Both the position numbers and the translations under genes were made by a program. A DNA stretch of 64,000 nucleotides. Origin: Exiguobacterium artemiae 255-15 (GTDB taxonomy: Bacteria > Bacillota > Bacilli > Exiguobacteriales > Exiguobacteriaceae). This document shows positions 1 through 64,000 of this stretch, one piece after another; position 1 is the first letter of the stretch, and every line of letters begins with the position of its first letter. Location of the stretch: contig NC_010556.1 of NCBI RefSeq assembly GCF_000019905.1, positions 398,001 to 462,000 of the forward strand, read 5' to 3'. The notes beneath the pieces are model-generated. The model searched no databases and was not told the origin of the DNA. It saw nothing but the letters and a program-made list of their open reading frames with translations.

Positions 1-1691
1 GGTTGACGACGGCCCAATCGTTTGCGATGGGGATTTTACAACGACCGGACTTGAACTTACACCACTTCGCGGGAACATGGACCGGTGAATTCCAAAAACA
101 AGTCACACCGCTGACATCGGGACGTAAGACAATTGACAGCCGACGGGGTGTGACGAGTCACCAGGCGAATCCGTGGTTCGCTTTGGAACACGGCGCAACG
201 GAATCAGCCGGCGAAGTCATTTACGGACATTTCGCTTATTCCGGCAACTGGTCGATGCACTTCGAGCAGGATGCCTTCGGATTCGTCCAGCTATCGGGCG
301 GGATGAATGAGTTTGATTTCAGCTGGCGACTTGAAGCCGGTCAGCATCTTACGACACCGGAATTTTATATCGGATACGCGCCAGACGGCTTTGCCGGGAT
401 GAGTGCCCGCGCCCACGATTTCCAGCGGGACGTCATCATGCCGGAATCGGACCGGAACAAGGTTCGGCCGGTGCTCTATAACTCCTGGGAAGCGACCTAT
501 TTTGACGTGACGGAACACGGTCAACGAACACTGGTGGATCAAGCCGCTGCCATCGGCTGTGAACTGTTTGTCGTCGATGACGGCTGGTTCGGTGAACGGA
601 ACTCCGACCAGGCCGGTCTTGGCGACTGGGTCGTCAATCCGGAGAAGTTTCCGAACGGATTAACGCCGTTGATTGATTATGTGAAACAACAAAACATGTC
701 ATTTGGACTTTGGGTCGAACCGGAGATGGTTAATCCGGATTCAAATTTATACCGGACCCATCCTGACTGGATTTATCACAGTCCGGGTGCCCGTCGGACG
801 ACATCACGCAATCAGTTTGTCTTGAATATCGGCTTGCCGGAAGTGGAACAATTCGTATTCCGGATGATGGATGAACTGCTCGCAACCCACGCCATTGATT
901 ACATCAAATGGGATATGAACCGTGCATTTTCGGAACCGGCTCTCCCGGGTGCGACACCGGCAGAACAACAGGAATTATGGAAGCGGCATGTCGATGCGCT
1001 GTACCGGATTTTTGACAGATTGCGCGTCTGTCATCCGGAAGTTGATTTTGAAGCGTGTGCCGGAGGCGGCGGACGGATTGATCTCGGAATTCTCAAACGG
1101 ACGGAACAAGTCTGGACGAGTGACAATACGGATCCACTGGATCGCTTGACGATCCAACACGATTTCTCCTTTGCCTACAATGCGAAGATGATGAGTTGCT
1201 GGGTGACGGATGGTCCGAACTGGCTCAACGGTCGGAACTTACCGCTTGCAACACGCTTCGTGTCTTCGATGCAGGGAACACTCGGCATCGGCGGTAACTT
1301 AAGCGAATGGACAACGGAAGAATTGGCGGAAGCAGCTGAATGGATTGCGACGTACAAGACGATTCGGGAAACCGTTCAATTCGGTCGTCAGTACCGGTTG
1401 AAGGCGGACCGCGTGGCGGCTTCCCTCATGCAATATACTTCAAACGATCAAACGGTGATTCTGGCGGTCGCCCCGATGCGTAAACACGGAATCGGTCACT
1501 ACCATTTCCGGTTAGCCGGCCTTGAGGAAACCACACTCTATCAGGTTGAAGATCGTCAACTGAGTGGTGCTTACTTGATGCAACAAGGTCTGACCTGGAA
1601 CTACACGAACGATTATGAAGCACGTTGCCTGCGGATCCAACCGGTTCATCGCAGCATACCTACATCAGAGTCAAAGGAGCCGATCGTATGA
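1..1691 (+). CDS. Alpha-galactosidase, GH36 family (5'-truncated by window edge)
   Basis: Hydrolyses alpha-1,6-galactosides such as melibiose and raffinose in the cytoplasm, releasing galactose for the Leloir genes downstream. About 562 residues are visible, while GH36 enzymes usually have about 730, so the N-terminal beta-sandwich is cut by the window edge; the TTG at base 3 is internal and not a real start. The catalytic barrel is complete: the nucleophile motif KWDMNR has its Asp at visible residue 304, and the acid/base Asp lies in TSDNTDPLDR at residue 374. A CAGGGGRID segment lies between them. The stop overlaps the galK start (ATGA), so the two are translationally coupled in one operon. 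Confidence 0.95.
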   Translation, partial: LTTAQSFAMGILQRPDLNLHHFAGTWTGEFQKQVTPLTSGRKTIDSRRGVTSHQANPWFALEHGATESAGEVIYGHFAYSGNWSMHFEQDAFGFVQLSGGMNEFDFSWRLEAGQHLTTPEFYIGYAPDGFAGMSARAHDFQRDVIMPESDRNKVRPVLYNSWEATYFDVTEHGQRTLVDQAAAIGCELFVVDDGWFGERNSDQAGLGDWVVNPEKFPNGLTPLIDYVKQQNMSFGLWVEPEMVNPDSNLYRTHPDWIYHSPGARRTTSRNQFVLNIGLPEVEQFVFRMMDELLATHAIDYIKWDMNRAFSEPALPGATPAEQQELWKRHVDALYRIFDRLRVCHPEVDFEACAGGGGRIDLGILKRTEQVWTSDNTDPLDRLTIQHDFSFAYNAKMMSCWVTDGPNWLNGRNLPLATRFVSSMQGTLGIGGNLSEWTTEELAEAAEWIATYKTIRETVQFGRQYRLKADRVAASLMQYTSNDQTVILAVAPMRKHGIGHYHFRLAGLEETTLYQVEDRQLSGAYLMQQGLTWNYTNDYEARCLRIQPVHRSIPTSESKEPIV

Positions 1692-2860
1692 CAGACCAGA
1701 CATTAGAACAGATTTTCGAACAACAATTCGGTCAATCGTCGACCCACCGTTTTTTTGCACCGGGCCGGATTAACTTGATCGGAGAACATACAGATTATAA
1801 CGGTGGTCATGTCTTTCCGTGTGCCTTGACGCTCGGCACCCATGCGGTCGCCCGAAAACGGGACGATGTGGTCTTTCGGTTTTATTCGCTGAATTTTGAA
1901 GATGACGGGATCATTGAAGTCGCAGGTGATGACTTGACGCCTCAATCTGCCCATGGCTGGGCCAACTATGCCAAAGGAATGATTCATGTCTTACGGGAAG
2001 CCGGTTACCGGATTGATACAGGGTGCGACATTTTAATTAAAGGTGATATCCCGAATGGTGCCGGATTATCTTCGTCCGCGTCACTCGAACTCGTCATCGG
2101 TGTCTTACTCGATAAACTGTACAATCTGGATATCGATCGGATTGACCTCGTTAAATACGGTCAACAGGTCGAAAACCAGTACATCGGCGTCAACAGCGGC
2201 ATCATGGACCAATTTGCCATCGGGATGGGCAAAGCGGGATCCGGTCTGTTACTGGATTGTGAGACACTTGACTATACGTATGCACCGCTTGATTTATCCG
2301 GTTATACGATCATCATCATGAATACGAACAAACGCCGTGAACTGGCCGATTCAAAATACAATGAACGCCGCTCGGAATGCGAAGCGGCGCTCGCTTATCT
2401 GCAACAGTACCGTCCGTATGCCTCACTCGGCCAATGGTCGATGAATGAATTCGAAACGGTTTCGTTTGAGGACGAACGATTGGAACGACGGGCCCGGCAT
2501 GCGATTTCTGAGAATGAACGGACATTGCAGGCACTGGATGCACTCAAAGAAGACCGGCTCGAAGCATTTGGTCAACTGATGAACGCTTCCCACCGTTCGT
2601 TACGGGTCGATTATGAAGTAACGGGGAAAGAACTCGATACATTGGTCGAAGCCGCTTGGGCGCAACCGGGAGTTCTCGGTGCCCGGATGACAGGTGCCGG
2701 TTTTGGCGGCTGCGCGATTGCAATCGTTGAAGACGACACAGTGGAAACATTCATGACGGCAGTCGGACACGCGTATGAGACCGAAATCGGTTATCCGGCA
2801 TCGTTTTATACGGCAACCGTTGGCGATGGAGCACGAGAAGTCGAACAGGAGGTTATCTAA
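1688..2860 (+). CDS. galK: Galactokinase
   Basis: Phosphorylates alpha-D-galactose to galactose-1-phosphate with ATP, the entry step of the Leloir pathway. The 390-residue product has the galactokinase signature GRINLIGEHTDY at residues 26-37 and the GHMP ATP-binding motif PNGAGLSSSASLE at about 122-134. The C-terminal GHMP motif GARMTGAGFGG is also present. The ATG at 1688 is chosen because an AAAGGAG ribosome binding site precedes it and it overlaps the upstream stop. The open frame continues upstream to 1625, but only within the alpha-galactosidase gene. galE follows with no gap. Confidence 0.97.
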   Translation: MTDQTLEQIFEQQFGQSSTHRFFAPGRINLIGEHTDYNGGHVFPCALTLGTHAVARKRDDVVFRFYSLNFEDDGIIEVAGDDLTPQSAHGWANYAKGMIHVLREAGYRIDTGCDILIKGDIPNGAGLSSSASLELVIGVLLDKLYNLDIDRIDLVKYGQQVENQYIGVNSGIMDQFAIGMGKAGSGLLLDCETLDYTYAPLDLSGYTIIIMNTNKRRELADSKYNERRSECEAALAYLQQYRPYASLGQWSMNEFETVSFEDERLERRARHAISENERTLQALDALKEDRLEAFGQLMNASHRSLRVDYEVTGKELDTLVEAAWAQPGVLGARMTGAGFGGCAIAIVEDDTVETFMTAVGHAYETEIGYPASFYTATVGDGAREVEQEVI

Positions 2861-3859
2861 ATGGCAGTACTCGTAGTAGGTGGAGCAGGATATATAGGAT
2901 CACACGCAGTCTATCAACTGGTCGATGCCGGACAAGATGTTGTTGTCATCGATCATTTAAAATCGGGACACCGGGAAGCGGTTCATCCGAAAGCCCGTTT
3001 TTACGAAGGGGATATTCGGGATCGTGCTTTCCTTGACACGGTGTTTGAGAAGGAAACAATCGATCAGGTCGTACATTTTGCGGCCTTTTCGTTAGTCGGC
3101 GAATCGATGGAGCACCCGCTCGCTTATTTTGATAACAATGTCTACGGCACACAAGTGTTGCTCGAAGCCATGATGGCACATGACGTGAAGCAAATCGTCT
3201 TCTCGTCGACAGCTGCGACATACGGTGAACAGGAACAGATGCCGATTCTTGAGACGGCCACGACGAATCCGACGAATGCTTACGGTGAAACGAAGCTGAT
3301 GATGGAGAAGATGATGCGTTGGTGTGAAACGGCATATGGTCTGAACTATGTCGCGCTCCGCTACTTTAATGTTGCCGGAGCACGCGCAACGGGTGAAATC
3401 GGAGAAGATCATACACCGGAAACCCACCTGGTTCCGCTTGTCCTCGAAGTCGCCAACGGGCAGCGGCCGGTGATTTCGATTTACGGCGATGATTATGCGA
3501 CGGAAGATAGCACGTGTATCCGTGACTATATCCATGTCGAGGATTTAATCGATGCCCACCTGTTGGCACTGGAATATTTAAAACAAGGCAACACGAGTGA
3601 CGTCTTTAATCTCGGTTCAAGCCGCGGCTTTTCAGTCCGGGAAATCATTGAAGCGGCACGCCGTGTAACGGGACATGCGATTCCGGAACAGGTTGTCGCA
3701 CGACGCGCCGGAGACCCGAGTACATTGATTGCGGGATCTGATAAAGCGAAAAAGGTTCTCGGCTGGACACCGCGCCGGACAGAAATCGACACCATCATTC
3801 AAGATGCATGGCGTTGGCATGAACAGCGTCCGCAAGGCTACAAAACACCTGTACGGTAA
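2861..3859 (+). CDS. galE: UDP-glucose 4-epimerase
   Basis: Interconverts UDP-galactose and UDP-glucose using tightly bound NAD. It is a 332-residue extended short-chain dehydrogenase with the N-terminal Rossmann motif GGAGYIGSH at residues 7-15 and the catalytic YxxxK in AYGETK, with a Ser/Thr-rich strand (FSSTAATYG) before it. Length is normal for bacterial GalE. An AGGAGGT ribosome binding site sits inside the end of galK and the ATG directly follows the galK stop. Position between galK and galT fits a dedicated Leloir operon. It may also supply UDP-galactose for envelope polymers, but nothing here shows that. Confidence 0.97.
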   Translation: MAVLVVGGAGYIGSHAVYQLVDAGQDVVVIDHLKSGHREAVHPKARFYEGDIRDRAFLDTVFEKETIDQVVHFAAFSLVGESMEHPLAYFDNNVYGTQVLLEAMMAHDVKQIVFSSTAATYGEQEQMPILETATTNPTNAYGETKLMMEKMMRWCETAYGLNYVALRYFNVAGARATGEIGEDHTPETHLVPLVLEVANGQRPVISIYGDDYATEDSTCIRDYIHVEDLIDAHLLALEYLKQGNTSDVFNLGSSRGFSVREIIEAARRVTGHAIPEQVVARRAGDPSTLIAGSDKAKKVLGWTPRRTEIDTIIQDAWRWHEQRPQGYKTPVR

Positions 3860-3885
3860 AGAGAGAGTTAGGAGAGTGAATGGCG

Positions 3886-5379
3886 ATGAATGAACTCATC
3901 AAACAATTAACAGAGCAGGCGGTCCGTCAACGGTTGATCGAACCGGAAGATACGGTCTACGCAAGAAACCGTCTCTTATCCTTGCTCGGGGAAGCTGCAT
4001 ACGTGGATCCGGGAACCGTCGGAACGCGTCCGATTCCTGATCTTTTGGAAGAGATGATTGAACAACAGATCACGGCCGGGAAGCTGGCACCACGTCTGGA
4101 CGAAAAAGAACGGTTAGCGGCAGAATTGATGGATGTGTTCGTCGATCGCCCGTCTCAGATCACTTCGACTTTCCATCAGCTGTACGCGGAACATCCGCAA
4201 CAGGCGACTGACTATTTTTATCAGCTCAGTCAAGCGAATAATTACATCCAAACAAAACGGATCGCTAAAAATATTCAGTATCAGGCGGATACGGTCTACG
4301 GGGAAATCGATATTACGATCAATTTATCAAAACCGGAAAAAGATCCCCGTGAAATTGCGGCGGCCCAGACAGAAATCGTTGAATCAACGTACCCGACCTG
4401 CCTCTTGTGTGTTGAAAACGTCGGCTATGCCGGACGGAGTAATCATCCGGCCCGTGCGAATCACCGGATTGTACCGCTGACACTCAGTGGCGAATCTTGG
4501 GCGTTACAATACTCGCCGTACGTTTATTACAACGAACACAGCATCATCTTGTCGCAGGAGCACCGGGACATGGTCATTAACCGTCAAGCCTTTGCGCGGT
4601 TGCTTGAATTCGTCGCCCAGTTCCCGCATTATTTTGCCGGATCCAATGCGGACCTGCCGATCGTCGGCGGATCGATTTTGACGCATGATCATTATCAGGG
4701 CGGACGGTATGAATTTGCGATGGACCGGGCGAAGACGCTCCAAGAGTTCGTCCTACCGGATCATCCGGATGTGGCCGGTGAAACATTACATTGGCCGTTG
4801 ACGGTCGTTCGGTTGAGCAGTACCGATGCTGACGCACTACTCGATGCGGCGGACGAGGTCTATCAGACCTGGTTGACGTACGAAGATACCGATCATCAGA
4901 TTCTCGCAGCGACGGATGGTGTCCGCCACAATACGGTGACACCGATTGCCCGGATGCGCGGCGAACGGTTTGAACTTGATCTCGTCTTGCGCAACAACCG
5001 AACATCGGAAAAACATCCGGACGGCATCTTCCATACGCATGCCGACATTCACCATATCAAACGCGAAAACATCGGTTTGATTGAAGTAATGGGTCTCGCG
5101 GTGTTGCCGGCCCGTCTGTTAAGTGAACTTGAGCAAGTCGAACAGTTTATCGTAGGGACGGCTGATTCGACAGCTCCTTCGCATCAAGAATGGGCAACGG
5201 AATTGAAGGCGGCCTACACCGGACAAGACGTGACGGACTATGTCCGCCAAGCGGTCGCAGCAAAATTTGTCCGCGGACTCGAAGATTGTGGTGTCTTTAA
5301 ACAGACGCCGGACGGGCAGGCGGGACTTGACCGCTTTCTTGAAAAGGTCAGCCGCCAAGTGGCAGGTGATCGGCGATGA
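3886..5379 (+). CDS. galT: Galactose-1-phosphate uridylyltransferase, type 2
   Basis: Transfers UMP from UDP-glucose to galactose-1-phosphate, giving UDP-galactose and glucose-1-phosphate. At about 497 residues it is the long Firmicute (type 2) form rather than the roughly 350-residue proteobacterial enzyme. The central region NHPARANHRIVPL and the later GGSILTHDHYQGG are typical of this family. Two in-frame ATGs occur, at 3880 and 3886; the second is preferred because GGAG at 3871-3874 gives it a normal spacing of about nine bases. The stop overlaps galM (ATGA), so expression is coupled. Confidence 0.95.
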   Translation: MNELIKQLTEQAVRQRLIEPEDTVYARNRLLSLLGEAAYVDPGTVGTRPIPDLLEEMIEQQITAGKLAPRLDEKERLAAELMDVFVDRPSQITSTFHQLYAEHPQQATDYFYQLSQANNYIQTKRIAKNIQYQADTVYGEIDITINLSKPEKDPREIAAAQTEIVESTYPTCLLCVENVGYAGRSNHPARANHRIVPLTLSGESWALQYSPYVYYNEHSIILSQEHRDMVINRQAFARLLEFVAQFPHYFAGSNADLPIVGGSILTHDHYQGGRYEFAMDRAKTLQEFVLPDHPDVAGETLHWPLTVVRLSSTDADALLDAADEVYQTWLTYEDTDHQILAATDGVRHNTVTPIARMRGERFELDLVLRNNRTSEKHPDGIFHTHADIHHIKRENIGLIEVMGLAVLPARLLSELEQVEQFIVGTADSTAPSHQEWATELKAAYTGQDVTDYVRQAVAAKFVRGLEDCGVFKQTPDGQAGLDRFLEKVSRQVAGDRR

Positions 5380-6395
5380 CGAAACAGACAGCATTGATCC
5401 GGGAGACGGATCTCATTCGTCACACGCTGACGCAACCGGGAATCGAAGTCGAGATTTGGAATTATGGCGGTATCATCAATGACATTCGTGTTGCGGATCG
5501 GGATGGCCGGATCGAGAGTGTCGTTCTGGGTTTTGACACATTAAAGGAGTACCGGGACCATTCTCCATATTTCGGGGCCATCGTCGGCCGGGTCGCCGGG
5601 CGTATCGGACAAGCGCAAATGGAAGTGGAAGGAACCGTCTATCCACTGGCAGCAAATGATGGCAGGCATCATCTGCACGGAGGCATCAAAGGATTTGATC
5701 AAACACTTTTTGACATCGTCGAAGCCGCAACGGACCGGCTTCACCTCCGGTTGGTCAGTCCGGACGGAACGGAAGGGTACCCCGGGAACGTCACGCTCGA
5801 TGCCATCTATCAGCTGGACGGTCTCGAATTGACGCTGACGATGCACGCGACGACGGATCAGACGACACCGTTGAATCTGACGAATCATACGTACTGGAAT
5901 TTGTCGGGGAACTTACAACGGGATATCCTCGACCATCAATTGACGATCCCAAGTGAGATGTACTTGCCTGTCGGAGCGGATTTACTGCCAACCGGTGAGT
6001 TGCGGGACGTGACGGGGACTCCCCTTGATTTTCGTTCCGGACGTTCGATCCGCAATGGTGCGGAGTCCGATCATCCGGAAACGGTCGCAGCTGGACATGG
6101 GTACGATCATCCGTTTCTGCTCTCGGGACAGCCGATTCGGTTGGAAGACCCGGCAAGTGGCCGGTCTCTTGAAGTGACAACCAATCAACCCGTCGTCATT
6201 CTCTATACGGGGACGCAACTCGAGACGGATTATGAAATCCGCGGTGTCCGTTCCCGTCCTTCACTCGGACTGTGTCTTGAAACGCAGGTTCATCCGAATG
6301 CAGTGAATGAACCTAGTTTCCCGGATATTTTGGTTAAACCAAATCAGATCTACCACTGGGAAATGACTTACCGGTTTGGTGTAAATAACGATTGA
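5376..6395 (+). CDS. galM: Aldose 1-epimerase (galactose mutarotase)
   Basis: Interconverts the beta and alpha anomers of D-galactose so that GalK, which uses the alpha form, is supplied. The 339-residue protein matches the GalM family: NLTNHTYWNL carries the catalytic His near residue 171, HHLHGG lies near residue 100, and a conserved Glu lies in CLETQ near the C-terminus. GalM is the last gene of the operon alpha-galactosidase-galK-galE-galT-galM. The start is fixed by the four-base overlap with galT. Two hairpin-plus-T-run terminators follow within about 360 bases. Confidence 0.95.
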   Translation: MTKQTALIRETDLIRHTLTQPGIEVEIWNYGGIINDIRVADRDGRIESVVLGFDTLKEYRDHSPYFGAIVGRVAGRIGQAQMEVEGTVYPLAANDGRHHLHGGIKGFDQTLFDIVEAATDRLHLRLVSPDGTEGYPGNVTLDAIYQLDGLELTLTMHATTDQTTPLNLTNHTYWNLSGNLQRDILDHQLTIPSEMYLPVGADLLPTGELRDVTGTPLDFRSGRSIRNGAESDHPETVAAGHGYDHPFLLSGQPIRLEDPASGRSLEVTTNQPVVILYTGTQLETDYEIRGVRSRPSLGLCLETQVHPNAVNEPSFPDILVKPNQIYHWEMTYRFGVNND

Positions 6396-6476
6396 ACCAA
6401 CGGGATACCCGGGATTATCTTTTTTCATAGCAGAGGCGTCGGAGTAAAATCCGGCGCCTCAGACTGAAGACAAAGT

Positions 6477-6513
6477 AGCGGTTTTTCTCTTGATCGAGAA
6501 GAACCGCTTTTTT
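6477..6513 (+). terminator. Intrinsic terminator of the galactose operon
   Basis: AGCGGTTTTTCTC pairs with GAGAAGAACCGCT around a short loop and is followed by six T residues. It lies 82 bases after the galM stop. Confidence 0.85.
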
Positions 6514-6718
6514 GTTCGCTTCGAATCGTTTTCCTGGGACAAGCATCGCGCCGCATCGCTTTGCTGCTGGGTCGCTCCTGCTTGTTTTTCCCTAGGAAGC
6601 GATTTCGAGCGAACAAACACTGTTTCTTTCACGCCTTTTCCTCAGGTGAGACACCGGCCAGTTTGCGCTTTTTTCTATAGGAGTCGCGTGAAGGCGAGTG
6701 ATTCTTTTTTTTTACGGA

Positions 6719-6757
6719 ATCAGGGTGGCGGACTATCATTCCGCCACCCTGATTTTT
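6719..6757 (+). terminator. Second intrinsic terminator, plus strand
   Basis: Perfect 14-bp stem ATCAGGGTGGCGGA / TCCGCCACCCTGAT with a seven-base loop, then TTTTT. It may back up the galM terminator or end the palindromic element. Confidence 0.8.
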
Positions 6758-6823
6758 ATAGAGAGTGACTTTTGAGTCAGTCCCTTTTTGTGTATGAACC
6801 AAGTGTTTCCCGATATTCTTCAA

Positions 6824-7345
6824 TCACAGGAAAGGGAGTTTCGAGGACGAGACCTGTTCGATCTCCAACAGCTGACGTTTCATGTTCAGACCGCCCCAGT
6901 AACCGGTTAAGTCGCCTTTTTTGCCGACGATGCGGTGGCAGGGAACGACAATTAGGACACGATTTTTACTGATGGCTGTTCCGACAGCACGCGTCGCACC
7001 CGGTCGATAGATCTGCTTAGCGATATCGGAGTACGTCACCGTCACACCGTACGGAACCTGACATAAAGCCTGCCAGACTTCCAATTGAAAGGGTGTACCG
7101 ATCAAATGCAGCGGGAGGGAAAACCGGGTCCGTACCCCGTTTAAGTATTCAAGAAGTTGTTCCTGGTATGGTTGCATGATACGTGGATGCTCAATCAGTT
7201 CAGCCCGGGGTAAATGCTTTCGGATCCAGTCGTCAAATAAGTCCGACGGTTCATTTAACGCACCGACATAACAGAGTCCGGTTTCCGATGCCGCAATGGG
7301 AAAGGATGTGTCGTTCCAGTTCAACCGTGTAAAGTAGACTTCCAT
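6824..7345 (-). CDS. ogt: Methylated-DNA--protein-cysteine S-methyltransferase
   Basis: Suicide DNA repair protein that transfers the methyl group from O6-methylguanine (and O4-methylthymine) to its own cysteine. The 173-residue protein carries the active-site motif PCHRIVG with the acceptor Cys at residue 136, and the GxLTGYxGGL segment downstream of it. The helix-turn-helix region VTYSDIAKQI precedes it. The family's N-terminal subdomain is present, so the length fits Ogt/MGMT rather than the short AGT-like proteins. The ATG has a strong AAGGAGG site. It appears monocistronic, between the gal operon and the E3 gene. It could equally be named AdaB-like. Confidence 0.93.
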   Translation of the reverse strand: MEVYFTRLNWNDTSFPIAASETGLCYVGALNEPSDLFDDWIRKHLPRAELIEHPRIMQPYQEQLLEYLNGVRTRFSLPLHLIGTPFQLEVWQALCQVPYGVTVTYSDIAKQIYRPGATRAVGTAISKNRVLIVVPCHRIVGKKGDLTGYWGGLNMKRQLLEIEQVSSSKLPFL

Positions 7346-7375
7346 CGTCTAACCTCCTTCGCACTAAAAATCCAA

Positions 7376-7418
7376 ACAACAAACCGGCCGTTACCTAGGA
7401 AAAGGAACGGTCCGGTTG
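7376..7418 (-). terminator. Terminator of the 2-oxoacid dehydrogenase operon
   Basis: On the minus strand AACCGGACCGTT pairs with AACGGCCGGTT and is followed by TGTTGTTT. It sits immediately downstream of the E3 stop codon. Confidence 0.75.
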
Positions 7419-7422
7419 CAAC

Positions 7423-8823
7423 TTACGACTTCGCTAAGACATCCTGCTGACGAGGCGGTAAATGAATTGCCTGTCCGAGCAAGGCTTCGATAGCTTCCGT
7501 AAAGGCTTCGTTTCGACTTGGATGCGGCATGACCGGGAAGCGGACGTCTTCTTCTTTCGCATGCAGTTCAAGCGTCTGAGCAAAGACACCGGCCAATTCG
7601 ATCGCACCTTCGCCGATCATATGAATACCGAGGATGAGACTGGTCGTCGCATCGGAAATCACTTTGATGAATCCGCTACCTCCTTCGATGGTCGTCGCTC
7701 CATTGGCGTTAAGTGCGAACTGCGCGGTCCGGAACGAATGACCGGCGTCTGTCGCCGTTTGTTCCGTCAAGCCGATCGAGACAATGGGCGGAAGGGAGCG
7801 GATGATGGTCGGATAATAGGGAACCGTCGTATCAGCCGACTGTCCGCTCAGATGTTCAGCGGTCCGTTTTGCCTCGTGGATGGCACGTGTTGCAATAGCG
7901 GGACCGGGTGTCACATCGCCGATGGCATAAATGTGAGGACGGTTCGTCTGTCCGAATGGATCGACGGGAATCGTTCCGTCTTCTGCTAACGTCACACCGA
8001 TTCGTTCAAGCCCAAGCTCCAATGTATGCGGAACCCGGGGTAACGAGTGAAACAGGAAAGGAGCGGACCAGGTCGTTTCCTGCCCCTGTTTGACAACAGT
8101 CACGGTCACGTCCTCCTGAGCTTCGATTGCCGTGACGGTACCGGTGACCAACTGGATTTTTTGTTTTTTAAAGAGACGCCGCAACTCTTTGTCGAGACTC
8201 GGATCAAAATCGAATGCATCTGCAATCAGTGTGACTGACGTCCCGAGGGCTTGAAAACTCATGGCGGCTTCGATCGCGATATAGTCCTGTCCGATGATGA
8301 CGAGACGTTCGGGTAACTCGGTCAATTGATATAACTGTTCGGCATTCAGTACGGAAGGGGCATCTTGCTTGATGCTGTGACTGCCGGTCGCAATCACGAC
8401 ATCGTTAAACCGGTACGTATCAAACTGATGCCCGAGCTCGACACCGATCCGGTCATCCGCCAAGAAGGAAGCCGTTCCGTGAACGACTTCAATTGCGTTG
8501 GCCTGACAGAGCGCTTCGACTCCGGTTCGTAATTGACGGATGGTCCGTTCCCGGTACTCGACCAATTGACTGAAATCATGTGTCGGATGAAACGAGAAGC
8601 CGAGAGCAGTCATATGTTTCGTTTGCAGTTTGACTTCTGCGGCATGAGCAACGACTTTAGACGGAATACATCCTTTGTTCAAACAAAGTCCGCCGATTTG
8701 TGCCTGTTCAATCAAAGTGACGGTTCGACCCAATTGACTGGCACGGATCGCAGCGGTGTAACCGGCTGGACCACCGCCAAGAATCACTAAATCACGTTCT
8801 TGCGTCAGTTCACCTACGACCAT
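7423..8823 (-). CDS. lpdA: Dihydrolipoamide dehydrogenase (E3) of the 2-oxoacid dehydrogenase complex
   Basis: FAD flavoprotein that reoxidises the dihydrolipoyl arm of E2 and reduces NAD. It has 466 residues, the family norm. Visible elements are the FAD motif ILGGGPAGYTAA (about 14-25), the redox disulfide in CLNKGC (Cys47 and Cys52), the central NAD-binding fold, a second FAD segment AIGDVTPG, and the C-terminal active-site His/Glu in HPSRNEAF. Its ATG directly abuts the E2 stop, and GGAGCTGA provides the ribosome site. It is the last gene of the Phe dehydrogenase/2-oxoacid dehydrogenase operon, which implies a complex-specific E3 separate from the pyruvate dehydrogenase one. The symbol is generic. 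Confidence 0.93.
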   Translation of the reverse strand: MVVGELTQERDLVILGGGPAGYTAAIRASQLGRTVTLIEQAQIGGLCLNKGCIPSKVVAHAAEVKLQTKHMTALGFSFHPTHDFSQLVEYRERTIRQLRTGVEALCQANAIEVVHGTASFLADDRIGVELGHQFDTYRFNDVVIATGSHSIKQDAPSVLNAEQLYQLTELPERLVIIGQDYIAIEAAMSFQALGTSVTLIADAFDFDPSLDKELRRLFKKQKIQLVTGTVTAIEAQEDVTVTVVKQGQETTWSAPFLFHSLPRVPHTLELGLERIGVTLAEDGTIPVDPFGQTNRPHIYAIGDVTPGPAIATRAIHEAKRTAEHLSGQSADTTVPYYPTIIRSLPPIVSIGLTEQTATDAGHSFRTAQFALNANGATTIEGGSGFIKVISDATTSLILGIHMIGEGAIELAGVFAQTLELHAKEEDVRFPVMPHPSRNEAFTEAIEALLGQAIHLPPRQQDVLAKS

Positions 8824-10038
8824 TTAAATCAGCTCCATCAATAAAGTAGTGGGGTGTTCGATCAATCCGGCGAACCGGTTCGTAAAAGCAACGGCCGTTG
8901 CGCCGTCGGCGACGCGGTGATCAAAGGACATCGAGAGATTCATCATCGAACGGATGACGATTTGATCGTGGTCGTCAACACAGACCCGTTTTTTTGTTTT
9001 ATGGAAGGCAATCAAAGCAGTTTCCGGATAGTTGATGATTGGCGTCGCTCCCGTACTTCCGAGGGGACCGACATTACTCATCGTGAACGTGCTTGGTTTC
9101 AGGTCTGCAGCGCGTAAATCGCCTGTCTTGGCACGGGCCGACAGTTCTGCGACACGCGTGTGCAACTGTTGCATCGTCAATTTGTCAGCGTCACGGACGA
9201 CCGGCACAATCAGTCCATCCGCCGTCTCGGTTGCGACGCCGATATGAAACTGTTGCTCGAGAATGATCTGTTCGTTGGCCTCATCAAGTTTAGCGTTAAA
9301 GACCGGGAAGTCTTGCAGTGCGAAGATCAAGGCTTTAATGAAAAAGGCGTTGACGCTGATCGGTTTACCGGCCGTCTTTAATTCTTCGCGTAAGGCGAGC
9401 AGGCGGGTCATATCGACTTCTTCGAAATGCGTGACATGCGGAATCGTAAAGAGCGACTGTGTCATTTTTTTAGCGATCTGCTTCCGGATGCCTCGGAACG
9501 GAATCGTTTCGACCGGGTTAGCGGAAAGTGTACTTGTCTGTTCGACGACATCGGTTTTCTCGACGGAAGTATCGGCATCAAGGAACCGCCGGACATCTTC
9601 CTCTGTCACACGACCTGACGGATCGGAAGGCGGAACTTGTTCCAAATCAATTCCATGTTCACGTGCGATTTTACGCGTGTACGGTGTAGCCAAGACACGC
9701 CGATTATTTGACGGAACAGCCGGTGTGACAACAGGCGGCCGGACTTTGATTTGTTCCGTCGTCTGCTGGATCGGTTGTTCCGCAGTTACGGCCGTTTCTG
9801 TTTCAAGGGCTTCAATCAATAATAGGACCGTACCGACCGAGACGGTTTGACCGACAGGGATGATGAGGTCCGTAACGACACCGGAAACCGGTGCCGGTAA
9901 TTCAGCGACCATTTTATCGGTCGACACTTCGACGACAGGCTGATCAATTGTGACACGATCCCCGACCCGGACCAGATAGTTCGCGATTTCACCTTCCGTC
10001 ATCCCTTCACCGACGTCATGCAGCTTTACTTCAATCAT
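8824..10038 (-). CDS. Lipoamide acyltransferase (E2) of a branched-chain/aryl 2-oxoacid dehydrogenase complex
   Basis: Core of the complex; transfers the acyl group from lipoyl-lysine to CoA. Domain order in 404 residues: one lipoyl domain with the lipoylated Lys42 in STDKMVAE; a Pro/Thr/Gln-rich linker (about 80-112); a peripheral subunit-binding domain at 115-153 (ATPYTRKIAREHGI...GRVTEEDV); and the catalytic domain with SFDHRVADGA giving His374 and Asp378. The ATG at 10038 is preferred because AAGGAG sits eight bases upstream; the frame also opens with GTG at 10047. Substrate cannot be read from E2 alone; linkage to phenylalanine dehydrogenase suggests phenylpyruvate as well as or instead of branched-chain oxoacids. 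Confidence 0.9.
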   Translation of the reverse strand: MIEVKLHDVGEGMTEGEIANYLVRVGDRVTIDQPVVEVSTDKMVAELPAPVSGVVTDLIIPVGQTVSVGTVLLLIEALETETAVTAEQPIQQTTEQIKVRPPVVTPAVPSNNRRVLATPYTRKIAREHGIDLEQVPPSDPSGRVTEEDVRRFLDADTSVEKTDVVEQTSTLSANPVETIPFRGIRKQIAKKMTQSLFTIPHVTHFEEVDMTRLLALREELKTAGKPISVNAFFIKALIFALQDFPVFNAKLDEANEQIILEQQFHIGVATETADGLIVPVVRDADKLTMQQLHTRVAELSARAKTGDLRAADLKPSTFTMSNVGPLGSTGATPIINYPETALIAFHKTKKRVCVDDHDQIVIRSMMNLSMSFDHRVADGATAVAFTNRFAGLIEHPTTLLMELI

Positions 10039-10050
10039 CACATTCACTCC

Positions 10051-11049
10051 TTAAAAATCGACCGTACGCTGGATCGCTTCAAGCACACGCGTCGGCGTCG
10101 GGATGTAATGGTCCTCCAGGGCGAATAATGGAACAGGAACGTCGAACCCGGTGACGCGGGCAACTGGTGCCCGTAAATATAAGAACGAAGTATCGTTGAT
10201 CAGCGCAAGCAGATCATTTCCAAGACCACCCGTTGCCTGGGCTTCATGAATGATCACAGCCCGGCCGGTTTTTTGGACCGATGCTGAAATCGTTTCACGA
10301 TCCAGCGGATAAAGGGTCCGTAAATCAATCACTTCACAGGAGATACCACGGGTCGCGGCTTCCGTCGCGGCTTTTTGTGCGACTTGAACCATTGCTCCCC
10401 AGGCAATCAGGGTCACGTCCTGCCCTTCGGTGATGCAGTTGGCTTTACCGATTTCAATCGTATACGCTTCACTCGGAACCGGCTCCTTAAAGGCCCGGTA
10501 ACTCCGCATCGACTCGAGGAACAGGACCGGGTCCGGATCTTCAATGGCGGCAATCAATAATCCTTTCGCATCATACGGCGTCGAAGGGCAGACGACTTTC
10601 AGGCCGGGCATCGAAGTAAACAGCGCTTCCGTACTGTCGGAATGGATTTCCGGTGCCCGAATGCCGGCTCCATAAGGTGCACGGATGACCATCGGTACAC
10701 CGTAACGTCCCATTGTCCGCATCCGGATCCGTGAGACGTGGGTCATGATCTGTTCGTAAGCAGGATAGATAAAACCGAGAAATTGGATTTCGACAATCGG
10801 CTTAAATCCGTTGACCGCGAGACCGATCGATGTTCCGACGATGCCGGCTTCACTAAGCGGCGTATCGATGATCCGGTCTTCCCCGAACTCTTCCTGCAAA
10901 CCGTCCGTTGCCCGGAAGACACCGCCGTTTTTTCCGACATCTTCTCCGAGTACAAGCGTCGTCTCATCGTCCGTCAGTTTTGTCCGTAAAGCATCGGTGA
11001 CAGCCTGGACAAGCGTCATCTCTGTTTGCCGATTGATAGGTGTCGCCAT
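10051..11049 (-). CDS. 2-oxoacid dehydrogenase E1 component, beta subunit
   Basis: Partner of the E1alpha subunit in thiamine-diphosphate-dependent decarboxylation of a 2-oxoacid and reductive acylation of E2. The 332-residue protein shows the E1beta pattern: GEDVGKNGGVFRATDGL near residue 35, the SEAGIVG segment with the Glu that activates the cofactor, the GAGIRAPEIHSDS region, and the C-terminal transketolase-type domain with VARVTGFDVPVP. An AAGGGGG site precedes the ATG, two bases after the E1alpha stop. It matches bkdAB/acoB/pdhB families; naming after a substrate would be speculative. Confidence 0.92.
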   Translation of the reverse strand: MATPINRQTEMTLVQAVTDALRTKLTDDETTLVLGEDVGKNGGVFRATDGLQEEFGEDRIIDTPLSEAGIVGTSIGLAVNGFKPIVEIQFLGFIYPAYEQIMTHVSRIRMRTMGRYGVPMVIRAPYGAGIRAPEIHSDSTEALFTSMPGLKVVCPSTPYDAKGLLIAAIEDPDPVLFLESMRSYRAFKEPVPSEAYTIEIGKANCITEGQDVTLIAWGAMVQVAQKAATEAATRGISCEVIDLRTLYPLDRETISASVQKTGRAVIIHEAQATGGLGNDLLALINDTSFLYLRAPVARVTGFDVPVPLFALEDHYIPTPTRVLEAIQRTVDF

Positions 11050-11050
11050 G

Positions 11051-12103
11051 TTAATTCCCCCTTGCAGTCAGATAATCCGTTTTTTGACGGACTAAATCGT
11101 CCGGTAATGTTGCAAACGTATGGTCAAATAAATCATTGACGTCAGGCGGCGGGAAGGATTCCATCGTCTTGACGGCGGCTTCGACTTCTTCCTGATGACG
11201 GGACCGAATCGTTTCGATCTCCTGCTCATCATAAAAGCCCTGTTCCTTCATGAATGCTTCTAGTCGCTCGAGAGGATCCACTCGGTCCCGGGAGCGTTCC
11301 TGATCGCGGTATTTCGACGGATCGTCCGCCGTCGTATGGGCACCGAAGCGCCACGTGACGGCTTCGATCAATGTCGGACCGCCACCGGAACGGGCCCGCT
11401 CCAGTGCTTTTTGCATCGTGAAATACACGGCGAACACGTCATTGCCGTCAATCCGTACACTTGGCATACCGTATGCCAATGCTTTTTGGGCAATCGTTTC
11501 CGAATGCATCTGTTTTTGAATCGGGACGGAAATCGCATAGCCGTTGTTTTGATTAAACAGGATCACCGGAGCCTGGAAGACGCTGGCGAAATTCATGCCT
11601 TCATGAAAATCACCTTCCGACGTCGCTCCGTCGCCAAAGTAAGCGACGGCAACTTGGGTCGATCCTTTTCGTTTTTCCGCCCATGCCGCACCGACTGCGT
11701 GCGGAATTTGTGTGGCGATCGGAACAGCGGGTGGAAAGATATGCAACTCATCCGTCGCGACACAGCCTTCGACGCGTCCGTTCCAATATAAGAACGTCCG
11801 GACCATGTCGGCGCCAAACGTCAGTGTTGCTCCGTGATCCCGGTATGTCGGGAAGACCCAGTCTTTGTCCTGCAACGCATACGCACTGCCGACCTGTGCG
11901 GCTTCCTGTCCTTCGAACGGTGCATAGGTGCCAAGCCGCCCTTGACGTTGGAGATTGATCGCTTTCCGGTCAAACGTCCGGATTCGGTTCATATGTGTAA
12001 ATAAGGCGAGGCTCAAGTCTTTTGTCAGCAAATCGGTTTTAGATGTATCCGTCACTTGTCCCGCATCATCAAGGATCCGGTAAATCGGAAATTCGGTTTC
12101 CAT
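11051..12103 (-). CDS. 2-oxoacid dehydrogenase E1 component, alpha subunit
   Basis: Thiamine diphosphate-binding subunit that decarboxylates a 2-oxoacid. The cofactor motif runs from GDGATSEGD at residue 157 to NQNNGYA at about 190, the classic GDG-(N)-NN pattern. Residues upstream (FPTYRDHG at 84) match E1alpha of branched-chain and acetoin/pyruvate complexes. The ATG at 12103 is chosen because GGAGGTG sits seven bases before it; an earlier ATG at 12118 overlaps the phenylalanine dehydrogenase stop and contains that ribosome site. Order pdh-E1alpha-E1beta-E2-E3 differs from the usual Bacillus bkd operon, which carries ptb, bcd and buk; none of those is here. Confidence 0.92.
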   Translation of the reverse strand: METEFPIYRILDDAGQVTDTSKTDLLTKDLSLALFTHMNRIRTFDRKAINLQRQGRLGTYAPFEGQEAAQVGSAYALQDKDWVFPTYRDHGATLTFGADMVRTFLYWNGRVEGCVATDELHIFPPAVPIATQIPHAVGAAWAEKRKGSTQVAVAYFGDGATSEGDFHEGMNFASVFQAPVILFNQNNGYAISVPIQKQMHSETIAQKALAYGMPSVRIDGNDVFAVYFTMQKALERARSGGGPTLIEAVTWRFGAHTTADDPSKYRDQERSRDRVDPLERLEAFMKEQGFYDEQEIETIRSRHQEEVEAAVKTMESFPPPDVNDLFDHTFATLPDDLVRQKTDYLTARGN

Positions 12104-12117
12104 TGGTGTCACCTCCA

Positions 12118-13260
12118 TTAGTCGTTACGGATGTTCCATTTCGGTTTGATCGTATTCGTAAAGATATTGTTATGACGAGACCGGATCTGAATCCGTTTGT
12201 TGCACATCCGGTTGGCGGCTTCGAGTGTCGTGATTGATTCTGCATGCGACTCGTTAAACACTTCTAGCACCGCATCATAGATATGTTTCGTTTTTAACAG
12301 GACACGTTCATGGTTTGCCCCGTACAGTTCGTCAGCGACTTGAATCAGACCGCCGCCGTTGACGATATAATCGGGTGCATATAAAATCCCGCGTTGCTGT
12401 AATTCGAGTGCCAGCGCATCGTCGGCCAGCTGGTTGTTGGCCGATCCGCAGATGGCTTTACATTGCAACTGTCCGATATTCGCCGCCTGGATGACACCAC
12501 CATAGGCACACGGGACAAAGATGTCCGCATCTGTCAGATGAATTTCATGGGCAGCAATGACACGGACCGTTCCCGGTGTTTTTTCCGCCTGCTCAACGAG
12601 AGCAGCGAGAACGGCTTCGCTCAAATCGGATACATACAGATTCGCGCCGGCGGACAATAACTGTTCGGCAACTTTATAGCCGACTTTTCCAAGTCCCTGG
12701 ACGGCATAACTGGCCCGGCTCAAGTCATCGGATCCGTATAAGGTTTCGACAGTTGCCCGCAAACCGTAAATGACACCTTCTGCCGTCGGAATCGATGAAT
12801 CGCCGCTGCCGCCGAAGGCTTCCGGAATCCCGACGATCCGTGACGTTTCCCGGCTGGCATGGACGAAATCGTCCATCGTCGTGCCCATGTCCGTTCCGGT
12901 ATAAAACCGTCCGCCGAGCGAATCGACGAATCGTCCGAAAGCACGGAACAATTCAGGTGTTTTGTCTGTTGCCGGATTGCCGATGATGACGGCTTTCCCG
13001 CCGCCGAAATCAACGTCGGCTGCAGCGCATTTATACGTCATGCCGCGTGACAGCCGCAAGACATCATCGAGAGCTTCATCGACGGTCGAATACGGTGCCA
13101 TCCGGCAACCACCTAGGGCGGGACCGAGTGTCGTATCATGAATGGCAATGATGGCTTGCAGACCGGACACAGGATCATTACAAAAAACGACCTGCTCGTG
13201 ACCTGAGATTTTTTCCATGATCGATAGCGATGGATTTGTGGATGGGTTCAACATGTTCAT
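12118..13260 (-). CDS. pdh: Phenylalanine dehydrogenase (Glu/Leu/Phe/Val dehydrogenase family)
   Basis: NAD-dependent oxidative deamination of L-phenylalanine to phenylpyruvate. The 380-residue protein has both catalytic lysines (K77 in GMTYK, K89 in FGGGK) and the dinucleotide motif GLGKVG (189-194). Leucine dehydrogenase was considered, but signature positions follow phenylalanine dehydrogenase: [42 protein letters not shown] and a C-terminal KPKWNI, as I recall the Lysinibacillus sphaericus enzyme. The two specificity residues known from that enzyme, Gly124 and Leu307, correspond to Gly122 and Leu305 here, where leucine dehydrogenases have Ala and Val. A Gly replaces the usual Ala just before the last motif (NGGGLI). 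It opens a coupled operon with the E1alpha gene. Confidence 0.88.
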
Positions 13261-13279
13261 AAAAACATCCTCCTAACTT

Positions 13280-13295
13280 TAGTAAGCGCTTTCAT
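13280..13295 (-). promoter_or_regulatory. CcpA cre-like site upstream of pdh
   Basis: TAGTAAGCGCTTTCAT lies in the 43-base gap between the thioesterase and phenylalanine dehydrogenase genes. It differs from a full cre (TTGTAAGCGCTTTCAT) at one position. It suggests carbon catabolite repression of the dehydrogenase genes, by roadblock or at a local promoter. Confidence 0.6.
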
Positions 13296-13303
13296 TTTTA
13301 AGT

Positions 13304-13699
13304 TCAAAAAACATGCGGCGTCAACTTTTCCTGAATCAGCTGCTTATTTAAGATAATCTGTTTGACTTCCCCAAGACCGATGACACGATTGCCGTGTCTG
13401 ACTTCGACTTTTGCCAATACGCGACCCGGGGTAAGCTCACTGACAACGGCTTCAATCCGGATATTCGATCCGAGTGTCGCCATTCCTACATGCTTTAAGG
13501 AAACAGCTCCACCGACACCTTCCTCCTGTTCTTCCAGATAAGGAAGGATGAGTTTTCGGGCAGCCCATTCCATATGATAGACCATCGAGACGGTCGAATA
13601 GGCGGGATGGACAACCACACCCTCAAACTGTGCAAACATTTCTTCTGTGACAGTCGTCTCGATCACCGCAGAGTCGCCGAGCGACAAACCGTTTTTCAC
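13304..13699 (-). CDS. FlK-type hot-dog acyl-CoA thioesterase
   Basis: A 131-residue hot-dog fold protein resembling fluoroacetyl-CoA thioesterase FlK. FlK uses Thr42, Glu50 and His76; the same residues occur here at Thr36, Glu44 (HMEWAAR) and His70 (LKHVGMATLG), with exactly matching spacing. The FlK Arg120 position is Gln114. Function is therefore probably acyl- or aryl-CoA hydrolysis. It is the first gene of the minus-strand run with phenylalanine dehydrogenase and the E1-E3 genes and is divergent from paaK, so it is a candidate replacement for PaaI/PaaY, clearing stalled phenylacetyl-CoA derivatives. Substrate is inferred from context only. Confidence 0.75.
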   Translation of the reverse strand: MKNGLSLGDSAVIETTVTEEMFAQFEGVVVHPAYSTVSMVYHMEWAARKLILPYLEEQEEGVGGAVSLKHVGMATLGSNIRIEAVVSELTPGRVLAKVEVRHGNRVIGLGEVKQIILNKQLIQEKLTPHVF

Positions 13700-13744
13700 G
13701 TCGATTCCCCCTTACCCCTGACCAGAGCTGGTCTTACCAAAAAC

Positions 13745-13753
13745 AGTATAACA
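13745..13753 (-). promoter_or_regulatory. Extended -10 promoter of the thioesterase/pdh operon
   Basis: On the minus strand TGTTATACT forms a TGN-extended -10 element (TATACT), about 46 bases before the thioesterase start. No good -35 hexamer is visible, as is common for extended -10 promoters. Confidence 0.5.
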
Positions 13754-13928
13754 CTTGTCACACGATATTTTATCAATCAGTTACAAAATGAGCAAACAAT
13801 TTCAGGAATATTTTCCAAAAAGAAATATCGTTTTTTGAGTTTCTCTGTAGGAAAGGTCTTTATTCACATATTTAATCGAAATAAAGACGGATCTTAAGAA
13901 AGTTGGGAGCTTTTAACAAAATGAAGGA

Positions 13929-13957
13929 TTGACAACATTGTGAACGTATCGTAGTTT
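13929..13957 (+). promoter_or_regulatory. Putative paaK promoter
   Basis: TTGACA at 13929-13934 is followed after 17 bases by TAGTTT at 13952-13957. The -35 is perfect and the -10 is weak, which would fit a regulated promoter. Confidence 0.5.
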
Positions 13958-13975
13958 AATGGTATAACCATTTTA

Positions 13976-13987
13976 AAACGAACGTTT
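13976..13987 (+). promoter_or_regulatory. Putative operator AAACG-AA-CGTTT before paaK
   Basis: A perfect 5-bp inverted repeat with a two-base spacer lies just downstream of the predicted paaK transcription start, where a repressor would block initiation. The core AACGNNCGTT equals the site I recall for TetR-type PaaR of Thermus. The only repressor visible here is PaaX, so the binding protein is uncertain. Confidence 0.45.
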
Positions 13988-14024
13988 ATTTATTGTGTTA
14001 TATAGACGCGGGAAGGGGTGCCAC

Positions 14025-15320
14025 TTGTATAACGAAATCCTGGAAACGATGGAAGCGGAAGAACGGACGCGCTTACAACTGACAAGTCTACGAGAGACCG
14101 TTCGTCATGTGATGGAACATGTTCCGTTTTATCAAACCCGCTTCAAGGAACGGGGACTTGATGCCGAAGCACTGCAAACGATGGCAGACATCCAAAAGTT
14201 GCCGTTCACGTATAAAAGTGACCTTCGGGAACAGTATCCGTTCGGATTGTTTGCCGTTCCGCCGCATGAAGCGGTGCGGATCCATGCCTCATCCGGAACA
14301 AGCGGAAAACCAACCGTCGTCGGTTATACACAAAGTGACCTCGATGACTGGTCGACCGCTGTTGCACGTGGTCTGGTCGCCATCGGTGCTGAAAAAACCG
14401 ATTTGTTGCACAACGCCTACGGCTACGGTCTGTTCACCGGCGGACTTGGCTTGCACAGCGGAGCTGAACAGCTGGGAATGACGATTGTTCCCGTGTCCGG
14501 CGGTAATACGGATCGGCAAATCACATTGATTGAAGATTTTCAGCCGCGCGGAATTTGCGGAACACCGTCTTATATGTTGCATCTGGCGGAACGGATGGAA
14601 GAGAAGGGTCTCGATCCGAAGATGAGCAGCCTCCGGTACGGGATTTTCGGAGCCGAGCCATGGTCGGAAGAGCTGCGGCAGACCCTCGAAGACAAGTGGG
14701 GGATTCGGGCATTTGACATCTATGGTCTCAGCGAAATCATGGGTCCCGGTGTCGCGATGGAATGTCAGGAACAAAACGGATTGCATCTGATGGATGATTT
14801 GTTCATCACAGAAGTCATTGATCCCGTAACGGGCGAACCGCTACCAGAAGGAATGGTCGGGGAACTCGTTTTTACAAGCTTAAAAAAGAAAGCGCTTCCA
14901 ATCATCCGGTACCGGACCGGGGATTTGGCATCCGTGACGACAGAAGTCTGTGCCTGCGGCCGGACGACGACCCGGATGTCACGGGTCAAAGGACGAACGG
15001 ACGACATGATGATTATCCGGGGCGTCAATGTTTTCCCGTCCGAAATCGAACGGGTGCTGTTGCAACAACCGGGTGTCACACCGCACTATCAAATTCACCG
15101 GATTCAACGGGCAGGACTTGAAGCACTGGAACTGCACATCGAGCTCGAAGCTGGGACGGTTGCCGAAGAGCTGAAGCGGGTCATCTGTCATGCGATGAAA
15201 ACAGAATGTCTGATATCAGTGGATCTGATTTGTCACCCGCCATATGGACTTCCGCGGTCTGAAGGCAAGGCCGTTCGAATCATCGACCGTCGCACAGAGT
15301 CTGAGAAGAAGTTTGTTTAA
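14025..15320 (+). CDS. paaK: Phenylacetate--CoA ligase
   Basis: Activates phenylacetate to phenylacetyl-CoA with ATP, forming AMP. The 431-residue adenylate-forming enzyme has the P-loop SSGTSGKPT at residues 89-97, the YGLSEIMGPG acyl-adenylate motif, and the C-terminal RTDDMMIIRGVNVFPSEIE region typical of PaaK. A TTG start at 14025 is chosen because GGAAGGGGTG precedes it; an in-frame GTG at 13995 would put that ribosome site inside the gene. It heads the paa cluster, followed by paaA after 17 bases. With the divergent 2-oxoacid dehydrogenase making phenylacetyl-CoA directly, PaaK would serve exogenous phenylacetate or recycled acid. Confidence 0.95.
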   Translation: MYNEILETMEAEERTRLQLTSLRETVRHVMEHVPFYQTRFKERGLDAEALQTMADIQKLPFTYKSDLREQYPFGLFAVPPHEAVRIHASSGTSGKPTVVGYTQSDLDDWSTAVARGLVAIGAEKTDLLHNAYGYGLFTGGLGLHSGAEQLGMTIVPVSGGNTDRQITLIEDFQPRGICGTPSYMLHLAERMEEKGLDPKMSSLRYGIFGAEPWSEELRQTLEDKWGIRAFDIYGLSEIMGPGVAMECQEQNGLHLMDDLFITEVIDPVTGEPLPEGMVGELVFTSLKKKALPIIRYRTGDLASVTTEVCACGRTTTRMSRVKGRTDDMMIIRGVNVFPSEIERVLLQQPGVTPHYQIHRIQRAGLEALELHIELEAGTVAEELKRVICHAMKTECLISVDLICHPPYGLPRSEGKAVRIIDRRTESEKKFV

Positions 15321-15337
15321 GCAAAGGAGGAAATGAA

Positions 15338-16309
15338 ATGTACGATGCGACGCATCTTTTTGAACCACCGGTCATGACCGAAGAGGAAAAAATGGAACGA
15401 TTTAAAGAACGGATCGAAAACGGGGAAAAAATTGAAGCCGACGACTGGATGCCTGATTTCTACCGGGACACGCTGATCAAATTGATTTCGATGCACGGCA
15501 TCAGTGAAATCATGGGCGCCTTACCGGAAAAAGAATGGGTGCCGAAAGCGCCGTCCTTACGCCGGAAACTTGGTATCATGGCAAAAGTCCAGGATGAGAT
15601 GGGACATGGTCAACTCCTGCTTCGGGTCGTTGAGGACTTGATGAAACCGTACGGGAAAACACGGGCGGATCTGATGGATGACTTATTCACGGGACGTCTT
15701 AAATTCCATAACGTCTTCCATATGCCGACCCGTTCCTGGGCAGACGCCGGGACAATCGGCTGGCTCGTCGACGGGGCAGCAATCATTACCCAGACGAACA
15801 TGCTCGGAGCTTCCTACGGACCGTATGCACGGGCATTGCAACGGATTTGTGCCGAAGAAGTGTTCCATGCCCAGCACGGCGAATCAATCATCATGGCTCT
15901 GGCAGAAGGGACACCGGAACAAAAAGCAATGATTCAGGAATCGCTGGACGAGTGGTGGGAATCCCTGTTGATGTTCTTCGGTCCGGCATCAAAAGAAACG
16001 ACCGGTACGTCCAAACAGGACGTGACGATCGCTTATAAAATCCGGACGAAGACAAACGAAGAGTTGCGGCAAAATTTCTTTACGAAATATGTTCCCCGTA
16101 TCCGTTCGCTTGGTCTCATCATTCCGGATCCGACATTACGGTTTGATGAGGAAACCGGACAATGGATTTACGCCCAGCCGGACTGGACGGAATTCAAGAA
16201 AATCATTCAGGGCGGCTGTCCCCGTTCGAAGGAACGGCTCGCCTTACGCCAAACTTCATATCAAAACAATGCCTGGGTGCGCGAGGCACTTGCTGAGACG
16301 ATCGGCTGA
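15338..16309 (+). CDS. paaA: Ring 1,2-epoxidase (phenylacetyl-CoA monooxygenase) alpha subunit PaaA
   Basis: Catalytic diiron subunit that epoxidises the aromatic ring of phenylacetyl-CoA. The 323-residue helical protein shows two ExxH iron-binding motifs, E87xxH90 (QDEMGHGQ) and E174xxH177 (AEEVFHAQHGE), as expected for the bacterial multicomponent monooxygenase fold. Length and order paaA-B-C-D match the known operon. Start codon follows an AAAGGAGG site. Electron supply is unclear because no PaaE-type ferredoxin reductase gene is found in this window. Confidence 0.96.
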   Translation: MYDATHLFEPPVMTEEEKMERFKERIENGEKIEADDWMPDFYRDTLIKLISMHGISEIMGALPEKEWVPKAPSLRRKLGIMAKVQDEMGHGQLLLRVVEDLMKPYGKTRADLMDDLFTGRLKFHNVFHMPTRSWADAGTIGWLVDGAAIITQTNMLGASYGPYARALQRICAEEVFHAQHGESIIMALAEGTPEQKAMIQESLDEWWESLLMFFGPASKETTGTSKQDVTIAYKIRTKTNEELRQNFFTKYVPRIRSLGLIIPDPTLRFDEETGQWIYAQPDWTEFKKIIQGGCPRSKERLALRQTSYQNNAWVREALAETIG

Positions 16310-16322
16310 AGGAGGAAAGACC

Positions 16323-16667
16323 ATGACGGAAACGTTTTATCAAGAGTTCGAAGTGTTCAGTAAACGGACGCCGAATGCAGCCTTTACGCATCAGTTCAGT
16401 TTACTGGCACCGAATAAAGAGATGGCTCTACTGATGGCGCAGGAAAATTTCATGCGCCGCGAACCGGTCGTCGACATCTGGGTCGTCAAACGGGCCGATA
16501 TCCGGGGAATGACACCGGATGAAAAGCTGATGCTGCAACGGCTCGACAACAAAGATTACCGGACGACGAAAGGGTACGGTTACCTGAAGAAAAAATGGCG
16601 TCATTATGAGCAACAGATGCTCGATGAAAAAGAAATCATGTCCTGGCAAGGAGGCGATTCGAAATGA
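16323..16667 (+). CDS. paaB: Phenylacetyl-CoA epoxidase subunit PaaB
   Basis: Small structural subunit of the ring epoxidase, bridging PaaAC heterodimers in characterised complexes. The 114-residue product begins MTETFYQEFEVFSKR and has the family segments HQFSLLAPNKEMALLMAQENF and VVDIWVVKR. The open frame extends upstream to 16089 inside paaA, but the ATG at 16323 has an AAGGAGG site seven bases before it and gives the expected PaaB length. It ends with an ATGA overlap into paaC. No catalytic residues are expected. Confidence 0.95.
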   Translation: MTETFYQEFEVFSKRTPNAAFTHQFSLLAPNKEMALLMAQENFMRREPVVDIWVVKRADIRGMTPDEKLMLQRLDNKDYRTTKGYGYLKKKWRHYEQQMLDEKEIMSWQGGDSK

Positions 16668-17449
16668 CGGAAACAGAACGTTTAGCGTTGGCTTCACTGC
16701 TCTATCAACTGGCGGATGATGACTTTTTATACGCCTACCGGGGATCAGAGTGGTTAGGGCTCGCTCCGCATATCGAAGAAGATGTCGCGTCATCCTCGAT
16801 TGCCCAGGATTCGATGGGGCATGCGGCGATGTACTATCAGCTGCTTGAAGAAATCGGAGAAGGAAAAGCCGATGCACTCGCACACGTCCGGCTTGCGCAC
16901 GAACGGAAAAACTCCGTTCTCGTCGAACGCGTCAACGGACCGGGCTATTATATGGAAAACCCGGAATACGACTGGGCCTACGCCGTTGTCCGCAACTATT
17001 GTTACACGCTCGCGAAAAAGGTTCGGATTGATTCGTTGAAAAAAAGCAGTTATACGCCGCTTGCGGCCCTCGCCGTCAAGGTCAACATGGAGTTGTATTA
17101 TCATCTGCTGCACTGGCAGACGTGGTTCACCCAGCTGTATCAATCGACGGAAACAGCCCGTCAGAAAATGGATGCGGCGCTTGAACGGGTGCTGGCAGAC
17201 TTCGGTGATCTGTTTGATTACGGGGAAGCGTCAGAACTGATTGATGAAATGCGGTTGATTGAAGGTCAGGGGATTTTACTGGATCGCTGGTATCAGGCAC
17301 TGACGCCGGTGCTCGTCGATCTAAACGTCACGTTGCCGGAAATGAAGATGACCTACAACGGACGAAACGGTGAGCACTCGCCTGATTTGAACGATGCCTT
17401 ATCGACGCTCGGGGAAGTGTATCTGCTCGATCAGTCAGCGGTATGGTGA
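16664..17449 (+). CDS. paaC: Phenylacetyl-CoA epoxidase subunit PaaC
   Basis: Non-catalytic partner of PaaA in the epoxidase core. It is a 261-residue ferritin-like helical protein with the PaaC features LADDDFLYAYRGSEWLG near the N-terminus, IAQDSMGHA near residue 46 and a central LHWQTWFTQL segment. Only fragments of the iron-ligand pattern are conserved, as in other PaaC proteins, which fold like PaaA but bind no functional diiron site. It overlaps paaB by four bases and is followed by paaD after a short gap. Confidence 0.95.
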   Translation: MTETERLALASLLYQLADDDFLYAYRGSEWLGLAPHIEEDVASSSIAQDSMGHAAMYYQLLEEIGEGKADALAHVRLAHERKNSVLVERVNGPGYYMENPEYDWAYAVVRNYCYTLAKKVRIDSLKKSSYTPLAALAVKVNMELYYHLLHWQTWFTQLYQSTETARQKMDAALERVLADFGDLFDYGEASELIDEMRLIEGQGILLDRWYQALTPVLVDLNVTLPEMKMTYNGRNGEHSPDLNDALSTLGEVYLLDQSAVW

Positions 17450-17463
17450 AAGGGGAACGGCAG

Positions 17464-17958
17464 ATGACGACACGTTTAGAACAGGAGATCCGGCAGGCGC
17501 TCGATACGGTCAAGGATCCGGAAATCGATGCGGTCAGTATCCTGGATCTCGGGATGGTCGAAGCGACGGAATGGACGGAGACACCGTTCGGATACGATGT
17601 CCGGGTGACACTGCTGCCGACATTTTTAGGATGTCCGGCGCTTGATATCATTCAAAAAAATACGGAATCCGCGTTGTTGCAAGTACCTCGGGTCAATACG
17701 GTCAATGTCGTCTTCCTGTTTGATCCACCCTGGACATCGGACCGGATTACGGAACAAGGGATTGCCGGTCTGAAGTCGTTTGGGATTGCCCCGCCGCGGG
17801 TCGTCGATGGGAAATGGGAAATCGACTGTCCGTACTGCGGATCGACGTTCGTCTCGATTGAAAATCTGTTTGGTCCGACGGCTTGTCGCAGCATTTTATA
17901 CTGTAAATCATGCAAAAATCCATTCGAGGCGATGAAACCCGTCTCTACTCTCATGTGA
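17464..17958 (+). CDS. paaD: PaaD, DUF59/MIP18-type Fe-S maturation factor for the epoxidase
   Basis: Required in characterised systems for assembly or maturation of the phenylacetyl-CoA epoxidase, probably in Fe-S or iron insertion. The 164-residue protein has an N-terminal MIP18/DUF59 domain (ALDTVKDPEIDAVSILDLG) and a C-terminal cysteine-rich element with CPYCG, a single Cys in TACR, and CKSC, typical of PaaD. The ATG at 17464 is selected because AAAGGGG precedes it; an earlier ATG at 17443 overlaps paaC. In the usual operon paaE follows, but here an EthD-family gene follows instead. Confidence 0.92.
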   Translation: MTTRLEQEIRQALDTVKDPEIDAVSILDLGMVEATEWTETPFGYDVRVTLLPTFLGCPALDIIQKNTESALLQVPRVNTVNVVFLFDPPWTSDRITEQGIAGLKSFGIAPPRVVDGKWEIDCPYCGSTFVSIENLFGPTACRSILYCKSCKNPFEAMKPVSTLM

Positions 17959-17973
17959 AGGAAGGTAATCATT

Positions 17974-18297
17974 ATGGTAAAACTAATCGCGCTTTATACA
18001 CATCCGGAAAACAAGGAACAGTTTGACGAGCATTACTTTAATGTCCATGGTCCGCTGACGGCCAAGATTCCCGGTCTGCAACAGATGACGGTCACGAAAA
18101 TCGTCGGTTCACCGATGGGCGGAGACGGGAAATATTATCTGATGTGCGAAATGGTCTACGAAAGCCATGAAACGATGAAAGCCGGCATGCGTTCGCTTGA
18201 AGGGAAAGCATCCGGGAAAGATTTGATGGGCTTTGCGGGAGATCTTGTAACGCTGATGATTGGTGAAGAAGTCCATGCTGACGCCACAGTACGTTAA
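17974..18297 (+). CDS. EthD-family protein in the paa operon
   Basis: A 107-residue ferredoxin-like alpha/beta barrel protein of the EthD family: MVKLIALYTHPENKEQFDEHY...HGPLTAKIPGL is the family's N-terminal signature. EthD proteins often accompany oxidative degradation genes; their exact role is poorly known. It occupies the position where paaE lies in proteobacterial operons. It cannot itself be a reductase, since it has no flavin or Fe-S motif. Spacing to paaD is 15 bases with an AAGGAAGG site, and the hydratase start lies inside its 3' end. A role in the epoxidase step is inference. Confidence 0.75.
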   Translation: MVKLIALYTHPENKEQFDEHYFNVHGPLTAKIPGLQQMTVTKIVGSPMGGDGKYYLMCEMVYESHETMKAGMRSLEGKASGKDLMGFAGDLVTLMIGEEVHADATVR

Positions 18298-19051
18298 GGC
18301 GAGTATCGACGGTCGGATCGGCCGGATCCGGCTGAACCGTCCGGAGCGTTACAATGCCTTAAACCGGGCGATGATCCGGGAAATCGTCGAAGCGATGGAG
18401 CGGTTCGATCAGGATGAAACGGTTGCGGTCATCGTCCTGAACGGTGAAGGAAAATCCTTTTCCGCCGGAGCCGACATCGAGGAGATGGTCGACGCAACCC
18501 CGGTTTCGATGGAATTGCTTGATCCGTTTGCGGATTGGGACCGAATCAGCCGGCTGCATAAACCGTTGATTGCGGCCGTTCATGGCTTTGTGCTCGGCGG
18601 AGGGTTTGAACTGGCTCTCGCCTGCGACTTAATCTATGCGACACCCGAGACGCAGTTTGCGTTTCCGGAGGTCGGACTCGGCGTCATGCCGGGAGCCGGC
18701 GGGACACAACGGTTGACGAAACGGATCGGTCGGACACGGGCACTGGAATGGTTGTGGACGGGAGACCGGATGCCGGCATCGGAAGCACAGCAACTCGGGA
18801 TCATCAACCGGATCGTGGAAGCGGATCAGCTTGAAGCACATGTGTTGACAGTGGCCGAGCGGATTGCAGCGCAACCGGTGATGTCCGTGCGTCTGATTAA
18901 AGATGCGGTTGATAAAGCAGGGAATCTGTCGTTGCAAGACGGCATGGATCATGAACGACGAAATTTCTACTTACTATTCGGGACGAACGATCAAACGGAA
19001 GGCATGCAAGCTTTCGTTGAAAAACGCCAACCGACATTCAAAGGAAACTAA
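18275..19051 (+). CDS. paaF: Enoyl-CoA hydratase, PaaF-like
   Basis: Crotonase-family enzyme, probably 2,3-dehydroadipyl-CoA hydratase in the beta-oxidation-like end of the paa pathway. Of its 258 residues, Glu112 (GGGFELAL) and Glu132 (FPEVGLG) match the two catalytic glutamates of true hydratases, spaced by 20 as in the rat enzyme. The oxyanion-hole segment SAGADI is at 63-68. The ATG at 18275 lies inside the EthD gene with GGTGAAG as a modest ribosome site; a TTG at 18260 is an alternative. Assignment to PaaF rather than another hydratase rests on context. Confidence 0.8.
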   Translation: MLTPQYVKASIDGRIGRIRLNRPERYNALNRAMIREIVEAMERFDQDETVAVIVLNGEGKSFSAGADIEEMVDATPVSMELLDPFADWDRISRLHKPLIAAVHGFVLGGGFELALACDLIYATPETQFAFPEVGLGVMPGAGGTQRLTKRIGRTRALEWLWTGDRMPASEAQQLGIINRIVEADQLEAHVLTVAERIAAQPVMSVRLIKDAVDKAGNLSLQDGMDHERRNFYLLFGTNDQTEGMQAFVEKRQPTFKGN

Positions 19052-19065
19052 AAGGAGTGGGAGCT

Positions 19066-20574
19066 ATGTCAACGGTACATGAAAAAACAATTGAGATGAA
19101 ACGTTCCGTCTATCATCTGGTCATCAACGGCGAACAGGTCGAAGGGACATCAGGCGAGACATTCAAAACGTATAATCCGGCGACGGGCGAAGTCATCGCG
19201 GAAGTCGCAAAAGCGTCAAAAGCCGATGCCGATCGTGCTGTCCAGGCGGCGCGTGATGCTTTTGATCACGGGAAGTGGAAAATGTGGCCGGTCGGTCGCC
19301 GGTCACAAGTGCTGAATAAAATTGCCGGCATCATGCGTTCACGTTTTAATGAGCTCGTGGAACTCGAGATTCTGGATACCGGGAAATCACTCGCTGCGGC
19401 ACAGGGACAAATCACGCAAGCGATTGAAGACTTTGAATTTTATGCCGGTGCCATCGTCGGTCACCGCGGATCCGTCAATAACGTGCCGGGTCAATTCCAT
19501 AACTACACGGAAAAAGAACCGGTCGGCGTCTGTGCCCAAATCATTCCGTGGAACTATCCGTTGATGATGGCGGCGTGGAAAGTCGCACCGGCGATTGCCG
19601 TCGGCTGTTCGGTTGTCGTGAAACCGGCGACGCTGACACCACTGACAGCCATTATCCTGGGTGAAATTTGTCTCGAAGCCGGTGTACCGGCGGGCGTCGT
19701 CAACGTCATTCCGGGATCGGGCCGTGAAATCGGCAATCATTTGGTAGAGCATCCGAATGTTAATAAAGTGGCCTTCACCGGTTCAACACCAGTCGGAAAA
19801 GATATCATGGGCCGGGCGTCGGAAAGTCTGAAACGCGTCACGCTCGAGCTTGGCGGTAAATCACCGAACCTCGTCTTTGAGGATGCCGATATCACGGCAG
19901 CTGTCGACGGTTCGTTGTTCGGAATCTTCTACAACAGCGGTCAGTCGTGCGAAGCGCGCTCACGCCTGTATATTCATGAAGACATTTACGATACGTTCAT
20001 GGAACAATTCGTCGCGAAAACGAAACAATTGGTGCTCGGTAATCCGTTCGACAAAGGCACACACGTCGGAGCGATCATCGATCAACAGCAACTCGATGTC
20101 ATCGACGGTTATGTCCAGTCGGCAAAAGCGGACGGTGCTACGATTTTGACTGGGGGTCAAGTCGAGAAGGTAGCCGGCTTTGAAGAAGGTTTCTGGTATG
20201 CACCGACGATCATTGCCGATGTGACACACGACATGAAAGCCGTCCAGGAAGAAATCTTCGGACCGGTCGTCGTCGTGATGAAGTTCAAGGACGAAAAAGA
20301 AGCCGTCCGTCTCGCAAACGATACGGAGTTCGGACTCGGATCAGCGATTTGGACAAAAGACGGAGCGCGGGCGACACGGATTGCGAATCAAATCAAAGCC
20401 GGTATCGTCATGATCAACTGTCCGTTCTCGGCCTTCCCGGGCACACCGTTCGGCGGCTACAAACAATCTGGTTTCGGTCGTGAACTCTGCATCGAGACGC
20501 TTGATTTATATACGGAAACGAAAAGTATCCTGTCGTACTACGGCAGTCGTCCACTTAATCCGTTCGGACTGTAA
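19066..20574 (+). CDS. NAD(P)-dependent aldehyde dehydrogenase of the paa cluster
   Basis: A 502-residue class of aldehyde dehydrogenase with catalytic Glu261 (LELGGKSPN), Cys295 (NSGQSCEARSR) and the TGSTPVG cofactor loop near residue 238. In the paa pathway the semialdehyde formed after oxepin-CoA ring opening must be oxidised, normally by the aldehyde dehydrogenase half of PaaZ. This protein is the length of a single ALDH domain and lacks the fused MaoC-type hydratase of PaaZ, so it is the likely stand-alone equivalent. Betaine or phenylacetaldehyde dehydrogenase activity is an alternative. ATG 19066 follows AAAGGAG at a spacing of eight. Confidence 0.85.
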   Translation: MSTVHEKTIEMKRSVYHLVINGEQVEGTSGETFKTYNPATGEVIAEVAKASKADADRAVQAARDAFDHGKWKMWPVGRRSQVLNKIAGIMRSRFNELVELEILDTGKSLAAAQGQITQAIEDFEFYAGAIVGHRGSVNNVPGQFHNYTEKEPVGVCAQIIPWNYPLMMAAWKVAPAIAVGCSVVVKPATLTPLTAIILGEICLEAGVPAGVVNVIPGSGREIGNHLVEHPNVNKVAFTGSTPVGKDIMGRASESLKRVTLELGGKSPNLVFEDADITAAVDGSLFGIFYNSGQSCEARSRLYIHEDIYDTFMEQFVAKTKQLVLGNPFDKGTHVGAIIDQQQLDVIDGYVQSAKADGATILTGGQVEKVAGFEEGFWYAPTIIADVTHDMKAVQEEIFGPVVVVMKFKDEKEAVRLANDTEFGLGSAIWTKDGARATRIANQIKAGIVMINCPFSAFPGTPFGGYKQSGFGRELCIETLDLYTETKSILSYYGSRPLNPFGL

Positions 20575-20580
20575 AACCAA

Positions 20581-20612
20581 AGCGTGCGGACGTTCGTCCG
20601 GACGCTTTTTTA
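20581..20612 (+). terminator. Intrinsic terminator-like hairpin inside the paa operon
   Basis: AGCGTGCGGACG pairs with CGTCCGGACGCT (one mismatch) and is followed by TTTTTT, directly after the aldehyde dehydrogenase stop and 15 bases before paaH. It probably attenuates expression of the distal genes. Confidence 0.75.
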
Positions 20613-20626
20613 AAGGGGGAAATCAG

Positions 20627-21499
20627 ATGATGGTTCAACAGATGGTTGTCGTAGGATCAGGTGTGATGGGAAGAGGGATTGCGTACGTCGCAGCAGCAAG
20701 CGGATTTGACGTGACGCTCGTCGATGTGGAGCAACAACTGCTTGCGTCAGCGCAGCAAGAACTGGAAACGATTGCGGATAAAGGTGTCAGCCGTGGGAAA
20801 ATGACGACGGAAGAAGTCGGTCAACTGTTCGACCGTTTGCGTTATGCAACGGATTTAGAAGAGGCGGTCAAAGAAGCAGATCTCGTAATCGAAGCTGTTC
20901 CGGAACGACTCGAAATCAAACGAATGGTGTTTGAGACACTGGACCGTCATGCGCCGGCGGAGTGTGTCTTTGCGACCAATACGTCGACGATGAGCCCGAC
21001 CGAGATTGCGTCGTTTACGAAACGTCCGGAACGGGTCATGGCGATGCATTTCTTTAATCCGGTCCACCGGATGCCGCTCGTCGAACTGGCACGGGGTCTT
21101 GAGACATCGGACGAAACGGTAATGATCTGCGAAACCGTTGCGCAACAGATGGGAAAAGAGACGGTTGTCATTCAGGAGTTTCCCGGATTCGTTACGTCAC
21201 GGATCAGTGCCCTTGTCGGAAATGAAGCGTTTTATATGCTCCAGGAAGGACTCGGGACACCGGAAGAAATTGATAAAGCGATCAAGCTTGGACTGAACTA
21301 TCCGATGGGACCGTTTGAACTCGGGGATCTCGTCGGACTCGACACCCGTTTAAACAATCTGAAGTATCTGCATGAAAAATTGGGTGAAAAATACCGGCCG
21401 GCACCACTGCTCGAACAGTATGTCAAAGCAGGACGGCTCGGGCGAAAAACCGGACGCGGTGTCTATGAGTATTCCGACAGCGGGGTGAAGACACGATGA
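20627..21499 (+). CDS. paaH: 3-hydroxyacyl-CoA dehydrogenase (3-hydroxyadipyl-CoA type)
   Basis: NAD-dependent oxidation of a 3-hydroxyacyl-CoA, in this context 3-hydroxyadipyl-CoA to 3-oxoadipyl-CoA. The 290-residue protein carries the Rossmann motif VVGSGVMGRGIA at about 8-19 and the family HFFNPVHRMPLVE with catalytic His, then the C-terminal dimer domain (NYPMGPFELGDLVGLD). Length suits the single-domain PaaH/Hbd type. Two adjacent ATGs occur (20627, 20630) after AAAGGGGG. The frame runs upstream into the aldehyde dehydrogenase gene but has no sense there. It overlaps the thiolase by four bases. Confidence 0.9.
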   Translation: MMVQQMVVVGSGVMGRGIAYVAAASGFDVTLVDVEQQLLASAQQELETIADKGVSRGKMTTEEVGQLFDRLRYATDLEEAVKEADLVIEAVPERLEIKRMVFETLDRHAPAECVFATNTSTMSPTEIASFTKRPERVMAMHFFNPVHRMPLVELARGLETSDETVMICETVAQQMGKETVVIQEFPGFVTSRISALVGNEAFYMLQEGLGTPEEIDKAIKLGLNYPMGPFELGDLVGLDTRLNNLKYLHEKLGEKYRPAPLLEQYVKAGRLGRKTGRGVYEYSDSGVKTR

Positions 21500-22704
21500 G
21501 ACGTGTAGCGATCATTGATGCGGTCCGTACACCAATCGGCCGGTATAACGGGGCACTGAAAGACGTCCGCCCGGATGATTTAGGGGCGTGTGTCATTCAA
21601 GCCCTCGTTGACCGCAATCCGAATGTCGATCCGAAGCAAATCGAAGAAGTGATTTTCGGAAATGCCAATCAGGCGGGAGAAGATAACCGGAATGTCGCCC
21701 GGATGTCCGGCTTACTCGCCGGTCTGCCGGTAGAAGTCGCGGGAACAACCGTCAACCGGCTGTGCGGTTCCGGACTGGATGCCGTCATTGCGGCAGCCCG
21801 GGCGATTGCGATGAACGAAGGCGATATTTATATTGCCGGCGGAACGGAAAGCATGACCCGGGCTCCGTTCGTCATGGGCAAACCGGAAACGGGTTTCGCC
21901 CGCGGGAATCCGACGCTGTATGACACGACAATCGGCTGGCGGTTCGTCAATGAAAAGCTGCAAGGAATGTACGGAACGGACTCGATGCCGGAAACGGCGG
22001 AACACGTTGCAACCCGGTACGGCATTTCGCGGGAAACGCAGGACGATTTTGCCTTTTCCAGTCAGCAACGGGCGAAGCAGGCGATGGAAACACATCGTTT
22101 TCAAACCGAGCTGGTGCCGGTCCGGTATACGACACGTAAAGGTCAGGTCATCGAAGTCGATACGGACGAACATCCGCGTCCCGACACAAGCCGTGAAAAG
22201 CTTGGAACGCTCAAAAGCCTGTTTCCGAACGGTACTGTTACAGCGGGAAATGCATCGGGTGTCAACGACGGGGCAGCTGCGCTGTTGTTGATGAGCGAAG
22301 AAACGGCGGAACATCTTGGTCTGACACCGCTTGCCTATTACCGGGCCAGTGCCGTCGCCGGTGTCGAGCCTGCTGTCATGGGAATCGGACCGGTCGACGC
22401 GACCCGGAAAGTCTTGAAACGGGCCGGTTTGACGGTGGAGCAGCTGGACTTGATTGAACTCAACGAGGCGTTTGCGGCACAAAGCGTCGCCTGTATGAAC
22501 GAGCTTGGATTACCGCCGGAAAAAGTTAATGTCAACGGAGGTGCGATCGCATTCGGTCATCCACTCGGCGCAAGCGGGGCACGGATTTTGACGACGTTAA
22601 TCCACGAAATGTGCCGGACGAATCAGACATATGGTCTCGCAACGATGTGTGTAGGAGTCGGACAAGGCATTGCACTCATTGTTGAACGGGAGGAACTGAC
22701 ATGA
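21496..22704 (+). CDS. paaJ: 3-oxoadipyl-CoA/acetyl-CoA thiolase
   Basis: Thiolytic cleavage, here presumably of 3-oxoadipyl-CoA to succinyl-CoA and acetyl-CoA and of the 3-oxo-5,6-dehydrosuberyl-CoA intermediate. The 402-residue thiolase has the acylated Cys90 (NRLCGSGLDA), the GGAIAFGHPLGASGAR motif with catalytic His, and the C-terminal MCVGVGQG with the proton-transfer Cys. The early residues IIDAVRTPIGRYNGALKDVRPDDL resemble PaaJ/PcaF closely. Position between paaH and a hydratase, with ATGA overlaps on both sides, supports the pathway assignment over a general fatty acid thiolase. Confidence 0.9.
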   Translation: MRRVAIIDAVRTPIGRYNGALKDVRPDDLGACVIQALVDRNPNVDPKQIEEVIFGNANQAGEDNRNVARMSGLLAGLPVEVAGTTVNRLCGSGLDAVIAAARAIAMNEGDIYIAGGTESMTRAPFVMGKPETGFARGNPTLYDTTIGWRFVNEKLQGMYGTDSMPETAEHVATRYGISRETQDDFAFSSQQRAKQAMETHRFQTELVPVRYTTRKGQVIEVDTDEHPRPDTSREKLGTLKSLFPNGTVTAGNASGVNDGAAALLLMSEETAEHLGLTPLAYYRASAVAGVEPAVMGIGPVDATRKVLKRAGLTVEQLDLIELNEAFAAQSVACMNELGLPPEKVNVNGGAIAFGHPLGASGARILTTLIHEMCRTNQTYGLATMCVGVGQGIALIVEREELT

Positions 22705-23471
22705 TTCATTTGGAACGTTTGGATCACGTCGCCGTTATTCGGGTGGACCGGCCGGAACGGCTGAACTGTTTCGATTATCCGACGCTGGTCGAATTGAAAG
22801 AGCTCGTCGCAACCGTCCGTCGCGAGCCGGATATCCGGGTCGTTCTCTTCACGGGAACGGGGAAAGCATTTAGTGCCGGGGCGGATTTAAAGGAACGGGT
22901 GACGTTAAACGAAACGGAAGTCCGACGGAACGTCGAAATGATTCGTGACGTCTTCGCAGATATTGCCCGTTTGCCGCAACCGACGATTGCTGCCGTCAAC
23001 GGTCATGCGCTCGGAGGAGGCTTCGAATGGATGCTCGCCTGTGATTTCCGGATCATCGTCAACGGTGCGCTCGTCGGCTTAACGGAAACCAGTTTCGGGA
23101 TCATTCCCGGCGCCGGCGGGACACAACGTCTGCCCCGGTTGATTGGGGAGACCCGGGCAAAGGAAATGATTTTCACCGCAAAAAAAATCGATGCGGAGAC
23201 AGCGGAACGTTACGGCATCGTCTCGCGTGTCGTTCCGACCGTCGAAGAATTGATGGAAGTCTGTCTGGCTTTTGCCGACGAGATGCTGCGCAACGGACCG
23301 ATTGCCATCCGGCAGGCGAAACAGGCAATCGACCAAGGGCTTGATCATACGCTTTCAGAAGGCTTGAAACTTGAAACAGCTGCCTATGAAACCGTCATCC
23401 CGACGGAAGACCGCTTGGAGGCGTTACGTGCTTTTGCCGAGAAACGGACACCGCAGTTTCAAGGAAAATGA
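22701..23471 (+). CDS. Second enoyl-CoA hydratase/isomerase of the paa cluster
   Basis: Crotonase-family protein of 256 residues with ALGGGFEWMLACD and IIPGAGGTQRLPRLIG. Both hydratase glutamates are kept, Glu109 and Glu129, 20 residues apart. PaaG, the ring isomerase expected here, instead relies on an Asp and lacks this pair, so this gene does not look like a canonical PaaG; it more resembles YngF-like methylglutaconyl-CoA hydratases. By position it may nonetheless act as the 1,2-epoxyphenylacetyl-CoA isomerase or as a second hydratase. It is the last enzymatic gene before paaX and overlaps paaJ by four bases. Confidence 0.75.
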   Translation: MIHLERLDHVAVIRVDRPERLNCFDYPTLVELKELVATVRREPDIRVVLFTGTGKAFSAGADLKERVTLNETEVRRNVEMIRDVFADIARLPQPTIAAVNGHALGGGFEWMLACDFRIIVNGALVGLTETSFGIIPGAGGTQRLPRLIGETRAKEMIFTAKKIDAETAERYGIVSRVVPTVEELMEVCLAFADEMLRNGPIAIRQAKQAIDQGLDHTLSEGLKLETAAYETVIPTEDRLEALRAFAEKRTPQFQGK

Positions 23472-23547
23472 GGATGGTCGTTCTCTGAAATAACACGTAT
23501 ACTAACGGTACACAAAAAAACGTTATATTAAAGAGAGAGTGAATGAC

Positions 23548-24432
23548 ATGAGTGCGAATACACAATCGATGATTTTTACGGTCTACGGGGATTACATCCG
23601 TCATTACGGCAATCAAATCTGGGTCGGCAGTCTGATTCGTCTGCTCAAAGAGTTTGGTCATAATGAACAGGCGGTCCGGGTCGCGGTTTCCCGGATGGTC
23701 AAGCAAGGCTGGCTCACCTCACAAAAACAAGGCACGAAAAGTTTTTATTCGCTGACCCCGCGTGGTGTCGAGCGGATGGAAGAAGCCGCCCGGCGGATTT
23801 ATAAATCGACACCTCATGTCTGGGACGGAAAATGGCGGACGCTGATGTACACGATTCCGGAAGACAAACGGCAAATCCGTGATGAATTGCGGAAAGAGTT
23901 GTCGTGGAGCGGATTCGGAAATTTATCGAACGGTGTCTGGATTTCGCCGAACCCACTCGAAAAAGAAGCGGAACGGTTGATTGAAGCTTATGATATCAAG
24001 GCGTATATCGACTTTTTTGTCGGCGAATACCACGGACCGCAACAGGATCAATCACTGGTCGAACGGGCCTTTCCGCTCGATGAATTACAGGAACGATATG
24101 AACAGTTCATTGCTGAGTACAGCCGGCGTTACATCGTCCATCAAAGCCGGATCCAGCTCGGTGAAATGGATGAGGAACAGTGTTTTGTCGAACGGACGAC
24201 ACTCGTCCATGAATACCGGAAGTTTTTATTTACGGATCCCGGACTGCCGCAGGAGCTGTTGCCGGATGAGTGGAGCGGTCATCACGCGGCCTTGTTGTTT
24301 GAACAATACTACCGGCTGCTCGCAGAACCGGCGAGCCGGTTTTTTGAATCCATTTTTCGTGAAACCCACGATGTGACGCAAAAAAGTGCCGATTATGATG
24401 CTTCGGAACATCCGTTGTTCGCAGAACGCTAA
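23548..24432 (+). CDS. paaX: Phenylacetic acid degradation repressor PaaX
   Basis: Transcriptional repressor of paa genes, released by phenylacetyl-CoA in characterised systems. The 294-residue protein has the PaaX layout: an N-terminal winged helix (about residues 8-70, including QAVRVAVSRMVKQGWL and SFYSLTPRG), a middle domain starting near WDGKWRTLMYTIPE, and a C-terminal effector domain. The ATG at 23548 follows AAAGAGAGAG; a GTG at 23539 is an alternative. It is separated from the hydratase by 76 bases that contain ATAACAC and AACGTTAT motifs also seen before paaK, so it may autoregulate. Confidence 0.92.
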   Translation: MSANTQSMIFTVYGDYIRHYGNQIWVGSLIRLLKEFGHNEQAVRVAVSRMVKQGWLTSQKQGTKSFYSLTPRGVERMEEAARRIYKSTPHVWDGKWRTLMYTIPEDKRQIRDELRKELSWSGFGNLSNGVWISPNPLEKEAERLIEAYDIKAYIDFFVGEYHGPQQDQSLVERAFPLDELQERYEQFIAEYSRRYIVHQSRIQLGEMDEEQCFVERTTLVHEYRKFLFTDPGLPQELLPDEWSGHHAALLFEQYYRLLAEPASRFFESIFRETHDVTQKSADYDASEHPLFAER

Positions 24433-24437
24433 AACAA

Positions 24438-24472
24438 AAACGCTCATCCCGAAGAAACGAGATGAGCGTTTT
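24438..24472. terminator. Bidirectional terminator between paaX and the PaaY-like gene
   Basis: AACGCTCATC pairs with GATGAGCGTT. T residues follow on the plus strand (TTTTC) and a longer TTTTTGTTTT follows on the minus strand, so it can end both convergent transcripts. Confidence 0.8.
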
Positions 24473-24483
24473 CGTGCAGATCG

Positions 24484-25002
24484 TCAATTGTCAGCAAGCT
24501 GTTTTCGGAAGGCATATCCTTTATCGACGTAGGAATCGATCGATTCCTGAATCATCTCGAGATCGGCTGCCGTGAGCTCACGGACGACTTTACCCGGTGA
24601 CCCGATAATGAGCGAACGGGGCGGGAATTTTTTGCCGGACGGAATTAAGGTGTTGGCACCGATAATACATTCTTCCCCGATATCGGCATGATCGAGAACC
24701 GTCGCCCCCATCCCGACGATTGAGCGCCGGCCGATTTTACAACCGTGTAAAATGGCGTTGTGTCCGACCGTCACCTCATCTTCAACAATGACCGGTGCTC
24801 CCTCGTAAAGGTGGATGGTCGCATTGTCCTGGATGCTGCAACGTTTGCCGATCGTGATCGGACCTTCATCGCCGCGGAGGACGGCATTAAACCAAATCGT
24901 CGACTCTTCCCCGACGGTCACATCGCCGATCAAAAAAGCGCCAGGAGCGACAAAGACATTTGTGGCGAGCTGCGGAGAACTATCACGGTACGGAATCTTC
25001 AT
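24484..25002 (-). CDS. Gamma-carbonic anhydrase/PaaY-like hexapeptide protein
   Basis: A 172-residue left-handed beta-helix protein with repeated hexapeptides (for example IGDVTVGEESTIW and ITIGKRCSIQDNATIH) and metal-ligand histidines in TIHLYEG, VGHNAILHGC. This is the YrdA/YtoA/PaaY group. Some members are carbonic anhydrases; E. coli PaaY is a thioesterase that removes a dead-end cyclic CoA ester of the phenylacetate pathway. Being next to paaX makes the PaaY role attractive, but YtoA-type homologs are also common as lone housekeeping genes in Bacillales. The C-terminal helix after IIGSPGKVVREL is normal. Confidence 0.75.
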   Translation of the reverse strand: MKIPYRDSSPQLATNVFVAPGAFLIGDVTVGEESTIWFNAVLRGDEGPITIGKRCSIQDNATIHLYEGAPVIVEDEVTVGHNAILHGCKIGRRSIVGMGATVLDHADIGEECIIGANTLIPSGKKFPPRSLIIGSPGKVVRELTAADLEMIQESIDSYVDKGYAFRKQLADN

Positions 25003-25085
25003 GAAAACGCCTCTTTTCTAAAAAATGAATTAAAATTCAATCTTACTTAGTATACCATTCCTGACAACGGAAACGGAGGGAGACC

Positions 25086-26021
25086 ATGTCTCGTCTATGC
25101 AGCAAATTAAAGATTGATGTCCCGATTATTCAAGGCGGGATGGGGAATATCAGCCATGCCGAACTGACCGCAGCCGTCTCAAATGCCGGAGGGCTTGGAA
25201 CGATCGGATGCGGGACGATGACACTTGCTGAAGTCAGACAGTTAATCGAAGCAACACGCCGTTTGACATCACGTCCGTTTGCCCTCAACATCGCGATCCG
25301 CGTCTCGCCCCATGCCGAACAGTTGGTTGAGTTGGCGATTGAGGAACGGATTCCGGTCATATCCTTGTCGGCCGGTAATCCGGCTCCTTTTTTGTCCAAG
25401 TTAAAGCAGGCGGGGATCCAGACGATCGGAGTCATTGCTTCGGTCAAACAGGCGATTAAAGCTGAACAGGCAGGGATTGATGTACTGGTGGCGGAAGGCG
25501 TCGAAGCAGCGGGCATCAATTCACCGCTTGAGTTGACGACGATGACCTTGATTCCACAAATTGCGGATCATGTCACGATTCCTGTCCTTGCCGCCGGCGG
25601 CATCGGCGACGGGCGTGGTCTTGCCGCTGCCTGGATGCTCGGAGCAGAAGGTGTGCAGCTCGGCACCCGATTGATTGCGACACAGGAATCCCGTGTGCAT
25701 GAGCAGTATAAACAACATCTTGTGCAGGCAGACGATCTGGAAACACGAATCATCGGTCGTGAAGTCGGACAGGTTCGGCGGGTGTTGAACGGACCGTATG
25801 TCGAGGCACTGCAGCCGACGTCACTCACGGCTTTTCAGGAACAGACAAACGAATCGTTTCATATCAAAGGAGCCCTTGAGGGGGACGAGACGGCAGGATA
25901 CGTCAATGCAGGTCTGATTTCCGGTTTGATTGATGATGTTCCGACCGTCGCGGAGCTGTTTAACCGGATGATGGATGATGCGTTCGGACGGATCGAACGC
26001 ATGTACCGGACACTCCAGTAG
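25086..26021 (+). CDS. NPD/FabK-type flavoprotein (nitronate monooxygenase family)
   Basis: A 311-residue TIM-barrel FMN protein of the 2-nitropropane dioxygenase/FabK family. It has the N-terminal PIIQGGMGNISHAELTAAVSNAGGLG, the VAEGVEAAG segment and the phosphate-binding VLAAGGIGDGRG...GAEGVQLGTRL. It could be a nitronate monooxygenase, an enoyl-ACP reductase II, or an unassigned oxidoreductase; the sequence does not decide. FMN-dependent activity is likely. GGAGGGAG precedes the ATG. It sits outside the paa operon, divergent from the PaaY-like gene, and ends in its own terminator, so a link to phenylacetate catabolism is only positional. Confidence 0.8.
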   Translation: MSRLCSKLKIDVPIIQGGMGNISHAELTAAVSNAGGLGTIGCGTMTLAEVRQLIEATRRLTSRPFALNIAIRVSPHAEQLVELAIEERIPVISLSAGNPAPFLSKLKQAGIQTIGVIASVKQAIKAEQAGIDVLVAEGVEAAGINSPLELTTMTLIPQIADHVTIPVLAAGGIGDGRGLAAAWMLGAEGVQLGTRLIATQESRVHEQYKQHLVQADDLETRIIGREVGQVRRVLNGPYVEALQPTSLTAFQEQTNESFHIKGALEGDETAGYVNAGLISGLIDDVPTVAELFNRMMDDAFGRIERMYRTLQ

Positions 26022-26024
26022 CGT

Positions 26025-26069
26025 ACAAGAAAAAGAAGCCGACCGATCTGGTCTGCTTCTTTTTCTTGT
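26025..26069. terminator. Intrinsic terminator, bidirectional
   Basis: Long stem ACAAGAAAAAGAAGC...GACC / GGTC...GCTTCTTTTTCTTGT directly after the NPD-family gene, with A and T tracts on both sides of the loop. Confidence 0.8.
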
Positions 26070-26143
26070 GGTTCAGGACATTTGTCCTTTCAAATGAGTG
26101 TAAAATACGTTCTACTCATAATTAGAGAAAAAGGAGGATGAAG

Positions 26144-26572
26144 ATGAAAGGAATCGTTTTTGCTTTATTCAGCGGATTGTTCATCGCATTGCAAGGGATC
26201 TTTAATGCCCGGCTCGGTGACGCGGTAGGGCCATGGATCTCCGTGACGATCGTCCATTTCGTCGGTCTGATCGGCTGTTTATTAATTTACGGATTTGTCC
26301 GCGACCGAAAAATCGGCGGTTTCCGCACTTTGCCGCTGATTTACGCAAGCGGCGGATTGCTTGGTGTCCTCGTCGTCGTGACGGAACTGACGTCGATTCA
26401 ATTGCTCGGGATGACATGGGCGATGTCGCTGTTGCTTGTCGCCCAGATTTTGTGTGCCTTTGTGATTGATTTGAACGGCTGGTTTGGAGTCATTAAAAAA
26501 AGTAGTAATACCGGGCAGTGGGTCGGTGTCGGCTTGATGTTGACCGGCGTCTTGATTTTTTCATTTGCCTGA
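26144..26572 (+). CDS. YdcZ/DUF606-family DMT membrane protein, subunit 1
   Basis: A 142-residue membrane protein of the YdcZ (DUF606) family within the drug/metabolite transporter clan, with about five hydrophobic segments and the family's opening FIALQGIFNARLGDAVGPW. Substrate is unknown. The ATG at 26144 is preferred because AAGGAGG sits six bases upstream; the ATG at 26138 abuts that site. It is followed 20 bases later by a second, diverged family member, the usual paired arrangement, which suggests a heterodimer of two half-size proteins. Confidence 0.85.
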   Translation: MKGIVFALFSGLFIALQGIFNARLGDAVGPWISVTIVHFVGLIGCLLIYGFVRDRKIGGFRTLPLIYASGGLLGVLVVVTELTSIQLLGMTWAMSLLLVAQILCAFVIDLNGWFGVIKKSSNTGQWVGVGLMLTGVLIFSFA

Positions 26573-26592
26573 ATGGAATAGGAGGAATTAGA

Positions 26593-27072
26593 ATGGGACT
26601 CGGAATGTTTTGTGCCATCGTCGCAGGAATGATGATCAGTTTACAGACCGTTTTAAATGCACGGATGAGTCATGCCTTCGGTGCTTGGGCGACGACGACA
26701 TTAGTCTTTTTTGTCGGACTGCTCGGGTCGTTGCTCGCATTGATCTTCTTTCGGGGTGGAACGCTTGCGGGGCTGGCCGAAGTCGAACCGCTTTATCTGT
26801 TTGGCGGTTTCGTTGGTGTCGGGGTTGTCTTTTGTGTCATGCGGGGAATTCAGTTGCTCGGACCGTCGATTGCGATTTCCGTCGTCCTGATTTCGCAACT
26901 CAGTTTTGCGCTCTGTGTCGACGTCTTTGGCTGGTTCGGTTTACCGAAAGTCGAGTTGTCGTTCGGTCAAATCATCGGTCTGGCCGTCATGCTCAGCGGC
27001 ATCTTTGTCCTGAAACGGTATCAGGTCGCAGAGGATACAGAAGAAGTGGAAGATGTTAAAGTCATTTCCTGA
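26593..27072 (+). CDS. YdcZ/DUF606-family DMT membrane protein, subunit 2
   Basis: A 159-residue paralog of the preceding gene. It starts GMMISLQTVLNARMSHAFGAW, mirroring ALQGIFNARLGDAVGPW in its partner, and has about five transmembrane segments plus a short acidic C-terminal tail (EDTEEVEDVK). AGGAGGAATT precedes the ATG. In dual-topology membrane families, adjacent paralogs often insert in opposite orientation; charge bias of the loops here was not counted. Transport substrate is unknown. Confidence 0.85.
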   Translation: MGLGMFCAIVAGMMISLQTVLNARMSHAFGAWATTTLVFFVGLLGSLLALIFFRGGTLAGLAEVEPLYLFGGFVGVGVVFCVMRGIQLLGPSIAISVVLISQLSFALCVDVFGWFGLPKVELSFGQIIGLAVMLSGIFVLKRYQVAEDTEEVEDVKVIS

Positions 27073-27087
27073 AGAAAAAAAGATAAA

Positions 27088-27155
27088 AAAAAGAGATCAT
27101 TTCTTTCACGCCACTTCTACTGGTAAAGTGCGTGAAAGGGTGATCTCTTTTTGAA
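27088..27155. terminator. Long bidirectional terminator between YdcZ pair and msrA
   Basis: AAAAGAGATCA...CTTTCACGCCACTT pairs with AAGTGCGTGAAAG...TGATCTCTTTTT, a stem of about 25 bp with small bulges. Convergent genes flank it. Confidence 0.8.
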
Positions 27156-27161
27156 GCTGAA

Positions 27162-27692
27162 TCAGACAGTGACTTCTTCTTTCCAGGCGACATCGATAAA
27201 GGCATCGCGACCGGATGCTTTCCGGTCTTTTTTGTAGTGCGCCGGATTTTTTTTGTGGAAGTCCTGATGGTATTCTTCCGCCGGATAGAAGGCGTGTGCC
27301 GGTTCGATCCGGGTGACGATTGGTTGTTTAAAACGGTTTGTCGCCGCTAAGGCGTCACGCGAAGCAATTGCTGCAAGGCGTTGTTCTTCCGTGTGATAAA
27401 AAATCGCCGGAGCATACTGTGTACCGCGGTCCTGGAATTGTCCGCCGGCATCGGTCGGATCCGTTTGCGGCCAGTACAGTTCGAGTAACCGTTCGTATGA
27501 GAACAGGGCCGGGTCAAATGTAATTTCGACGACTTCGGAATGTCCGGTCGTTCCGGTTTTGACTTGCTCGTATGTCGGGTTGTCGACATGTCCTCCTGTA
27601 TAGCCGGATACGATACTGTGAATCCCCGGCAGTTCCTCAAATGGTGTCACCATGCACCAGAAACATCCTCCTGCAAATGTTGCTTTTTCCAT
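27162..27692 (-). CDS. msrA: Peptide-methionine (S)-S-oxide reductase
   Basis: Reduces methionine-S-sulfoxide in proteins and free methionine sulfoxide using thioredoxin. The 176-residue protein starts [13 protein letters not shown], giving the catalytic Cys in GCFWC, and keeps [26 protein letters not shown], and YHQDF. There is no fused MsrB domain. GGGAGAG precedes the ATG. A SAM-I riboswitch with its own terminator lies 58 bases upstream in the same direction, so transcription is predicted to fall when S-adenosylmethionine is abundant. Confidence 0.96.
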
Positions 27693-27749
27693 GTCATCTC
27701 TCCCTTTCCCTTGGCTGCTTGAGCCGTAATCCTGTCATGTCTGACAGCG

Positions 27750-27905
27750 AGAAAACGAAAACGACTCCTTTGCTTGGTTGCAAAAGGAGTCGCCGCTTTT
27801 TATCAACCAAAGCTTTCGCTTTGCTGGTCGTAGCACCTTGCTGTGCGCAGGTTGCTGGGACGTCATCGATCCAGATCTCTCGGTCCACTCTTGATAAGTG
27901 TTATA
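27750..27905 (-). promoter_or_regulatory. SAM-I (S-box) riboswitch upstream of msrA
   Basis: On the minus strand the 5' P1 strand CTTATCAAGAG is followed by GGACCGAGAGATCTGG, GATGACGTCCCAGCAACC and AAGGTGCTA, the canonical S-box blocks; the closing strand TTGATAA is at about 27800-27806. A terminator hairpin (CGACTCCTTTTG / CAAAGGAGTCG) and T-rich tract follow at 27752-27793. The only gene downstream is msrA. Confidence 0.9.
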
Positions 27906-27971
27906 TGAAGTTGATGTAAGTTCGTTATCATTGGGATGATAATACCATTCATAAAAGTGGAAAGTCAATCC

Positions 27972-29145
27972 TTATGTCTGTAAGGCACGAAGAACGGTGG
28001 CTCCTAACGTTTTGGCTCCAATCAGCAGAGCCCGCTCATCAATTTCATATTTCGGATGGTGTTGCGGATAAATCGTCCGCCCATCCGTTTTTGCAGAGCC
28101 CGTGAAGAAATAACTGCCCGGTACTTTTTCGAGGTAATAGGCAAAGTCATCCGCTGCCATCATCGGTTTCATCTCGCGAACCTGTGCTTCCGGTAAAAAA
28201 CCGGCGGCTTCCTGGACGAGCTGTGTTTCATCCGGATGATTCCAAAGCGACGGATAACCGGTCGTGAAATCAATCGAATAATCAGCGCCGACTCCGCTGC
28301 AGGTCGTCCGGGCGACGAGGTCCACCTGTTGGCGTAACTGGTGCCGGAGTTGTTCATTGAACGTCCGGATTTCTCCGACGATCCGGGCTTCACCGGTGAC
28401 GATGTTTGGTGCCGTTCCAGCGTGGAACGAACCGATCGCAACGATAGCCGGCTCAAACGGATCAACCCGTCGGCTGACGAGATGCTGGAGATTACAGACA
28501 AGCTGGGCACCGGCGACGAGTGCATCCTGTGTCCGGTGCGGCGCCTGGGCATGACCACCTTGACCGTGAACAACGATTTCAAATTCATCGATTGCACATA
28601 ACGTATGACCGCTGTGATAGCCGATTGATCCGACCGGAAGATCATTTTCGAGGTGGGTGCCGAAGATGGCATCGACACCGTCGAGACAACCGTCCTCAAT
28701 CATCTGGATGGCACCCGCCGGGGAACACTTCTTCCCCGTGTTGATGAATGAAGACGACAGTACCTGCCAGTTCATCCTGTATGGCATGAAAAGCAGCGGC
28801 CAGTCCGAGAACAATCGCCGTATGACCGTCGTGTCCGCAGGCATGCATGACGCCGGGACGAATCGAACGGAACGATAACTCGGTTTCTTCTTGCAACGGT
28901 AACGCATCAAAATCGGCCCGGATGGCGATTGTTTTTCCGGGACGTGTCCCTGTCAGCGTCGCGACGATTCCGCTGCCGCCGACGTTCGCCCGGTAAGGAA
29001 TACCGAGGGCGTCATAAAAAGCGGCGATTTTAGCGGGAGTCCGGACTTCCTGAAACGATAATTCCGGATGGCGGTGAAAGTCGCGGCGTAAACGAATCAT
29101 CTCTGATTCATACTCAGTTAAGTAGGTGAATAAATTTTCTTGCAT
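27972..29145 (-). pseudogene. M20-family amidohydrolase/N-acyl-amino-acid hydrolase, frameshifted
   Basis: Two overlapping minus-strand frames encode one M20D peptidase/IAA-amino-acid-hydrolase protein of about 390 residues. The 5' part (to about 28696) holds RRDFHRHPELSFQE, DFDALPLQEET and the metal-binding HACGHDGHTA; it reads into HQHGEEVFPGG and then goes out of frame. The 3' part resumes with AIQMIEDG and holds GTHLENDLPVG, GQGGHAQAPH and PMMAADDFAYYL. The break is a single-base expansion in a GGG-T run near 28714, since removing one base restores PGGAIQMIEDG. The start at 29145 follows AAAAGGA. It may be a true mutation, or a sequencing error in the source. Product would cleave N-acyl amino acids. 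Confidence 0.85.
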
Positions 29146-29222
29146 CGAAATCATCCTTTTCGGTATGTCTTGAGTAAAAACGGGTACAGATAGAGGTAAT
29201 CAATCAGAGGAGGAATCAACAT

Positions 29223-29516
29223 ATGGGTGAAATCATCGTCAATGCCGTTCTTACAGTCAAAGCAGGATTAGCCGATCAAGTCTTTCCGATTTTAAGCACA
29301 GTCTACAAAGCAGCACAAAATGAACCGGGTTGCTTGCGTTATACATTACATCAATCGATTGAAAATGAACATCAGTTCATGCTTTATGAAGTGTACCGGG
29401 ACGAAGAGGCTCTGGAAGCGCATATCGCATCTGATCATTATAAAGCATACCGGGAACAAATCGAGTTATACCTGGAGGATCGTCAAGTGACGAAGTACGT
29501 CGAGATGACATTCTAA
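29223..29516 (+). CDS. Antibiotic biosynthesis monooxygenase (ABM) domain protein
   Basis: A 97-residue single ABM/YgiN-type ferredoxin-like domain: VNAVLTVKAGLADQV...NEPGCLRYTLHQS...MLYEVYRDEEALEAHIASDHYK. Such small dimeric proteins include quinone-modifying and haem-degrading oxygenases as well as many of unknown role. The HIASDHYK segment is typical of the YgiN-like group. AGAGGAGG precedes the ATG. It is transcribed alone and ends in a clear terminator. Haem-degrading IsdG-type activity is unlikely to be provable from sequence here. Confidence 0.85.
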   Translation: MGEIIVNAVLTVKAGLADQVFPILSTVYKAAQNEPGCLRYTLHQSIENEHQFMLYEVYRDEEALEAHIASDHYKAYREQIELYLEDRQVTKYVEMTF

Positions 29517-29530
29517 ATCAAGGAAAGAAG

Positions 29531-29565
29531 GGCGCATGGATCCGAAAGGGTCCATACGCCTTTTT
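29531..29565 (+). terminator. Intrinsic terminator of the ABM gene
   Basis: GGCGCATGGATCC pairs with GGGTCCATACGCC, a GAAA loop separates them, and TTTTT follows. Confidence 0.85.
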
Positions 29566-29570
29566 CGTTG

Positions 29571-32123
29571 TTACATCGATTTAAAGCCGAGGAAATGTTC
29601 CTGCCAACGTGGTTCGTAAATCGAATTGATTTGCAGTTGTGAGCCGCCGGCATGAATGAAATATTCATTATCGAGCATGATACCGATGTGTGACGGTCCA
29701 TCCGTGTACGTATTTTCGAAGAAGACGATATCCGACCGTTTCCCGCTGCTGATTGTCGTCCGTCGATTCGTAAAGAACGCCCCGTACCAGTAGCCGCTGA
29801 CGTTCGTCCGGCCACCGTATTTCCCGGCTTCATTCGTCGCGTAATGAATCAGTCCGGAACAATCAAACCCACCGTTGGCTGCTGTTTGCGAACCCCATGT
29901 ATATGGTGTTCCCAAGTGTTTGGCGGCTGCCTGAATCAACTTTTCACCGCGCGATGTATTTTTCTGTGCAATCCGTGTATCCGTCTTGACCGTGACGGCA
30001 CTGACCGGCAGATAAACAGGGGACCAGCCGGACTGGATGACATAAAAATTACCGACCCGGTACCGGGGATAAACACGTTTTCCCTGTTCCACCAATCCGG
30101 CACTTTTCGGACTGACCGGTGTCGCAAAATAAGACGATGTTGCTTTGACCGTATAGATTTTTTGACGGTTAATCGCTTGTTGGGTGTAACGCATATCCGG
30201 TTTTGTTGTTCCGATGTACGGATTGATGACATAACCGGTTGTTCCGTTCGGCAAGCGGACTTGCCAAAAGTCATCGTCGATTGCTTTCAGACCAATCAAC
30301 TTTGTGCCTTTACTCAAATAACCGGCAGGGCGGCTGTAAGCGACATCGGCTGAGAAGAGCGGCGTCTGATCAAAGTGGACATAAAAGACGGTGCCGACTT
30401 TCGGGCGCGCGACCGGTTTGTTTAAGCCAAGTCTACTCGAGTCGACGAAGCCAAATGTCGTTCCAATTTTGACCCGTGTGTAGTAGCCGCTTGTACCGTA
30501 AATCGACAGTTGTGCATTTTTCTTCAGGGTGCCGATTTTTCCTGTCAGACTGGCTTTTGGATGAACGACGACTTTATCATCGAGAACGTAACGGATTCCG
30601 GTGACATCATACAAATCCGGTTTTTTCGTCACGAGATCGGCTGTCTTGACGTAAGCGTAGACGGAACCAAGCTTAACGCGTGTGTAGGAACCGCTTGTGC
30701 CATAAATGTCAATCTGTTCTGCGCGCTTCATTGTACGGACAATCGTTTTTGCCGTCGTGTCTTTAAAAATCGCTGTTGATTTGCTCGCATACCGGAGACC
30801 TGTCTTGGCATAGACTTTTGTCGGAGCAAGCGTACTCGTTAAGACGTAGGCGTATTGTTCGCGGAACAGAATCCGGCTGTAGGCACCGCTTGTTCCGTAG
30901 ACCGTTAACAGCGTGTTCATCTGATGCTGCTTGAGGACGGGACTGGATGCATTAGGTGCGGAACGGATTGCCGTCGGTGTCTGGACGTATAAACGAGCTG
31001 TTTTGGCATAGACTTTTAAAGGAGCAAGTGCGCTCGTCAGGACATAGGCATACTGTCCGTTGAATAAAATCCGGCTGTAGGTACCGCTTGTGCCATATAC
31101 CGTCAGCAAGGTATTTGTCTGGTGTTCTTTTAAGACGGGACTCGATGCGTTAGGTGCTTGGCGGATTGGAGTAGGTGACTGGACATAAAGTCGGGCTGTC
31201 TGCGCAAAAAACTCCAGATTGCCTAACTGAGCTGTCAGGACAAATCCATAGACGCCATTTAAGCGGACGCGTGTATAGGCACCGGATACGCCGTAGATGT
31301 CGACGAGTTGATTTTGGGACAATATGCCGAGTGGTGTCCCTGTCGTTGCGGCGGTTGGATAAACGTTGGCAGTTTGTTGGCTGTACTTTTTACCGGTTGC
31401 TTCATAGGAGACGACTGGTTTTGTCCCGAGGTGAGCCGTTAAGACGAAAGCATATGTACCGTTCCACTCAATCCGGGTAACATTCCCTGACGTCCCGAAT
31501 GTCTTGATGGAATCATTTTGTTTCAACGTGGTGAGAGGTGTTCCAACCGTATCAGCTGTTGGATAAACCGACGTTTTCTGTTGGACGAACCGTTCTCCTG
31601 TCGCCGAATAGACAGGGGTTGTACTTAAATCCGCCGTCAGGACGAACAGATAATCGGCATCCTGTTTGACGCGGGTGAAGAGACCGACCTGACCATATGT
31701 ATCGATTTTGCTGTTTGGCGCAAATGTCTGAGCGGTTGCTGCCGACGAATCTGCCGATGAATACAGGGCTGTCACTTTATTTGTATAGTGACTGTCAATT
31801 TTCGGATACGTCGGAGTATCCGCCAGTTGGTCTGTCTTCACAAAACGGTAGACGCCATCGAGCAGGATCCGGGTGAAGAGACCCTCGACTCCGAACGTCT
31901 CGACTTCAGTAGCGGCAGGCAGAGTGCTGACTGCGGCTGTACTTTCCGTTGTTTCAAAGACCGGGGTAGCAGTCTGGGTAAACTGTTTACCGGTCGCCAC
32001 TTCTGTTTGTTCGTCGACAACGGCGGCTGAATCATTTCCTTATGCCAGCGGACTGATCGGGAAAGAACTGAACAGCATGACGGAAGCAGCGAGTGATGTG
32101 AACCATTTTTTTGAAAGAGGCAT
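29571..32123 (-). pseudogene. Multi-SH3 NlpC/P60 cell wall hydrolase with in-frame stop after the signal peptide
   Basis: Secreted peptidoglycan hydrolase cutting peptide stems. From the ATG at 32123 the first 27 codons encode a signal peptide (MPLSKKWFTSL...ISPLA); codon 28 is TAA (32042-32040), and the same frame then runs open for over 800 codons. The body holds about ten SH3-like repeats of 60-70 residues (VYGTSGxYSRI / YVLTS), then an NlpC/P60 domain in roughly the last 120 residues with Cys in FDCSGLIHY and His in PSHIGIML and FIHAGG. No ribosome site is seen before the first codon after the stop. As read, secretion is lost unless the stop is suppressed or is a sequence error. Confidence 0.85.
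30803..31198 (-). repeat. Two tandem near-identical 198-base SH3 repeat units
   Basis: Neighbouring units of about 66 residues, both containing NASSPVLK, HQ, NTLLTVYGTSG, YSRILF, QYAYVLTS and YAKT, are far more alike than the other SH3 units of this protein. The spacing of the KVYAKT blocks (about 30805 and 31002) gives the unit length. This indicates a recent duplication or gene conversion. Confidence 0.7.
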
Positions 32124-32262
32124 CGTATATAAAACTCCATTTCTATAGAAAATTAATTTTTAATCCAATTAAAACTAAGTTTACCATGTTCATTTTTAAT
32201 GGTGTAAAAAGATATCAAAAAAAGTAAATCATCATCCAAATGATACAAGAGACGGTATGACG

Positions 32263-32299
32263 TTAAAAAAACGGTACCTCGTGTTAAAGAGGCACCGTC
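32263..32299 (-). terminator. Intrinsic terminator of the GNAT acetyltransferase gene
   Basis: On the minus strand ACGGTGCCTC pairs with GAGGTACCGT and is followed by TTTTTTT. Confidence 0.85.
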
Positions 32300-32303
32300 T
32301 GAA

Positions 32304-32861
32304 TTATGCGGGATCGTCTTCGTGATCGACTTGCCATTCCCAATCGAGCATGCCGTAAATGAGCGAATCGCGCCAATGATCTTCGAGATAGACGGTTTCA
32401 CGCAGCTGTCCTTCTTTCGTCATCCCAACTTTCTGAAGAACACGTTCTGAAGCGACATTTCGCGGGTCACACGTGGCAGTAATCCGGTGTAACTCCAGTT
32501 TTTCGAATCCGAATTCGAGTAAAAATGCCGCAACGGACGTTGCATAGCCGTTTCCCCATTCATCGGGTGACAGGATATAACCAATTTCGGCAATCTTGTG
32601 TTCGGTATCGGTGATTACCAGTTCACCGGCTCCGATGACACGGTCGTCCGGGAAGGTGACGGCAAAGACATAACGGCGGCGTGGATTTTCAAGTTCGCTC
32701 TCGAGAGCATCATGAATAAACTGTTTACTGTCGCTTTCGGAGTTGGGTCCCCACGATTGATACTGACTGACAATCGGTTTTGAGGCATAGGCATGGACAG
32801 CTTCTAAATCTTCTGGAGTGAAACGACGGATTCGTAGTTGCTCGTTGATTTTATAGCGCAT
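32304..32861 (-). CDS. RimJ/RimL-type GNAT N-acetyltransferase
   Basis: A 185-residue GNAT acetyltransferase of the RimJ/RimL group, using acetyl-CoA on a protein N-terminus or small amine; substrate unknown. Features: N-terminal LRIRRFTPEDLEAVHAYAS, the beta-bulge IAEIGYILSPDEWGNGYAT that binds acetyl-CoA, LHRITATCDPRNVASERVLQKVGM, and C-terminal WRDSLIYGML, all family hallmarks. The ATG at 32861 is chosen because GAGGAGG precedes it; the frame extends to 32942 without a ribosome site. It seems to be monocistronic. Confidence 0.9.
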   Translation of the reverse strand: MRYKINEQLRIRRFTPEDLEAVHAYASKPIVSQYQSWGPNSESDSKQFIHDALESELENPRRRYVFAVTFPDDRVIGAGELVITDTEHKIAEIGYILSPDEWGNGYATSVAAFLLEFGFEKLELHRITATCDPRNVASERVLQKVGMTKEGQLRETVYLEDHWRDSLIYGMLDWEWQVDHEDDPA

Positions 32862-32967
32862 GATGGACTCCTCCTCTGTAGTGGACTCTCTATAAGATAT
32901 TAGCTGTTCAGCCCGATTTTCCTGTTTGACAGGCAAAATCAAGCGTGCTAAAGTCGGTGTATCGAAT

Positions 32968-33096
32968 GAACAGTATAAGTATCCTCTAGGGTTCCGTTCG
33001 GCTGGACCAAGGGAGGAACATAAGGGAAACCTTATGCAACGGAGGGATAAAAGCCCGGGAGTAAAGCGTTTTTACGCTTGCTCCCGGGCTTTTTTG
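32968..33096 (+). promoter_or_regulatory. Guanidine-I (ykkC) riboswitch with terminator
   Basis: The aptamer blocks CTCTAGGGTTCCG, CTGGACCAAGGGAGG and ACGGAGGGATAAAAGCCCGGG match the ykkC/guanidine-I consensus. A terminator of CCCGGGAGTAAAGCG / CGCTTGCTCCCGGG with TTTTTT (33053-33096) overlaps the 3' end of the aptamer. Ligand binding is expected to prevent terminator formation, switching on the SMR genes 29 bases downstream. Confidence 0.93.
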
Positions 33097-33124
33097 TTTG
33101 ATTCGAACTGAAGGAGGAAATGAC

Positions 33125-33454
33125 ATGGCAAAATATTGGTTAAGCATCATTCTGGCATCCTTTTTTGAAGTCGGCTGGGTCATCGGCTTAAAGCACGCTA
33201 CGACACCACTTGAATGGGCGGCGACTGTGGTCAGTATCATTATCAGTTTCACGGTGTTAATCAAGGTCTGTAATCATCTGCCGGTCGGAACGGTCTATGC
33301 CGTTTTCGTCGGACTCGGCACAGCAGGAACGGTCGTGACGGATATCGTCTTGTTTGATCAGTCCGCATCCGTCATCAAGTTGATCTTGATCGCGGTCTTG
33401 CTCGTAGGGGTGATCGGTTTGAAATTAGTCAGCGGGGAGGGTGAAAAACAATGA
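33125..33454 (+). CDS. SMR-family guanidinium exporter subunit 1
   Basis: A 109-residue small multidrug resistance protein with four transmembrane helices. The membrane Glu essential for proton exchange lies in helix 1 (SFFEVGWVIGLKHA), and the family's VGTVYAVFVGLGTAGT is present. Control by a guanidine-I riboswitch points to export of guanidinium (Gdx type), rather than a general multidrug role. AAGGAGG precedes the ATG at 33125. Its stop overlaps the next gene by four bases, so the two half-transporters are made together and probably form a heterodimer, as with YkkC-YkkD. Confidence 0.92.
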   Translation: MAKYWLSIILASFFEVGWVIGLKHATTPLEWAATVVSIIISFTVLIKVCNHLPVGTVYAVFVGLGTAGTVVTDIVLFDQSASVIKLILIAVLLVGVIGLKLVSGEGEKQ

Positions 33455-33768
33455 GTTGGTTTTATTTGATTCTGGCCGGATTGTTTGAAATGCTTGGTGT
33501 CGTTTTGATCAATACGTACAATCAACAAAAAAACGTTAAAAATCTGTTGCTGATGTTTGCTGGTTTTGGGTTCAGTTTTTTATTCCTGACCTTGGCGATG
33601 AATGAGTTGCCGATGGGAACAGCCTATGCGGTCTGGACGGGCATTGGAGCGGCAGGCGGTACGATTCTCAGCATGATTTTTTACAACGAAGCGAAGGACT
33701 GGAAACGGATTGTCTGTATCGGTTTGATTCTCAGTGCGACAATCGGCTTGAAGCTTGCAGGCGAATAA
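33451..33768 (+). CDS. SMR-family guanidinium exporter subunit 2
   Basis: A 105-residue four-helix SMR protein, paralogous to the previous gene. The helix 1 Glu is in GLFEMLGVVLINTYN, and MGTAYAVWTGIGAAGG matches the family. Translation is coupled through an ATGA overlap. The pair occupies the same riboswitch-controlled transcript. In paired SMR systems the two subunits have opposite membrane topology; this is expected here but was not computed. No terminator was obvious right after the stop. Confidence 0.92.
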   Translation: MSWFYLILAGLFEMLGVVLINTYNQQKNVKNLLLMFAGFGFSFLFLTLAMNELPMGTAYAVWTGIGAAGGTILSMIFYNEAKDWKRIVCIGLILSATIGLKLAGE

Positions 33769-33891
33769 ACATATCATTTAGATTACTTTTCCTGTCCGAG
33801 CCGACTTGGTGGCATATTTTAGCGGAAAAAAGGAAATACTCCTTATAAGACAAGTACGTCATTAAAATCGTGCATAAGGGGATGGATGGAT

Positions 33892-34647
33892 ATGAAAACG
33901 AAACAGTATATCGGAACGTTTTATAAAGAGGAAGAACTGATTTCAAAAATGGATGAGTTGCATCAGCAAGGTCATCGCGAAGAAGATTTTTATATCATCG
34001 TTAAAGAAAAATCGAATCTTCAACTGGTCCGCAGTCAGATGGACGCGGAAATCGCGACGACGAAACCGTCGTGGATTGACCGGATTCGCGGGAATCAGGG
34101 ACGTGATCAGGAAGTAAATGATCTGTTTGGTTCACTCGATTTACCGGCGGATCAAGTCGAGGTCCATAAGACGGAAGTCGAAGGCGGTGGATTCGTTCTG
34201 TTACTGGAAGTTCAGGACATTCAGTTCGATCCCCACTTAAACACGGACAATACACATCCTGACGTCAAAGTACGTTACGGCAGTTACGAAGAAACGCATA
34301 CATCGGACGATGCCAATTCAAATGCCCAACTCGGATCGGGAAATCCGCTTGATGTCGATAAAGACTCAAAAGAAGAACACGCGGAGATTGATTTGCACCG
34401 TGCCGGTACGGATAAGATGCCGCAAGACGAAGAAGCCATTCATCATGCCAAGTTAAAAGAAGATCGTAAACCGGATATCGCGATGCGCCGGGACGATGAT
34501 TTTAAGCGTCCGGAGTGGGAAGAACAAAAAGTACGTCACGAAGAACAGCAGGACGGGAAAAAAGACGATATCCACCGTCCGAACCGTTCTGCGGATCATT
34601 CCGATGATTTAGCAAAACAAGATCACGGAAATGATTTGGATCGTTAA
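33892..34647 (+). CDS. General stress protein 17M-like (YflT domain) protein
   Basis: A 251-residue protein with an N-terminal YflT/general stress protein 17M domain (QYIGTFYKEEELISKMDELHQQGH...EEDFYIIVKE, and VEVHKTEVEGGGFVLLLE), followed by a long hydrophilic tail rich in Asp, Glu, His, Lys and Arg from about residue 115. The tail looks disordered. Such proteins belong to the SigB stress response in Bacillus; no clear SigB promoter was found in the short upstream gap. The ATG at 33892 is preferred over 33886 for spacing from AAGGGG. Molecular role is unknown. Confidence 0.8.
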   Translation: MKTKQYIGTFYKEEELISKMDELHQQGHREEDFYIIVKEKSNLQLVRSQMDAEIATTKPSWIDRIRGNQGRDQEVNDLFGSLDLPADQVEVHKTEVEGGGFVLLLEVQDIQFDPHLNTDNTHPDVKVRYGSYEETHTSDDANSNAQLGSGNPLDVDKDSKEEHAEIDLHRAGTDKMPQDEEAIHHAKLKEDRKPDIAMRRDDDFKRPEWEEQKVRHEEQQDGKKDDIHRPNRSADHSDDLAKQDHGNDLDR

Positions 34648-34650
34648 TGC

Positions 34651-34688
34651 ATACAAAAAGGCTGACGCTCATGTCAGCCTTTTTGTAT
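34651..34688. terminator. Bidirectional intrinsic terminator
   Basis: TACAAAAAGGCTGAC pairs with GTCAGCCTTTTTGTA. It separates the stress protein and the convergent aldo/keto reductase. Confidence 0.85.
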
Positions 34689-34720
34689 GGGGCGATGTTT
34701 ACGTTGATGTAAGCCTCGTC

Positions 34721-35545
34721 TTATTTTTTATGCATCTCGTCCGGATTCGAGCCGGTCCGCTCATTCCGATTGAGCTGATCGATTTGTCGCATGTCATCCG
34801 GTGATAACACAAAATCAAAGATGTCCAAGTTTTCCTGAATCCGGCTTGGTGTGACGGATTTCGGGATCGCGATGATGTCATGCTGAAGATGCCAACGGAG
34901 AACGACTTGAGCAGGTGTCTTACCGTGACGTGCCGCGATGTCTGTGATGACCGGGTCTGTTAAGGCATCGCGTCCCTTCATCAACGGGCTCCAGGCTTCG
35001 ACGACAATCCCGTTCTTTTGGCAAAATGCGCGAATCGCTTCCTGACTTAAGAACGGATGCAGTTCGATTTGATTGACGGCAGGGACGACGGTTCCTTCTT
35101 CCAATACCCGTGTTAAATGCGGAATGTGGAAATTCGATACTCCGATCGCTTTTGCTTTGCCATCTCGATACAGCTGTTCTAAAGCACGCCACGTATCCAT
35201 ATACAAATCCTCGTCCGGCATCGGCCAATGAATCAAGTATAAATCAACGTAATCAACCCCGAGCTTTTGGAGACTGGTTTCAAACGCGGCCAGTGTCCGT
35301 TCATAACCTTGATCCTTATTCCAAACCTTTGTCGTCAAAAAGATATCTTCCCGTGGAATCCCCGAATCCTTTAAGGCGCGACCGACACCGGCCTCGTTTT
35401 CATAAATCATTGCCGTATCAATGGAACGGTAGCCGACCCGTAAAGCTTCCCGCACCGCTTCATACACTTCCTGTTCCGGGACTTTAAACACACCGTATCC
35501 GAGTTGCGGCATGACCAGCCCATTGTTCAACGTAACGAATTCCAT
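34721..35545 (-). CDS. Aldo/keto reductase
   Basis: NADPH-dependent carbonyl reductase of the AKR5-like group (2,5-diketo-gluconate reductase/YtbE/YvgN type). The 274-residue TIM-barrel protein shows NNGLVMPQLGYGVFKV, the catalytic Asp and Tyr in RSIDTAMIYENE, Lys in FLTTKVWN, and His in LYLIHWPMP. The NADP-binding C-terminal IPKSVTPSRIQENLDIFDF is present. An AAGGGGGA site precedes the ATG. Likely detoxifies aldehydes such as methylglyoxal; the exact substrate cannot be read from sequence. Confidence 0.94.
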   Translation of the reverse strand: MEFVTLNNGLVMPQLGYGVFKVPEQEVYEAVREALRVGYRSIDTAMIYENEAGVGRALKDSGIPREDIFLTTKVWNKDQGYERTLAAFETSLQKLGVDYVDLYLIHWPMPDEDLYMDTWRALEQLYRDGKAKAIGVSNFHIPHLTRVLEEGTVVPAVNQIELHPFLSQEAIRAFCQKNGIVVEAWSPLMKGRDALTDPVITDIAARHGKTPAQVVLRWHLQHDIIAIPKSVTPSRIQENLDIFDFVLSPDDMRQIDQLNRNERTGSNPDEMHKK

Positions 35546-35683
35546 TTGAATTCCCCCTTAAGATAATAATCCTGTCTTACCCAGTTTACGCTTTTCACTT
35601 TCGAAAATCGAATCAAAGGAAGGGTTGAATTGGCGCAAGGAAATCCGTATACTGAGCGTTAACAAATAATGGGAGGGATCAGG

Positions 35684-36709
35684 ATGATTCGTCAAGCCGT
35701 TTTACAATACATACACGAAGAACAAGCCGTCGATCGGCTTTCAGAATTGTTACGGGGGAGAAAAGCGGTGCTGATTCACGGTGAACAGGCATTAAAATCG
35801 TCCGAACAGTATTTGCCGGAATTGCCGAAGCTGCTGTTTTCCGGACATTGTACAGATCAGCAGGTAATAGAGCTTACAGAACAATGTGCCGCGTACGAAA
35901 TGATCATCGCTCTTGGCGGCGGGTCCGTCATTGATACGGCCAAACAAGTGGCCGTCAAACGAAATTACCCGTTGATTGTCATTCCGACGATCGTCTCGAA
36001 CTGTGCCCCGTGGACACCCCTTAGTGTCATGTATGATGAACGGGGTCGGTACCTTCGTTTTGACACGATTCCTGTCGTCATTGAAGCATTATTGCTCGAC
36101 TATCGGATTTTAGCAGCCAGTCCATATGATTATTTTGTTGCCGGACTGGTCGATACATTAGCGAAATGGTACGAAGCCCGGGCGCTGAGCGGATCGACTT
36201 CTGACCATCCTGTCGTCGAATCGGCCTTACGGATGGCAGAACACTGTAAACGATTAATTTTGCAGACACCGATCAGTCCAAAACAATTTCAGGAGTATTC
36301 GTCCCCGATTCAACATCTGGTGGAGACGGTCATTCCGCTTGCCGGAAGTGTCGGTGGATTCGGTGACGAAGCAACACGTGGGGCGATTGGTCACGGTGTT
36401 CATAATGCGTTATCTCCGTTCCCGTCGACGAACCGGATTTTACACGGAAGTAAAGTCGGTTACGGCTTATTGATTCAAGAGTTGTTGTTAGATGAAACGG
36501 TGTTCTATAACGAGTTGCTACAGTATTTGATGGAAAACAAACAACCGACGACGAGTACAGCGCTTGGATTGACGGAAGCGGAGCGAGCCGACTTGGCGCA
36601 ACGAATTGGTCGAGAACCACTCTGTCAATTGATTGAGACGGATTGGTCGAAAGCGACCGTTCTTTCGACTTTAATGAAAAATGACCGGGAAGCCGTTCTC
36701 ATACCTTGA
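35684..36709 (+). CDS. Iron-containing alcohol/glycerol dehydrogenase-family oxidoreductase
   Basis: A 341-residue group III metal-dependent dehydrogenase resembling glycerol dehydrogenase and E. coli HcxA (YbdH). The NAD-binding GGGSVIDTAK is at about residue 87, VIPTIVSNCAPWTPLSVMY follows, and metal ligands are suggested by Asp in AGLVDTLAKWYE and His in GHGVHNALS and RILHGSKVG. Likely reduces hydroxyketones or 2-oxoacids with NAD(P)H. GGGAGGGA precedes the ATG. It stands alone between convergent genes. Glycerol-1-phosphate dehydrogenase was considered and not supported. Confidence 0.85.
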   Translation: MIRQAVLQYIHEEQAVDRLSELLRGRKAVLIHGEQALKSSEQYLPELPKLLFSGHCTDQQVIELTEQCAAYEMIIALGGGSVIDTAKQVAVKRNYPLIVIPTIVSNCAPWTPLSVMYDERGRYLRFDTIPVVIEALLLDYRILAASPYDYFVAGLVDTLAKWYEARALSGSTSDHPVVESALRMAEHCKRLILQTPISPKQFQEYSSPIQHLVETVIPLAGSVGGFGDEATRGAIGHGVHNALSPFPSTNRILHGSKVGYGLLIQELLLDETVFYNELLQYLMENKQPTTSTALGLTEAERADLAQRIGREPLCQLIETDWSKATVLSTLMKNDREAVLIP

Positions 36710-36723
36710 AGGTGATATAAGAC

Positions 36724-36762
36724 AAAGTCCCGCTCCTCGTTTTTGAGGAGCGGGACTTTACG
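36724..36762. terminator. Bidirectional terminator, strong GC hairpin
   Basis: AAAGTCCCGCTCCTC pairs perfectly with GAGGAGCGGGACTTT. It lies between convergent genes. Confidence 0.8.
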
Positions 36763-36763
36763 T

Positions 36764-37726
36764 TCATTGTGCTTTTGCCAGCTCCGAATAAGGGGCAGGG
36801 TGACCGAGCAGATAACCTTGACCGAAGTCAAATCCAAGTTCGCGGCAGAGCTCAAGTTCTTCCTGACGTTCGATCCCTTCTGCAAGAATTTGAATCCCCA
36901 TCTCTTTTGTTAAATGACGTGCTTTTCGCAGGAACGCTTCATTTTCTGCTACTGTGTCACAGTTTGAGATGAAGGCGCGGTCAATTTTAACGTAATCCGG
37001 TTGGAGTAACGACAACATATCAAGCGTCGAGAAGCCGGCACCGACATCGTCCAGTGCGACTTGAATGCCCTGTTTTTTATATTGTTCGAAGACATGTTTC
37101 AAGTGATTGACGTCTTCGATTTTTTCGGTTTCGACGACTTCGAACACGAGCCGGCTTGGATCGACGTTATACCGTTCGACGATTTCGAACGTATGACGCA
37201 GGCAATATTCCGGATTGTAGATGGTTGAAGGAAGGAAATTAATGAATGTTTTCTGTGTTCCTCCAACCAAATGTGTTGCCCGAATGGCTTCTTCTCGCGC
37301 CCGTTGATCGAGGCGGGAATGAAGTCCCATTTTTGAAGCCGTCGAAAAGAGGAGGCCGGGAGACATCGGAATCGTTTGATCGGCGGCCCGGAGCAAAGCT
37401 TCGTTTGCGAATAAGCTGTTGTCCTGGATATTGAATATGGGTTGCAGATGACTCGTCATGACTCCATTTTGAATGAAATCAATGGCTTGTCGGCTCTTCA
37501 ACTGTTCGAGCAAAACAGAAGCTGCAAGTACAGGTGTCACGAGACGTGATCCTTTCGCCCGGCAGGAAACCGGAAAATCCCCAATCTGTAACGTAGAGCT
37601 AAGGATTTGTTCCAACTGCTCAAATGAACTGTAAGAAAATACTTCCGGTGTCGGCGATTGAATATGTAAAGAACCTGCTTCGATAAATCGGATTGTTGTT
37701 GTACATTCGGCGCAAGGATGCCACAT
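36764..37726 (-). CDS. EAL-domain cyclic-di-GMP phosphodiesterase
   Basis: Degrades cyclic di-GMP to pGpG. The EAL domain fills about residues 85-320 and keeps the catalytic elements: EALLR, ENF-type FINFLP, VFEVVETE, ALDDVGAG (the paired Asp), VKIDRAFI and AEGIER, so it should be active. The N-terminal 80 residues begin MWHPCAEC, a CxxC pair that may bind metal or sense redox, and form an unassigned domain. The ATG at 37726 is preferred because AAAGGTGG precedes it; an earlier ATG at 37768 would add 14 residues. It is monocistronic. Confidence 0.88.
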   Translation of the reverse strand: MWHPCAECTTTIRFIEAGSLHIQSPTPEVFSYSSFEQLEQILSSTLQIGDFPVSCRAKGSRLVTPVLAASVLLEQLKSRQAIDFIQNGVMTSHLQPIFNIQDNSLFANEALLRAADQTIPMSPGLLFSTASKMGLHSRLDQRAREEAIRATHLVGGTQKTFINFLPSTIYNPEYCLRHTFEIVERYNVDPSRLVFEVVETEKIEDVNHLKHVFEQYKKQGIQVALDDVGAGFSTLDMLSLLQPDYVKIDRAFISNCDTVAENEAFLRKARHLTKEMGIQILAEGIERQEELELCRELGFDFGQGYLLGHPAPYSELAKAQ

Positions 37727-37857
37727 GAATGGATGTCCACCTTTCTGATTTAAATACATGTTAAACATGTATTTGTTAAATTGGTTAAATTCTTTACCCG
37801 AACGTAATCTATTGATAAACCTAATATCAACTATTTGCGCTTCTATTGACCAAACTA

Positions 37858-37906
37858 AAAAAGGAGACAGGTAGGTTCGTCATATGACGAATCATCCTGT
37901 CTCTCT
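37858..37906 (-). terminator. Terminator downstream of the DUF1294 gene
   Basis: GAGACAGG and CCTGTCTC flank an inner palindrome, GATTCGTCATATGACGAA. On the minus strand TTTTTTAG follows, matching the direction of the DUF1294-TPM-LemA genes. Confidence 0.7.
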
Positions 37907-37936
37907 TATCGGTTAATTGATACATAATCTGAAGAA

Positions 37937-38209
37937 TTATGACCGAATCCAAAAAATCCACAGCGTCGCATGCAGTAAAATCGCAAGCGGTACGAAGAGT
38001 TGAAATTTGGCGGTCCGTGTTTTATGCCGGACGAGCTGCATGGCTAAAAGCGTCCCGAGCGCGCCGCCCAAAAAAGCAATCGTCAACAAGGTGGCTTCCG
38101 GTGTCCGCCAGGCATGTTGCTGGGCTTTACGTTTATCCCGCCACATCGAGATAAATCCGACAACGGTCATGATGCCGTAAAAGGCAGCGATAGTTGAAAA
38201 AATAGTCAT
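37937..38209 (-). CDS. DUF1294 small membrane protein
   Basis: A 90-residue protein with three predicted membrane segments and the DUF1294 signature MWRDKRKAQQHAWRTPEATLL followed by FLGGALGTLLAMQLVRHKTR and a C-terminal hydrophobic segment. Function of the family is unknown. It follows the TPM-domain gene by nine bases with a weak AAGGTAA site, so it probably belongs to the same transcript as LemA and TPM. Confidence 0.85.
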   Translation of the reverse strand: MTIFSTIAAFYGIMTVVGFISMWRDKRKAQQHAWRTPEATLLTIAFLGGALGTLLAMQLVRHKTRTAKFQLFVPLAILLHATLWIFWIRS

Positions 38210-38218
38210 GTCTGTTTA

Positions 38219-38959
38219 TTACCTTTCCGCGCCGCCGCCGCCGGAACTTCCGCCGCCACCCCGGCTGCCACCGCCACCACCTCCACCGCCACGCATGATG
38301 GCGGAAAAGATATTGATGATGGCAAAGAAGAACATGCCCCCGGTGAACTTCATGTCGAGGAACAGCAAGAGGACAAGACCGGCACCGATCAGGACTTTTG
38401 CCCAAGTACTCAAACCGCCGTCCGTACTTTTCTTGACCGGATCCTGCGATTCAAGCGACTGTTCTTTTGACACGACGCTGACGACCGCTTTGTACGTTTC
38501 GGATGCTGCTTTGCCATAATCACCTTGATCCCGATACGGAACGGCGTATTTGTCCAGAATCCGTCCCGCTGTGATGTCGGTCAGAATTCCTTCGAGCTTA
38601 TAGCCGACTTCAATCCGAAAATTCCGGTCTTTTTCGTTTGGTGCCACGACGACGAGAATCCCGTTATCTTTTCCGGCCTGCCCGATGCCTTGAGCCCGAA
38701 ACGTTTCATTGGCATACGTGCTTAAATCCTGTCCTTTTAAATCCGGCACCGTCTTGAGAACGACCTGTGCTGTCGTGTATTGTTCGAGTTCTTGCCCGAG
38801 ACGAGCGAGCTCCGCTTCTTCCGACGCGGTCAGCAGCTGTGCATCATCCTGGATGAAGAACGCTGCGCCCGTGCGTTCTGACACGGCTTCGGCAGTCGGA
38901 GTCAGAAGGAAGAAGACGAGGAACGCGGTAAAAAGCAGTCGCGTTCGCCGCCAAATCAT
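38219..38959 (-). CDS. TPM-domain (YgcG/DUF477) secreted membrane protein
   Basis: A 246-residue protein: signal peptide (MIWRRTRLLFTAFLVFFLLTP), an extracytoplasmic TPM domain at about 35-170 (FIQDDAQLLTASEEAELARLG, DNGILVVVAPNEKDRNFRIEVGYKLEG, RILDKYAVPY), one transmembrane segment, and a glycine-rich tail (GGGGGGGGSRGGGG). TPM proteins have been linked to repair of photosystem II in plants and are of unknown role in bacteria. It overlaps lemA by four bases; lemA-TPM pairs are widespread, implying a joint membrane function. Confidence 0.88.
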   Translation of the reverse strand: MIWRRTRLLFTAFLVFFLLTPTAEAVSERTGAAFFIQDDAQLLTASEEAELARLGQELEQYTTAQVVLKTVPDLKGQDLSTYANETFRAQGIGQAGKDNGILVVVAPNEKDRNFRIEVGYKLEGILTDITAGRILDKYAVPYRDQGDYGKAASETYKAVVSVVSKEQSLESQDPVKKSTDGGLSTWAKVLIGAGLVLLLFLDMKFTGGMFFFAIINIFSAIMRGGGGGGGGSRGGGGSSGGGGAER

Positions 38960-39549
38960 TTCGAGTCACTATTGAAGTCGACCGTTGGATTTTCACGGTC
39001 ACTTTCCGAGATTTCATAATATGGTTTTTTCTCGAAACCAAATGCCGAAGCATAAAGCGAAGTCGGGAAGCTGCGACGTTTTTTATTGTAAACGGTCACG
39101 GCATCATTATAATCTTTCCGAGCAATACCCAAACGGTTTTCCGTGCCTTCTAGTGTATCCATTAACGATTGGAATCGTTCGCTTGATTTTAATTCCGGAT
39201 ATGTCGTTTGCAACGCAATCAATCCGCGAAGTGAAGACGTGACCTGTTGATCGGCTTCAATCCGTTGTTCCGTCGAAGCGGCACGGGCAAGACCGGCTTG
39301 TGCTTCGGCGATATCCCCATAAACTTTTTGTTCCTGACCGGCGACCCCTTTGACGGTTTCGACGAGATTCGGAATTAAATCCGCCCGGCGTTTGATCTGA
39401 TTATCGACTTGCGACCACTTATTCGAAACATCTTCTTCGACATTGACGAGACTGTTGTACTGTCCGATTGCTAAAAAGGCAATCAGGACGACGACTGCAA
39501 TCCCGATGATGAGAGGTAACTTGGAACCTCCACGATTTCTACGAGCCAT
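38956..39549 (-). CDS. lemA: LemA family protein
   Basis: A 197-residue membrane-anchored protein. An N-terminal helix (LPLIIGIAVVVLIAFLAIG) is followed by the LemA helical domain, YNSLVNVEEDVSNKWSQVDNQIKRRADLIPNLV, through GTENRLGIARKDYNDAVTVYNKKRRSFP. Function is unknown; it pairs with the TPM-domain gene. The ATG at 39549 is chosen with AAGGAG about 11 bases upstream; a GTG at 39561 abuts that site and is unlikely. Confidence 0.9.
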   Translation of the reverse strand: MARRNRGGSKLPLIIGIAVVVLIAFLAIGQYNSLVNVEEDVSNKWSQVDNQIKRRADLIPNLVETVKGVAGQEQKVYGDIAEAQAGLARAASTEQRIEADQQVTSSLRGLIALQTTYPELKSSERFQSLMDTLEGTENRLGIARKDYNDAVTVYNKKRRSFPTSLYASAFGFEKKPYYEISESDRENPTVDFNSDSK

Positions 39550-39619
39550 ATTGATGACCACTCCTTTTTTCTGTATCTCAACTATCTATACCCTAATCCG
39601 CAACAATAAGTTTCAAAAA

Positions 39620-39655
39620 ATAAAAAAACCATCAGCGAAAAGCTGATGATTTTTG
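39620..39655 (-). terminator. Intrinsic terminator of uppP
   Basis: On the minus strand CATCAGC pairs with GCTGATG around a TTTT-containing loop and is followed by TTTTTTT. Confidence 0.8.
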
Positions 39656-39658
39656 GGA

Positions 39659-40495
39659 TTACATATAGACGATAACGGCAAGAACCGCTGCCAGGACAAG
39701 ACGGTAAATCGCAAACGGAACGAGTTTGATTTTATTGATCAGTTTCAGGAAGAAGCGGATCGACAATAACGCAAAGCCGAACGAAGCGATGAAACCGACT
39801 ACATAAAATCCAAGATCTCCGACATTGATATATTCCCAGTTCTTGACGAGTGACAAGGCACTTGCCCCGAACATGATCGGAACCGCCATGATGAATGTAA
39901 AGTCCGCTGCTGTCCGGTGATTCATTCCGAGGAAAACACCACCGGAAATCGTTGAGCCGGACCGTGAGAATCCCGGCCAAAGCGAGATACATTGGAACAG
40001 ACCGACGAGTGCTGCCTGACGATACGAAATTTGATCAAGCGACGTTGTCTTCGGTTCTTTTGGTCCGAGTTTATCGGCGGCAATCATCAGGATCGCACCG
40101 GCGGCAAGACCGATGATGACTGTATCGATCGAGAAAAGATTTTCGTCGATGAAGTCTTCAAACAACAGACCGAGAACGGCTGCCGGGAGTAAACCAATCA
40201 GGACGTGGCGTAATTTTAATTTATGCGTACCCGATGCATCATGTTCACCTTCGATTTTATAAAGACCGATTAAACTGAACAGCCGTTTCCAAAAGACGAC
40301 GATGACGGCTAAAATCGAACCGAGTTGGATGACGATTTTAAAGGTGTTCGCCGAGTACTTCCCTAAGAAGTCCGTTGTTTGAAGCCACATGTCATCAACG
40401 ATGATCATATGTCCGGTCGAGGAGACAGGGGCGAATTCCGTCATTCCTTCGATGAAACCGAGTAAAAGTGCTTTAAGTAATTCAATGATAGTCAT
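39659..40495 (-). CDS. uppP: Undecaprenyl-diphosphate phosphatase
   Basis: Integral membrane enzyme recycling undecaprenyl pyrophosphate to the monophosphate for cell wall synthesis; raises bacitracin tolerance. The 278-residue BacA-type protein has the catalytic FIEGMTEFAPVSSTGHMII near the N-terminus and the SRSGSTISGG motif with the essential Arg, plus about eight membrane helices. GGAGAATAACATG precedes or overlaps the start. It is transcribed alone and divergently from the metal ATPase. Confidence 0.95.
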   Translation of the reverse strand: MTIIELLKALLLGFIEGMTEFAPVSSTGHMIIVDDMWLQTTDFLGKYSANTFKIVIQLGSILAVIVVFWKRLFSLIGLYKIEGEHDASGTHKLKLRHVLIGLLPAAVLGLLFEDFIDENLFSIDTVIIGLAAGAILMIAADKLGPKEPKTTSLDQISYRQAALVGLFQCISLWPGFSRSGSTISGGVFLGMNHRTAADFTFIMAVPIMFGASALSLVKNWEYINVGDLGFYVVGFIASFGFALLSIRFFLKLINKIKLVPFAIYRLVLAAVLAVIVYM

Positions 40496-40632
40496 GTTAT
40501 TCTCCTTCTATATTATTCTAAATAAAAACATATCATGTTTTATTCTTCTGAGATAGAACGAATCGAAATATAGGGCGCAGGACTGAGAGAAATCCGGCTT
40601 GTTGCAAGCATCAAAAAAGAGTACACTGAACT

Positions 40633-40656
40633 TATAATCAAACAAACGTTTGAATG
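40633..40656 (+). promoter_or_regulatory. -10 element and ArsR/SmtB-type operator before the metal ATPase
   Basis: A perfect TATAAT at 40633-40638 runs into TCAAAC-AAAC-GTTTGA (40638-40653), an inverted repeat like the CadC/CzrA family operators. The site covers the core promoter, so a metal-sensing repressor is expected. No arsR-type gene is adjacent. Confidence 0.6.
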
Positions 40657-40666
40657 AGGTGAGGGA

Positions 40667-42790
40667 ATGGAAGCGAAAACAGAACGTCTGAAAATTACAG
40701 GAATTGATTGTGCCAACTGTGCGGCGAAGGTGGAACGGGGTGTCGCGAGCGTGGCAGGCATCGAACAAGCTGATTTGGATTTTGCCGGTCAGAAACTCTA
40801 TCTGACATATGAAAAGGGCGCTGCAAGCGACGATACGTATCAGGCAGTCGTCGAACGGATTCAGCAACTTGAACCGGATGTCCACCTCGTCCGGACGGCG
40901 TCCACAGAAGCCGTCGATCCGCGTGAACACGCGGGACATGACCACAGCCATCCGCACGATCATGGTCCATTTTTGAACCGTACGAAAAAAATACAATACA
41001 GTGTCGGTATGATCTCGTTCATCAGTGCTTTTTTTGTTCCGGGATCAATTGACCTTCTATTTTTTGCGGTTGCCTATTTTTTAATCGGTTGGGATGTCCT
41101 TCAAACCGCTGTCAGAAATATCCGGCATGGTCAGGTGTTTGACGAGAACTTCTTGATGGTCATTGCGACGGTCGGTGCTTTTTTAATCGGAGAGTATCCG
41201 GAAGCCGTCGCTGTCATGTTGTTTTATCAAGTCGGGGAGTTTTTCCAACACCGTGCTGTCGATCAGTCGCGGAAATCGATTGCTGCGCTGATGGATATCC
41301 GGCCAGATATTGCGACGCTTGAGGATGGACGACGTGTGAGTCCGGAACAGGTCAATATCGGTCAACGGATCGTTGTCCGGGCAGGGGAGAAGATTCCACT
41401 CGATGGAACGGTTCTGACAGGAGAAGCGTTCATTGATACGACCGCGTTGACGGGGGAATCCGTCCCGCGGCGTGTCCGTCCGACCGAGCCGGTTTTAGCC
41501 GGAACAATCAACACTGACGGTCATCTGTTGATTCAAGTAGACCGGCCGTACAATGAGTCGACCGTCGCTAAAATTCTCGATTTAGTGGAAAATGCGTCAC
41601 GTCATAAAGCACCGACGGAAAAATTCATCACACGATTTGCACGGGTTTACACACCGATTGTCGTTCTGGTGGCAACACTGCTTGCCGTCGTGCCGCCGCT
41701 TGTCGTGACGGGAGCGACGTGGAGTGACTGGATTTACCGGGCACTGGTGTTCCTTGTCATCAGTTGTCCGTGTGCGCTCGTCATTTCAATTCCGCTCGGC
41801 TTCTTTAGCGGAATCGGCGCCGCTTCGAAACGCGGTATTCTCGTCAAAGGCGGAAATCATCTCGAAGCGTTACAACAACTCGATACGGTCGTCTTCGATA
41901 AAACGGGAACGTTGACGGAAGGGGTGTTTGAAGTCGTCGAACTGAAAGCCGTGCATGGATCGGAAGACGAACTGCTTCGCGTCGCAGCGACCGTTGAGCA
42001 ACATTCCAATCATCCGATTGCTAAATCCATTCAGCGGATGTATGCCCGGCACGCTTCTGTTTCGACCGCTGTTCAAGACTATCAGGAAGTAGCCGGTTCC
42101 GGCGTCACCGGACGGTTCGGCACGGATCAGATTCAGGCCGGAAATGCCCGGTGGTTCAAAGAACTCGGCTTGACGCCGCTCGATCAGACCGAAGACGGGA
42201 CCTACGTACATGTGGCCCAAAATGACAGCTACCTTGGATTTATCCGGATTGCCGACCGTATTAAAGACACGACGGTAGAAGCGTTGGACGGGCTGAAAGC
42301 ACTCGGAATTCGTCAGACAATCATGTTGACCGGCGACCGCCGGGAAACGGCGGAGCAGATCGGGCGACAAATCGGGATAACGCAAGTGAAGGCGGAACTG
42401 TTACCGGATCAAAAAGTGGAACAATTAGAAGCTATCTTGTATCAAGCGAACGGCCGGGTCGCGTTTGTCGGCGACGGAATCAACGATGCTCCCGTGTTGA
42501 CGCGGGCGGATGTCGGGATTGCGATGGGTGGACTCGGAAGTGATGTCGCAATTGAAGCGGCAGACGTCGTCCTGATGACGGATGAACCGAAACAGCTCGT
42601 CGAAGCGATTCGGATTGCCCGGGCGACACGCCGGATCGTTTATCAGAACATTGCATTTGCACTTGGTATCAAAGGCGTGTTCTTATTGCTTGGCGCCTTT
42701 GGTGTTGCGACGATGTGGGAAGCTGTTTTTGCCGATGTTGGTGTAACGGTGCTCGCGGTCTTAAACGCGATGCGGATTTTACGAAAATAA
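40667..42790 (+). CDS. cadA: P1B-type heavy-metal (Cd/Zn/Co) exporting ATPase
   Basis: Exports divalent soft metals across the membrane at the cost of ATP. The 707-residue protein has an N-terminal HMA domain with CxxC (Cys15, Cys18 in DCANCAA), a His/Asp-rich linker (HAGHDHSHPHDHG, about 93-105), the transmembrane CPC at 367-369, the phosphorylated Asp411 in DKTGTLTEG, the NHPIAKS nucleotide motif and GDGINDAPVL. CPC with a His-rich N-terminus fits Zn/Cd/Co rather than Cu export. GAGGTGAGGG precedes the ATG. It is monocistronic and ends in a hairpin shared with the ZIP gene. Confidence 0.92.
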   Translation: MEAKTERLKITGIDCANCAAKVERGVASVAGIEQADLDFAGQKLYLTYEKGAASDDTYQAVVERIQQLEPDVHLVRTASTEAVDPREHAGHDHSHPHDHGPFLNRTKKIQYSVGMISFISAFFVPGSIDLLFFAVAYFLIGWDVLQTAVRNIRHGQVFDENFLMVIATVGAFLIGEYPEAVAVMLFYQVGEFFQHRAVDQSRKSIAALMDIRPDIATLEDGRRVSPEQVNIGQRIVVRAGEKIPLDGTVLTGEAFIDTTALTGESVPRRVRPTEPVLAGTINTDGHLLIQVDRPYNESTVAKILDLVENASRHKAPTEKFITRFARVYTPIVVLVATLLAVVPPLVVTGATWSDWIYRALVFLVISCPCALVISIPLGFFSGIGAASKRGILVKGGNHLEALQQLDTVVFDKTGTLTEGVFEVVELKAVHGSEDELLRVAATVEQHSNHPIAKSIQRMYARHASVSTAVQDYQEVAGSGVTGRFGTDQIQAGNARWFKELGLTPLDQTEDGTYVHVAQNDSYLGFIRIADRIKDTTVEALDGLKALGIRQTIMLTGDRRETAEQIGRQIGITQVKAELLPDQKVEQLEAILYQANGRVAFVGDGINDAPVLTRADVGIAMGGLGSDVAIEAADVVLMTDEPKQLVEAIRIARATRRIVYQNIAFALGIKGVFLLLGAFGVATMWEAVFADVGVTVLAVLNAMRILRK

Positions 42791-42805
42791 GAATTCAATC
42801 TACAA

Positions 42806-42843
42806 ATAAAACCTCTCCCATATTTACACGGGAGAGGTTTTAT
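42806..42843. terminator. Bidirectional terminator between cadA and the ZIP gene
   Basis: AAAACCTCTCCC pairs perfectly with GGGAGAGGTTTT across a ten-base loop. Confidence 0.85.
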
Positions 42844-42853
42844 TGATGTTACA

Positions 42854-43666
42854 TCAGCCAAGTGCGACGTCAAGAATCATCATAACAGTGAAACCGACCA
42901 TCAGACCAAGTGTTGCCAAGTCTGATCCGTTTTCAGCCTGTGATTCGGGAATCAATTCTTCGACGACGACGAAAATCATTGCGCCGGCGGCAAACGCCAA
43001 AGCATACGGCAAGAGCGGTTGAATAAAGAAGACGGCAGCAGCTCCGACCATAGCGGCAATCGGTTCGACGATCGCCGACAATTGTCCGTAGTTAAAGGCA
43101 CGCCGACGTGACATGCCTTCTCCGCGAAGCGGAATCGACAAAGCAGCCCCTTCCGGCATGTTTTGAATCCCGATTCCAAGTGCCAGTGTCAAGGCACCGG
43201 CAACGGTCGCACCATCCATGTTCAGTGCGGCGGCACCGAAAGCGACACCGATCGCGAGTCCTTCCGGGATATTGTGGAGCGTAATCGCGAGAAACAGCAA
43301 TGTTGTTTTTTTCAGACCGGTCGAAGGACCTTCAGCGGTTTCGAGCGGAGCGGATAAGTGCAGATGGGGAGTTACAAAATCCAGGAGGCGGACAAAAAAA
43401 CCGCCTGCGAGGAAACCGATTGCGGCCGGCAACCAGGCAATCCCACCATCTTTTTCCGTAAATTCAATTGCAGGGGCAAGCAAGGACCAAAACGACGCCG
43501 CAATCATGACACCGGCTGCAAAGCCGAGCATCATATTCATGACCCGTTTTTCAATCGTCGTAAAGACGAAGACAAGTGCGGCCCCGAGTGCCGTCAATCC
43601 CCAGGTCATCATACCGGCAAGCAGGGCTTGCATGACGACCGGAAGTCCGGTAAACCATTCCATCAT
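42854..43666 (-). CDS. ZIP-family metal transporter
   Basis: A 270-residue ZIP (ZupT/GufA-like) permease for zinc and other divalent metals, with eight predicted membrane helices. Helices 4 and 5 carry the metal site: HNIPEGLAIGVAFG and QNMPEGAALSIPL. ATG 43666 is preferred because AGAAGGA sits about nine bases upstream; the frame opens at a TTG at 43693. Convergent with cadA, so metal uptake and export genes lie side by side. Metal specificity and regulation are not visible. Confidence 0.9.
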   Translation of the reverse strand: MMEWFTGLPVVMQALLAGMMTWGLTALGAALVFVFTTIEKRVMNMMLGFAAGVMIAASFWSLLAPAIEFTEKDGGIAWLPAAIGFLAGGFFVRLLDFVTPHLHLSAPLETAEGPSTGLKKTTLLFLAITLHNIPEGLAIGVAFGAAALNMDGATVAGALTLALGIGIQNMPEGAALSIPLRGEGMSRRRAFNYGQLSAIVEPIAAMVGAAAVFFIQPLLPYALAFAAGAMIFVVVEELIPESQAENGSDLATLGLMVGFTVMMILDVALG

Positions 43667-43735
43667 ACCAATCAATCCTTCTTTCAATGACAATTCTTAA
43701 AATAAGTGCGTATCGTACAGCAGCTTCTGTCTCTT

Positions 43736-44065
43736 CTACCCGTTTTCGATCCGGATGATTCGTCCGAGCGGAATTTCAATCCGTGAGGACCCGCGCAAAA
43801 CAAGGTACGCGCGCTCACGGTGAACCTGCTCGATGAATCCGGATGTCGTGACATAGCCTCTTTCACTATAATACGTGATTTCGAGCTCGATTCCTTCTAT
43901 TAATGCTTGTTCGAGTAAGAACTGCCAAGGATACTGCAATTGTTCATCGATGACAGGAAAATCGATTTGATGTGTTTCAAGATAGTAGGCTTTGAGGAGT
44001 TGAATGTGTTCCGGCATCAAAAAGGGAAGCCATTTGAGATTTCCGCGGTCACGATAACGTGTCAT
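43736..44065 (-). CDS. YolD-like protein
   Basis: A 109-residue YolD-family protein starting MTRYRDRGNLKWLPFLMPEH, the typical opening, with a C-terminal beta-rich part (GFIEQVHRERAYLVLRG...IEIPLGRIIRIE). YolD proteins are regularly encoded beside UvrX/Y-family polymerases and are SOS-induced; some bind nucleic acid, but function is unproven. The ATG at 44065 follows GGGAGGTGA and overlaps the end of the polymerase gene by 17 bases, so both are on one transcript. Confidence 0.88.
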   Translation of the reverse strand: MTRYRDRGNLKWLPFLMPEHIQLLKAYYLETHQIDFPVIDEQLQYPWQFLLEQALIEGIELEITYYSERGYVTTSGFIEQVHRERAYLVLRGSSRIEIPLGRIIRIENG

Positions 44066-45374
44066 GTAAATCACCTCCCGGATGTCCGCCGACGAATCGG
44101 AGCCGGCGTTTCGCGACACTTGTATCGAGGAATGACACCGCCAAACGGATCGTTCCTTTACCGTAACGTAAATTGACGTGATCGATGGCTTTTAATAACC
44201 GTTTTCGGCGCCAGACCTTTGTATTGTCTTCAAACAAGGACAATTGAAGTGTTCCCTGATCCGGGGTGAGTTGTCCAAGAGCGACCGATAGAAAGCGAAC
44301 CGGTTCACCGTCGAGCCAATTCGGTTCGAACAATTGAAGAATATGACGTAATAACAGCCGTTCATCGGCGGTCGGATAAGGCAATCGGAGCTGTTTTGAA
44401 AAGCCGTCACGGGCGACATGTCGAGAGTAGCGGACGCCAAGATGGACCGTCCAACCGACCTGATTGGAAAAACGGACCCGTGCCGCAACATCACTTGCTA
44501 ATTCGGCGAGAACTAAACGAATCTGTTCGTACTGGTAATAGTCACGCATCAGGGTCACCCCATGTCCGATCGTTCGTTTGGTATCCGGTGCAGTCCGGAA
44601 CAAGGTCATCGGATCAATGATTGTCGGAGAACCGTCGATTCCCCAGGCATGGTGCCAAAGTTCTGCCCCGATTACGCCGAACCGTTCGTGCAGATCTTCG
44701 ACCGGGGCTGCTGCCAGGTCCCCAATGGTGTGGATTCCCATTACCGACAAGTGTTGCTCCATCATCCGTCCGACGCCCCACATCTTGCGGACCGGAAAAT
44801 CATGCAACAACCGAGAGACATCCGCATAACCGCATTGTGCGATACCTTCACGTTTTCCGCGTAAATCGAGGACCAGCTTTGCAATGACGTTGTTCGGACC
44901 GATTCCGATCCGGACCGGAATGCCGGTCTGTTGCCAGATTGCCGTCTGAATTTTCCAGGCTGTTTCCGTGTCTGATCCGAAAAGCCGTTCCGTTCCGCTC
45001 ATGTCGACAAAGTTTTCATCAATTGAATAAATCCGGATTGCGTCGGGCGGCGCAAACTGATGCAAGACGTCCAGCACTTCGATCGATGTTTTCATGTATG
45101 CCAGCATCCGTGGTTCGACGAGCACAATCTGTTTCCGCTCACGATAAGGCAACTGCTCAATCTGATAAAGACGACTAGCTGTCTTGATTCCGAGTTGTTT
45201 TAAAGCGGGACTGGCCGCAAGGATAACCGATCCGGATCGGGTTAAGTCCGATACGACAGCAAGTTTCGTCGTTAAAGGAGGTAAATTTCGATAACGGCAT
45301 TCACAACTGGCATAAAAAGAGACACTGTCGACACAAAAAATCCGTCGGTCCGGAAAAGGTAGGATCGGATTCAT
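44049..45374 (-). CDS. uvrX: Y-family DNA polymerase, UvrX type
   Basis: Translesion DNA polymerase or UV-resistance protein of the UmuC/DinB superfamily as found in SPbeta and Gram-positive plasmids. The 441-residue protein has the catalytic FCVDSVSFYAS and YSIDENFVDMSG motifs, the finger region AVVSDLTRSGSVILAAS, and the helix-hairpin-helix part KMWGVGRMMEQHLSVMGIHTIGDLA. The ATG at 45374 follows AAGGAG by eight bases. A perfect LexA/DinR box lies 26 bases upstream, so DNA damage induction is expected. It is coupled with yolD. Confidence 0.93.
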   Translation of the reverse strand: MNPILPFPDRRIFCVDSVSFYASCECRYRNLPPLTTKLAVVSDLTRSGSVILAASPALKQLGIKTASRLYQIEQLPYRERKQIVLVEPRMLAYMKTSIEVLDVLHQFAPPDAIRIYSIDENFVDMSGTERLFGSDTETAWKIQTAIWQQTGIPVRIGIGPNNVIAKLVLDLRGKREGIAQCGYADVSRLLHDFPVRKMWGVGRMMEQHLSVMGIHTIGDLAAAPVEDLHERFGVIGAELWHHAWGIDGSPTIIDPMTLFRTAPDTKRTIGHGVTLMRDYYQYEQIRLVLAELASDVAARVRFSNQVGWTVHLGVRYSRHVARDGFSKQLRLPYPTADERLLLRHILQLFEPNWLDGEPVRFLSVALGQLTPDQGTLQLSLFEDNTKVWRRKRLLKAIDHVNLRYGKGTIRLAVSFLDTSVAKRRLRFVGGHPGGDLHDTLS

Positions 45375-45399
45375 AGAAAACACTCCTTACTACATAAAA

Positions 45400-45411
45400 G
45401 AACGTTTGTTC
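45400..45411 (-). promoter_or_regulatory. LexA/DinR box upstream of uvrX
   Basis: GAAC-AAAC-GTTC on the minus strand, flanked by A/T-rich sequence (AAGAAC...GTTCTT), matches the Gram-positive SOS box GAACNNNNGTTC exactly. Confidence 0.88.
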
Positions 45412-45532
45412 TTATTTTTGATTTGACTATATCATGGTCTCAAGCGGTCTCAAATCAAAAAAATAAAAAAAGAGTCAATCTTTGCTACACTGGAAAAGGT
45501 GAATGCGATGTAAAGGAAAGAAGGGGAAGTAC

Positions 45533-46180
45533 ATGAAAAAACAAATCATTCAATTACCCGAGTTACCGCAACAGTTGACATCGGAAACCTTTGCGGATGT
45601 TGAAATCGATGATCCGTATCTGTATCAAACGTTGTATGAGAAAGAGACGTTGCCGGTCGAACTGACGGAACGGCTCGACGTCAATCAAGTCTGTTTTCGG
45701 AATGTCTCGTTTGCAGGACTGGTCTTTGAGCGGGCTTCATTTGAAAATGTCCGTTTTGAACAATGTGACCTGACAGGATGTCAGTTTCAGGACAGTCGTT
45801 TTCATCGGGTTGTTTTTGAGGATTGCCGCCTGACCGGAATTCATTTTGAGTCGAACACGATCGATCACGTAACAATCAAAGACTGTCAGGCCAATTACGC
45901 CCAAGTCATCCGGACGGCGTTGCGTCATGTCACACTGGAACAGACATCGATGCGGGAAAGTCATTTCTTTGAAATGAAGCCAATCGATTTCCGACTGCAT
46001 GAAGTTGATTTGTCGGAAAGTCAATGGGTCGAGACGGCATTAAAAGGACTGGATTTGCGACAAGCCGACTTATCCGGCATCACGATTGATCCACGCTTTT
46101 TGCCGGGGGCCATCGTTACGGAAAGCCAGGCTATCACCTTTGCCCGGTTACTCGGACTCGTCATTCCAAGTCATGGTTAA
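45533..46180 (+). CDS. Pentapeptide-repeat protein
   Basis: A 215-residue right-handed quadrilateral beta-helix protein. From about residue 50 to 185 every fifth residue tends to be Phe or Leu: VCFRN VSFAG LVFER ASFEN VRFEQ CDLTG CQFQD SRFHR VVFED CRLTG. Length is close to the Qnr group that mimics DNA and shields gyrase from quinolones, but most pentapeptide proteins have no known role, so resistance is only a possibility. AAGGGGAAG precedes the ATG at 45533. It is monocistronic with a terminator after it. Confidence 0.85.
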   Translation: MKKQIIQLPELPQQLTSETFADVEIDDPYLYQTLYEKETLPVELTERLDVNQVCFRNVSFAGLVFERASFENVRFEQCDLTGCQFQDSRFHRVVFEDCRLTGIHFESNTIDHVTIKDCQANYAQVIRTALRHVTLEQTSMRESHFFEMKPIDFRLHEVDLSESQWVETALKGLDLRQADLSGITIDPRFLPGAIVTESQAITFARLLGLVIPSHG

Positions 46181-46189
46181 CCAGTAAAA

Positions 46190-46241
46190 AAAACGAAGTC
46201 CACTGTCCCCGTCGTATTCGGGAGAGTGGACTTCGTTTCGT
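46190..46241. terminator. Bidirectional terminator
   Basis: AACGAAGTCCACT pairs with AGTGGACTTCGTT around a loop that itself holds CCCCG / CGGG. It separates convergent genes. Confidence 0.85.
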
Positions 46242-46997
46242 TTAAAAGGAAATGGTTTCACCGTCATCCGGGATGAGAAAATGAGCGGACAGATGGTGGG
46301 CGGCCAGAAAATCAGCAATCATATCACGGCGCAACAGGCAATGGTTGACCGACTCGAGGTGAGAGACGATGATAGTCGCTTCAGCCGCCGCCTGATGAAC
46401 AGCCAGCAAATCACGCTGGGACATCGTAATCGGTTCGCCGGTCAAAAATTGTGCCGCGCCGCTGTTGACGATGATGATGTCAGGCGCATGCTGCTCGATT
46501 GCCGTCTCAACTTCTTCACACCAAATCGTGTCACCGGCGATGTAAAGTGTCGGTTCGTCCGGGTGCGTCAAGACGAGACCGGAGACGGTGCCCATCCGTT
46601 GACCGATTTCCCCGACACCGTGCCGGCCTGACGTATGGTAAACGCGGATATCACCGAGCGCCAGTCCGTTTTCAAACGACGAGACGTTCGTGAATCCGGC
46701 TTCGCGGATTGTCGCCGCATCCGCCTGGTTTTGTGCATACAGCGGAATCTGTTTCGGCAGAATTTCTTTTGCTGTCTCATCAAAATGATCGGCATGGAGG
46801 TGGGTGACGAAAATCGCATCCGGATCAAGCAGTGTCGAGACATCAACGGGCAAGTCGACGAGCGGATTCGGAACGGCGTTCGGCGTCTCTCCGAACGGCG
46901 GAAGAGATCCTTTTTCACCGAGAAACGGATCGATCAAAAATACTTGATTGGCATAGTTGACGACGAGTGTCGCATTACGGATCTGTTGAATATCCAC
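46242..46997 (-). CDS. Metallo-beta-lactamase-fold hydrolase (UlaG-like)
   Basis: A 251-residue MBL-fold protein with the metal motif HLHADHFDE, a further His in SGRHGVG, Asp in YIAGDTIW and a C-terminal His in SHLESVNH. It resembles the L-ascorbate-6-phosphate lactonase-like MBL group, but UlaG proteins are longer, about 350 residues, so substrate is unknown. GTG is the start, with AAAGGAAG upstream. No operon partner is evident. Confidence 0.87.
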   Translation of the reverse strand: MDIQQIRNATLVVNYANQVFLIDPFLGEKGSLPPFGETPNAVPNPLVDLPVDVSTLLDPDAIFVTHLHADHFDETAKEILPKQIPLYAQNQADAATIREAGFTNVSSFENGLALGDIRVYHTSGRHGVGEIGQRMGTVSGLVLTHPDEPTLYIAGDTIWCEEVETAIEQHAPDIIIVNSGAAQFLTGEPITMSQRDLLAVHQAAAEATIIVSHLESVNHCLLRRDMIADFLAAHHLSAHFLIPDDGETISF

Positions 46998-47065
46998 GGG
47001 CAGTCTTCCTTTCGGGTTGGGAATGTTTCACTGTTCGTTCATTTCCCATTCAGACGCCGTGTTAA

Positions 47066-47575
47066 TCATATTTGATCGTCGATGGTTTTCGGGAGCAGCT
47101 TCTCCATCGCCAGGACGTCCACATAATATCCGTTGAGCATACCTTGTTCCTTAAACGTTCCGACAATCCGGAAGCCGGACCGGATGTACAGTTTTTGACC
47201 GATTTTGTTAAAGGGGAACGTAAACAGAATCAACTTATGGAAACCTTGTGTAATCGCGTGTTCTTCGATGACATGTAACAGCTGACGCCCGATGCCCTGT
47301 CCGCGATGGGTCCGGGTGATGTAGACCGACAGTTCACCGACGGATTGATAGACGGGACGAGGGTTATAAGGGTCAAGTGAGATGAAGCCAAGAATCGTTG
47401 TTCCTTCATACGCCACAAAACCGGCATAACGGGGTGTCCGTTCCCGATACCAGTCTTCCATGAAAGACAATTCCTTCGTATCCGTTTCAAGCGTCGCGAT
47501 CCGGTCTTCGATGCCTTCGTTATAGATGGCAAGGATGTCTTTTAAATCGTCTTCCTTAACAGGGCGAATCATCAT
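47066..47575 (-). CDS. GNAT acetyltransferase, phosphinothricin acetyltransferase (PAT/ArsN1/YwnH) family
   Basis: A 169-residue GNAT enzyme starting MMIRPVKEDDLKDILAIYNEGIEDRIATLET, with the acetyl-CoA loop RTHRGQGIGRQLL and the ending HKLILFTFPFNKIGQKLYIRSGFRIVG. This pattern matches the PAT-like group that N-acetylates phosphinothricin, methionine sulfone or arsinothricin. Which amino acid analogue is used here is not visible. GGAGGT lies upstream of the double ATG. It is monocistronic. Confidence 0.85.
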   Translation of the reverse strand: MMIRPVKEDDLKDILAIYNEGIEDRIATLETDTKELSFMEDWYRERTPRYAGFVAYEGTTILGFISLDPYNPRPVYQSVGELSVYITRTHRGQGIGRQLLHVIEEHAITQGFHKLILFTFPFNKIGQKLYIRSGFRIVGTFKEQGMLNGYYVDVLAMEKLLPKTIDDQI

Positions 47576-47665
47576 ACACGTGACCTCCAGTTAAAATAAG
47601 TCTTTTCTTCATTATATAGGAGGAAGGGGAAACAAGCGGTATGTTTGTAGGATAGGAATGGGACC

Positions 47666-47702
47666 GAAAAAACAGACGGCCGGATGATTCGGACCGTCTG
47701 TC
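47666..47702 (-). terminator. Terminator of the mtnWXBD operon
   Basis: On the minus strand CAGACGG pairs with CCGTCTG with extra inner pairs, followed by TTTTTT. It lies just after the mtnD stop. Confidence 0.8.
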
Positions 47703-47716
47703 TTCAGGATATTTTC

Positions 47717-48256
47717 TTAGTTTGCTGTTTCAATCGGATCCTTCTCATAAATCGGAACCCAGCCGTCCGTTGTCACGAAAATCCGGACCGCCACAACTTT
47801 TCGATCCTCTTGGAGCGTGAAGTAATGGCGTGTGTTGACTGGTACGGAAATCAAATCACCCGGGTTCAACTCAATGTTGTAATAGCCGACTTCGTCATCC
47901 TGGATCGCAAACACACCGTGCCCGCTGACGATGAACCGGACTTCGTCATCCGTATGGTGATGCTCCTTTTGGAAGTTGACGAGCAACTCATCCAAGTTCG
48001 GTGTTGCGTCAGACAGGGAGATGATATCAGCCGTCTGATAACCGCGTCGTTCCGAAACATCGGTGATTTCCGATTGGAATGTATCAAGAATCGTTTGTTT
48101 GTCCGCATCCGTCAACGTGTACGTGTCGACCAGTTCAGCCGGAAGCTTCGAGACATCCCATTGTTCATACAGGACACCACGTGAAGCGAGAAAAGCAGAT
48201 ACCTCATTTTGATCCGTATACCGTTCGTTTGTTTTCTGGAAAAGTACTGTTGCCAT
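47717..48256 (-). CDS. mtnD: Acireductone dioxygenase
   Basis: Last oxidative step of methionine salvage: converts acireductone plus oxygen to 4-methylthio-2-oxobutyrate and formate (Fe form) or to methylthiopropionate and CO (Ni form). The 179-residue cupin has metal ligands in KEHHHTDDEVRFI and the later His in VNTRHYFTL. Length matches ARD. AAAAGGAGG precedes the ATG. It is the last gene of mtnW-X-B-D, downstream of a SAM riboswitch. The transaminase (mtnE) that completes the cycle is not in the window. Confidence 0.96.
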   Translation of the reverse strand: MATVLFQKTNERYTDQNEVSAFLASRGVLYEQWDVSKLPAELVDTYTLTDADKQTILDTFQSEITDVSERRGYQTADIISLSDATPNLDELLVNFQKEHHHTDDEVRFIVSGHGVFAIQDDEVGYYNIELNPGDLISVPVNTRHYFTLQEDRKVVAVRIFVTTDGWVPIYEKDPIETAN

Positions 48257-48271
48257 TGTAAATTCCTCCTT

Positions 48272-48892
48272 TTAATAAATCGCCTGTCGGCACGCTTGCA
48301 GTTTTAAGGTGTAGCTGAACAAAAATTCAAAAGCTTCCAACTGTTTTTTGGCTTCAAAAGCAGTCGGTGCCCAAACCGTGATGCCGTGATTGCGAATCAA
48401 AACGGCGCCGCTTTCGGTCCGGATGTGTTTGGCAAAGTCAGCGGCAAGAGTCGGGATGTCGGCATGATTCGTGATGATCGGCACGATGACTTCCGCATCT
48501 TCTTCCCAACGGCCGAGTGCTTTGATGATTTCCTGACTGCGGAACCGGATTTCCCCGCGGTCTCCGTACAGTTCCGAAATAACGTTGTTGTCGACGGTAT
48601 GGACATGAAGCGAGCAGCCGGCTGTCGTCCGGTTAAACACTTCGACATGCAGCAACGTCTCGGCGGAAGGACGTCCATTTTGCTCGCCGATCAATTGACC
48701 GGTCGCGTCGACATGGACAAAATCGTCCGGCGTGTCCTGCCGTTTATCTTTCCCGCTTGCCGTCACAAGGAATTCCGTCGGACTGCTGTTTGTCCGAATA
48801 GCGAGGTTACCGCTTGTACCGGGAAACCAGTCCCGCGCTGCGAACTCTTGTTTGATGGCGCGGAGTTCTTCGTATCGTGTCAAAAATGTCAT
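48272..48892 (-). CDS. mtnB: Methylthioribulose-1-phosphate dehydratase
   Basis: Dehydrates 5-methylthioribulose-1-phosphate to 2,3-diketo-5-methylthiopentyl-1-phosphate. It is a 206-residue class II aldolase-fold protein: [15 protein letters not shown], the zinc ligands in [18 protein letters not shown] and a third His in IRNHGITVW. The start follows GGAGGTG and overlaps the mtnX stop by four bases. Fits the dedicated Mtn operon rather than a fuculose aldolase role. Confidence 0.94.
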
Positions 48893-49548
48893 GCGTACAC
48901 CTCCGTTGTCTGCAGATGATCAACAATGTCGTAAAATGTTTCAAATGGTGTGTATGCAATCCCGTGCTGTTCGCACAGCGTAATCAGATAATCGCGGGCA
49001 TAGACATGATCCGCTTGTTTCGCCAGTTCAAAATCCGTCACGGAGTCACCGATCGTGACGATAATATCGCCATCCTGCTTGAGCTTCCGGGCAATCGACG
49101 TTTTACAACACCCGCATTGATTGTTGCATGCTGCATCGCAAGTGTGCGGCCACTCAATACGAATCGTCTCCCCGCTGAAGTCACTGCCGTTGCAGTAAAT
49201 CGCTTCATCTGTCAGTAACTCTTGAAGAATCGGTTGGACAAAAAAGTCGATTCCGCCGCTGACGATCGCAAAGTCAATCCCGTTCGATTTGGCAAAGGCG
49301 AGTAAGGTCTTAAAGCCGGGACGGATGACAGCCCGCTGTTCCAAAAAATCAATATAGTCCTGTTTGCGATCCGAGGGGAGCAACCGGAACATCTGTCCGA
49401 CACCGGACTGGATGGACAGCGATTGATCGAGGACACCTTTTTTCAACGGTTCAAACGCTTCCGGGGGAGCGAATTCTGTCATCAACGCAATGATATTGTC
49501 GTGTTCAGTCACGGTCCCGTCAAAGTCACATAAAATCCGGATCGTCAT
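48889..49548 (-). CDS. mtnX: 2-hydroxy-3-keto-5-methylthiopentenyl-1-phosphate phosphatase
   Basis: HAD-superfamily phosphatase that forms acireductone from the enol phosphate made by MtnW. The 219-residue protein begins with the HAD nucleophile motif [11 protein letters not shown], carries VSGGIDFFV (motif II) and ends with motif [19 protein letters not shown] cysteine-rich insert ([13 protein letters not shown]) around residue 138 is also found in other MtnX proteins. Overlaps with mtnW and mtnB are four bases each, so the set is coupled. Confidence 0.94.
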
Positions 49549-50735
49549 TTCGTAATCCCCCAGGCGTCGAGGGCGACCCGAAGCTCTTCCTGCCGCGTTG
49601 CGGCACTCGTCAACGATTCACCGGCAAGTGCTGCGTCGAGGGCCTGACGGAAAGCGAGCACACCGGCCGCCGCGCCCTGCGGATGACCGTGAACGCCGCC
49701 ACCGGCATTGATGACGGAATCGGTCCCGAAATCATGAACGAGCTGAGCGACGAGACCGGGATGAATGCCTGCCGAGGGAACCGGAAGAATCGTCTTCGTT
49801 TCTCCGATCCGTGTGGCTTCGACGGCAATTCCGCGCGCCAAGTCTTTGGCGAGGGCGACGTTTCCGTAAGGCGACGGGAACAACGTCAAATCGGCACCGG
49901 CCAGCCGCGGTAAAGTCCCTAGTAAAACAGGGGCTGCAATGCCGTATTCCGGGCTTGCGATCAAGGCACCGCTTAAGGCCGGATGATTAAAAATCGGAAC
50001 GGAAATGTCCGGATCAGCCGCTAATTCGCGTAAGACGTCGAGTCCGTATGTAAACGTATTGAGCAGAAAGGCGGTCGCACCGGCTTCAATCAAACGTTTC
50101 GTCTGATCCTTCAAGCCGAAGACGGAACCGCTCAGCGTAATCGCGTAAAGCGCCCGTTTGCCGGTCTTTTCATAATGGGCATTTAGGACGTCGCGTCCGA
50201 TCCGCGCCCGGTCGAGTGCCGGCGTCAACGGATTATCGTACAAAATCTCATCATCTTTGACGAGATCGATGCCACCCGCAAGTTGCGCTTCGAGTTGTTC
50301 CCGCAAAAAGGTGAGGTCCCGACCGATGACGCCTTTAAAGATGCTCATCAACAGAGGACGGTCGTGGACTTGAATCAACTGCCGGACGCCCTCGATGCCG
50401 AATTTGGCACCGGGGAAGTCCGTGGTGAACGAAGCCGGAAGCTGTAAATCCGTTAATTTGATTTGTCCGTCGAGCGACAGCTTGCCGAAGACGGTCGTTA
50501 AGATTGCTGAAAAGTCACGGGAGACGTTGTGTTCCGGATAACGGATCGTGATGTAGCCTTTTCCGTCGTGTTCTTCCGTATGAACAACTTGTCCTTTGAA
50601 CGATTCAAGCTGCTGTTGTTCCAAATGATTTAAATCGGTCCAGGAACCGACGGTCAAACCGAGCGCGATTTGTTCTGCCCGTTTTGGTAACTGATCCGTC
50701 GTTCCGAGTTGGTAGGTTGCGGTAATATACGTCAT
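49545..50735 (-). CDS. mtnW: 2,3-diketo-5-methylthiopentyl-1-phosphate enolase (RuBisCO-like)
   Basis: RuBisCO-like protein that enolises diketo-methylthiopentyl phosphate in methionine salvage. The 396-residue protein keeps the RuBisCO fold markers: GGIDLVKDDEI (the Lys in the carbamate loop position), a FLLNTFTYGLDVL segment, and the phosphate-binding GGGVHGHPQGAAAG. The C-terminal loop 6 of true RuBisCO is altered, as expected. GGGAGAGA precedes the ATG. It is the first gene after the minus-strand SAM riboswitch. Confidence 0.95.
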   Translation of the reverse strand: MTYITATYQLGTTDQLPKRAEQIALGLTVGSWTDLNHLEQQQLESFKGQVVHTEEHDGKGYITIRYPEHNVSRDFSAILTTVFGKLSLDGQIKLTDLQLPASFTTDFPGAKFGIEGVRQLIQVHDRPLLMSIFKGVIGRDLTFLREQLEAQLAGGIDLVKDDEILYDNPLTPALDRARIGRDVLNAHYEKTGKRALYAITLSGSVFGLKDQTKRLIEAGATAFLLNTFTYGLDVLRELAADPDISVPIFNHPALSGALIASPEYGIAAPVLLGTLPRLAGADLTLFPSPYGNVALAKDLARGIAVEATRIGETKTILPVPSAGIHPGLVAQLVHDFGTDSVINAGGGVHGHPQGAAAGVLAFRQALDAALAGESLTSAATRQEELRVALDAWGITK

Positions 50736-50764
50736 ATCGACTGTCTCTCCCTTGTTGAAGAATA

Positions 50765-50914
50765 CAAAAATGGTCCCTCGTCAATGACAAGAGACCATGA
50801 AAAATTGCGCGTGGACTCTTATCTGTCAGCGTAATAGCTGCAAGAATTAGCACCGTGCCAAGTGGTCGGTTGCTGCGACATCGTAGGGCTCGTCCCTCCG
50901 TCTGCTCTTGATAA
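50765..50914 (-). promoter_or_regulatory. SAM-I riboswitch of the mtnWXBD operon
   Basis: Reading the minus strand: CTTATCAAGAG opens P1, then GACGGAGGGACGAGCCC, GATGTCGCAGCAACC and CACGGTGCTAATTC, and AGATAAGAG closes P1 at about 50816. A terminator ATGGTCTCTTGTC / GACGAGGGACCAT with TTTTTGT follows at 50765-50798, 30 bases before mtnW. Confidence 0.93.
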
Positions 50915-51123
50915 GAATTGGATGAAATTGTGAAATCTAATTGCAATTCTTACATGAGATTCGTCACTTGTCAAACTATATTTCGAAAATTTATTTTTTT
51001 GAAAATACTTCTTCTATAGACGGTTTCGTTTTTGAAGACATTTCACTAAAAAATGGAATTGACAGACGGCTAGCAACGCACGTAGTATTCAAATCAACAT
51101 CAATCATACGACAACTATATATG

Positions 51124-51279
51124 ACTCTTATCGTGAGTTGGCAGAGGGAATTGGCCCGAAGACGCCGCAGCAACCGACCATCCGGCACGGTGCTACATCC
51201 AACAGACATTCGTCTGAGAGATAAGAGGACGGAATATTCTGCCGCGCCTCTTTTCTTTGACGAAAAGAGGCGTTTTTTC
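51124..51279 (+). promoter_or_regulatory. SAM-I riboswitch of the mtnKA-ABC transporter operon
   Basis: CTCTTATCGTGAG opens P1 at about 51125; GCAGAGGGAATTGGCCC, GACGCCGCAGCAACC and CACGGTGCTA follow, and GAGATAAGAG closes the aptamer at about 51236. The terminator GCGCCTCTTTTC / GAAAAGAGGCG with TTTTTT lies at 51244-51279, just before mtnK. The two riboswitches are back to back with about 210 bases between them. Confidence 0.93.
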
Positions 51280-51305
51280 GTGTGATCACCAAGGAGGAAA
51301 ACAGA

Positions 51306-52475
51306 ATGGGATATCAAGCATTTACAGTACAGGACGCGATTGAACGGGTCCGGACACTCGGATTGATCGGCAATGAACCGGTGACGGCAGAGGAAATCGG
51401 AGATGGAAATTTAAATCTCGTTTTCCGGATTCAGGCAGGGGAAAAACGGCTGATTTTAAAGCAGGCGTTACCTTATGCAAAAGTCGTCGGGGAAAGCTGG
51501 CCGCTGTCGCTCGAACGGGCCTGGATTGAACAATCGGCCTTAAAAGAATTCGCGAAAGTCGCCGTTCCGTTTGTCCCGCATGTCTACCATGCGAGTAAAG
51601 AAGAAGCGTTCACGGTGATGGAAGACTTGTCACATCTGACAATCGTCCGGGGTGGACTGCTTGAAGGGGAAAAGTATCCGTTGCTCGCGGAACACATCGG
51701 TTCGTATTTGGCGCGGACACTGTTTTATACGTCGGATTTTGCCGTCGGACCGGTCGCGAAAAAACAGATTGCCCGTCAGTACTACAATCCGGATCTGTGC
51801 GATATCACGGAAAAACTAATCTTCACGGATCCGTTTTATGATGCAGAAACGAATGCGATTGAAGCAGGTCTCGAAGCGGAAGTTGACCGGATTTGGAACG
51901 ACGCGGAACTGAAACGGGAAGTCGCGAAGCTTGAAGCCTTGTTCATCACGAAGGGCGACGCATTGTTGCACGGCGACTTACATACAGGCAGTATTTTTGC
52001 CTCGGCGGAAGAAACGAAAGTCATCGATCCCGAATTTGCGTTTTATGGACCGTTCGGATTTGATGTCGGTCAATTTATCGCACATCTGTTTTTTGCCGCG
52101 TATCCGGACTATGACCGGTTGCGGGATGAGCGGATCAAGGATATCGATACATTCTGGCTGACGTTTGCTTCGACGTTCAAAGCGTTATGGGAACGGGAAG
52201 CGGTCGAGCCGTTCCGGAAGGCAGACGGACTGGTCGATGATGTTCTTAGCACGATTTTACAGGACGCACTCGGATTTGCCGGTTGTGAACTGATTCGCCG
52301 GACGATTGGATTGGCATTAGTTGCAGACTTGGAGCAAATTTCGGATTCGACCGTTCGCCTTGAACGAAAACGCCATGCATTGCGGCTTGGTGCTGCTTTG
52401 ATTAAACGCCGGACGGAATGCAAGACGTTTACCGATCTGCGGAATTTTGACGTGACGGAGGAACTCAGCCGATGA
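51306..52475 (+). CDS. mtnK: 5-methylthioribose kinase
   Basis: Phosphorylates 5-methylthioribose with ATP to methylthioribose-1-phosphate. The 389-residue protein has the kinase-like fold of the APH group: IGDGNLNLVFRI (nucleotide loop), AVPFVPHVYHASKEEAFTVMEDLSH, the catalytic GDLHTGSIF and VIDPEFAFYGP. The ATG at 51306 is used since AAGGAGG lies upstream; the frame opens earlier at 51282. Together with MtnA it converts methylthioribose to methylthioribulose-1-phosphate for the divergent mtn genes. It overlaps mtnA by four bases. Confidence 0.95.
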   Translation: MGYQAFTVQDAIERVRTLGLIGNEPVTAEEIGDGNLNLVFRIQAGEKRLILKQALPYAKVVGESWPLSLERAWIEQSALKEFAKVAVPFVPHVYHASKEEAFTVMEDLSHLTIVRGGLLEGEKYPLLAEHIGSYLARTLFYTSDFAVGPVAKKQIARQYYNPDLCDITEKLIFTDPFYDAETNAIEAGLEAEVDRIWNDAELKREVAKLEALFITKGDALLHGDLHTGSIFASAEETKVIDPEFAFYGPFGFDVGQFIAHLFFAAYPDYDRLRDERIKDIDTFWLTFASTFKALWEREAVEPFRKADGLVDDVLSTILQDALGFAGCELIRRTIGLALVADLEQISDSTVRLERKRHALRLGAALIKRRTECKTFTDLRNFDVTEELSR

Positions 52476-53518
52476 GCCAATTCGTTCAGAGCATCATCTA
52501 TGAAAACCGGACGGTGACAATTTTGGATCAGACCCGTCTTCCGGAAGAAGAACATTATGAAATCATCCATGACTTGGCGCAGGCGATTGACGCCATCAAA
52601 CAATTGCGAGTCCGTGGTGCACCGGCCATCAGTCTGTTCGGCGGATTCGTCCTCGTTCAGGAAGCGTTTCGGACGACAGGGACGCTGGCTGAAGCAAAAC
52701 AGGAGTTGTTGGAGGTGTCGGCACAATTACTCGCGACCCGTCCGACGGCCGTCAATCTGCGAAATGTCCTCGATGAGCTGAATCAGCTGATTGTTTCCGC
52801 TACGACGCTGAAAGAACTGCCGGTACGTCTCGAACAAAAGGCATTGGAACTTTATCAGACGGATGCCAAAACATCCCGTCAAATCGGGGTTCATGCACTG
52901 GAATTGTTCGAGTCCGGTGACCGGGTACTAACGATTTGTAATGCCGGATCAATTGCGACGGCAGCTTACGGAACGGCGCTCGCTCCGTTTTATCTCGCCA
53001 AGGAGCAAGGCATCCCGTTATCCGTCTATGCGTCGGAAACACGGCCTTTGTTGCAGGGTGCACGTTTGACGACATGGGAGTTGCAACGGGCAGGGATTGA
53101 CGTCACCTTGATCACGGACAATATGGTCGCGCATACGATCAAGGAAAAGCAGATCACCGCCATCATCGTCGGAGCGGACCGGATTACCCGGAACGGGGAT
53201 ACGGCCAATAAAATCGGGACGTTTCAGCTGGCATTACTCGCACGTGCCTTCGGAATTCCGTTTTACGTCGCCGCACCGCTGTCGACGTTTGACTTTACAA
53301 GTCTGTCAGGAGATGAAATCGAGATTGAAGAACGCGACGCCCGTGAAGTGACACAGCTTGCCGGAAAAGCGACGGCACCGGCCGGCGTACCGGTCTTTAA
53401 TCCGGCGTTTGACGTGACGCCGCACGACCTTATCACCGCCATCATTACGGAGCTCGGAGTCATTGAACACCCGGATGTGGAGACAATCAAACGGACAATC
53501 GGACAACATACACACTAA
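52472..53518 (+). CDS. mtnA: S-methyl-5-thioribose-1-phosphate isomerase
   Basis: Isomerises methylthioribose-1-phosphate to methylthioribulose-1-phosphate. The 348-residue eIF2B-alpha-like protein contains RVRGAPAISLFGGFVL, the catalytic Cys in LTICNAGSIATAAYGT, Asp in VGADRITRNGDTANKIGT and the ending HDLITAIITELGVI. Length is the family norm. Its start overlaps mtnK; an ABC transporter set follows after 19 bases in the same direction with no terminator seen between. Confidence 0.96.
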   Translation: MSQFVQSIIYENRTVTILDQTRLPEEEHYEIIHDLAQAIDAIKQLRVRGAPAISLFGGFVLVQEAFRTTGTLAEAKQELLEVSAQLLATRPTAVNLRNVLDELNQLIVSATTLKELPVRLEQKALELYQTDAKTSRQIGVHALELFESGDRVLTICNAGSIATAAYGTALAPFYLAKEQGIPLSVYASETRPLLQGARLTTWELQRAGIDVTLITDNMVAHTIKEKQITAIIVGADRITRNGDTANKIGTFQLALLARAFGIPFYVAAPLSTFDFTSLSGDEIEIEERDAREVTQLAGKATAPAGVPVFNPAFDVTPHDLITAIITELGVIEHPDVETIKRTIGQHTH

Positions 53519-53537
53519 ACAGACAGGAGAGATTGAG

Positions 53538-54620
53538 ATGAAGAAATTAGCATTGGCTGTACTGGCACCAGCGGTCTTACTGGCTGCTTGCGCGAACAGT
53601 GAAGCAACACCGGTGAAAAAAATCAGCGGTGTACCGGAAGGGGTTCAGGGTGATGTCAAGATTGCCGTTATCCGTAACCTTGCTTCCGACGACCATACAA
53701 AACAGTTTTTGGACGGCGCCCGCTCGGAAGGGGAAGCACTTGGTTTTCAAGTCAACACGTTTATCTCGGAAGGGAATGACGTCAAGTTCAAGGAGTTGGT
53801 CGCCCAAGCCGTTCAGCAGGATTATGACGGATTGATCATCTCGCACGGCAAAGAGGATTATGCCTATGACATGATCAAACCGGCCATCGACAAAGGCATC
53901 AAAGTCGTGACATTTGATACGGTGACGAAGAAAAAAGACCAGACATTAAAAGGTATCACAGAGACATTCCAGGATGACCATAAACTGGCCCAGCTGTCGC
54001 TCGATGAAGTGACGAAAGTGAAGGACGACAAGCCGGTCCGTGTCATCAAACTATGGTTTGGTCCGGGATTTGCCCCGCTTGACCGCCGTCAGGAAATCTA
54101 CAAAACGTATGAAGCGGACGGAAAAATCAAGACGCTTGAAACCGTCGGACCCACGAACTTCCAGGATGTCCAAGGGGATATTGCGACGAAGATGAACGCG
54201 ATTCTCGCCAAGTACCCGAAGGGCAGCATCGATGCCGTCTGGGGCGCCTGGGATGAAGTCGCTAAAGGAGCTTATAAGTCTTTAAAAGACAACAAGCGTC
54301 AGGAAATTCCGCTGATTTCGATCGATGTCTCGAATCAGGACATCAATCTGATGCGTGAAAAGGGCAGTAACTGGGTCTCAACGAGTGCCGTTGATCCGCA
54401 TTTGATCGGGCAGACAGATATGCGCCTGCTTGCGAAAAAGCTGGCCGGCGAAAAAACACCGGATAGTTTTGATCTCGATGCCAAACTGGTCGAACAAAAA
54501 GCACTCAAGGCGGATACGACGATGTACAATCTCGATACCATCATCAAAGGCTGGAGTACATCCGAAAAATTCAATGAGCCGTGGATGGATCAGTTGCGGA
54601 AAGCGAATGACGGGAAATGA
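53538..54620 (+). CDS. Sugar-type ABC transporter substrate-binding lipoprotein, candidate methylthioribose binder
   Basis: A 360-residue periplasmic-binding-protein-fold lipoprotein. The signal MKKLALAVLAPAVLLAAC gives a lipobox LAAC with Cys18. The mature part is a type I (ribose/xylose) binding fold: VKIAVIRNLASDDHTKQFLDGARSEG, YDGLIISHG, VVTFDTVT, AVWGAWDEVAKG and IPLISIDVSNQD. Because it shares the SAM-riboswitch transcript with mtnK-mtnA, which act on methylthioribose, that sugar is the likely ligand. GACAGGAGAG precedes the ATG at 53538. Ligand is inference. Confidence 0.85.
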   Translation: MKKLALAVLAPAVLLAACANSEATPVKKISGVPEGVQGDVKIAVIRNLASDDHTKQFLDGARSEGEALGFQVNTFISEGNDVKFKELVAQAVQQDYDGLIISHGKEDYAYDMIKPAIDKGIKVVTFDTVTKKKDQTLKGITETFQDDHKLAQLSLDEVTKVKDDKPVRVIKLWFGPGFAPLDRRQEIYKTYEADGKIKTLETVGPTNFQDVQGDIATKMNAILAKYPKGSIDAVWGAWDEVAKGAYKSLKDNKRQEIPLISIDVSNQDINLMREKGSNWVSTSAVDPHLIGQTDMRLLAKKLAGEKTPDSFDLDAKLVEQKALKADTTMYNLDTIIKGWSTSEKFNEPWMDQLRKANDGK

Positions 54621-56140
54621 CGCCTCCGGTGAACGAACAACGACTGGAAATGCGGGGGATTTCAATGGAATTCCCCGGTGTCAAGGCGCTGGATGACGTT
54701 CACTTTTCCGTGAAACGCGGGGAAATCCACGCGCTTGTCGGAGCGAACGGAGCCGGTAAATCAACGCTGATGAAAGTCTTGGCCGGCGCCTATGCGTCAT
54801 ACGAAGGAACGATTTTGTTCGACGGTGTACCGCTTGCGATTGATTCACCAAATGCCGCGAAACGGGCCGGGATTGAAATCGTCTATCAGGAAGTCGATAC
54901 GGCACTGGTCGATTATTTGACCGTCGCCGAAAACATCTGTCTCGATATGCTGGCGAGCGGACAGTTGAAAGGAGTCATCCGACGCCGGCGGTATGAAGAA
55001 ATAGCCGAGCGTGCTTTACAAAAATTGAAAGCATCGATTGATGTCCGCCAACGGGTCAGTGAGTTACGGTTGGCCGAGAAACAACTCGTCCTGATTGCCC
55101 GTGCACTCGTGCAGGAAAGCCGGTTTTTGATTTTGGATGAACCAACCGCTCCACTCAGCGGCCGGGAAACGGAACAACTGTTTCGGATCATTCGCGAGTT
55201 GGCGGAGAAGGAACATCTGGGTGTCATCTTCATTTCTCACCGTCTGCAGGAGTTGTTTGAGATTTGTGAATCGATTTCCGTCATGCGCGACGGCAAGATG
55301 GTATCGCGGCAACTTCTTGCCGGACAAACGAAAGAAACGGTCGTCGAACAGATGCTGGGCCGGCGTTTGCAAAAAAGCAGCCGCGAGGCGCGTCCGGCTG
55401 GTGCCCCCTCACTTGAGCTTGACCGTATCACGGTCGCGGGACAACTGGACGAGATCTCGTTAACGGTCCGTGCTGGAGAAGTAATCGGGATTGCCGGATT
55501 GGTCGGTGCCGGAAAAACAGAACTGTGTAAAACGATTTTCGGATCGATTCCGGTCACTTCGGGATTGATGCGTCTTGCGGGAGAAACACGGCGTATCCGT
55601 TCGGCGTATGATGCGGTCCGGCTGGGCATCGGACTCGTGCCGGAAGAACGACGGAAAGAAGGAATTTTGGTCGCGGATCCAATTGAACAAAATATGACGG
55701 CGGCCAGCCTCAAACAATTCGTCAACCGATTCGGGTTTGTAGAGAAGAAAAAAGAACGGGCAGCGGCAAACCGGATCGTACAGCAACTGTCGATTAAAGT
55801 CAGTGATACCCGACAACGTGCCGCTGAGTTGTCCGGTGGTAACCAGCAAAAAGTTGCCATCGGGAAATGGTTGCTGGCCGACGCTTCCGTCCTCGTATTG
55901 GATGAACCGACAAAAGGGGTCGATGTCGGGGCGAAAGCGGAAATTTTCCAAGTGATTGATCAACTGGCAGCAGAACAAAAAGCCGTCATTTATGCGTCGA
56001 GTGAACTGGATGAACTGCTGGCTGTAACCGACCGGATTTATGTCATGTATGACGGACAGATCGTATTCGAGGCGACCACTTCGGAAACAACCGAAGAACA
56101 ATTATTGTGGTATGCAACAGGAGGACAACAACATGAATGA
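54617..56140 (+). CDS. Sugar-type ABC transporter ATP-binding protein (RbsA-like, two ABC domains)
   Basis: A 507-residue double ABC ATPase of the carbohydrate uptake type 2 class. The first domain has Walker A GANGAGKST (about 43-51), a degenerate signature region and Walker B FLILDEPTAPL. The second has GLVGAGKTE, the intact signature LSGGNQQKV and VLVLDEPTKGVD. Such RbsA-like subunits energise ribose-, xylose- or autoinducer-2-type importers. It overlaps the binding protein gene by four bases and the permease by eight. Specificity for methylthioribose follows from the operon, not from the protein. Confidence 0.93.
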   Translation: MTPPVNEQRLEMRGISMEFPGVKALDDVHFSVKRGEIHALVGANGAGKSTLMKVLAGAYASYEGTILFDGVPLAIDSPNAAKRAGIEIVYQEVDTALVDYLTVAENICLDMLASGQLKGVIRRRRYEEIAERALQKLKASIDVRQRVSELRLAEKQLVLIARALVQESRFLILDEPTAPLSGRETEQLFRIIRELAEKEHLGVIFISHRLQELFEICESISVMRDGKMVSRQLLAGQTKETVVEQMLGRRLQKSSREARPAGAPSLELDRITVAGQLDEISLTVRAGEVIGIAGLVGAGKTELCKTIFGSIPVTSGLMRLAGETRRIRSAYDAVRLGIGLVPEERRKEGILVADPIEQNMTAASLKQFVNRFGFVEKKKERAAANRIVQQLSIKVSDTRQRAAELSGGNQQKVAIGKWLLADASVLVLDEPTKGVDVGAKAEIFQVIDQLAAEQKAVIYASSELDELLAVTDRIYVMYDGQIVFEATTSETTEEQLLWYATGGQQHE

Positions 56141-57152
56141 TGTATTGCACGAACCGGCTGCACAGCCGGAAGCGCCGCGAACAGCAGCGGGAAAACCGGT
56201 GCTGCGCTTCTTGAATGACTGGGGCATCGTCCTCGCGATTCTTGCACTTATTCTGTTCTTTGCCATGACGGCACCGAACTTTTTACAGGGGACGAATCTA
56301 GTCAATATTTTACGAAGCATTTCAATTGTGACGATCATCGCCATCGGCTTGACGGTTTCGTTGACAGTCAACGGGTTTGACTTATCCGTCGGTTCGACCG
56401 CGACGTTTGCCAGTTCACTAGTCGTCTCGTTTTTTGTCTGGTACAGTCTGCCGCTCGGCGTATCGATTGGTCTGGCTCTCGTGATTGCCTTGGCGGTCGC
56501 ACTCGTCAACATTCTGTTAATCGTGAAGTTCAAGATTCCGGATTTGTTCGCAACGCTTGCGACGATGTTCATTTTTGAAGGTGTCGCGATGACGTATACC
56601 GGCGGCGGCTCGATCAGTGCCGGGATGCCACGTCTTGACGGGACACCAACGGTCGGACTGATCCCGGAATCGTTCTTAAAAATCAGTCAGGCGCCTTGGA
56701 TCATCCTCATAATGCTTGTCGTCGTAGCGGTGACACATGTCTTTTTGAACCACACACGGCACGGACGTTTTTTGTATATCATCGGTGGAAATCCGGAAGC
56801 AGCGCATCTGACGGGAATCCGGGTGAACCGGTATCGCGCAGTCGCGTATCTGATTGCCGGATTACTGGCGGCCGTTGGCGGTATTTTACTGGCGTCACAA
56901 GTCGGTTCTTCCCAAATTAACGCCGGATCGGGTTATTTGATGCCGGCTGTCGCAGCAGCCTTCATCGGTTCCTCATTTGCCGGCCAAGGGAAACCGAATG
57001 CGCTCGGCACACTCGTCGGTGCCTGTCTCGTCGGAATTCTCGAGAATGGACTCGTCATGTTATCGGTACCATATTATTCCCTAAACATCATCAAAGGCGC
57101 CGTCCTGGCGATTGCTTTAGCGTCGACCTATTACCGTTTCAAAAAAAATTAA
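56133..57152 (+). CDS. Sugar-type ABC transporter permease (RbsC-like)
   Basis: A 339-residue membrane permease with about nine to ten helices in the RbsC family: NFLQGTNLVNILRSISIVTIIAIGLT, NGFDLSVGSTATFASSLVV, YIIGGNPEAAHLTGIRVNRYR (the ATPase-coupling loop) and SGYLMPAVAAAFIGSSFAGQGKPNALGTLVGA. One permease gene implies a homodimer. The ATG at 56133 overlaps the end of the ATPase gene, with AGGAGGAC upstream. No terminator is apparent before the structured RNA region that follows. Confidence 0.93.
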   Translation: MNDVLHEPAAQPEAPRTAAGKPVLRFLNDWGIVLAILALILFFAMTAPNFLQGTNLVNILRSISIVTIIAIGLTVSLTVNGFDLSVGSTATFASSLVVSFFVWYSLPLGVSIGLALVIALAVALVNILLIVKFKIPDLFATLATMFIFEGVAMTYTGGGSISAGMPRLDGTPTVGLIPESFLKISQAPWIILIMLVVVAVTHVFLNHTRHGRFLYIIGGNPEAAHLTGIRVNRYRAVAYLIAGLLAAVGGILLASQVGSSQINAGSGYLMPAVAAAFIGSSFAGQGKPNALGTLVGACLVGILENGLVMLSVPYYSLNIIKGAVLAIALASTYYRFKKN

Positions 57153-57209
57153 AAAAAGTGGTTTAAGTTCTAATAGAATCGGTAATATTCAGTATATGAA
57201 AGGATGGTG

Positions 57210-57284
57210 ATGCACATGAATGATTATCAATGTATAGGGAACGATCGCATGTCGCTTCGAGAAGAAGAGGATCACCGGACTTGA
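57210..57284 (+). CDS. Possible 24-residue leader peptide
   Basis: An ORF starting at ATG 57210 (or 57216) reads MHMNDYQCIGNDRMSLREEE and stops at TGA 57282-57284. AAAGGATGG precedes it at a workable distance. Its coding sequence forms the 5' half of the 17-bp closing stem and of an inner helix in the RNA described at 57238-57417, so ribosomes reaching the stop codon would break both helices. The residue content has no obvious run of a single regulated amino acid. Expression is unproven. Confidence 0.3.
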   Translation: MHMNDYQCIGNDRMSLREEEDHRT

Positions 57285-57417
57285 CGGACGCAACATGACA
57301 ATAGACACGAAGTGATTCGTGTTTTACGTGCAGATTGCACGGCTCAAGAACGGTTTACGATATGTGATCGTTCCTGAAAGCAGGAAGGGGGAGTCGCGAA
57401 CAGCGGCGCCCCCTTTT
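57238..57417 (+). ncRNA. Unrecognised multi-helix structured RNA with terminator
   Basis: GGAACGATCGCATGTCG (57238-57254) pairs along all 17 positions, with two G-U pairs, with CGATATGTGATCGTTCC (57358-57374). Inside are CCG..CTTGA / TCAAG..CGG (57275-57353) enclosing two hairpins, ACACGAA-GTGA-TTCGTGT (57305-57322) and CGTGCA-GAT-TGCACG (57327-57341). After the closing stem, TTCCTG-AAAG-CAGGAA (57371-57386) competes for its last bases, and GGGGGAGTCGC / GCGGCGCCCCC with TTTT (57387-57416) is an intrinsic terminator. It matches no riboswitch class known to me. Either a leader for the MoxR operon or a free small RNA. Confidence 0.6.
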
Positions 57418-57517
57418 GTGCGTATTCAGCTACCCCCATGCCTTTAAAAGCATTGAAAAATATGAGATGATATAAAAAGTCAGAAAATTCAACTACTAAA
57501 CAGCAAGGGGCCAGACA

Positions 57518-58474
57518 ATGCGAACATATACGAAGGAGATTCAAGCGATCATCGACAACGTAGAAAAAGTCATTATCGGAAAAGAGAATGTCATTACACA
57601 ATCTTTAGCCGCGTTACTTGCCGGAGGTCACGTCTTACTGGAAGACGTACCGGGTGTCGGGAAAACGATGCTCGTTCGTGCATTCAGCCGTTCGATCGGT
57701 TTGACATTTAAGCGTGTCCAATTCACACCTGATCTGTTGCCGTCCGATTTGACGGGGGTTTCGATGTACAACCAGAAGACGAGTCAATTTGAGTATCGCC
57801 CGGGTCCTTTGATGGGAAACATTGTCCTGGCAGATGAAATCAACCGGACCTCACCGAAAACACAATCAGCCTTACTCGAAGGGATGGCGGAAGCGAACGT
57901 AACGGTGGATGGAGAAATTCACACGCTTCCTAATCCCTTTTTTGTCATGGCGACCCAAAATCCGATTGAACACGAGGGGACCTATCCGCTTCCGGAAGCC
58001 CAACTCGACCGGTTTTTAATTAAGGTCAAGATGGGGTATCCCGATTTTCAACAGGAGATGAAGCTACTGACACGGTTCGAGCGGGATGAACCGATCGAGA
58101 CGCTGGAGTCCGTCATCACACGCGACGAATTGTTACGGATGAAAGAAGACGTCAAGGCTGTGCATGTCTCGCAACCGGTCAAAAAATATATCGTTCATTT
58201 GGTTCAGGCGACCCGGACCCATGCCTCGCTTTATCTCGGAGCCAGTCCACGATCTTCGATTGCCCTGATGAAAGTGGCACAAGCGTGGGCGTATATGGAA
58301 GGACGGTCCTTCGTCTTACCGGATGACGTCAAGGAACTGCTGACTCCCGTACTCTCGCACCGTTTGATCTTAACGGCGGATGCCCGCTATCATGGGCAGA
58401 CGGCAGAACGAATTCTGGAACAAGTGAAAAAAGAAGTCGCCGTGCCGATCCAGCAAGACGTGGAGTCCTTATGA
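57518..58474 (+). CDS. MoxR-family AAA+ ATPase
   Basis: A 318-residue MoxR AAA+ ATPase, a chaperone-like enzyme thought to mature partner proteins. Walker A is GVPGVGKTM near residue 47, Walker B is VLADEINRT, sensor 1 is VMATQNPIEHEGTYPLPEAQLDRF, and the C-terminal lid has GASPRSSIALMKVAQAWA. It starts an operon MoxR-DUF58-transglutaminase, the common arrangement in Bacillales. CAAGGGG precedes the ATG. The stop overlaps the DUF58 gene. Targets are unknown. Confidence 0.92.
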   Translation: MRTYTKEIQAIIDNVEKVIIGKENVITQSLAALLAGGHVLLEDVPGVGKTMLVRAFSRSIGLTFKRVQFTPDLLPSDLTGVSMYNQKTSQFEYRPGPLMGNIVLADEINRTSPKTQSALLEGMAEANVTVDGEIHTLPNPFFVMATQNPIEHEGTYPLPEAQLDRFLIKVKMGYPDFQQEMKLLTRFERDEPIETLESVITRDELLRMKEDVKAVHVSQPVKKYIVHLVQATRTHASLYLGASPRSSIALMKVAQAWAYMEGRSFVLPDDVKELLTPVLSHRLILTADARYHGQTAERILEQVKKEVAVPIQQDVESL

Positions 58475-59553
58475 CAAAATGGCAAATCGGTTGGCGTTAC
58501 GCCGTCTTGCTGATTACAGTCACAGCTCTGTGGATCTATGCCCGGATTGACGGCGGAAACGTCGCTTCACTGTTGGTTTATATCATGGCAGGGTTAACCG
58601 TCTACTGGACGCTGTTTTTGATCTGGCCGGTCACACAAGCAATCGCGACGCGGGAAGTTTCAAATAAGATGTTGATTGCCGGAACCGATCTTCCGGTTTC
58701 ACTTCGAGTCCGGCGGAAATATCCGTTTCTCATCGGTGCCGTCGATGTCACGGAAGCCGTTCCGGACACACTCAGTGAAGAACCGCTCGATATCCGGCAT
58801 CCGCTCCGGGCACATTACCGGAAAGTCGAGCACATCGATTATCTGATTCCTTCCATCCGCCGGGGACTGTATCAAATTCCCGGCTGTGTGCTCGAAATCC
58901 GTGATCCGTTCGGCTTGTTCATGCGGAAAAAACTCTATCCGGTCGAAACGTATCTGGCCGTCGAACCGGCCCGGTTAGCGGTCCAACTGCCGCATGAAGA
59001 CGATCGCGGCGACGGCGGGATTTCTCCCGTTTCACTGGATCTCCGGCAATCCTCCTTTACGGTCGTCGGTGTCCGTGAGTACGTCAGCGGAGACCGGATG
59101 AATCAGATTGACTGGAAATCAACCGCGAAACGCCAAGGATTGATGACGAAAACGTTTGAGCGGGAACAGGAACGCGAGACGACAATCGTCTTTAACGAAG
59201 GAACCGTCAGCGATGAGAACTTCGAAAAAAGTATTTCCATGCTGGCTGCCGCAACGGATCAATTGAATAAACGTCATCTGAATTACCGGATTCATCTTGT
59301 CGGACATGGCGTCCAGTCGTTATCGTTGCCGCTTGAAGGCGCAAAACTGACGCATTACCTGATGACGGCGCAACCGAGCCGGACCCGGTCGTTCATTGAA
59401 TCCTGGGAATATTCTTCAAAAGCGTTACGACTGAGCGGAAATGTCCTGTTCATCACACCGGACCTTGAATCCAACAATGAAATGTGGATTTCGAAAATCC
59501 GGCAGGAAGCAAGCGTTCATGTCTATACACCAGAGAGGAGGACGACCGGATGA
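58471..59553 (+). CDS. DUF58 domain membrane protein
   Basis: A 360-residue protein with two N-terminal membrane helices (about 8-60) and a C-terminal von Willebrand A-like DUF58 region. The DUF58 signature is VGVREYVSGDRMNQIDWKSTAKR near residue 195, followed by METI-like VFNEGTVSD. DUF58 proteins work with MoxR ATPases and may handle envelope functions. It overlaps both neighbours by four bases (ATGA). No enzymatic motif is visible. Confidence 0.88.
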   Translation: MTKWQIGWRYAVLLITVTALWIYARIDGGNVASLLVYIMAGLTVYWTLFLIWPVTQAIATREVSNKMLIAGTDLPVSLRVRRKYPFLIGAVDVTEAVPDTLSEEPLDIRHPLRAHYRKVEHIDYLIPSIRRGLYQIPGCVLEIRDPFGLFMRKKLYPVETYLAVEPARLAVQLPHEDDRGDGGISPVSLDLRQSSFTVVGVREYVSGDRMNQIDWKSTAKRQGLMTKTFEREQERETTIVFNEGTVSDENFEKSISMLAAATDQLNKRHLNYRIHLVGHGVQSLSLPLEGAKLTHYLMTAQPSRTRSFIESWEYSSKALRLSGNVLFITPDLESNNEMWISKIRQEASVHVYTPERRTTG

Positions 59554-61622
59554 TGCGACGACTGATTTGGAATCTGCTCGCCGGGCTGCTGTTCGCGAGT
59601 TTCATGCCGCCGCTGCTTGAGCTGACGACGTTTGAGAGTGTCATTCCGTTTCTGCCGCTTCTGTTGACACCACTTTTGCTGTCGCATGTCCGACGCAGCT
59701 GGTTTTTACTCGGCAGTTTACTGGCATTGCTCGTTTCGTTCTATTTGATTTTGATTCCCGGCGAAGCACCGTGGAACCTGTTCCGTGAAATTGCCGGTGA
59801 CATCAACCGTGTCATCAACGGGGAGTTACCGGGACGTCCGGCATTTGCGTTCTCGATTGGACTGATCAGTTTTCTGATTGGTTATCTGGCGCGGCGGACG
59901 TTTCCAAACCGCGGATTCGTCTTCGGACTGGCGCTTGGTGTCATCGGGTTCATTGCCTATTGCGACACGTGGACGGATTACTCGGGCGAACAGTTCATCA
60001 TCTACCCGATTGTGCTGGCTCTGTTTTTGTTATATGCGACAGAAGTCAGTGAACGGCCGATGGCATCGTATGTCCGTCCGTTCAGCGCCTTGCTGATCAT
60101 TGGAGCGACGGTGGTTGCCGCAGTTCAGAGTCCCGTCATCACGGCGACATGGCAAGACAGCTGGTACGACTGGACGGACGGTTTTGAAAGTGAAGGCACG
60201 TCGTCGAGCCAGATCCAAAAAGTCGGATACGGCAACAACGACGAGCAACTCGGCGGTCCGTTCCAAATGGACGACCGGGAAGTCTTCCAGGTTGAAAGTG
60301 AAGGCAGCCGCTACTGGCGTGTCGAGACAAAAGACGTCTATACCGGAAAAGGCTGGGTCCTGTCGAAATCAGAACCGGAAATTGATTCGCGGGGATTTTT
60401 CTCGCACTTCGGAGATGATGTCAAGAAACGGGAAGAACGGGCGACATTTGAACTGTCACGGGAGCTGCCTTTTGTGCCGTATAACGGGGACAATGTCCGT
60501 TTGAGTGTCGATAAGCAACGGCAAAATCTGTTGATTGATCCGGAAAATCAAAAGGTCTCGTACCTGGATGATGCGGAACGCCAGCAAAATTATCAGATTC
60601 AATACACGTATCCGTTGTTTACGGAAGAATTGCTCCAGACGGATGAGCCGATTACATTGTCGGAGATGGAGCAGGACCGGTATTTACAGTTACCGGATAC
60701 GTTACCGAATCGTGTCCGAGATCTCGCGGAAGAGATCGTCGCGGACGAAGACAGTCCGTGGGACAAAGCGAAGGCGATCGAAAGTTATTTTGAGCAGGAA
60801 AACTTCGAATACAATACGGAAGAAGTCGCCGTACCGGAAGAAAATCAGGATTATGTCGATCAATTTTTATTTGAGACGAAACTCGGCTACTGTGATAATT
60901 TTTCGACGTCCGCGACCGTGTTATTACGCGCTGTCGGTTTGCCGGCCCGCTGGGTAAAAGGATTTACGGGCGGCGAATCGGATGTCATCGGGGCAGCCGT
61001 GACGAGTTATACGGTCCGCAATAAAAATGCCCACTCGTGGGTCGAAGTCTATATCGAAGGACCGGGTTGGGTACCGCTCGAACCGACCGTCAGTTTTGAC
61101 GGAGCCGGACAATATACGATTGATCAGGAAACGAATAATGAGACCGAACAAGCGAATCCGCAACGCGATACGGAGACCGATACGGAAACCGCAACACCGG
61201 AACGTCCGCAGGAGAATCTGCTGGATGAAGAACAAACGACGACAGCAGCGCAGACCGAACAACAATCGTTTCCGATTTGGCCGGTTGTCGGTGTAATCGT
61301 CGGACTGGTATTCTTGTATCTGTTCCGGAAACCGTTGACCCGGACCGCGGCGATTTTATTTTTCCGCAACCAGCTTCATCGTCCGGAAGGATTCAAGCGG
61401 ATGTACCGTTTCTTATTGCGCCGTCTCGACAAACAAGGCTTCCACTACAAGGACGGCCGGACACTGACGGAACTTGCGCATGAGGTTGACGGATATTACG
61501 AAACGTATGCGATGCGTCCGTTGACGGATGCCTATGAACGGATGGTCTACGGAGGCGAATCGTTATCGGTTGATAAAAAACGTGAATATTTCGAAAATAT
61601 CATTCGACGGATAGAGGGTTGA
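59550..61622 (+). CDS. TgpA-type transglutaminase-like membrane protein
   Basis: A 690-residue protein with about six N-terminal helices (to about residue 200), an extracytoplasmic domain, a transglutaminase-like core with catalytic Cys in [28 protein letters not shown], His in [12 protein letters not shown] and the final PLEPT, a Thr/Glu/Gln-rich linker (about 535-575), another helix ([16 protein letters not shown]) and a cytoplasmic DUF4129 tail. This is the TgpA layout; physiological substrate is unknown. ATG 59550 follows GAGGAGG and overlaps the DUF58 gene. It ends the operon before guaA. Confidence 0.9.
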
Positions 61623-61672
61623 TATTTTCGAATTGATACAGTTACAATGGGAACAACGTAAATCATACATGC

Positions 61673-61796
61673 ATCTCCTTTGTATATACTCGCGAATATG
61701 GCGTGAGAGTCTCTACCGGGTCACCTTAAACGACCTGACTATGAAGGAGCAGACCCTTCGTATACACTTTTTTGTGAAGCGGCCTGCTCTTTTTCC
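61673..61796 (+). promoter_or_regulatory. Guanine riboswitch (purine G-box) upstream of guaA
   Basis: TATATACTCGCGAATATGG, GAGTCTCTACCGGG, CACCTTAAACGACC and TGACTATGAAGG reproduce the purine aptamer. The specificity base (C74 position) in GACTATG is C, the guanine type. A terminator GGAGCAGACCCTTC / GAAGCGGCCTGCTC with TTTTT follows at 61746-61795; its 5' arm overlaps the closing strand of the aptamer. Guanine should shut off GMP synthesis. Confidence 0.93.
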
Positions 61797-61866
61797 ATTT
61801 ATCTATGGGGGAAGAGTGGGCTTTTTTCATCGGGGTACGCATGAAATTGGAAAGGCGGGAATAGAT

Positions 61867-63411
61867 TTGGAAGCACATTTGGACCAAGAAATGATCCTCG
61901 TCCTCGACTTTGGAGGTCAGTACAATCAATTGATCACACGCCGCATTCGTGATCTCGGAGTTTACAGTGAACTGCATTCGCATAAGATCACTGCAGCGGA
62001 AGTAAAAGACATCGCACCAGCCGGTATCATCTTCTCCGGGGGACCACGGAGTGTCTACGCAGAAGACGCGTACCGCTGTGATCCAGAAATCTTTGACCTC
62101 GGCATTCCGATTTTCGGAATTTGTTACGGTATGCAATTGATGTCGCAACACTTTGGTGGAACGGTTGAACGCGCCGGACACCGCGAGTACGGAAAAGCGA
62201 CGTTGACACTCAACGATCCATCGCCGATGTATGCGAACCTCCCGCTCGAACAGACGGTTTGGATGAGCCACAGTGACCTCGTCACATCGGTACCAAACGG
62301 TTTCGTCGTCGATGGAACAAATGTCTCGTGCCCAATTGCTTCAATCAAAAACGAAGAGCTAAAGATGTACGGCGTCCAGTATCATCCGGAAGTCAACCAT
62401 ACGATGTTCGGTAAAGAACTCTTGAAAAACTTCCTCTTCGAAGTCTGTCAGTGTACGGGCGACTGGTCGATGGAAAACTTCATCGAAATCGAAATCGCAA
62501 AAATTAAAGAAGAAGTCGGCGATAAAAAGGTCCTTTGCGCCCTTTCAGGCGGTGTTGATTCATCTGTCGTCGCGGCACTCATTCACGCAGCAATCGGTGA
62601 CCAGTTGACATGTATGTTCGTCGACCACGGTCTCTTGCGTAAAGGGGAAGCCGAAAGTGTCATGAAAACATTTGCGGATCACTTCCACATGAACGTCATC
62701 AAGATTGACGCGCAGGACCGCTTCCTCAACAAGTTAAAAGGGATCTCGGATCCGGAGCAAAAACGAAAAATCATCGGGAACGAATTCGTTTATGTATTCG
62801 ACGAAGAAGCGTCGAAGCTGACGGATATGGACTTCCTGGCTCAAGGAACGCTTTATACGGATATCATCGAAAGCGGAACAGATACGGCCCAAACGATTAA
62901 ATCACACCACAACGTTGGTGGATTGCCAGAAGACATGCAGTTCAAGTTGATCGAACCGATCAACACGCTGTTCAAGGACGAAGTCCGCGAACTCGGAAAA
63001 GAACTCGGTTTGTCGGACGAAATCGTCTGGCGTCAGCCGTTCCCGGGACCAGGTCTCGGGATCCGTGTCCTCGGTGAAATCACAGACGAGAAACTTGAAA
63101 TCGTCCGCGAATCCGATTTCATCCTCCGTGATGAAATCAAAAAAGCCGGTCTTGAACGCGAAATCTGGCAGTACTTCACAGTCTTGCCGCCACTTCGTTC
63201 AGTTGGTGTCATGGGTGACGAGCGGACATACGACTATGCCGTCGGAATCCGTGCCGTTACATCAATCGACGGGATGACATCGGACTGGGCACGCATCCCG
63301 TGGGACGTGCTCGAGAAGATTTCTGTCCGGATCGTCAACGAAGTTCAGAACGTCAACCGCGTCCTGTACGATGTGACGTCGAAACCACCTTCAACGATTG
63401 AGTGGGAATAA
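61867..63411 (+). CDS. guaA: GMP synthase (glutamine-hydrolysing)
   Basis: Converts XMP to GMP with glutamine and ATP. The 514-residue enzyme has a class I glutaminase domain with catalytic Cys in GICYGMQLM and the His/Glu in [10 protein letters not shown], an ATP pyrophosphatase domain with the P-loop [10 protein letters not shown] near residue 225, and the C-terminal dimer domain ([12 protein letters not shown] and ending STIEWE). A TTG start at 61867 is inferred: AAAGGCGGG lies about eight bases upstream, and the length matches the roughly 513 residues of Bacillus GuaA. The ATG at 61891 would remove eight residues. Regulated by the guanine riboswitch. Confidence 0.95.
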
Positions 63412-63711
63412 GAACTAGACTTGCTGAGGGGATTCGTCTCATGAAGCCTGTCGTACCAACGCTTTAAAGGGGACAGGTGAAAAGAAGTCCGTTTCACCTT
63501 CAACAATTATATTTAAAAATGAAGCTCTCTTTTGTTCGCATTATTTGTGAATGGAAGGGGGCTTTTTTCTTGGCCAAAATTATGGAACTGTTAAGTGACG
63601 TCAAACTGAACCAACAAATTCTAAGGAGTAAAATAAGACACACCGAGCTGTGTATCGTACAGTTGATATAATATGAAGTCAGTAATGAAATGGAATAGGT
63701 GGCGAACCACT
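63412..63711 (+). other. Interval after guaA with stem-loops
   Basis: No clear gene. It holds small hairpins GAG..CTC (63426-63440), CCTGTC / GGACAGG (63448-63477) and GGTGAAA / TTTCACC (63476-63498), then a terminator-like hairpin at 63520-63568. A short AT-rich stretch with TATAAT at about 63666 follows, possibly the promoter of the next gene. Confidence 0.45.
63520..63568 (+). terminator. Probable terminator of guaA
   Basis: GAAGCTCTCTTTTGTTC pairs imperfectly, with several G-U pairs, with GAATGGAAGGGGGCTT and is followed by TTTTTT. Confidence 0.6.
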
Positions 63712-64000
63712 ATGATTGATTGGACATGGCCTGAAGTTGATCGATTAGAGCATCAAGAGAATTGGAATGAAGCAAAAGAATATCTTATAAAAGCATGGCA
63801 ACAAAATCCGACGGACTTAAAAACGACTGTACGACTTGGCTTTTTTTGTTGGTATGTCGTAGTCGAACAAGGGCCGCTTGGGATTACAGATGCAGATATA
63901 GATACGGATGAATTAGAGTCTGTTTTGACTGAAGTGACAAATTTCGGTTTGGCTCATTTTATAACGCATGAAGATTTTCTCTGGTGTTTTGGTTATATGA
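63712..64000 (+). CDS. AT-rich orphan gene, 3'-truncated by window edge
   Basis: The first 96 codons are visible: MIDWTWPEVDRLEHQENWNE and onward, through LKTTVRLGFFCWYVVVEQGPLG and an acidic stretch (DADIDTDELESV). I do not recognise a family with confidence; helical, tetratricopeptide-like packing is plausible and the style recalls small proteins next to polymorphic toxins. AATAGGTGG precedes the ATG at 63712. Codon use is clearly more A/T-rich (many AAA, TTA, ATA, GAA) than all other genes in the window, which suggests recent acquisition. Confidence 0.6.
   Translation, partial: MIDWTWPEVDRLEHQENWNEAKEYLIKAWQQNPTDLKTTVRLGFFCWYVVVEQGPLGITDADIDTDELESVLTEVTNFGLAHFITHEDFLWCFGYM

Follow-up and report, generated by a model that had tools for sequence, protein, structure and literature searches.

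Exiguobacterium artemiae 255-15 (NC_010556.1) very probably breaks down phenylalanine through a dedicated phenylpyruvate dehydrogenase complex, every reaction and substrate of which we infer from sequence and gene linkage. The locus occupies positions 7423-24432 of the window, by which we mean the whole 64,000-nucleotide stretch analysed. Its minus-strand operon reads thioesterase, phenylalanine dehydrogenase (PheDH), E1-alpha, E1-beta, E2 and E3, and lies back to back with a divergent paa cluster. The sequence-only reading had proposed that PheDH and the E1alpha/E1beta/E2/E3 genes form one operon beside paa genes; its ORF positions are correct, and family scans of the ORFs bear out the arrangement. 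The features are as follows.

7423..8823, minus: E3-like flavoprotein with an altered NAD motif (IGQDYIA instead of IGGGYIG); TIGR01350, 357 bits, cut-off 408.8
8824..10047, minus: E2 with lipoyl, E3-binding and acyltransferase domains (PF00364, PF02817, PF00198)
10051..11049, minus: E1-beta (PF02779/PF02780), 48.6% to the genome's own pyruvate dehydrogenase (PDH) E1-beta
11051..12118, minus: E1-alpha (TIGR03181, 467 bits, cut-off 411.35; PF00676)
12118..13260, minus: phenylalanine dehydrogenase, ELFV family (PF02812/PF00208 above cut-off; GTDM and FVHASR motifs)
13304..13699, minus: FlK-type acyl-CoA thioesterase of the hotdog family, opening the operon (PF22636, 106 bits, E 1.3e-30)
13700..14024, no strand: intergenic region shared by the divergent operon and paa cluster; an alignment of 10 Exiguobacterium sequences shows two blocks in it that are largely conserved
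13995..15320, plus: paaK, phenylacetate-CoA ligase (TIGR02155, 560 bits, below the cut-off of 646); likely TTG start at 14025, from alignment and gene distances
15338..16309, plus: paaA (TIGR02156, 454.6 bits, cut-off 280)
16317..16667, plus: paaB (TIGR02157 above cut-off in ORF 16089-16667; start chosen by us)
16664..17449, plus: paaC (TIGR02158 above cut-off)
17443..17958, plus: paaD (TIGR02159 above cut-off)
17974..18297, plus: EthD-family small protein (TIGR02118 above cut-off)
18260..19051, plus: enoyl-CoA hydratase, paaF-like (matches crotonase models; no listed match exceeds its cut-off)
19057..20574, plus: aldehyde dehydrogenase, at best guess a ring-cleavage semialdehyde dehydrogenase (matches several ALDH models; no listed match exceeds its cut-off)
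20480..21499, plus: 3-hydroxyacyl-CoA dehydrogenase, paaH-like (NF006722 above cut-off)
21496..22704, plus: thiolase, paaJ-like (TIGR01930 above cut-off; models for 3-oxoadipyl-CoA thiolase slightly under theirs)
22701..23471, plus: enoyl-CoA hydratase/isomerase, paaG-like (matches crotonase models; no listed match exceeds its cut-off)
23539..24432, plus: paaX repressor (TIGR02277, 324 bits, cut-off 264.55)

The minus-strand genes are closely packed: the thioesterase gene lies 43 bases upstream of PheDH, PheDH and E1-alpha overlap by 1 base, and the gaps that follow are 1 base (E1-alpha to E1-beta), 3 bases (E1-beta to E2) and 0 bases (E2 to E3). Inter-gene distances were read from 34 genomes picked by eye, which do not amount to a count. 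A promoter scan of the shared intergenic region returned no sigma-70 consensus match. A palindrome before paaK (AACGAACGTT, at 13977) was considered as an operator; the alignment shows it to be conserved only in part, and we claim no operator.

In the proposed pathway, PheDH would convert L-Phe to phenylpyruvate, releasing ammonium and forming NADH. E1 (alpha/beta, with thiamine diphosphate) would then decarboxylate phenylpyruvate and load the E2 lipoyl arm with the phenylacetyl group, which E2 would transfer to CoA, and the resulting phenylacetyl-CoA would be the substrate for the PaaABC epoxidase encoded on the opposite strand. The E3-like flavoprotein would reoxidise the lipoyl arm, possibly with an acceptor other than NAD given its altered motif, while the probable task of the thioesterase is to relieve CoA traps, and PaaK may recapture free phenylacetate. 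A 2-oxoacid dehydrogenase had been proposed to act here instead of decarboxylase plus aldehyde steps. The dedicated complex is supported, but "instead of" goes too far: the window cluster still includes PaaK, and the route from Phe to phenylacetyl-CoA would therefore add to the ligase route rather than replace it. For comparison, a 21 kb stretch around the E. flavidum operon (L043) gave no paaK match. The ATP saving also claimed over the phenylacetate/PaaK route is an argument from stoichiometry only.

A third 2-oxoacid dehydrogenase complex in the genome

The genome carries three separate heterodimer-type E1 complexes. Since separate PDH and bkd loci both exist elsewhere, the complex in the window is a third one, and the absence of a separate bkd locus, which the sequence-only reading had named as part of a refutation, does not apply. 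PDH- and BKD-lineage E1s are likewise present in all 9 other genomes with a window-type E1 that were searched with PF00676. As the sequence-only reading had noted, ptb, bcd and buk are missing from the operon; the genome does have ptb and buk matches above cut-off, but in its bkd locus, next to its leucine dehydrogenase (LeuDH; L013).

The window E1-alpha is 39% identical to its PDH counterpart in the same genome and 37.6% to its BKD counterpart. In a tree it groups with its relatives, apart from the PDH lineage (the 12 PDH rows lie together to one side of a branch with an SH-aLRT of 100, and the window protein falls outside) and not inside the BKD lineage. Four test rows (L169, L190, L197 and L220) fall on the PDH side and were retained in all counts. 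Against a phenylpyruvate assignment stands that the NCBIfam model would name the window E1-alpha a pyruvate dehydrogenase; the genome's own PDH E1-alpha scores 456 with TIGR03181, compared with 467 for the window protein.

Position 64 of E1-alpha, which we take to be the equivalent of human PDH Phe61-alpha by alignment on a motif, is Thr in 60/60 test loci and Phe in 20/20 controls. Human Phe61-alpha is listed among the catalytic-site residues (PMC6168537, in the part available). Thr64 was considered as a specific signature of an aromatic pocket and rejected, as Thr is also the residue in 46/49 distant homologs and in one row out of the three of TIGR03182 type.

The ELFV enzyme of the operon is assigned as a PheDH by its pocket and hexapeptide motifs. 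Determinants of PheDH are described as a GTDM pocket and a hexapeptide like FVHAAR (excerpts of PMC9728165 and PMC8967036). The window enzyme has GTDM and FVHASR, as in published PheDHs, whereas the genome's LeuDH, to which it is 45.9% identical, has AEDV, and the LeuDHs at 10 BKD control loci have AEDV and MDxIxx. It is 59-60% identical to a homolog in S. ureae DSM 2281 (L046), a species from which, according to the available part of the source, a PheDH has been cloned, and in which PheDH, E1-alpha, E1-beta and E2 are consecutive.

Linkage to PheDH and paa genes across Bacilli

Within Exiguobacterium, the E1-alpha ortholog, the PheDH ortholog and PaaA are found in 19/19 genomes. A sister genus of the same order has neither the E1-alpha ortholog (0/19, E <= 1e-95) nor PaaA (0/19), and has one ELFV match per genome (E <= 1e-60), 47-49% identical, as LeuDHs are. 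Across a class sample of 398 genomes, 126 have both E1 and PaaA, 10 E1 only, 19 PaaA only and 243 neither, such that PaaA is present in 126/136 genomes with a window-type E1 and E1 in 126/145 with PaaA. When its own family is left out (n=360), the corresponding numbers are 107, 10, 19 and 224. Among the 10 E1 genomes lacking PaaA above cut-off, five have a weaker PaaA-family match and three have E1s that the tree places on the side of PDH.

Gene neighbourhoods within 8 kb were compared for 60 loci from 58 genera and for 20 controls (10 PDH and 10 BKD). The sequence-only reading had suggested such a neighbourhood search as a check, and linkage of this E1 lineage to PheDH or paa genes recurs over many genera: PheDH or a paa-linked gene is present at 49/60 loci (48 without counting EthD) versus 0/20 controls, with PheDH at 38 loci and a paa-linked gene at 22. 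TrpX-like or NSS transporter homologs lie at 10/60 loci. PheDH-type motifs (GTDM, GTDV or GCDM) are present in the ELFV enzyme of all 38 linked loci, in one case with the sequence read across a frame shift. The controls instead show a deformylase homolog at 10/10 PDH loci and LeuDH at 10/10 BKD loci, where ptb or buk was detected at only 5/10; LeuDH, ptb and buk are found neither in the window operon nor at the 60 test loci. Related gene sets thus recur in many Bacilli, and from the co-occurrence counts and control loci we judge that the arrangement of PheDH, E1 and paa genes is not due to chance. Because this E1 lineage is linked to PheDH and paa genes across many genera, and PDH and bkd are encoded separately, the earlier suggestion that the complex has turned toward phenylpyruvate gains support as the most plausible assignment of its substrate.

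Alternative explanations

Phenylpyruvate may be only one substrate among several of a broad aromatic or hydrophobic 2-oxoacid dehydrogenase that also accepts indolepyruvate and 4-hydroxyphenylpyruvate, a reading that overlaps with the dedicated complex and that we consider possible, if rather doubtful. TrpX-like transporter homologs beside some loci (under the TrpX model cut-off) and the 11/60 class loci with neither PheDH nor a paa-linked gene speak for it, but the PheDH-type motifs at the 38 linked loci and the co-occurrence of PaaA in 126 of 136 genomes speak against it. Against the dedicated complex itself count these 11 class loci and 5/22 named Bacillota loci (55-68% identity), which show neither PheDH nor paa genes in the stretch examined, and the 10/136 E1 genomes lacking PaaA above cut-off. 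The complex could serve several 2-oxoacids. It is improbable that phenylacetyl-CoA is made for phenylacetate release or product synthesis rather than degradation: a thioesterase opens the operon in Exiguobacterium, where its homolog adjoins PheDH in 9/9 named loci, and lies near 12/60 class loci, and the PglB/PglC precedent serves antibiotic synthesis (PMC7089894, in part), but the paa degradation cluster is physically linked to the operon and shares its divergent intergenic region.

That the operon encodes a second branched-chain (bkd-like) complex, its ELFV enzyme being a leucine or valine dehydrogenase, is very unlikely in spite of the identical architecture and the ELFV dehydrogenase that bkd operons also carry. 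The genome has its bkd locus elsewhere, the E1-alpha lineage is separate from BKD, and the BKD controls have an AEDV-type LeuDH, F64 and Y91 (10/10) and no paa-linked gene (0/10), whereas the test loci have T64 and PheDH of the GTDM, GTDV or GCDM type. We give hardly more than token credence to a second pyruvate or acetoin dehydrogenase that stands beside paa by accident. The E1-alpha does exceed the TIGR03181 cut-off and resembles PDH more closely than BKD, but the linkage holds across many genera and PDH is encoded elsewhere. As for acetoin, TIGR03182-type E1s (L136-L138, of which L136 was scanned) are placed far off in the tree, and the match of the window E2 to NF011457, the model for acetoin E2, is confined to the N-terminal part (positions 6-127 of 372; 67 bits, cut-off 307), unlike an AcoC-type E2.

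An E3 subunit with an altered NAD motif

In the window E3 the FAD motif, the CxxxxC disulfide and the His-Glu dyad are kept, but the NAD-binding GxGxxG has become IGQDYIA, with one glycine gone, and the usual NAD-linked step is in doubt for this reason. The glycine is lost in all 19 aligned E3s of the window kind, and the second Gly of the motif is present in 0/13 rows of this kind versus 8/8 intact E3s; these comparison sets leave out L197 and L164, the latter a partial match (27%) that keeps GGG and was deemed a distant protein. The TIGR01350 cut-off is exceeded by two relatives that have lost the motif as well (L044 with 415 bits and L200 with 447), while the window protein stays below it. 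The AlphaFold model of the window protein has the E3 fold (mean pLDDT 90.7), window-type E3s are under purifying selection in Exiguobacterium, and their NAD domain contains a conserved basic helix (KEL.R..KK.K).

A tentative explanation, which we hold to be possible rather than probable, is that this E3 and its kin in Bacilli act as dihydrolipoyl oxidases that no longer reduce NAD+: the lipoyl-facing half would be retained and the NAD domain remodelled, with electrons passing to another carrier such as ferredoxin, flavodoxin, the quinone pool or even the PaaABC epoxidase. PaaABC is named as a possible electron taker because its usual reductase, PaaE, had no match among the cluster ORFs scanned, nor did PaaZ. 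In the boldest form of this idea, phenylpyruvate oxidation would supply the pair of electrons required by the next enzyme for phenylacetyl-CoA epoxidation. If true, an E3 without the NAD motif yet under purifying selection would represent a new electron route in a textbook complex. Flavin disulfide oxidoreductases without an NAD(P)H site include FFTR, DDOR and GliT. Like the window E3, these keep FAD and the disulfide and have lost the dinucleotide motif, but they are thioredoxin-reductase-like whereas the window protein belongs to the E3 family.

Comparison with known systems

Phenylpyruvate can also be converted to phenylacetyl-CoA or phenylacetate by indolepyruvate ferredoxin oxidoreductase or by phenylpyruvate decarboxylase plus aldehyde dehydrogenase. 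Neither route was found in the genome by the family searches run: the TPP_enzyme_N matches were two acetolactate synthases, MenD and a KorA-type protein, HgmA had no match, and IorA had none above cut-off. A literature search for the phrase "phenylpyruvate dehydrogenase complex" gave no match, which does not mean absence from print, and the word phenylpyruvate does not appear in the main text, as far as available, of the GapMind catabolism paper (PMC9007349) or of two paa papers (PMC13186573, PMC9493321).

The closest logical model is the bkd operon (L013: ptb, LeuDH, buk, lpd, E1-alpha, E1-beta, E2), in which an amino acid dehydrogenase and a complete complex also stand together; in the window operon PheDH replaces LeuDH, ptb and buk are absent, and the paa cluster would be the sink. 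The Bacillus pyruvate dehydrogenase complex (E1: PDB 1w85) shares the subunit plan and the NCBIfam E1-alpha model, but differs in lineage, neighbours and residues 64 and 91. From the paa catabolon the window has PaaA, B, C, D and X, all above cut-off, and a PaaK-like ligase; PaaE and PaaZ had no match among the cluster ORFs scanned, and an EthD-family protein and a separate ALDH are present. PglB/PglC of Streptomyces pristinaespiralis are pyruvate dehydrogenase-like proteins of L-phenylglycine biosynthesis, an E1 alpha/beta pair proposed to convert phenylpyruvate to phenylacetyl-CoA, with a thioesterase in the same operon (excerpts of PMC7089894 and PMC10685826). Like them, the window E1 pair is linked to phenylpyruvate-forming or phenylacetyl-CoA-using genes. 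The likeness is one of gene linkage and proposed reaction, and the pgl system, in the parts seen of these papers, serves secondary metabolism, uses an aminotransferase and lists five genes without E2, E3 or PheDH.

With the window operon, the conversion of phenylpyruvate to phenylacetyl-CoA in Bacilli that have paa genes would gain a concrete enzyme that can be tested. This E1 lineage is common there (126/145 PaaA-bearing genomes sampled), yet a standard model labels the window E1-alpha a pyruvate dehydrogenase. The paa cluster of Exiguobacterium sp. RIT594 has been discussed in connection with polystyrene (PMC9416434, in part), and would gain an alternative reading.

A dehydrogenase complex operon back to back with the paa cluster

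An operon joining a phenylalanine dehydrogenase (PheDH) to E1, E2 and E3 genes, back to back with a paa cluster, had been described in the sequence-only reading, and this arrangement was confirmed by gene calls and family matches. The window covers positions 398001-462000 on the main contig, in a genome of 3.04 Mb, and its genes lie as follows.

Genes of the two divergent operons and their surroundings
13699 to 7423, minus strand: six consecutive genes
First of the six, minus strand: FlK-type thioesterase (PF22636)
After the thioesterase and down to 7423, minus strand: ELFV amino acid dehydrogenase, E1-alpha, E1-beta, E2 and E3, in that order
13700-13995: non-coding, between the divergent operons
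13995-24432, plus strand: paaK, paaA, paaB, paaC, paaD, EthD-family gene, paaF-like gene, aldehyde dehydrogenase (ALDH) gene, paaH-, paaJ- and paaG-like genes, paaX
17974-18297, plus strand: the EthD-family small protein (TIGR02118), between paaD and paaF
25086-26021, plus strand: FabK/nitronate monooxygenase-like protein, by the paa cluster

From the PheDH gene onward the minus-strand genes touch or overlap (intergenic gaps of -1, 1, 3 and 0), and an alignment of the window with nine other Exiguobacterium sequences revealed two largely conserved blocks in the non-coding stretch between the operons. We propose that L-Phe would be deaminated to phenylpyruvate, which would undergo oxidative decarboxylation on E1-E2 to phenylacetyl-CoA, whose ring would then be opened by the paa enzymes; the thioesterase and PaaK may together form a safety loop. 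As compared to passage through phenylacetate and PaaK, the E1-E2 route would, by the known chemistry of these enzyme families, spare the ATP of the ligase.

No match to PaaE or PaaZ appeared among the scanned open reading frames of the paa cluster (13995-24432). The EthD-family protein recurs in many related clusters. Homologs of the FabK-like protein, which scores 288 bits against a cut-off of 453 for the FabK model, recur by paa and PheDH genes in the fetched loci L044, L045, L048, L164, L168, L172, L176, L181, L184, L200, L207, L215 and L219.

The amino acid dehydrogenase

Judged by its pocket, the amino acid dehydrogenase of the operon is predicted to be a PHENYLALANINE dehydrogenase. It has FVHASR as its hexapeptide and the motif GTDM; among published PheDHs, one shows 122G-123T-124D-125M (PMC9728165) and another FVHAAR (PMC8967036). 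The leucine dehydrogenase (LeuDH) of the same genome, which adjoins ptb, buk and the bkd genes, reads AEDV at the pocket. None of the NCBIfam PheDH or LeuDH models matched either enzyme, and the top NCBIfam match of both was a tryptophan dehydrogenase model, below cut-off. In Sporosarcina ureae DSM 2281 (L046) a gene 59-60% identical to the window PheDH occupies the same place, and a PheDH has been cloned from Sporosarcina ureae (AB001031, as cited in PMC8967036).

A third complex of a separate E1 lineage

The window complex is the third in this genome, beside those for pyruvate (PDH) and branched-chain 2-oxoacids (BKD). A PF00676 search revealed three E1-alpha genes whose reading frames run to 346-363 codons, a longer E1 of 953 codons that is SucA-like by length, and one weak match, and a PF00198 search revealed four E2 genes. 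Whether a separate bkd locus is absent had been raised by the sequence-only reading; one is in fact present (L013), with a sigma-54 type regulator, ptb, LeuDH, buk, E3, E1-alpha, E1-beta and E2, and the PDH locus (L014) consists of E1-alpha, E1-beta, E2 and E3 adjoining a deformylase gene.

The window E1-alpha is 39% identical to the PDH E1-alpha of its own genome and 37.6% to the BKD one, and its orthologs in named Exiguobacterium records are 93-95% identical, which places the genome in Exiguobacterium. NCBIfam model TIGR03181, under which the window E1-alpha would be named a pyruvate dehydrogenase, scores it at 467, above the genome's own PDH E1-alpha at 456. In a tree of 72 E1-alpha rows a branch with SH-aLRT 99 separates the window lineage from both PDH, which includes 1w85, and BKD. 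PF00676 searches of nine other genomes with this lineage found PDH- and BKD-lineage E1s as well in all nine, and a tenth genome, from the sister genus of the order, encodes PDH and BKD E1s only. A tree of 101 rows kept the PDH set (12 rows, support 100) and the BKD set (11 rows, support 99) separate, and divided 61 test rows, including the window, with 50 in the main set (support 84), seven in another (support 93) and four on the PDH side; the weaker E1 matches of our class search therefore do not all belong to one clade.

Two E1 versions per genome were also seen, with E1-E2-PheDH sets (L056, L059, L061, L109) and paa-linked E1 pairs (L057, L050, L051, L049) in records of the same species. 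Haloarchaeal E1-alpha homologs (L066, L069, L078, L082, L087, L099, L100, L115) had no detectable E1-beta in the fetched flanks.

Association with PheDH and paa genes across Bacilli

Across the class, 60 test loci were picked by E1-alpha match alone. They come from one genome for each of 58 genera, with two additions, another copy in genome G064 and another genome from one of the genera; each reaches at most 8 kb to either side of E1-alpha, several being shortened by contig ends. The neighbourhood search proposed in the sequence-only reading bore out the linkage, as PheDH or a paa-linked gene (paaA, B, C, D, K, X or EthD) occurred in 49 of the 60 (38 have PheDH and 22 a paa-linked gene, with 11 having both and 11 neither; either in 48 when EthD is left out), and both were absent from all 20 control loci of similar size, ten BKD and ten PDH, taken from ten genomes. 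The BKD controls contained LeuDH in 10/10 and a detected ptb or buk in 5/10; a deformylase homolog accompanied all ten PDH controls. Of the 38 linked loci, 35 allowed the PheDH motif to be read directly: 33 have GTDM and two GTDV, in every case followed by a hexapeptide that begins with Phe. Two others have GCDM with FVHAKK or FVHAAK, and one spans two frames. This last PheDH lies in overlapping frames at about 6871-7970 of L165, a possible frameshift or assembly error. TrpX-like or NSS transporter homologs were found in 10/60 test loci and a thioesterase in 12/60.

Among 22 named Bacillota loci outside Exiguobacterium (55-68% identity), PheDH was adjacent in 12, paa genes lay within 10 kb in nine, and five had neither. 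No PheDH match was seen at L084, L089, L092 and L107, a further four Bacillota loci (48-50% identity), or at the archaeal and other distant loci. In E. flavidum (L043) the operon and paaA are present, with no paaK match within the fetched 21 kb.

Gene content followed the same pattern. In 38 genomes of the order, an E1-alpha ortholog (E <= 1e-95), PaaA and an ELFV gene 81-100% identical to the window PheDH were each present in 19/19 genomes of the genus and 0/19 of the sister genus, where the window PheDH had a single match per genome at 47-49% identity. In a sample of 398 genomes of the class, taken to be Bacilli, E1-alpha (E <= 1e-105) was found in 136 and PaaA (above cut-off) in 145, with both in 126, E1 only in 10, PaaA only in 19 and neither in 243; five of the ten E1-only genomes have a PaaA-family match below cut-off. 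Removing the genus's own family (n = 360) left 107, 10, 19 and 224, respectively, and since these genomes are kin, the Fisher p for the association should not be taken at face value. Counted by family outside the own family, E1 occurs in 27, PaaA in 31 and both in 26. The proposal that the complex would act on phenylpyruvate, made earlier from the window, is thus supported by context and co-occurrence.

Other routes from phenylpyruvate and known systems

Of the four matches to PF02776 in the genome, three exceed their own NCBIfam cut-offs, namely MenD and a pair of acetolactate synthases; the fourth, a weak one, is a KorA-type protein. This protein alone matched PF01558, and its IorA score was 91.6 bits against a cut-off of 650.9. 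HgmA had no match in the genome. Because no phenylpyruvate decarboxylase was found in these searches, the paa-cluster ALDH probably acts on the semialdehyde from ring cleavage and less likely on phenylacetaldehyde.

PglB/PglC of Streptomyces pristinaespiralis have been described as a pyruvate dehydrogenase-like complex converting phenylpyruvate to phenylacetyl-CoA (PMC7089894, PMC10685826). The same paa cluster and thioesterase appear, in a polystyrene context, in a paper on Exiguobacterium RIT594, in which neither the term 'dehydrogenase complex' nor the word phenylpyruvate occurs (PMC9416434). Our literature search found, in the papers examined, no description of an operon of the window type for phenylalanine breakdown in Bacilli.

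An E3 with an altered NAD motif

The one odd feature of the operon is its E3. It retains GGGPAGY, CLNKGC and the His-Pro-x-x-x-Glu dyad, and it has IGQDYIA in place of IGGGYIG, with the acidic end of the following strand gone. The second Gly is absent from all 19 aligned E3s of the window kind (the window, nine named Exiguobacterium loci and nine other Bacilli loci); in 13 representative altered rows no Gly stands at its position, which 11 of them fill with Asp. It is kept in 8/8 intact E3s, namely the PDH and BKD E3s of this genome and six from other operons of the wider E1 lineage, and loss of the NAD motif is therefore not common to all complexes of that lineage. In many of the 60 test loci no E3 gene was seen. 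The E3 of the cell's PDH could serve the window complex too.

A single branch (100/100) sets the 14 altered rows of an E3 tree apart from the rest. Mean identity within the altered as compared to the intact set was 51.3 vs 51.0% for the FAD domain, 35.5 vs 45.5% for the NAD domain, 43.9 vs 52.3% for the second FAD part and 51.5 vs 53.8% for the interface. The gene is not decaying; across eight Exiguobacterium gene pairs, several with dS > 1, dN/dS was 0.06-0.10 overall and, where computable, 0.04-0.11 for the NAD domain. A structural model predicts a normal E3 fold (mean pLDDT 90.7; second best structural match 1ebd, TM 0.90 and 0.92), which speaks to the fold and not to NAD binding. The altered NAD domain also carries a conserved basic helix, KEL.R..KK.K.
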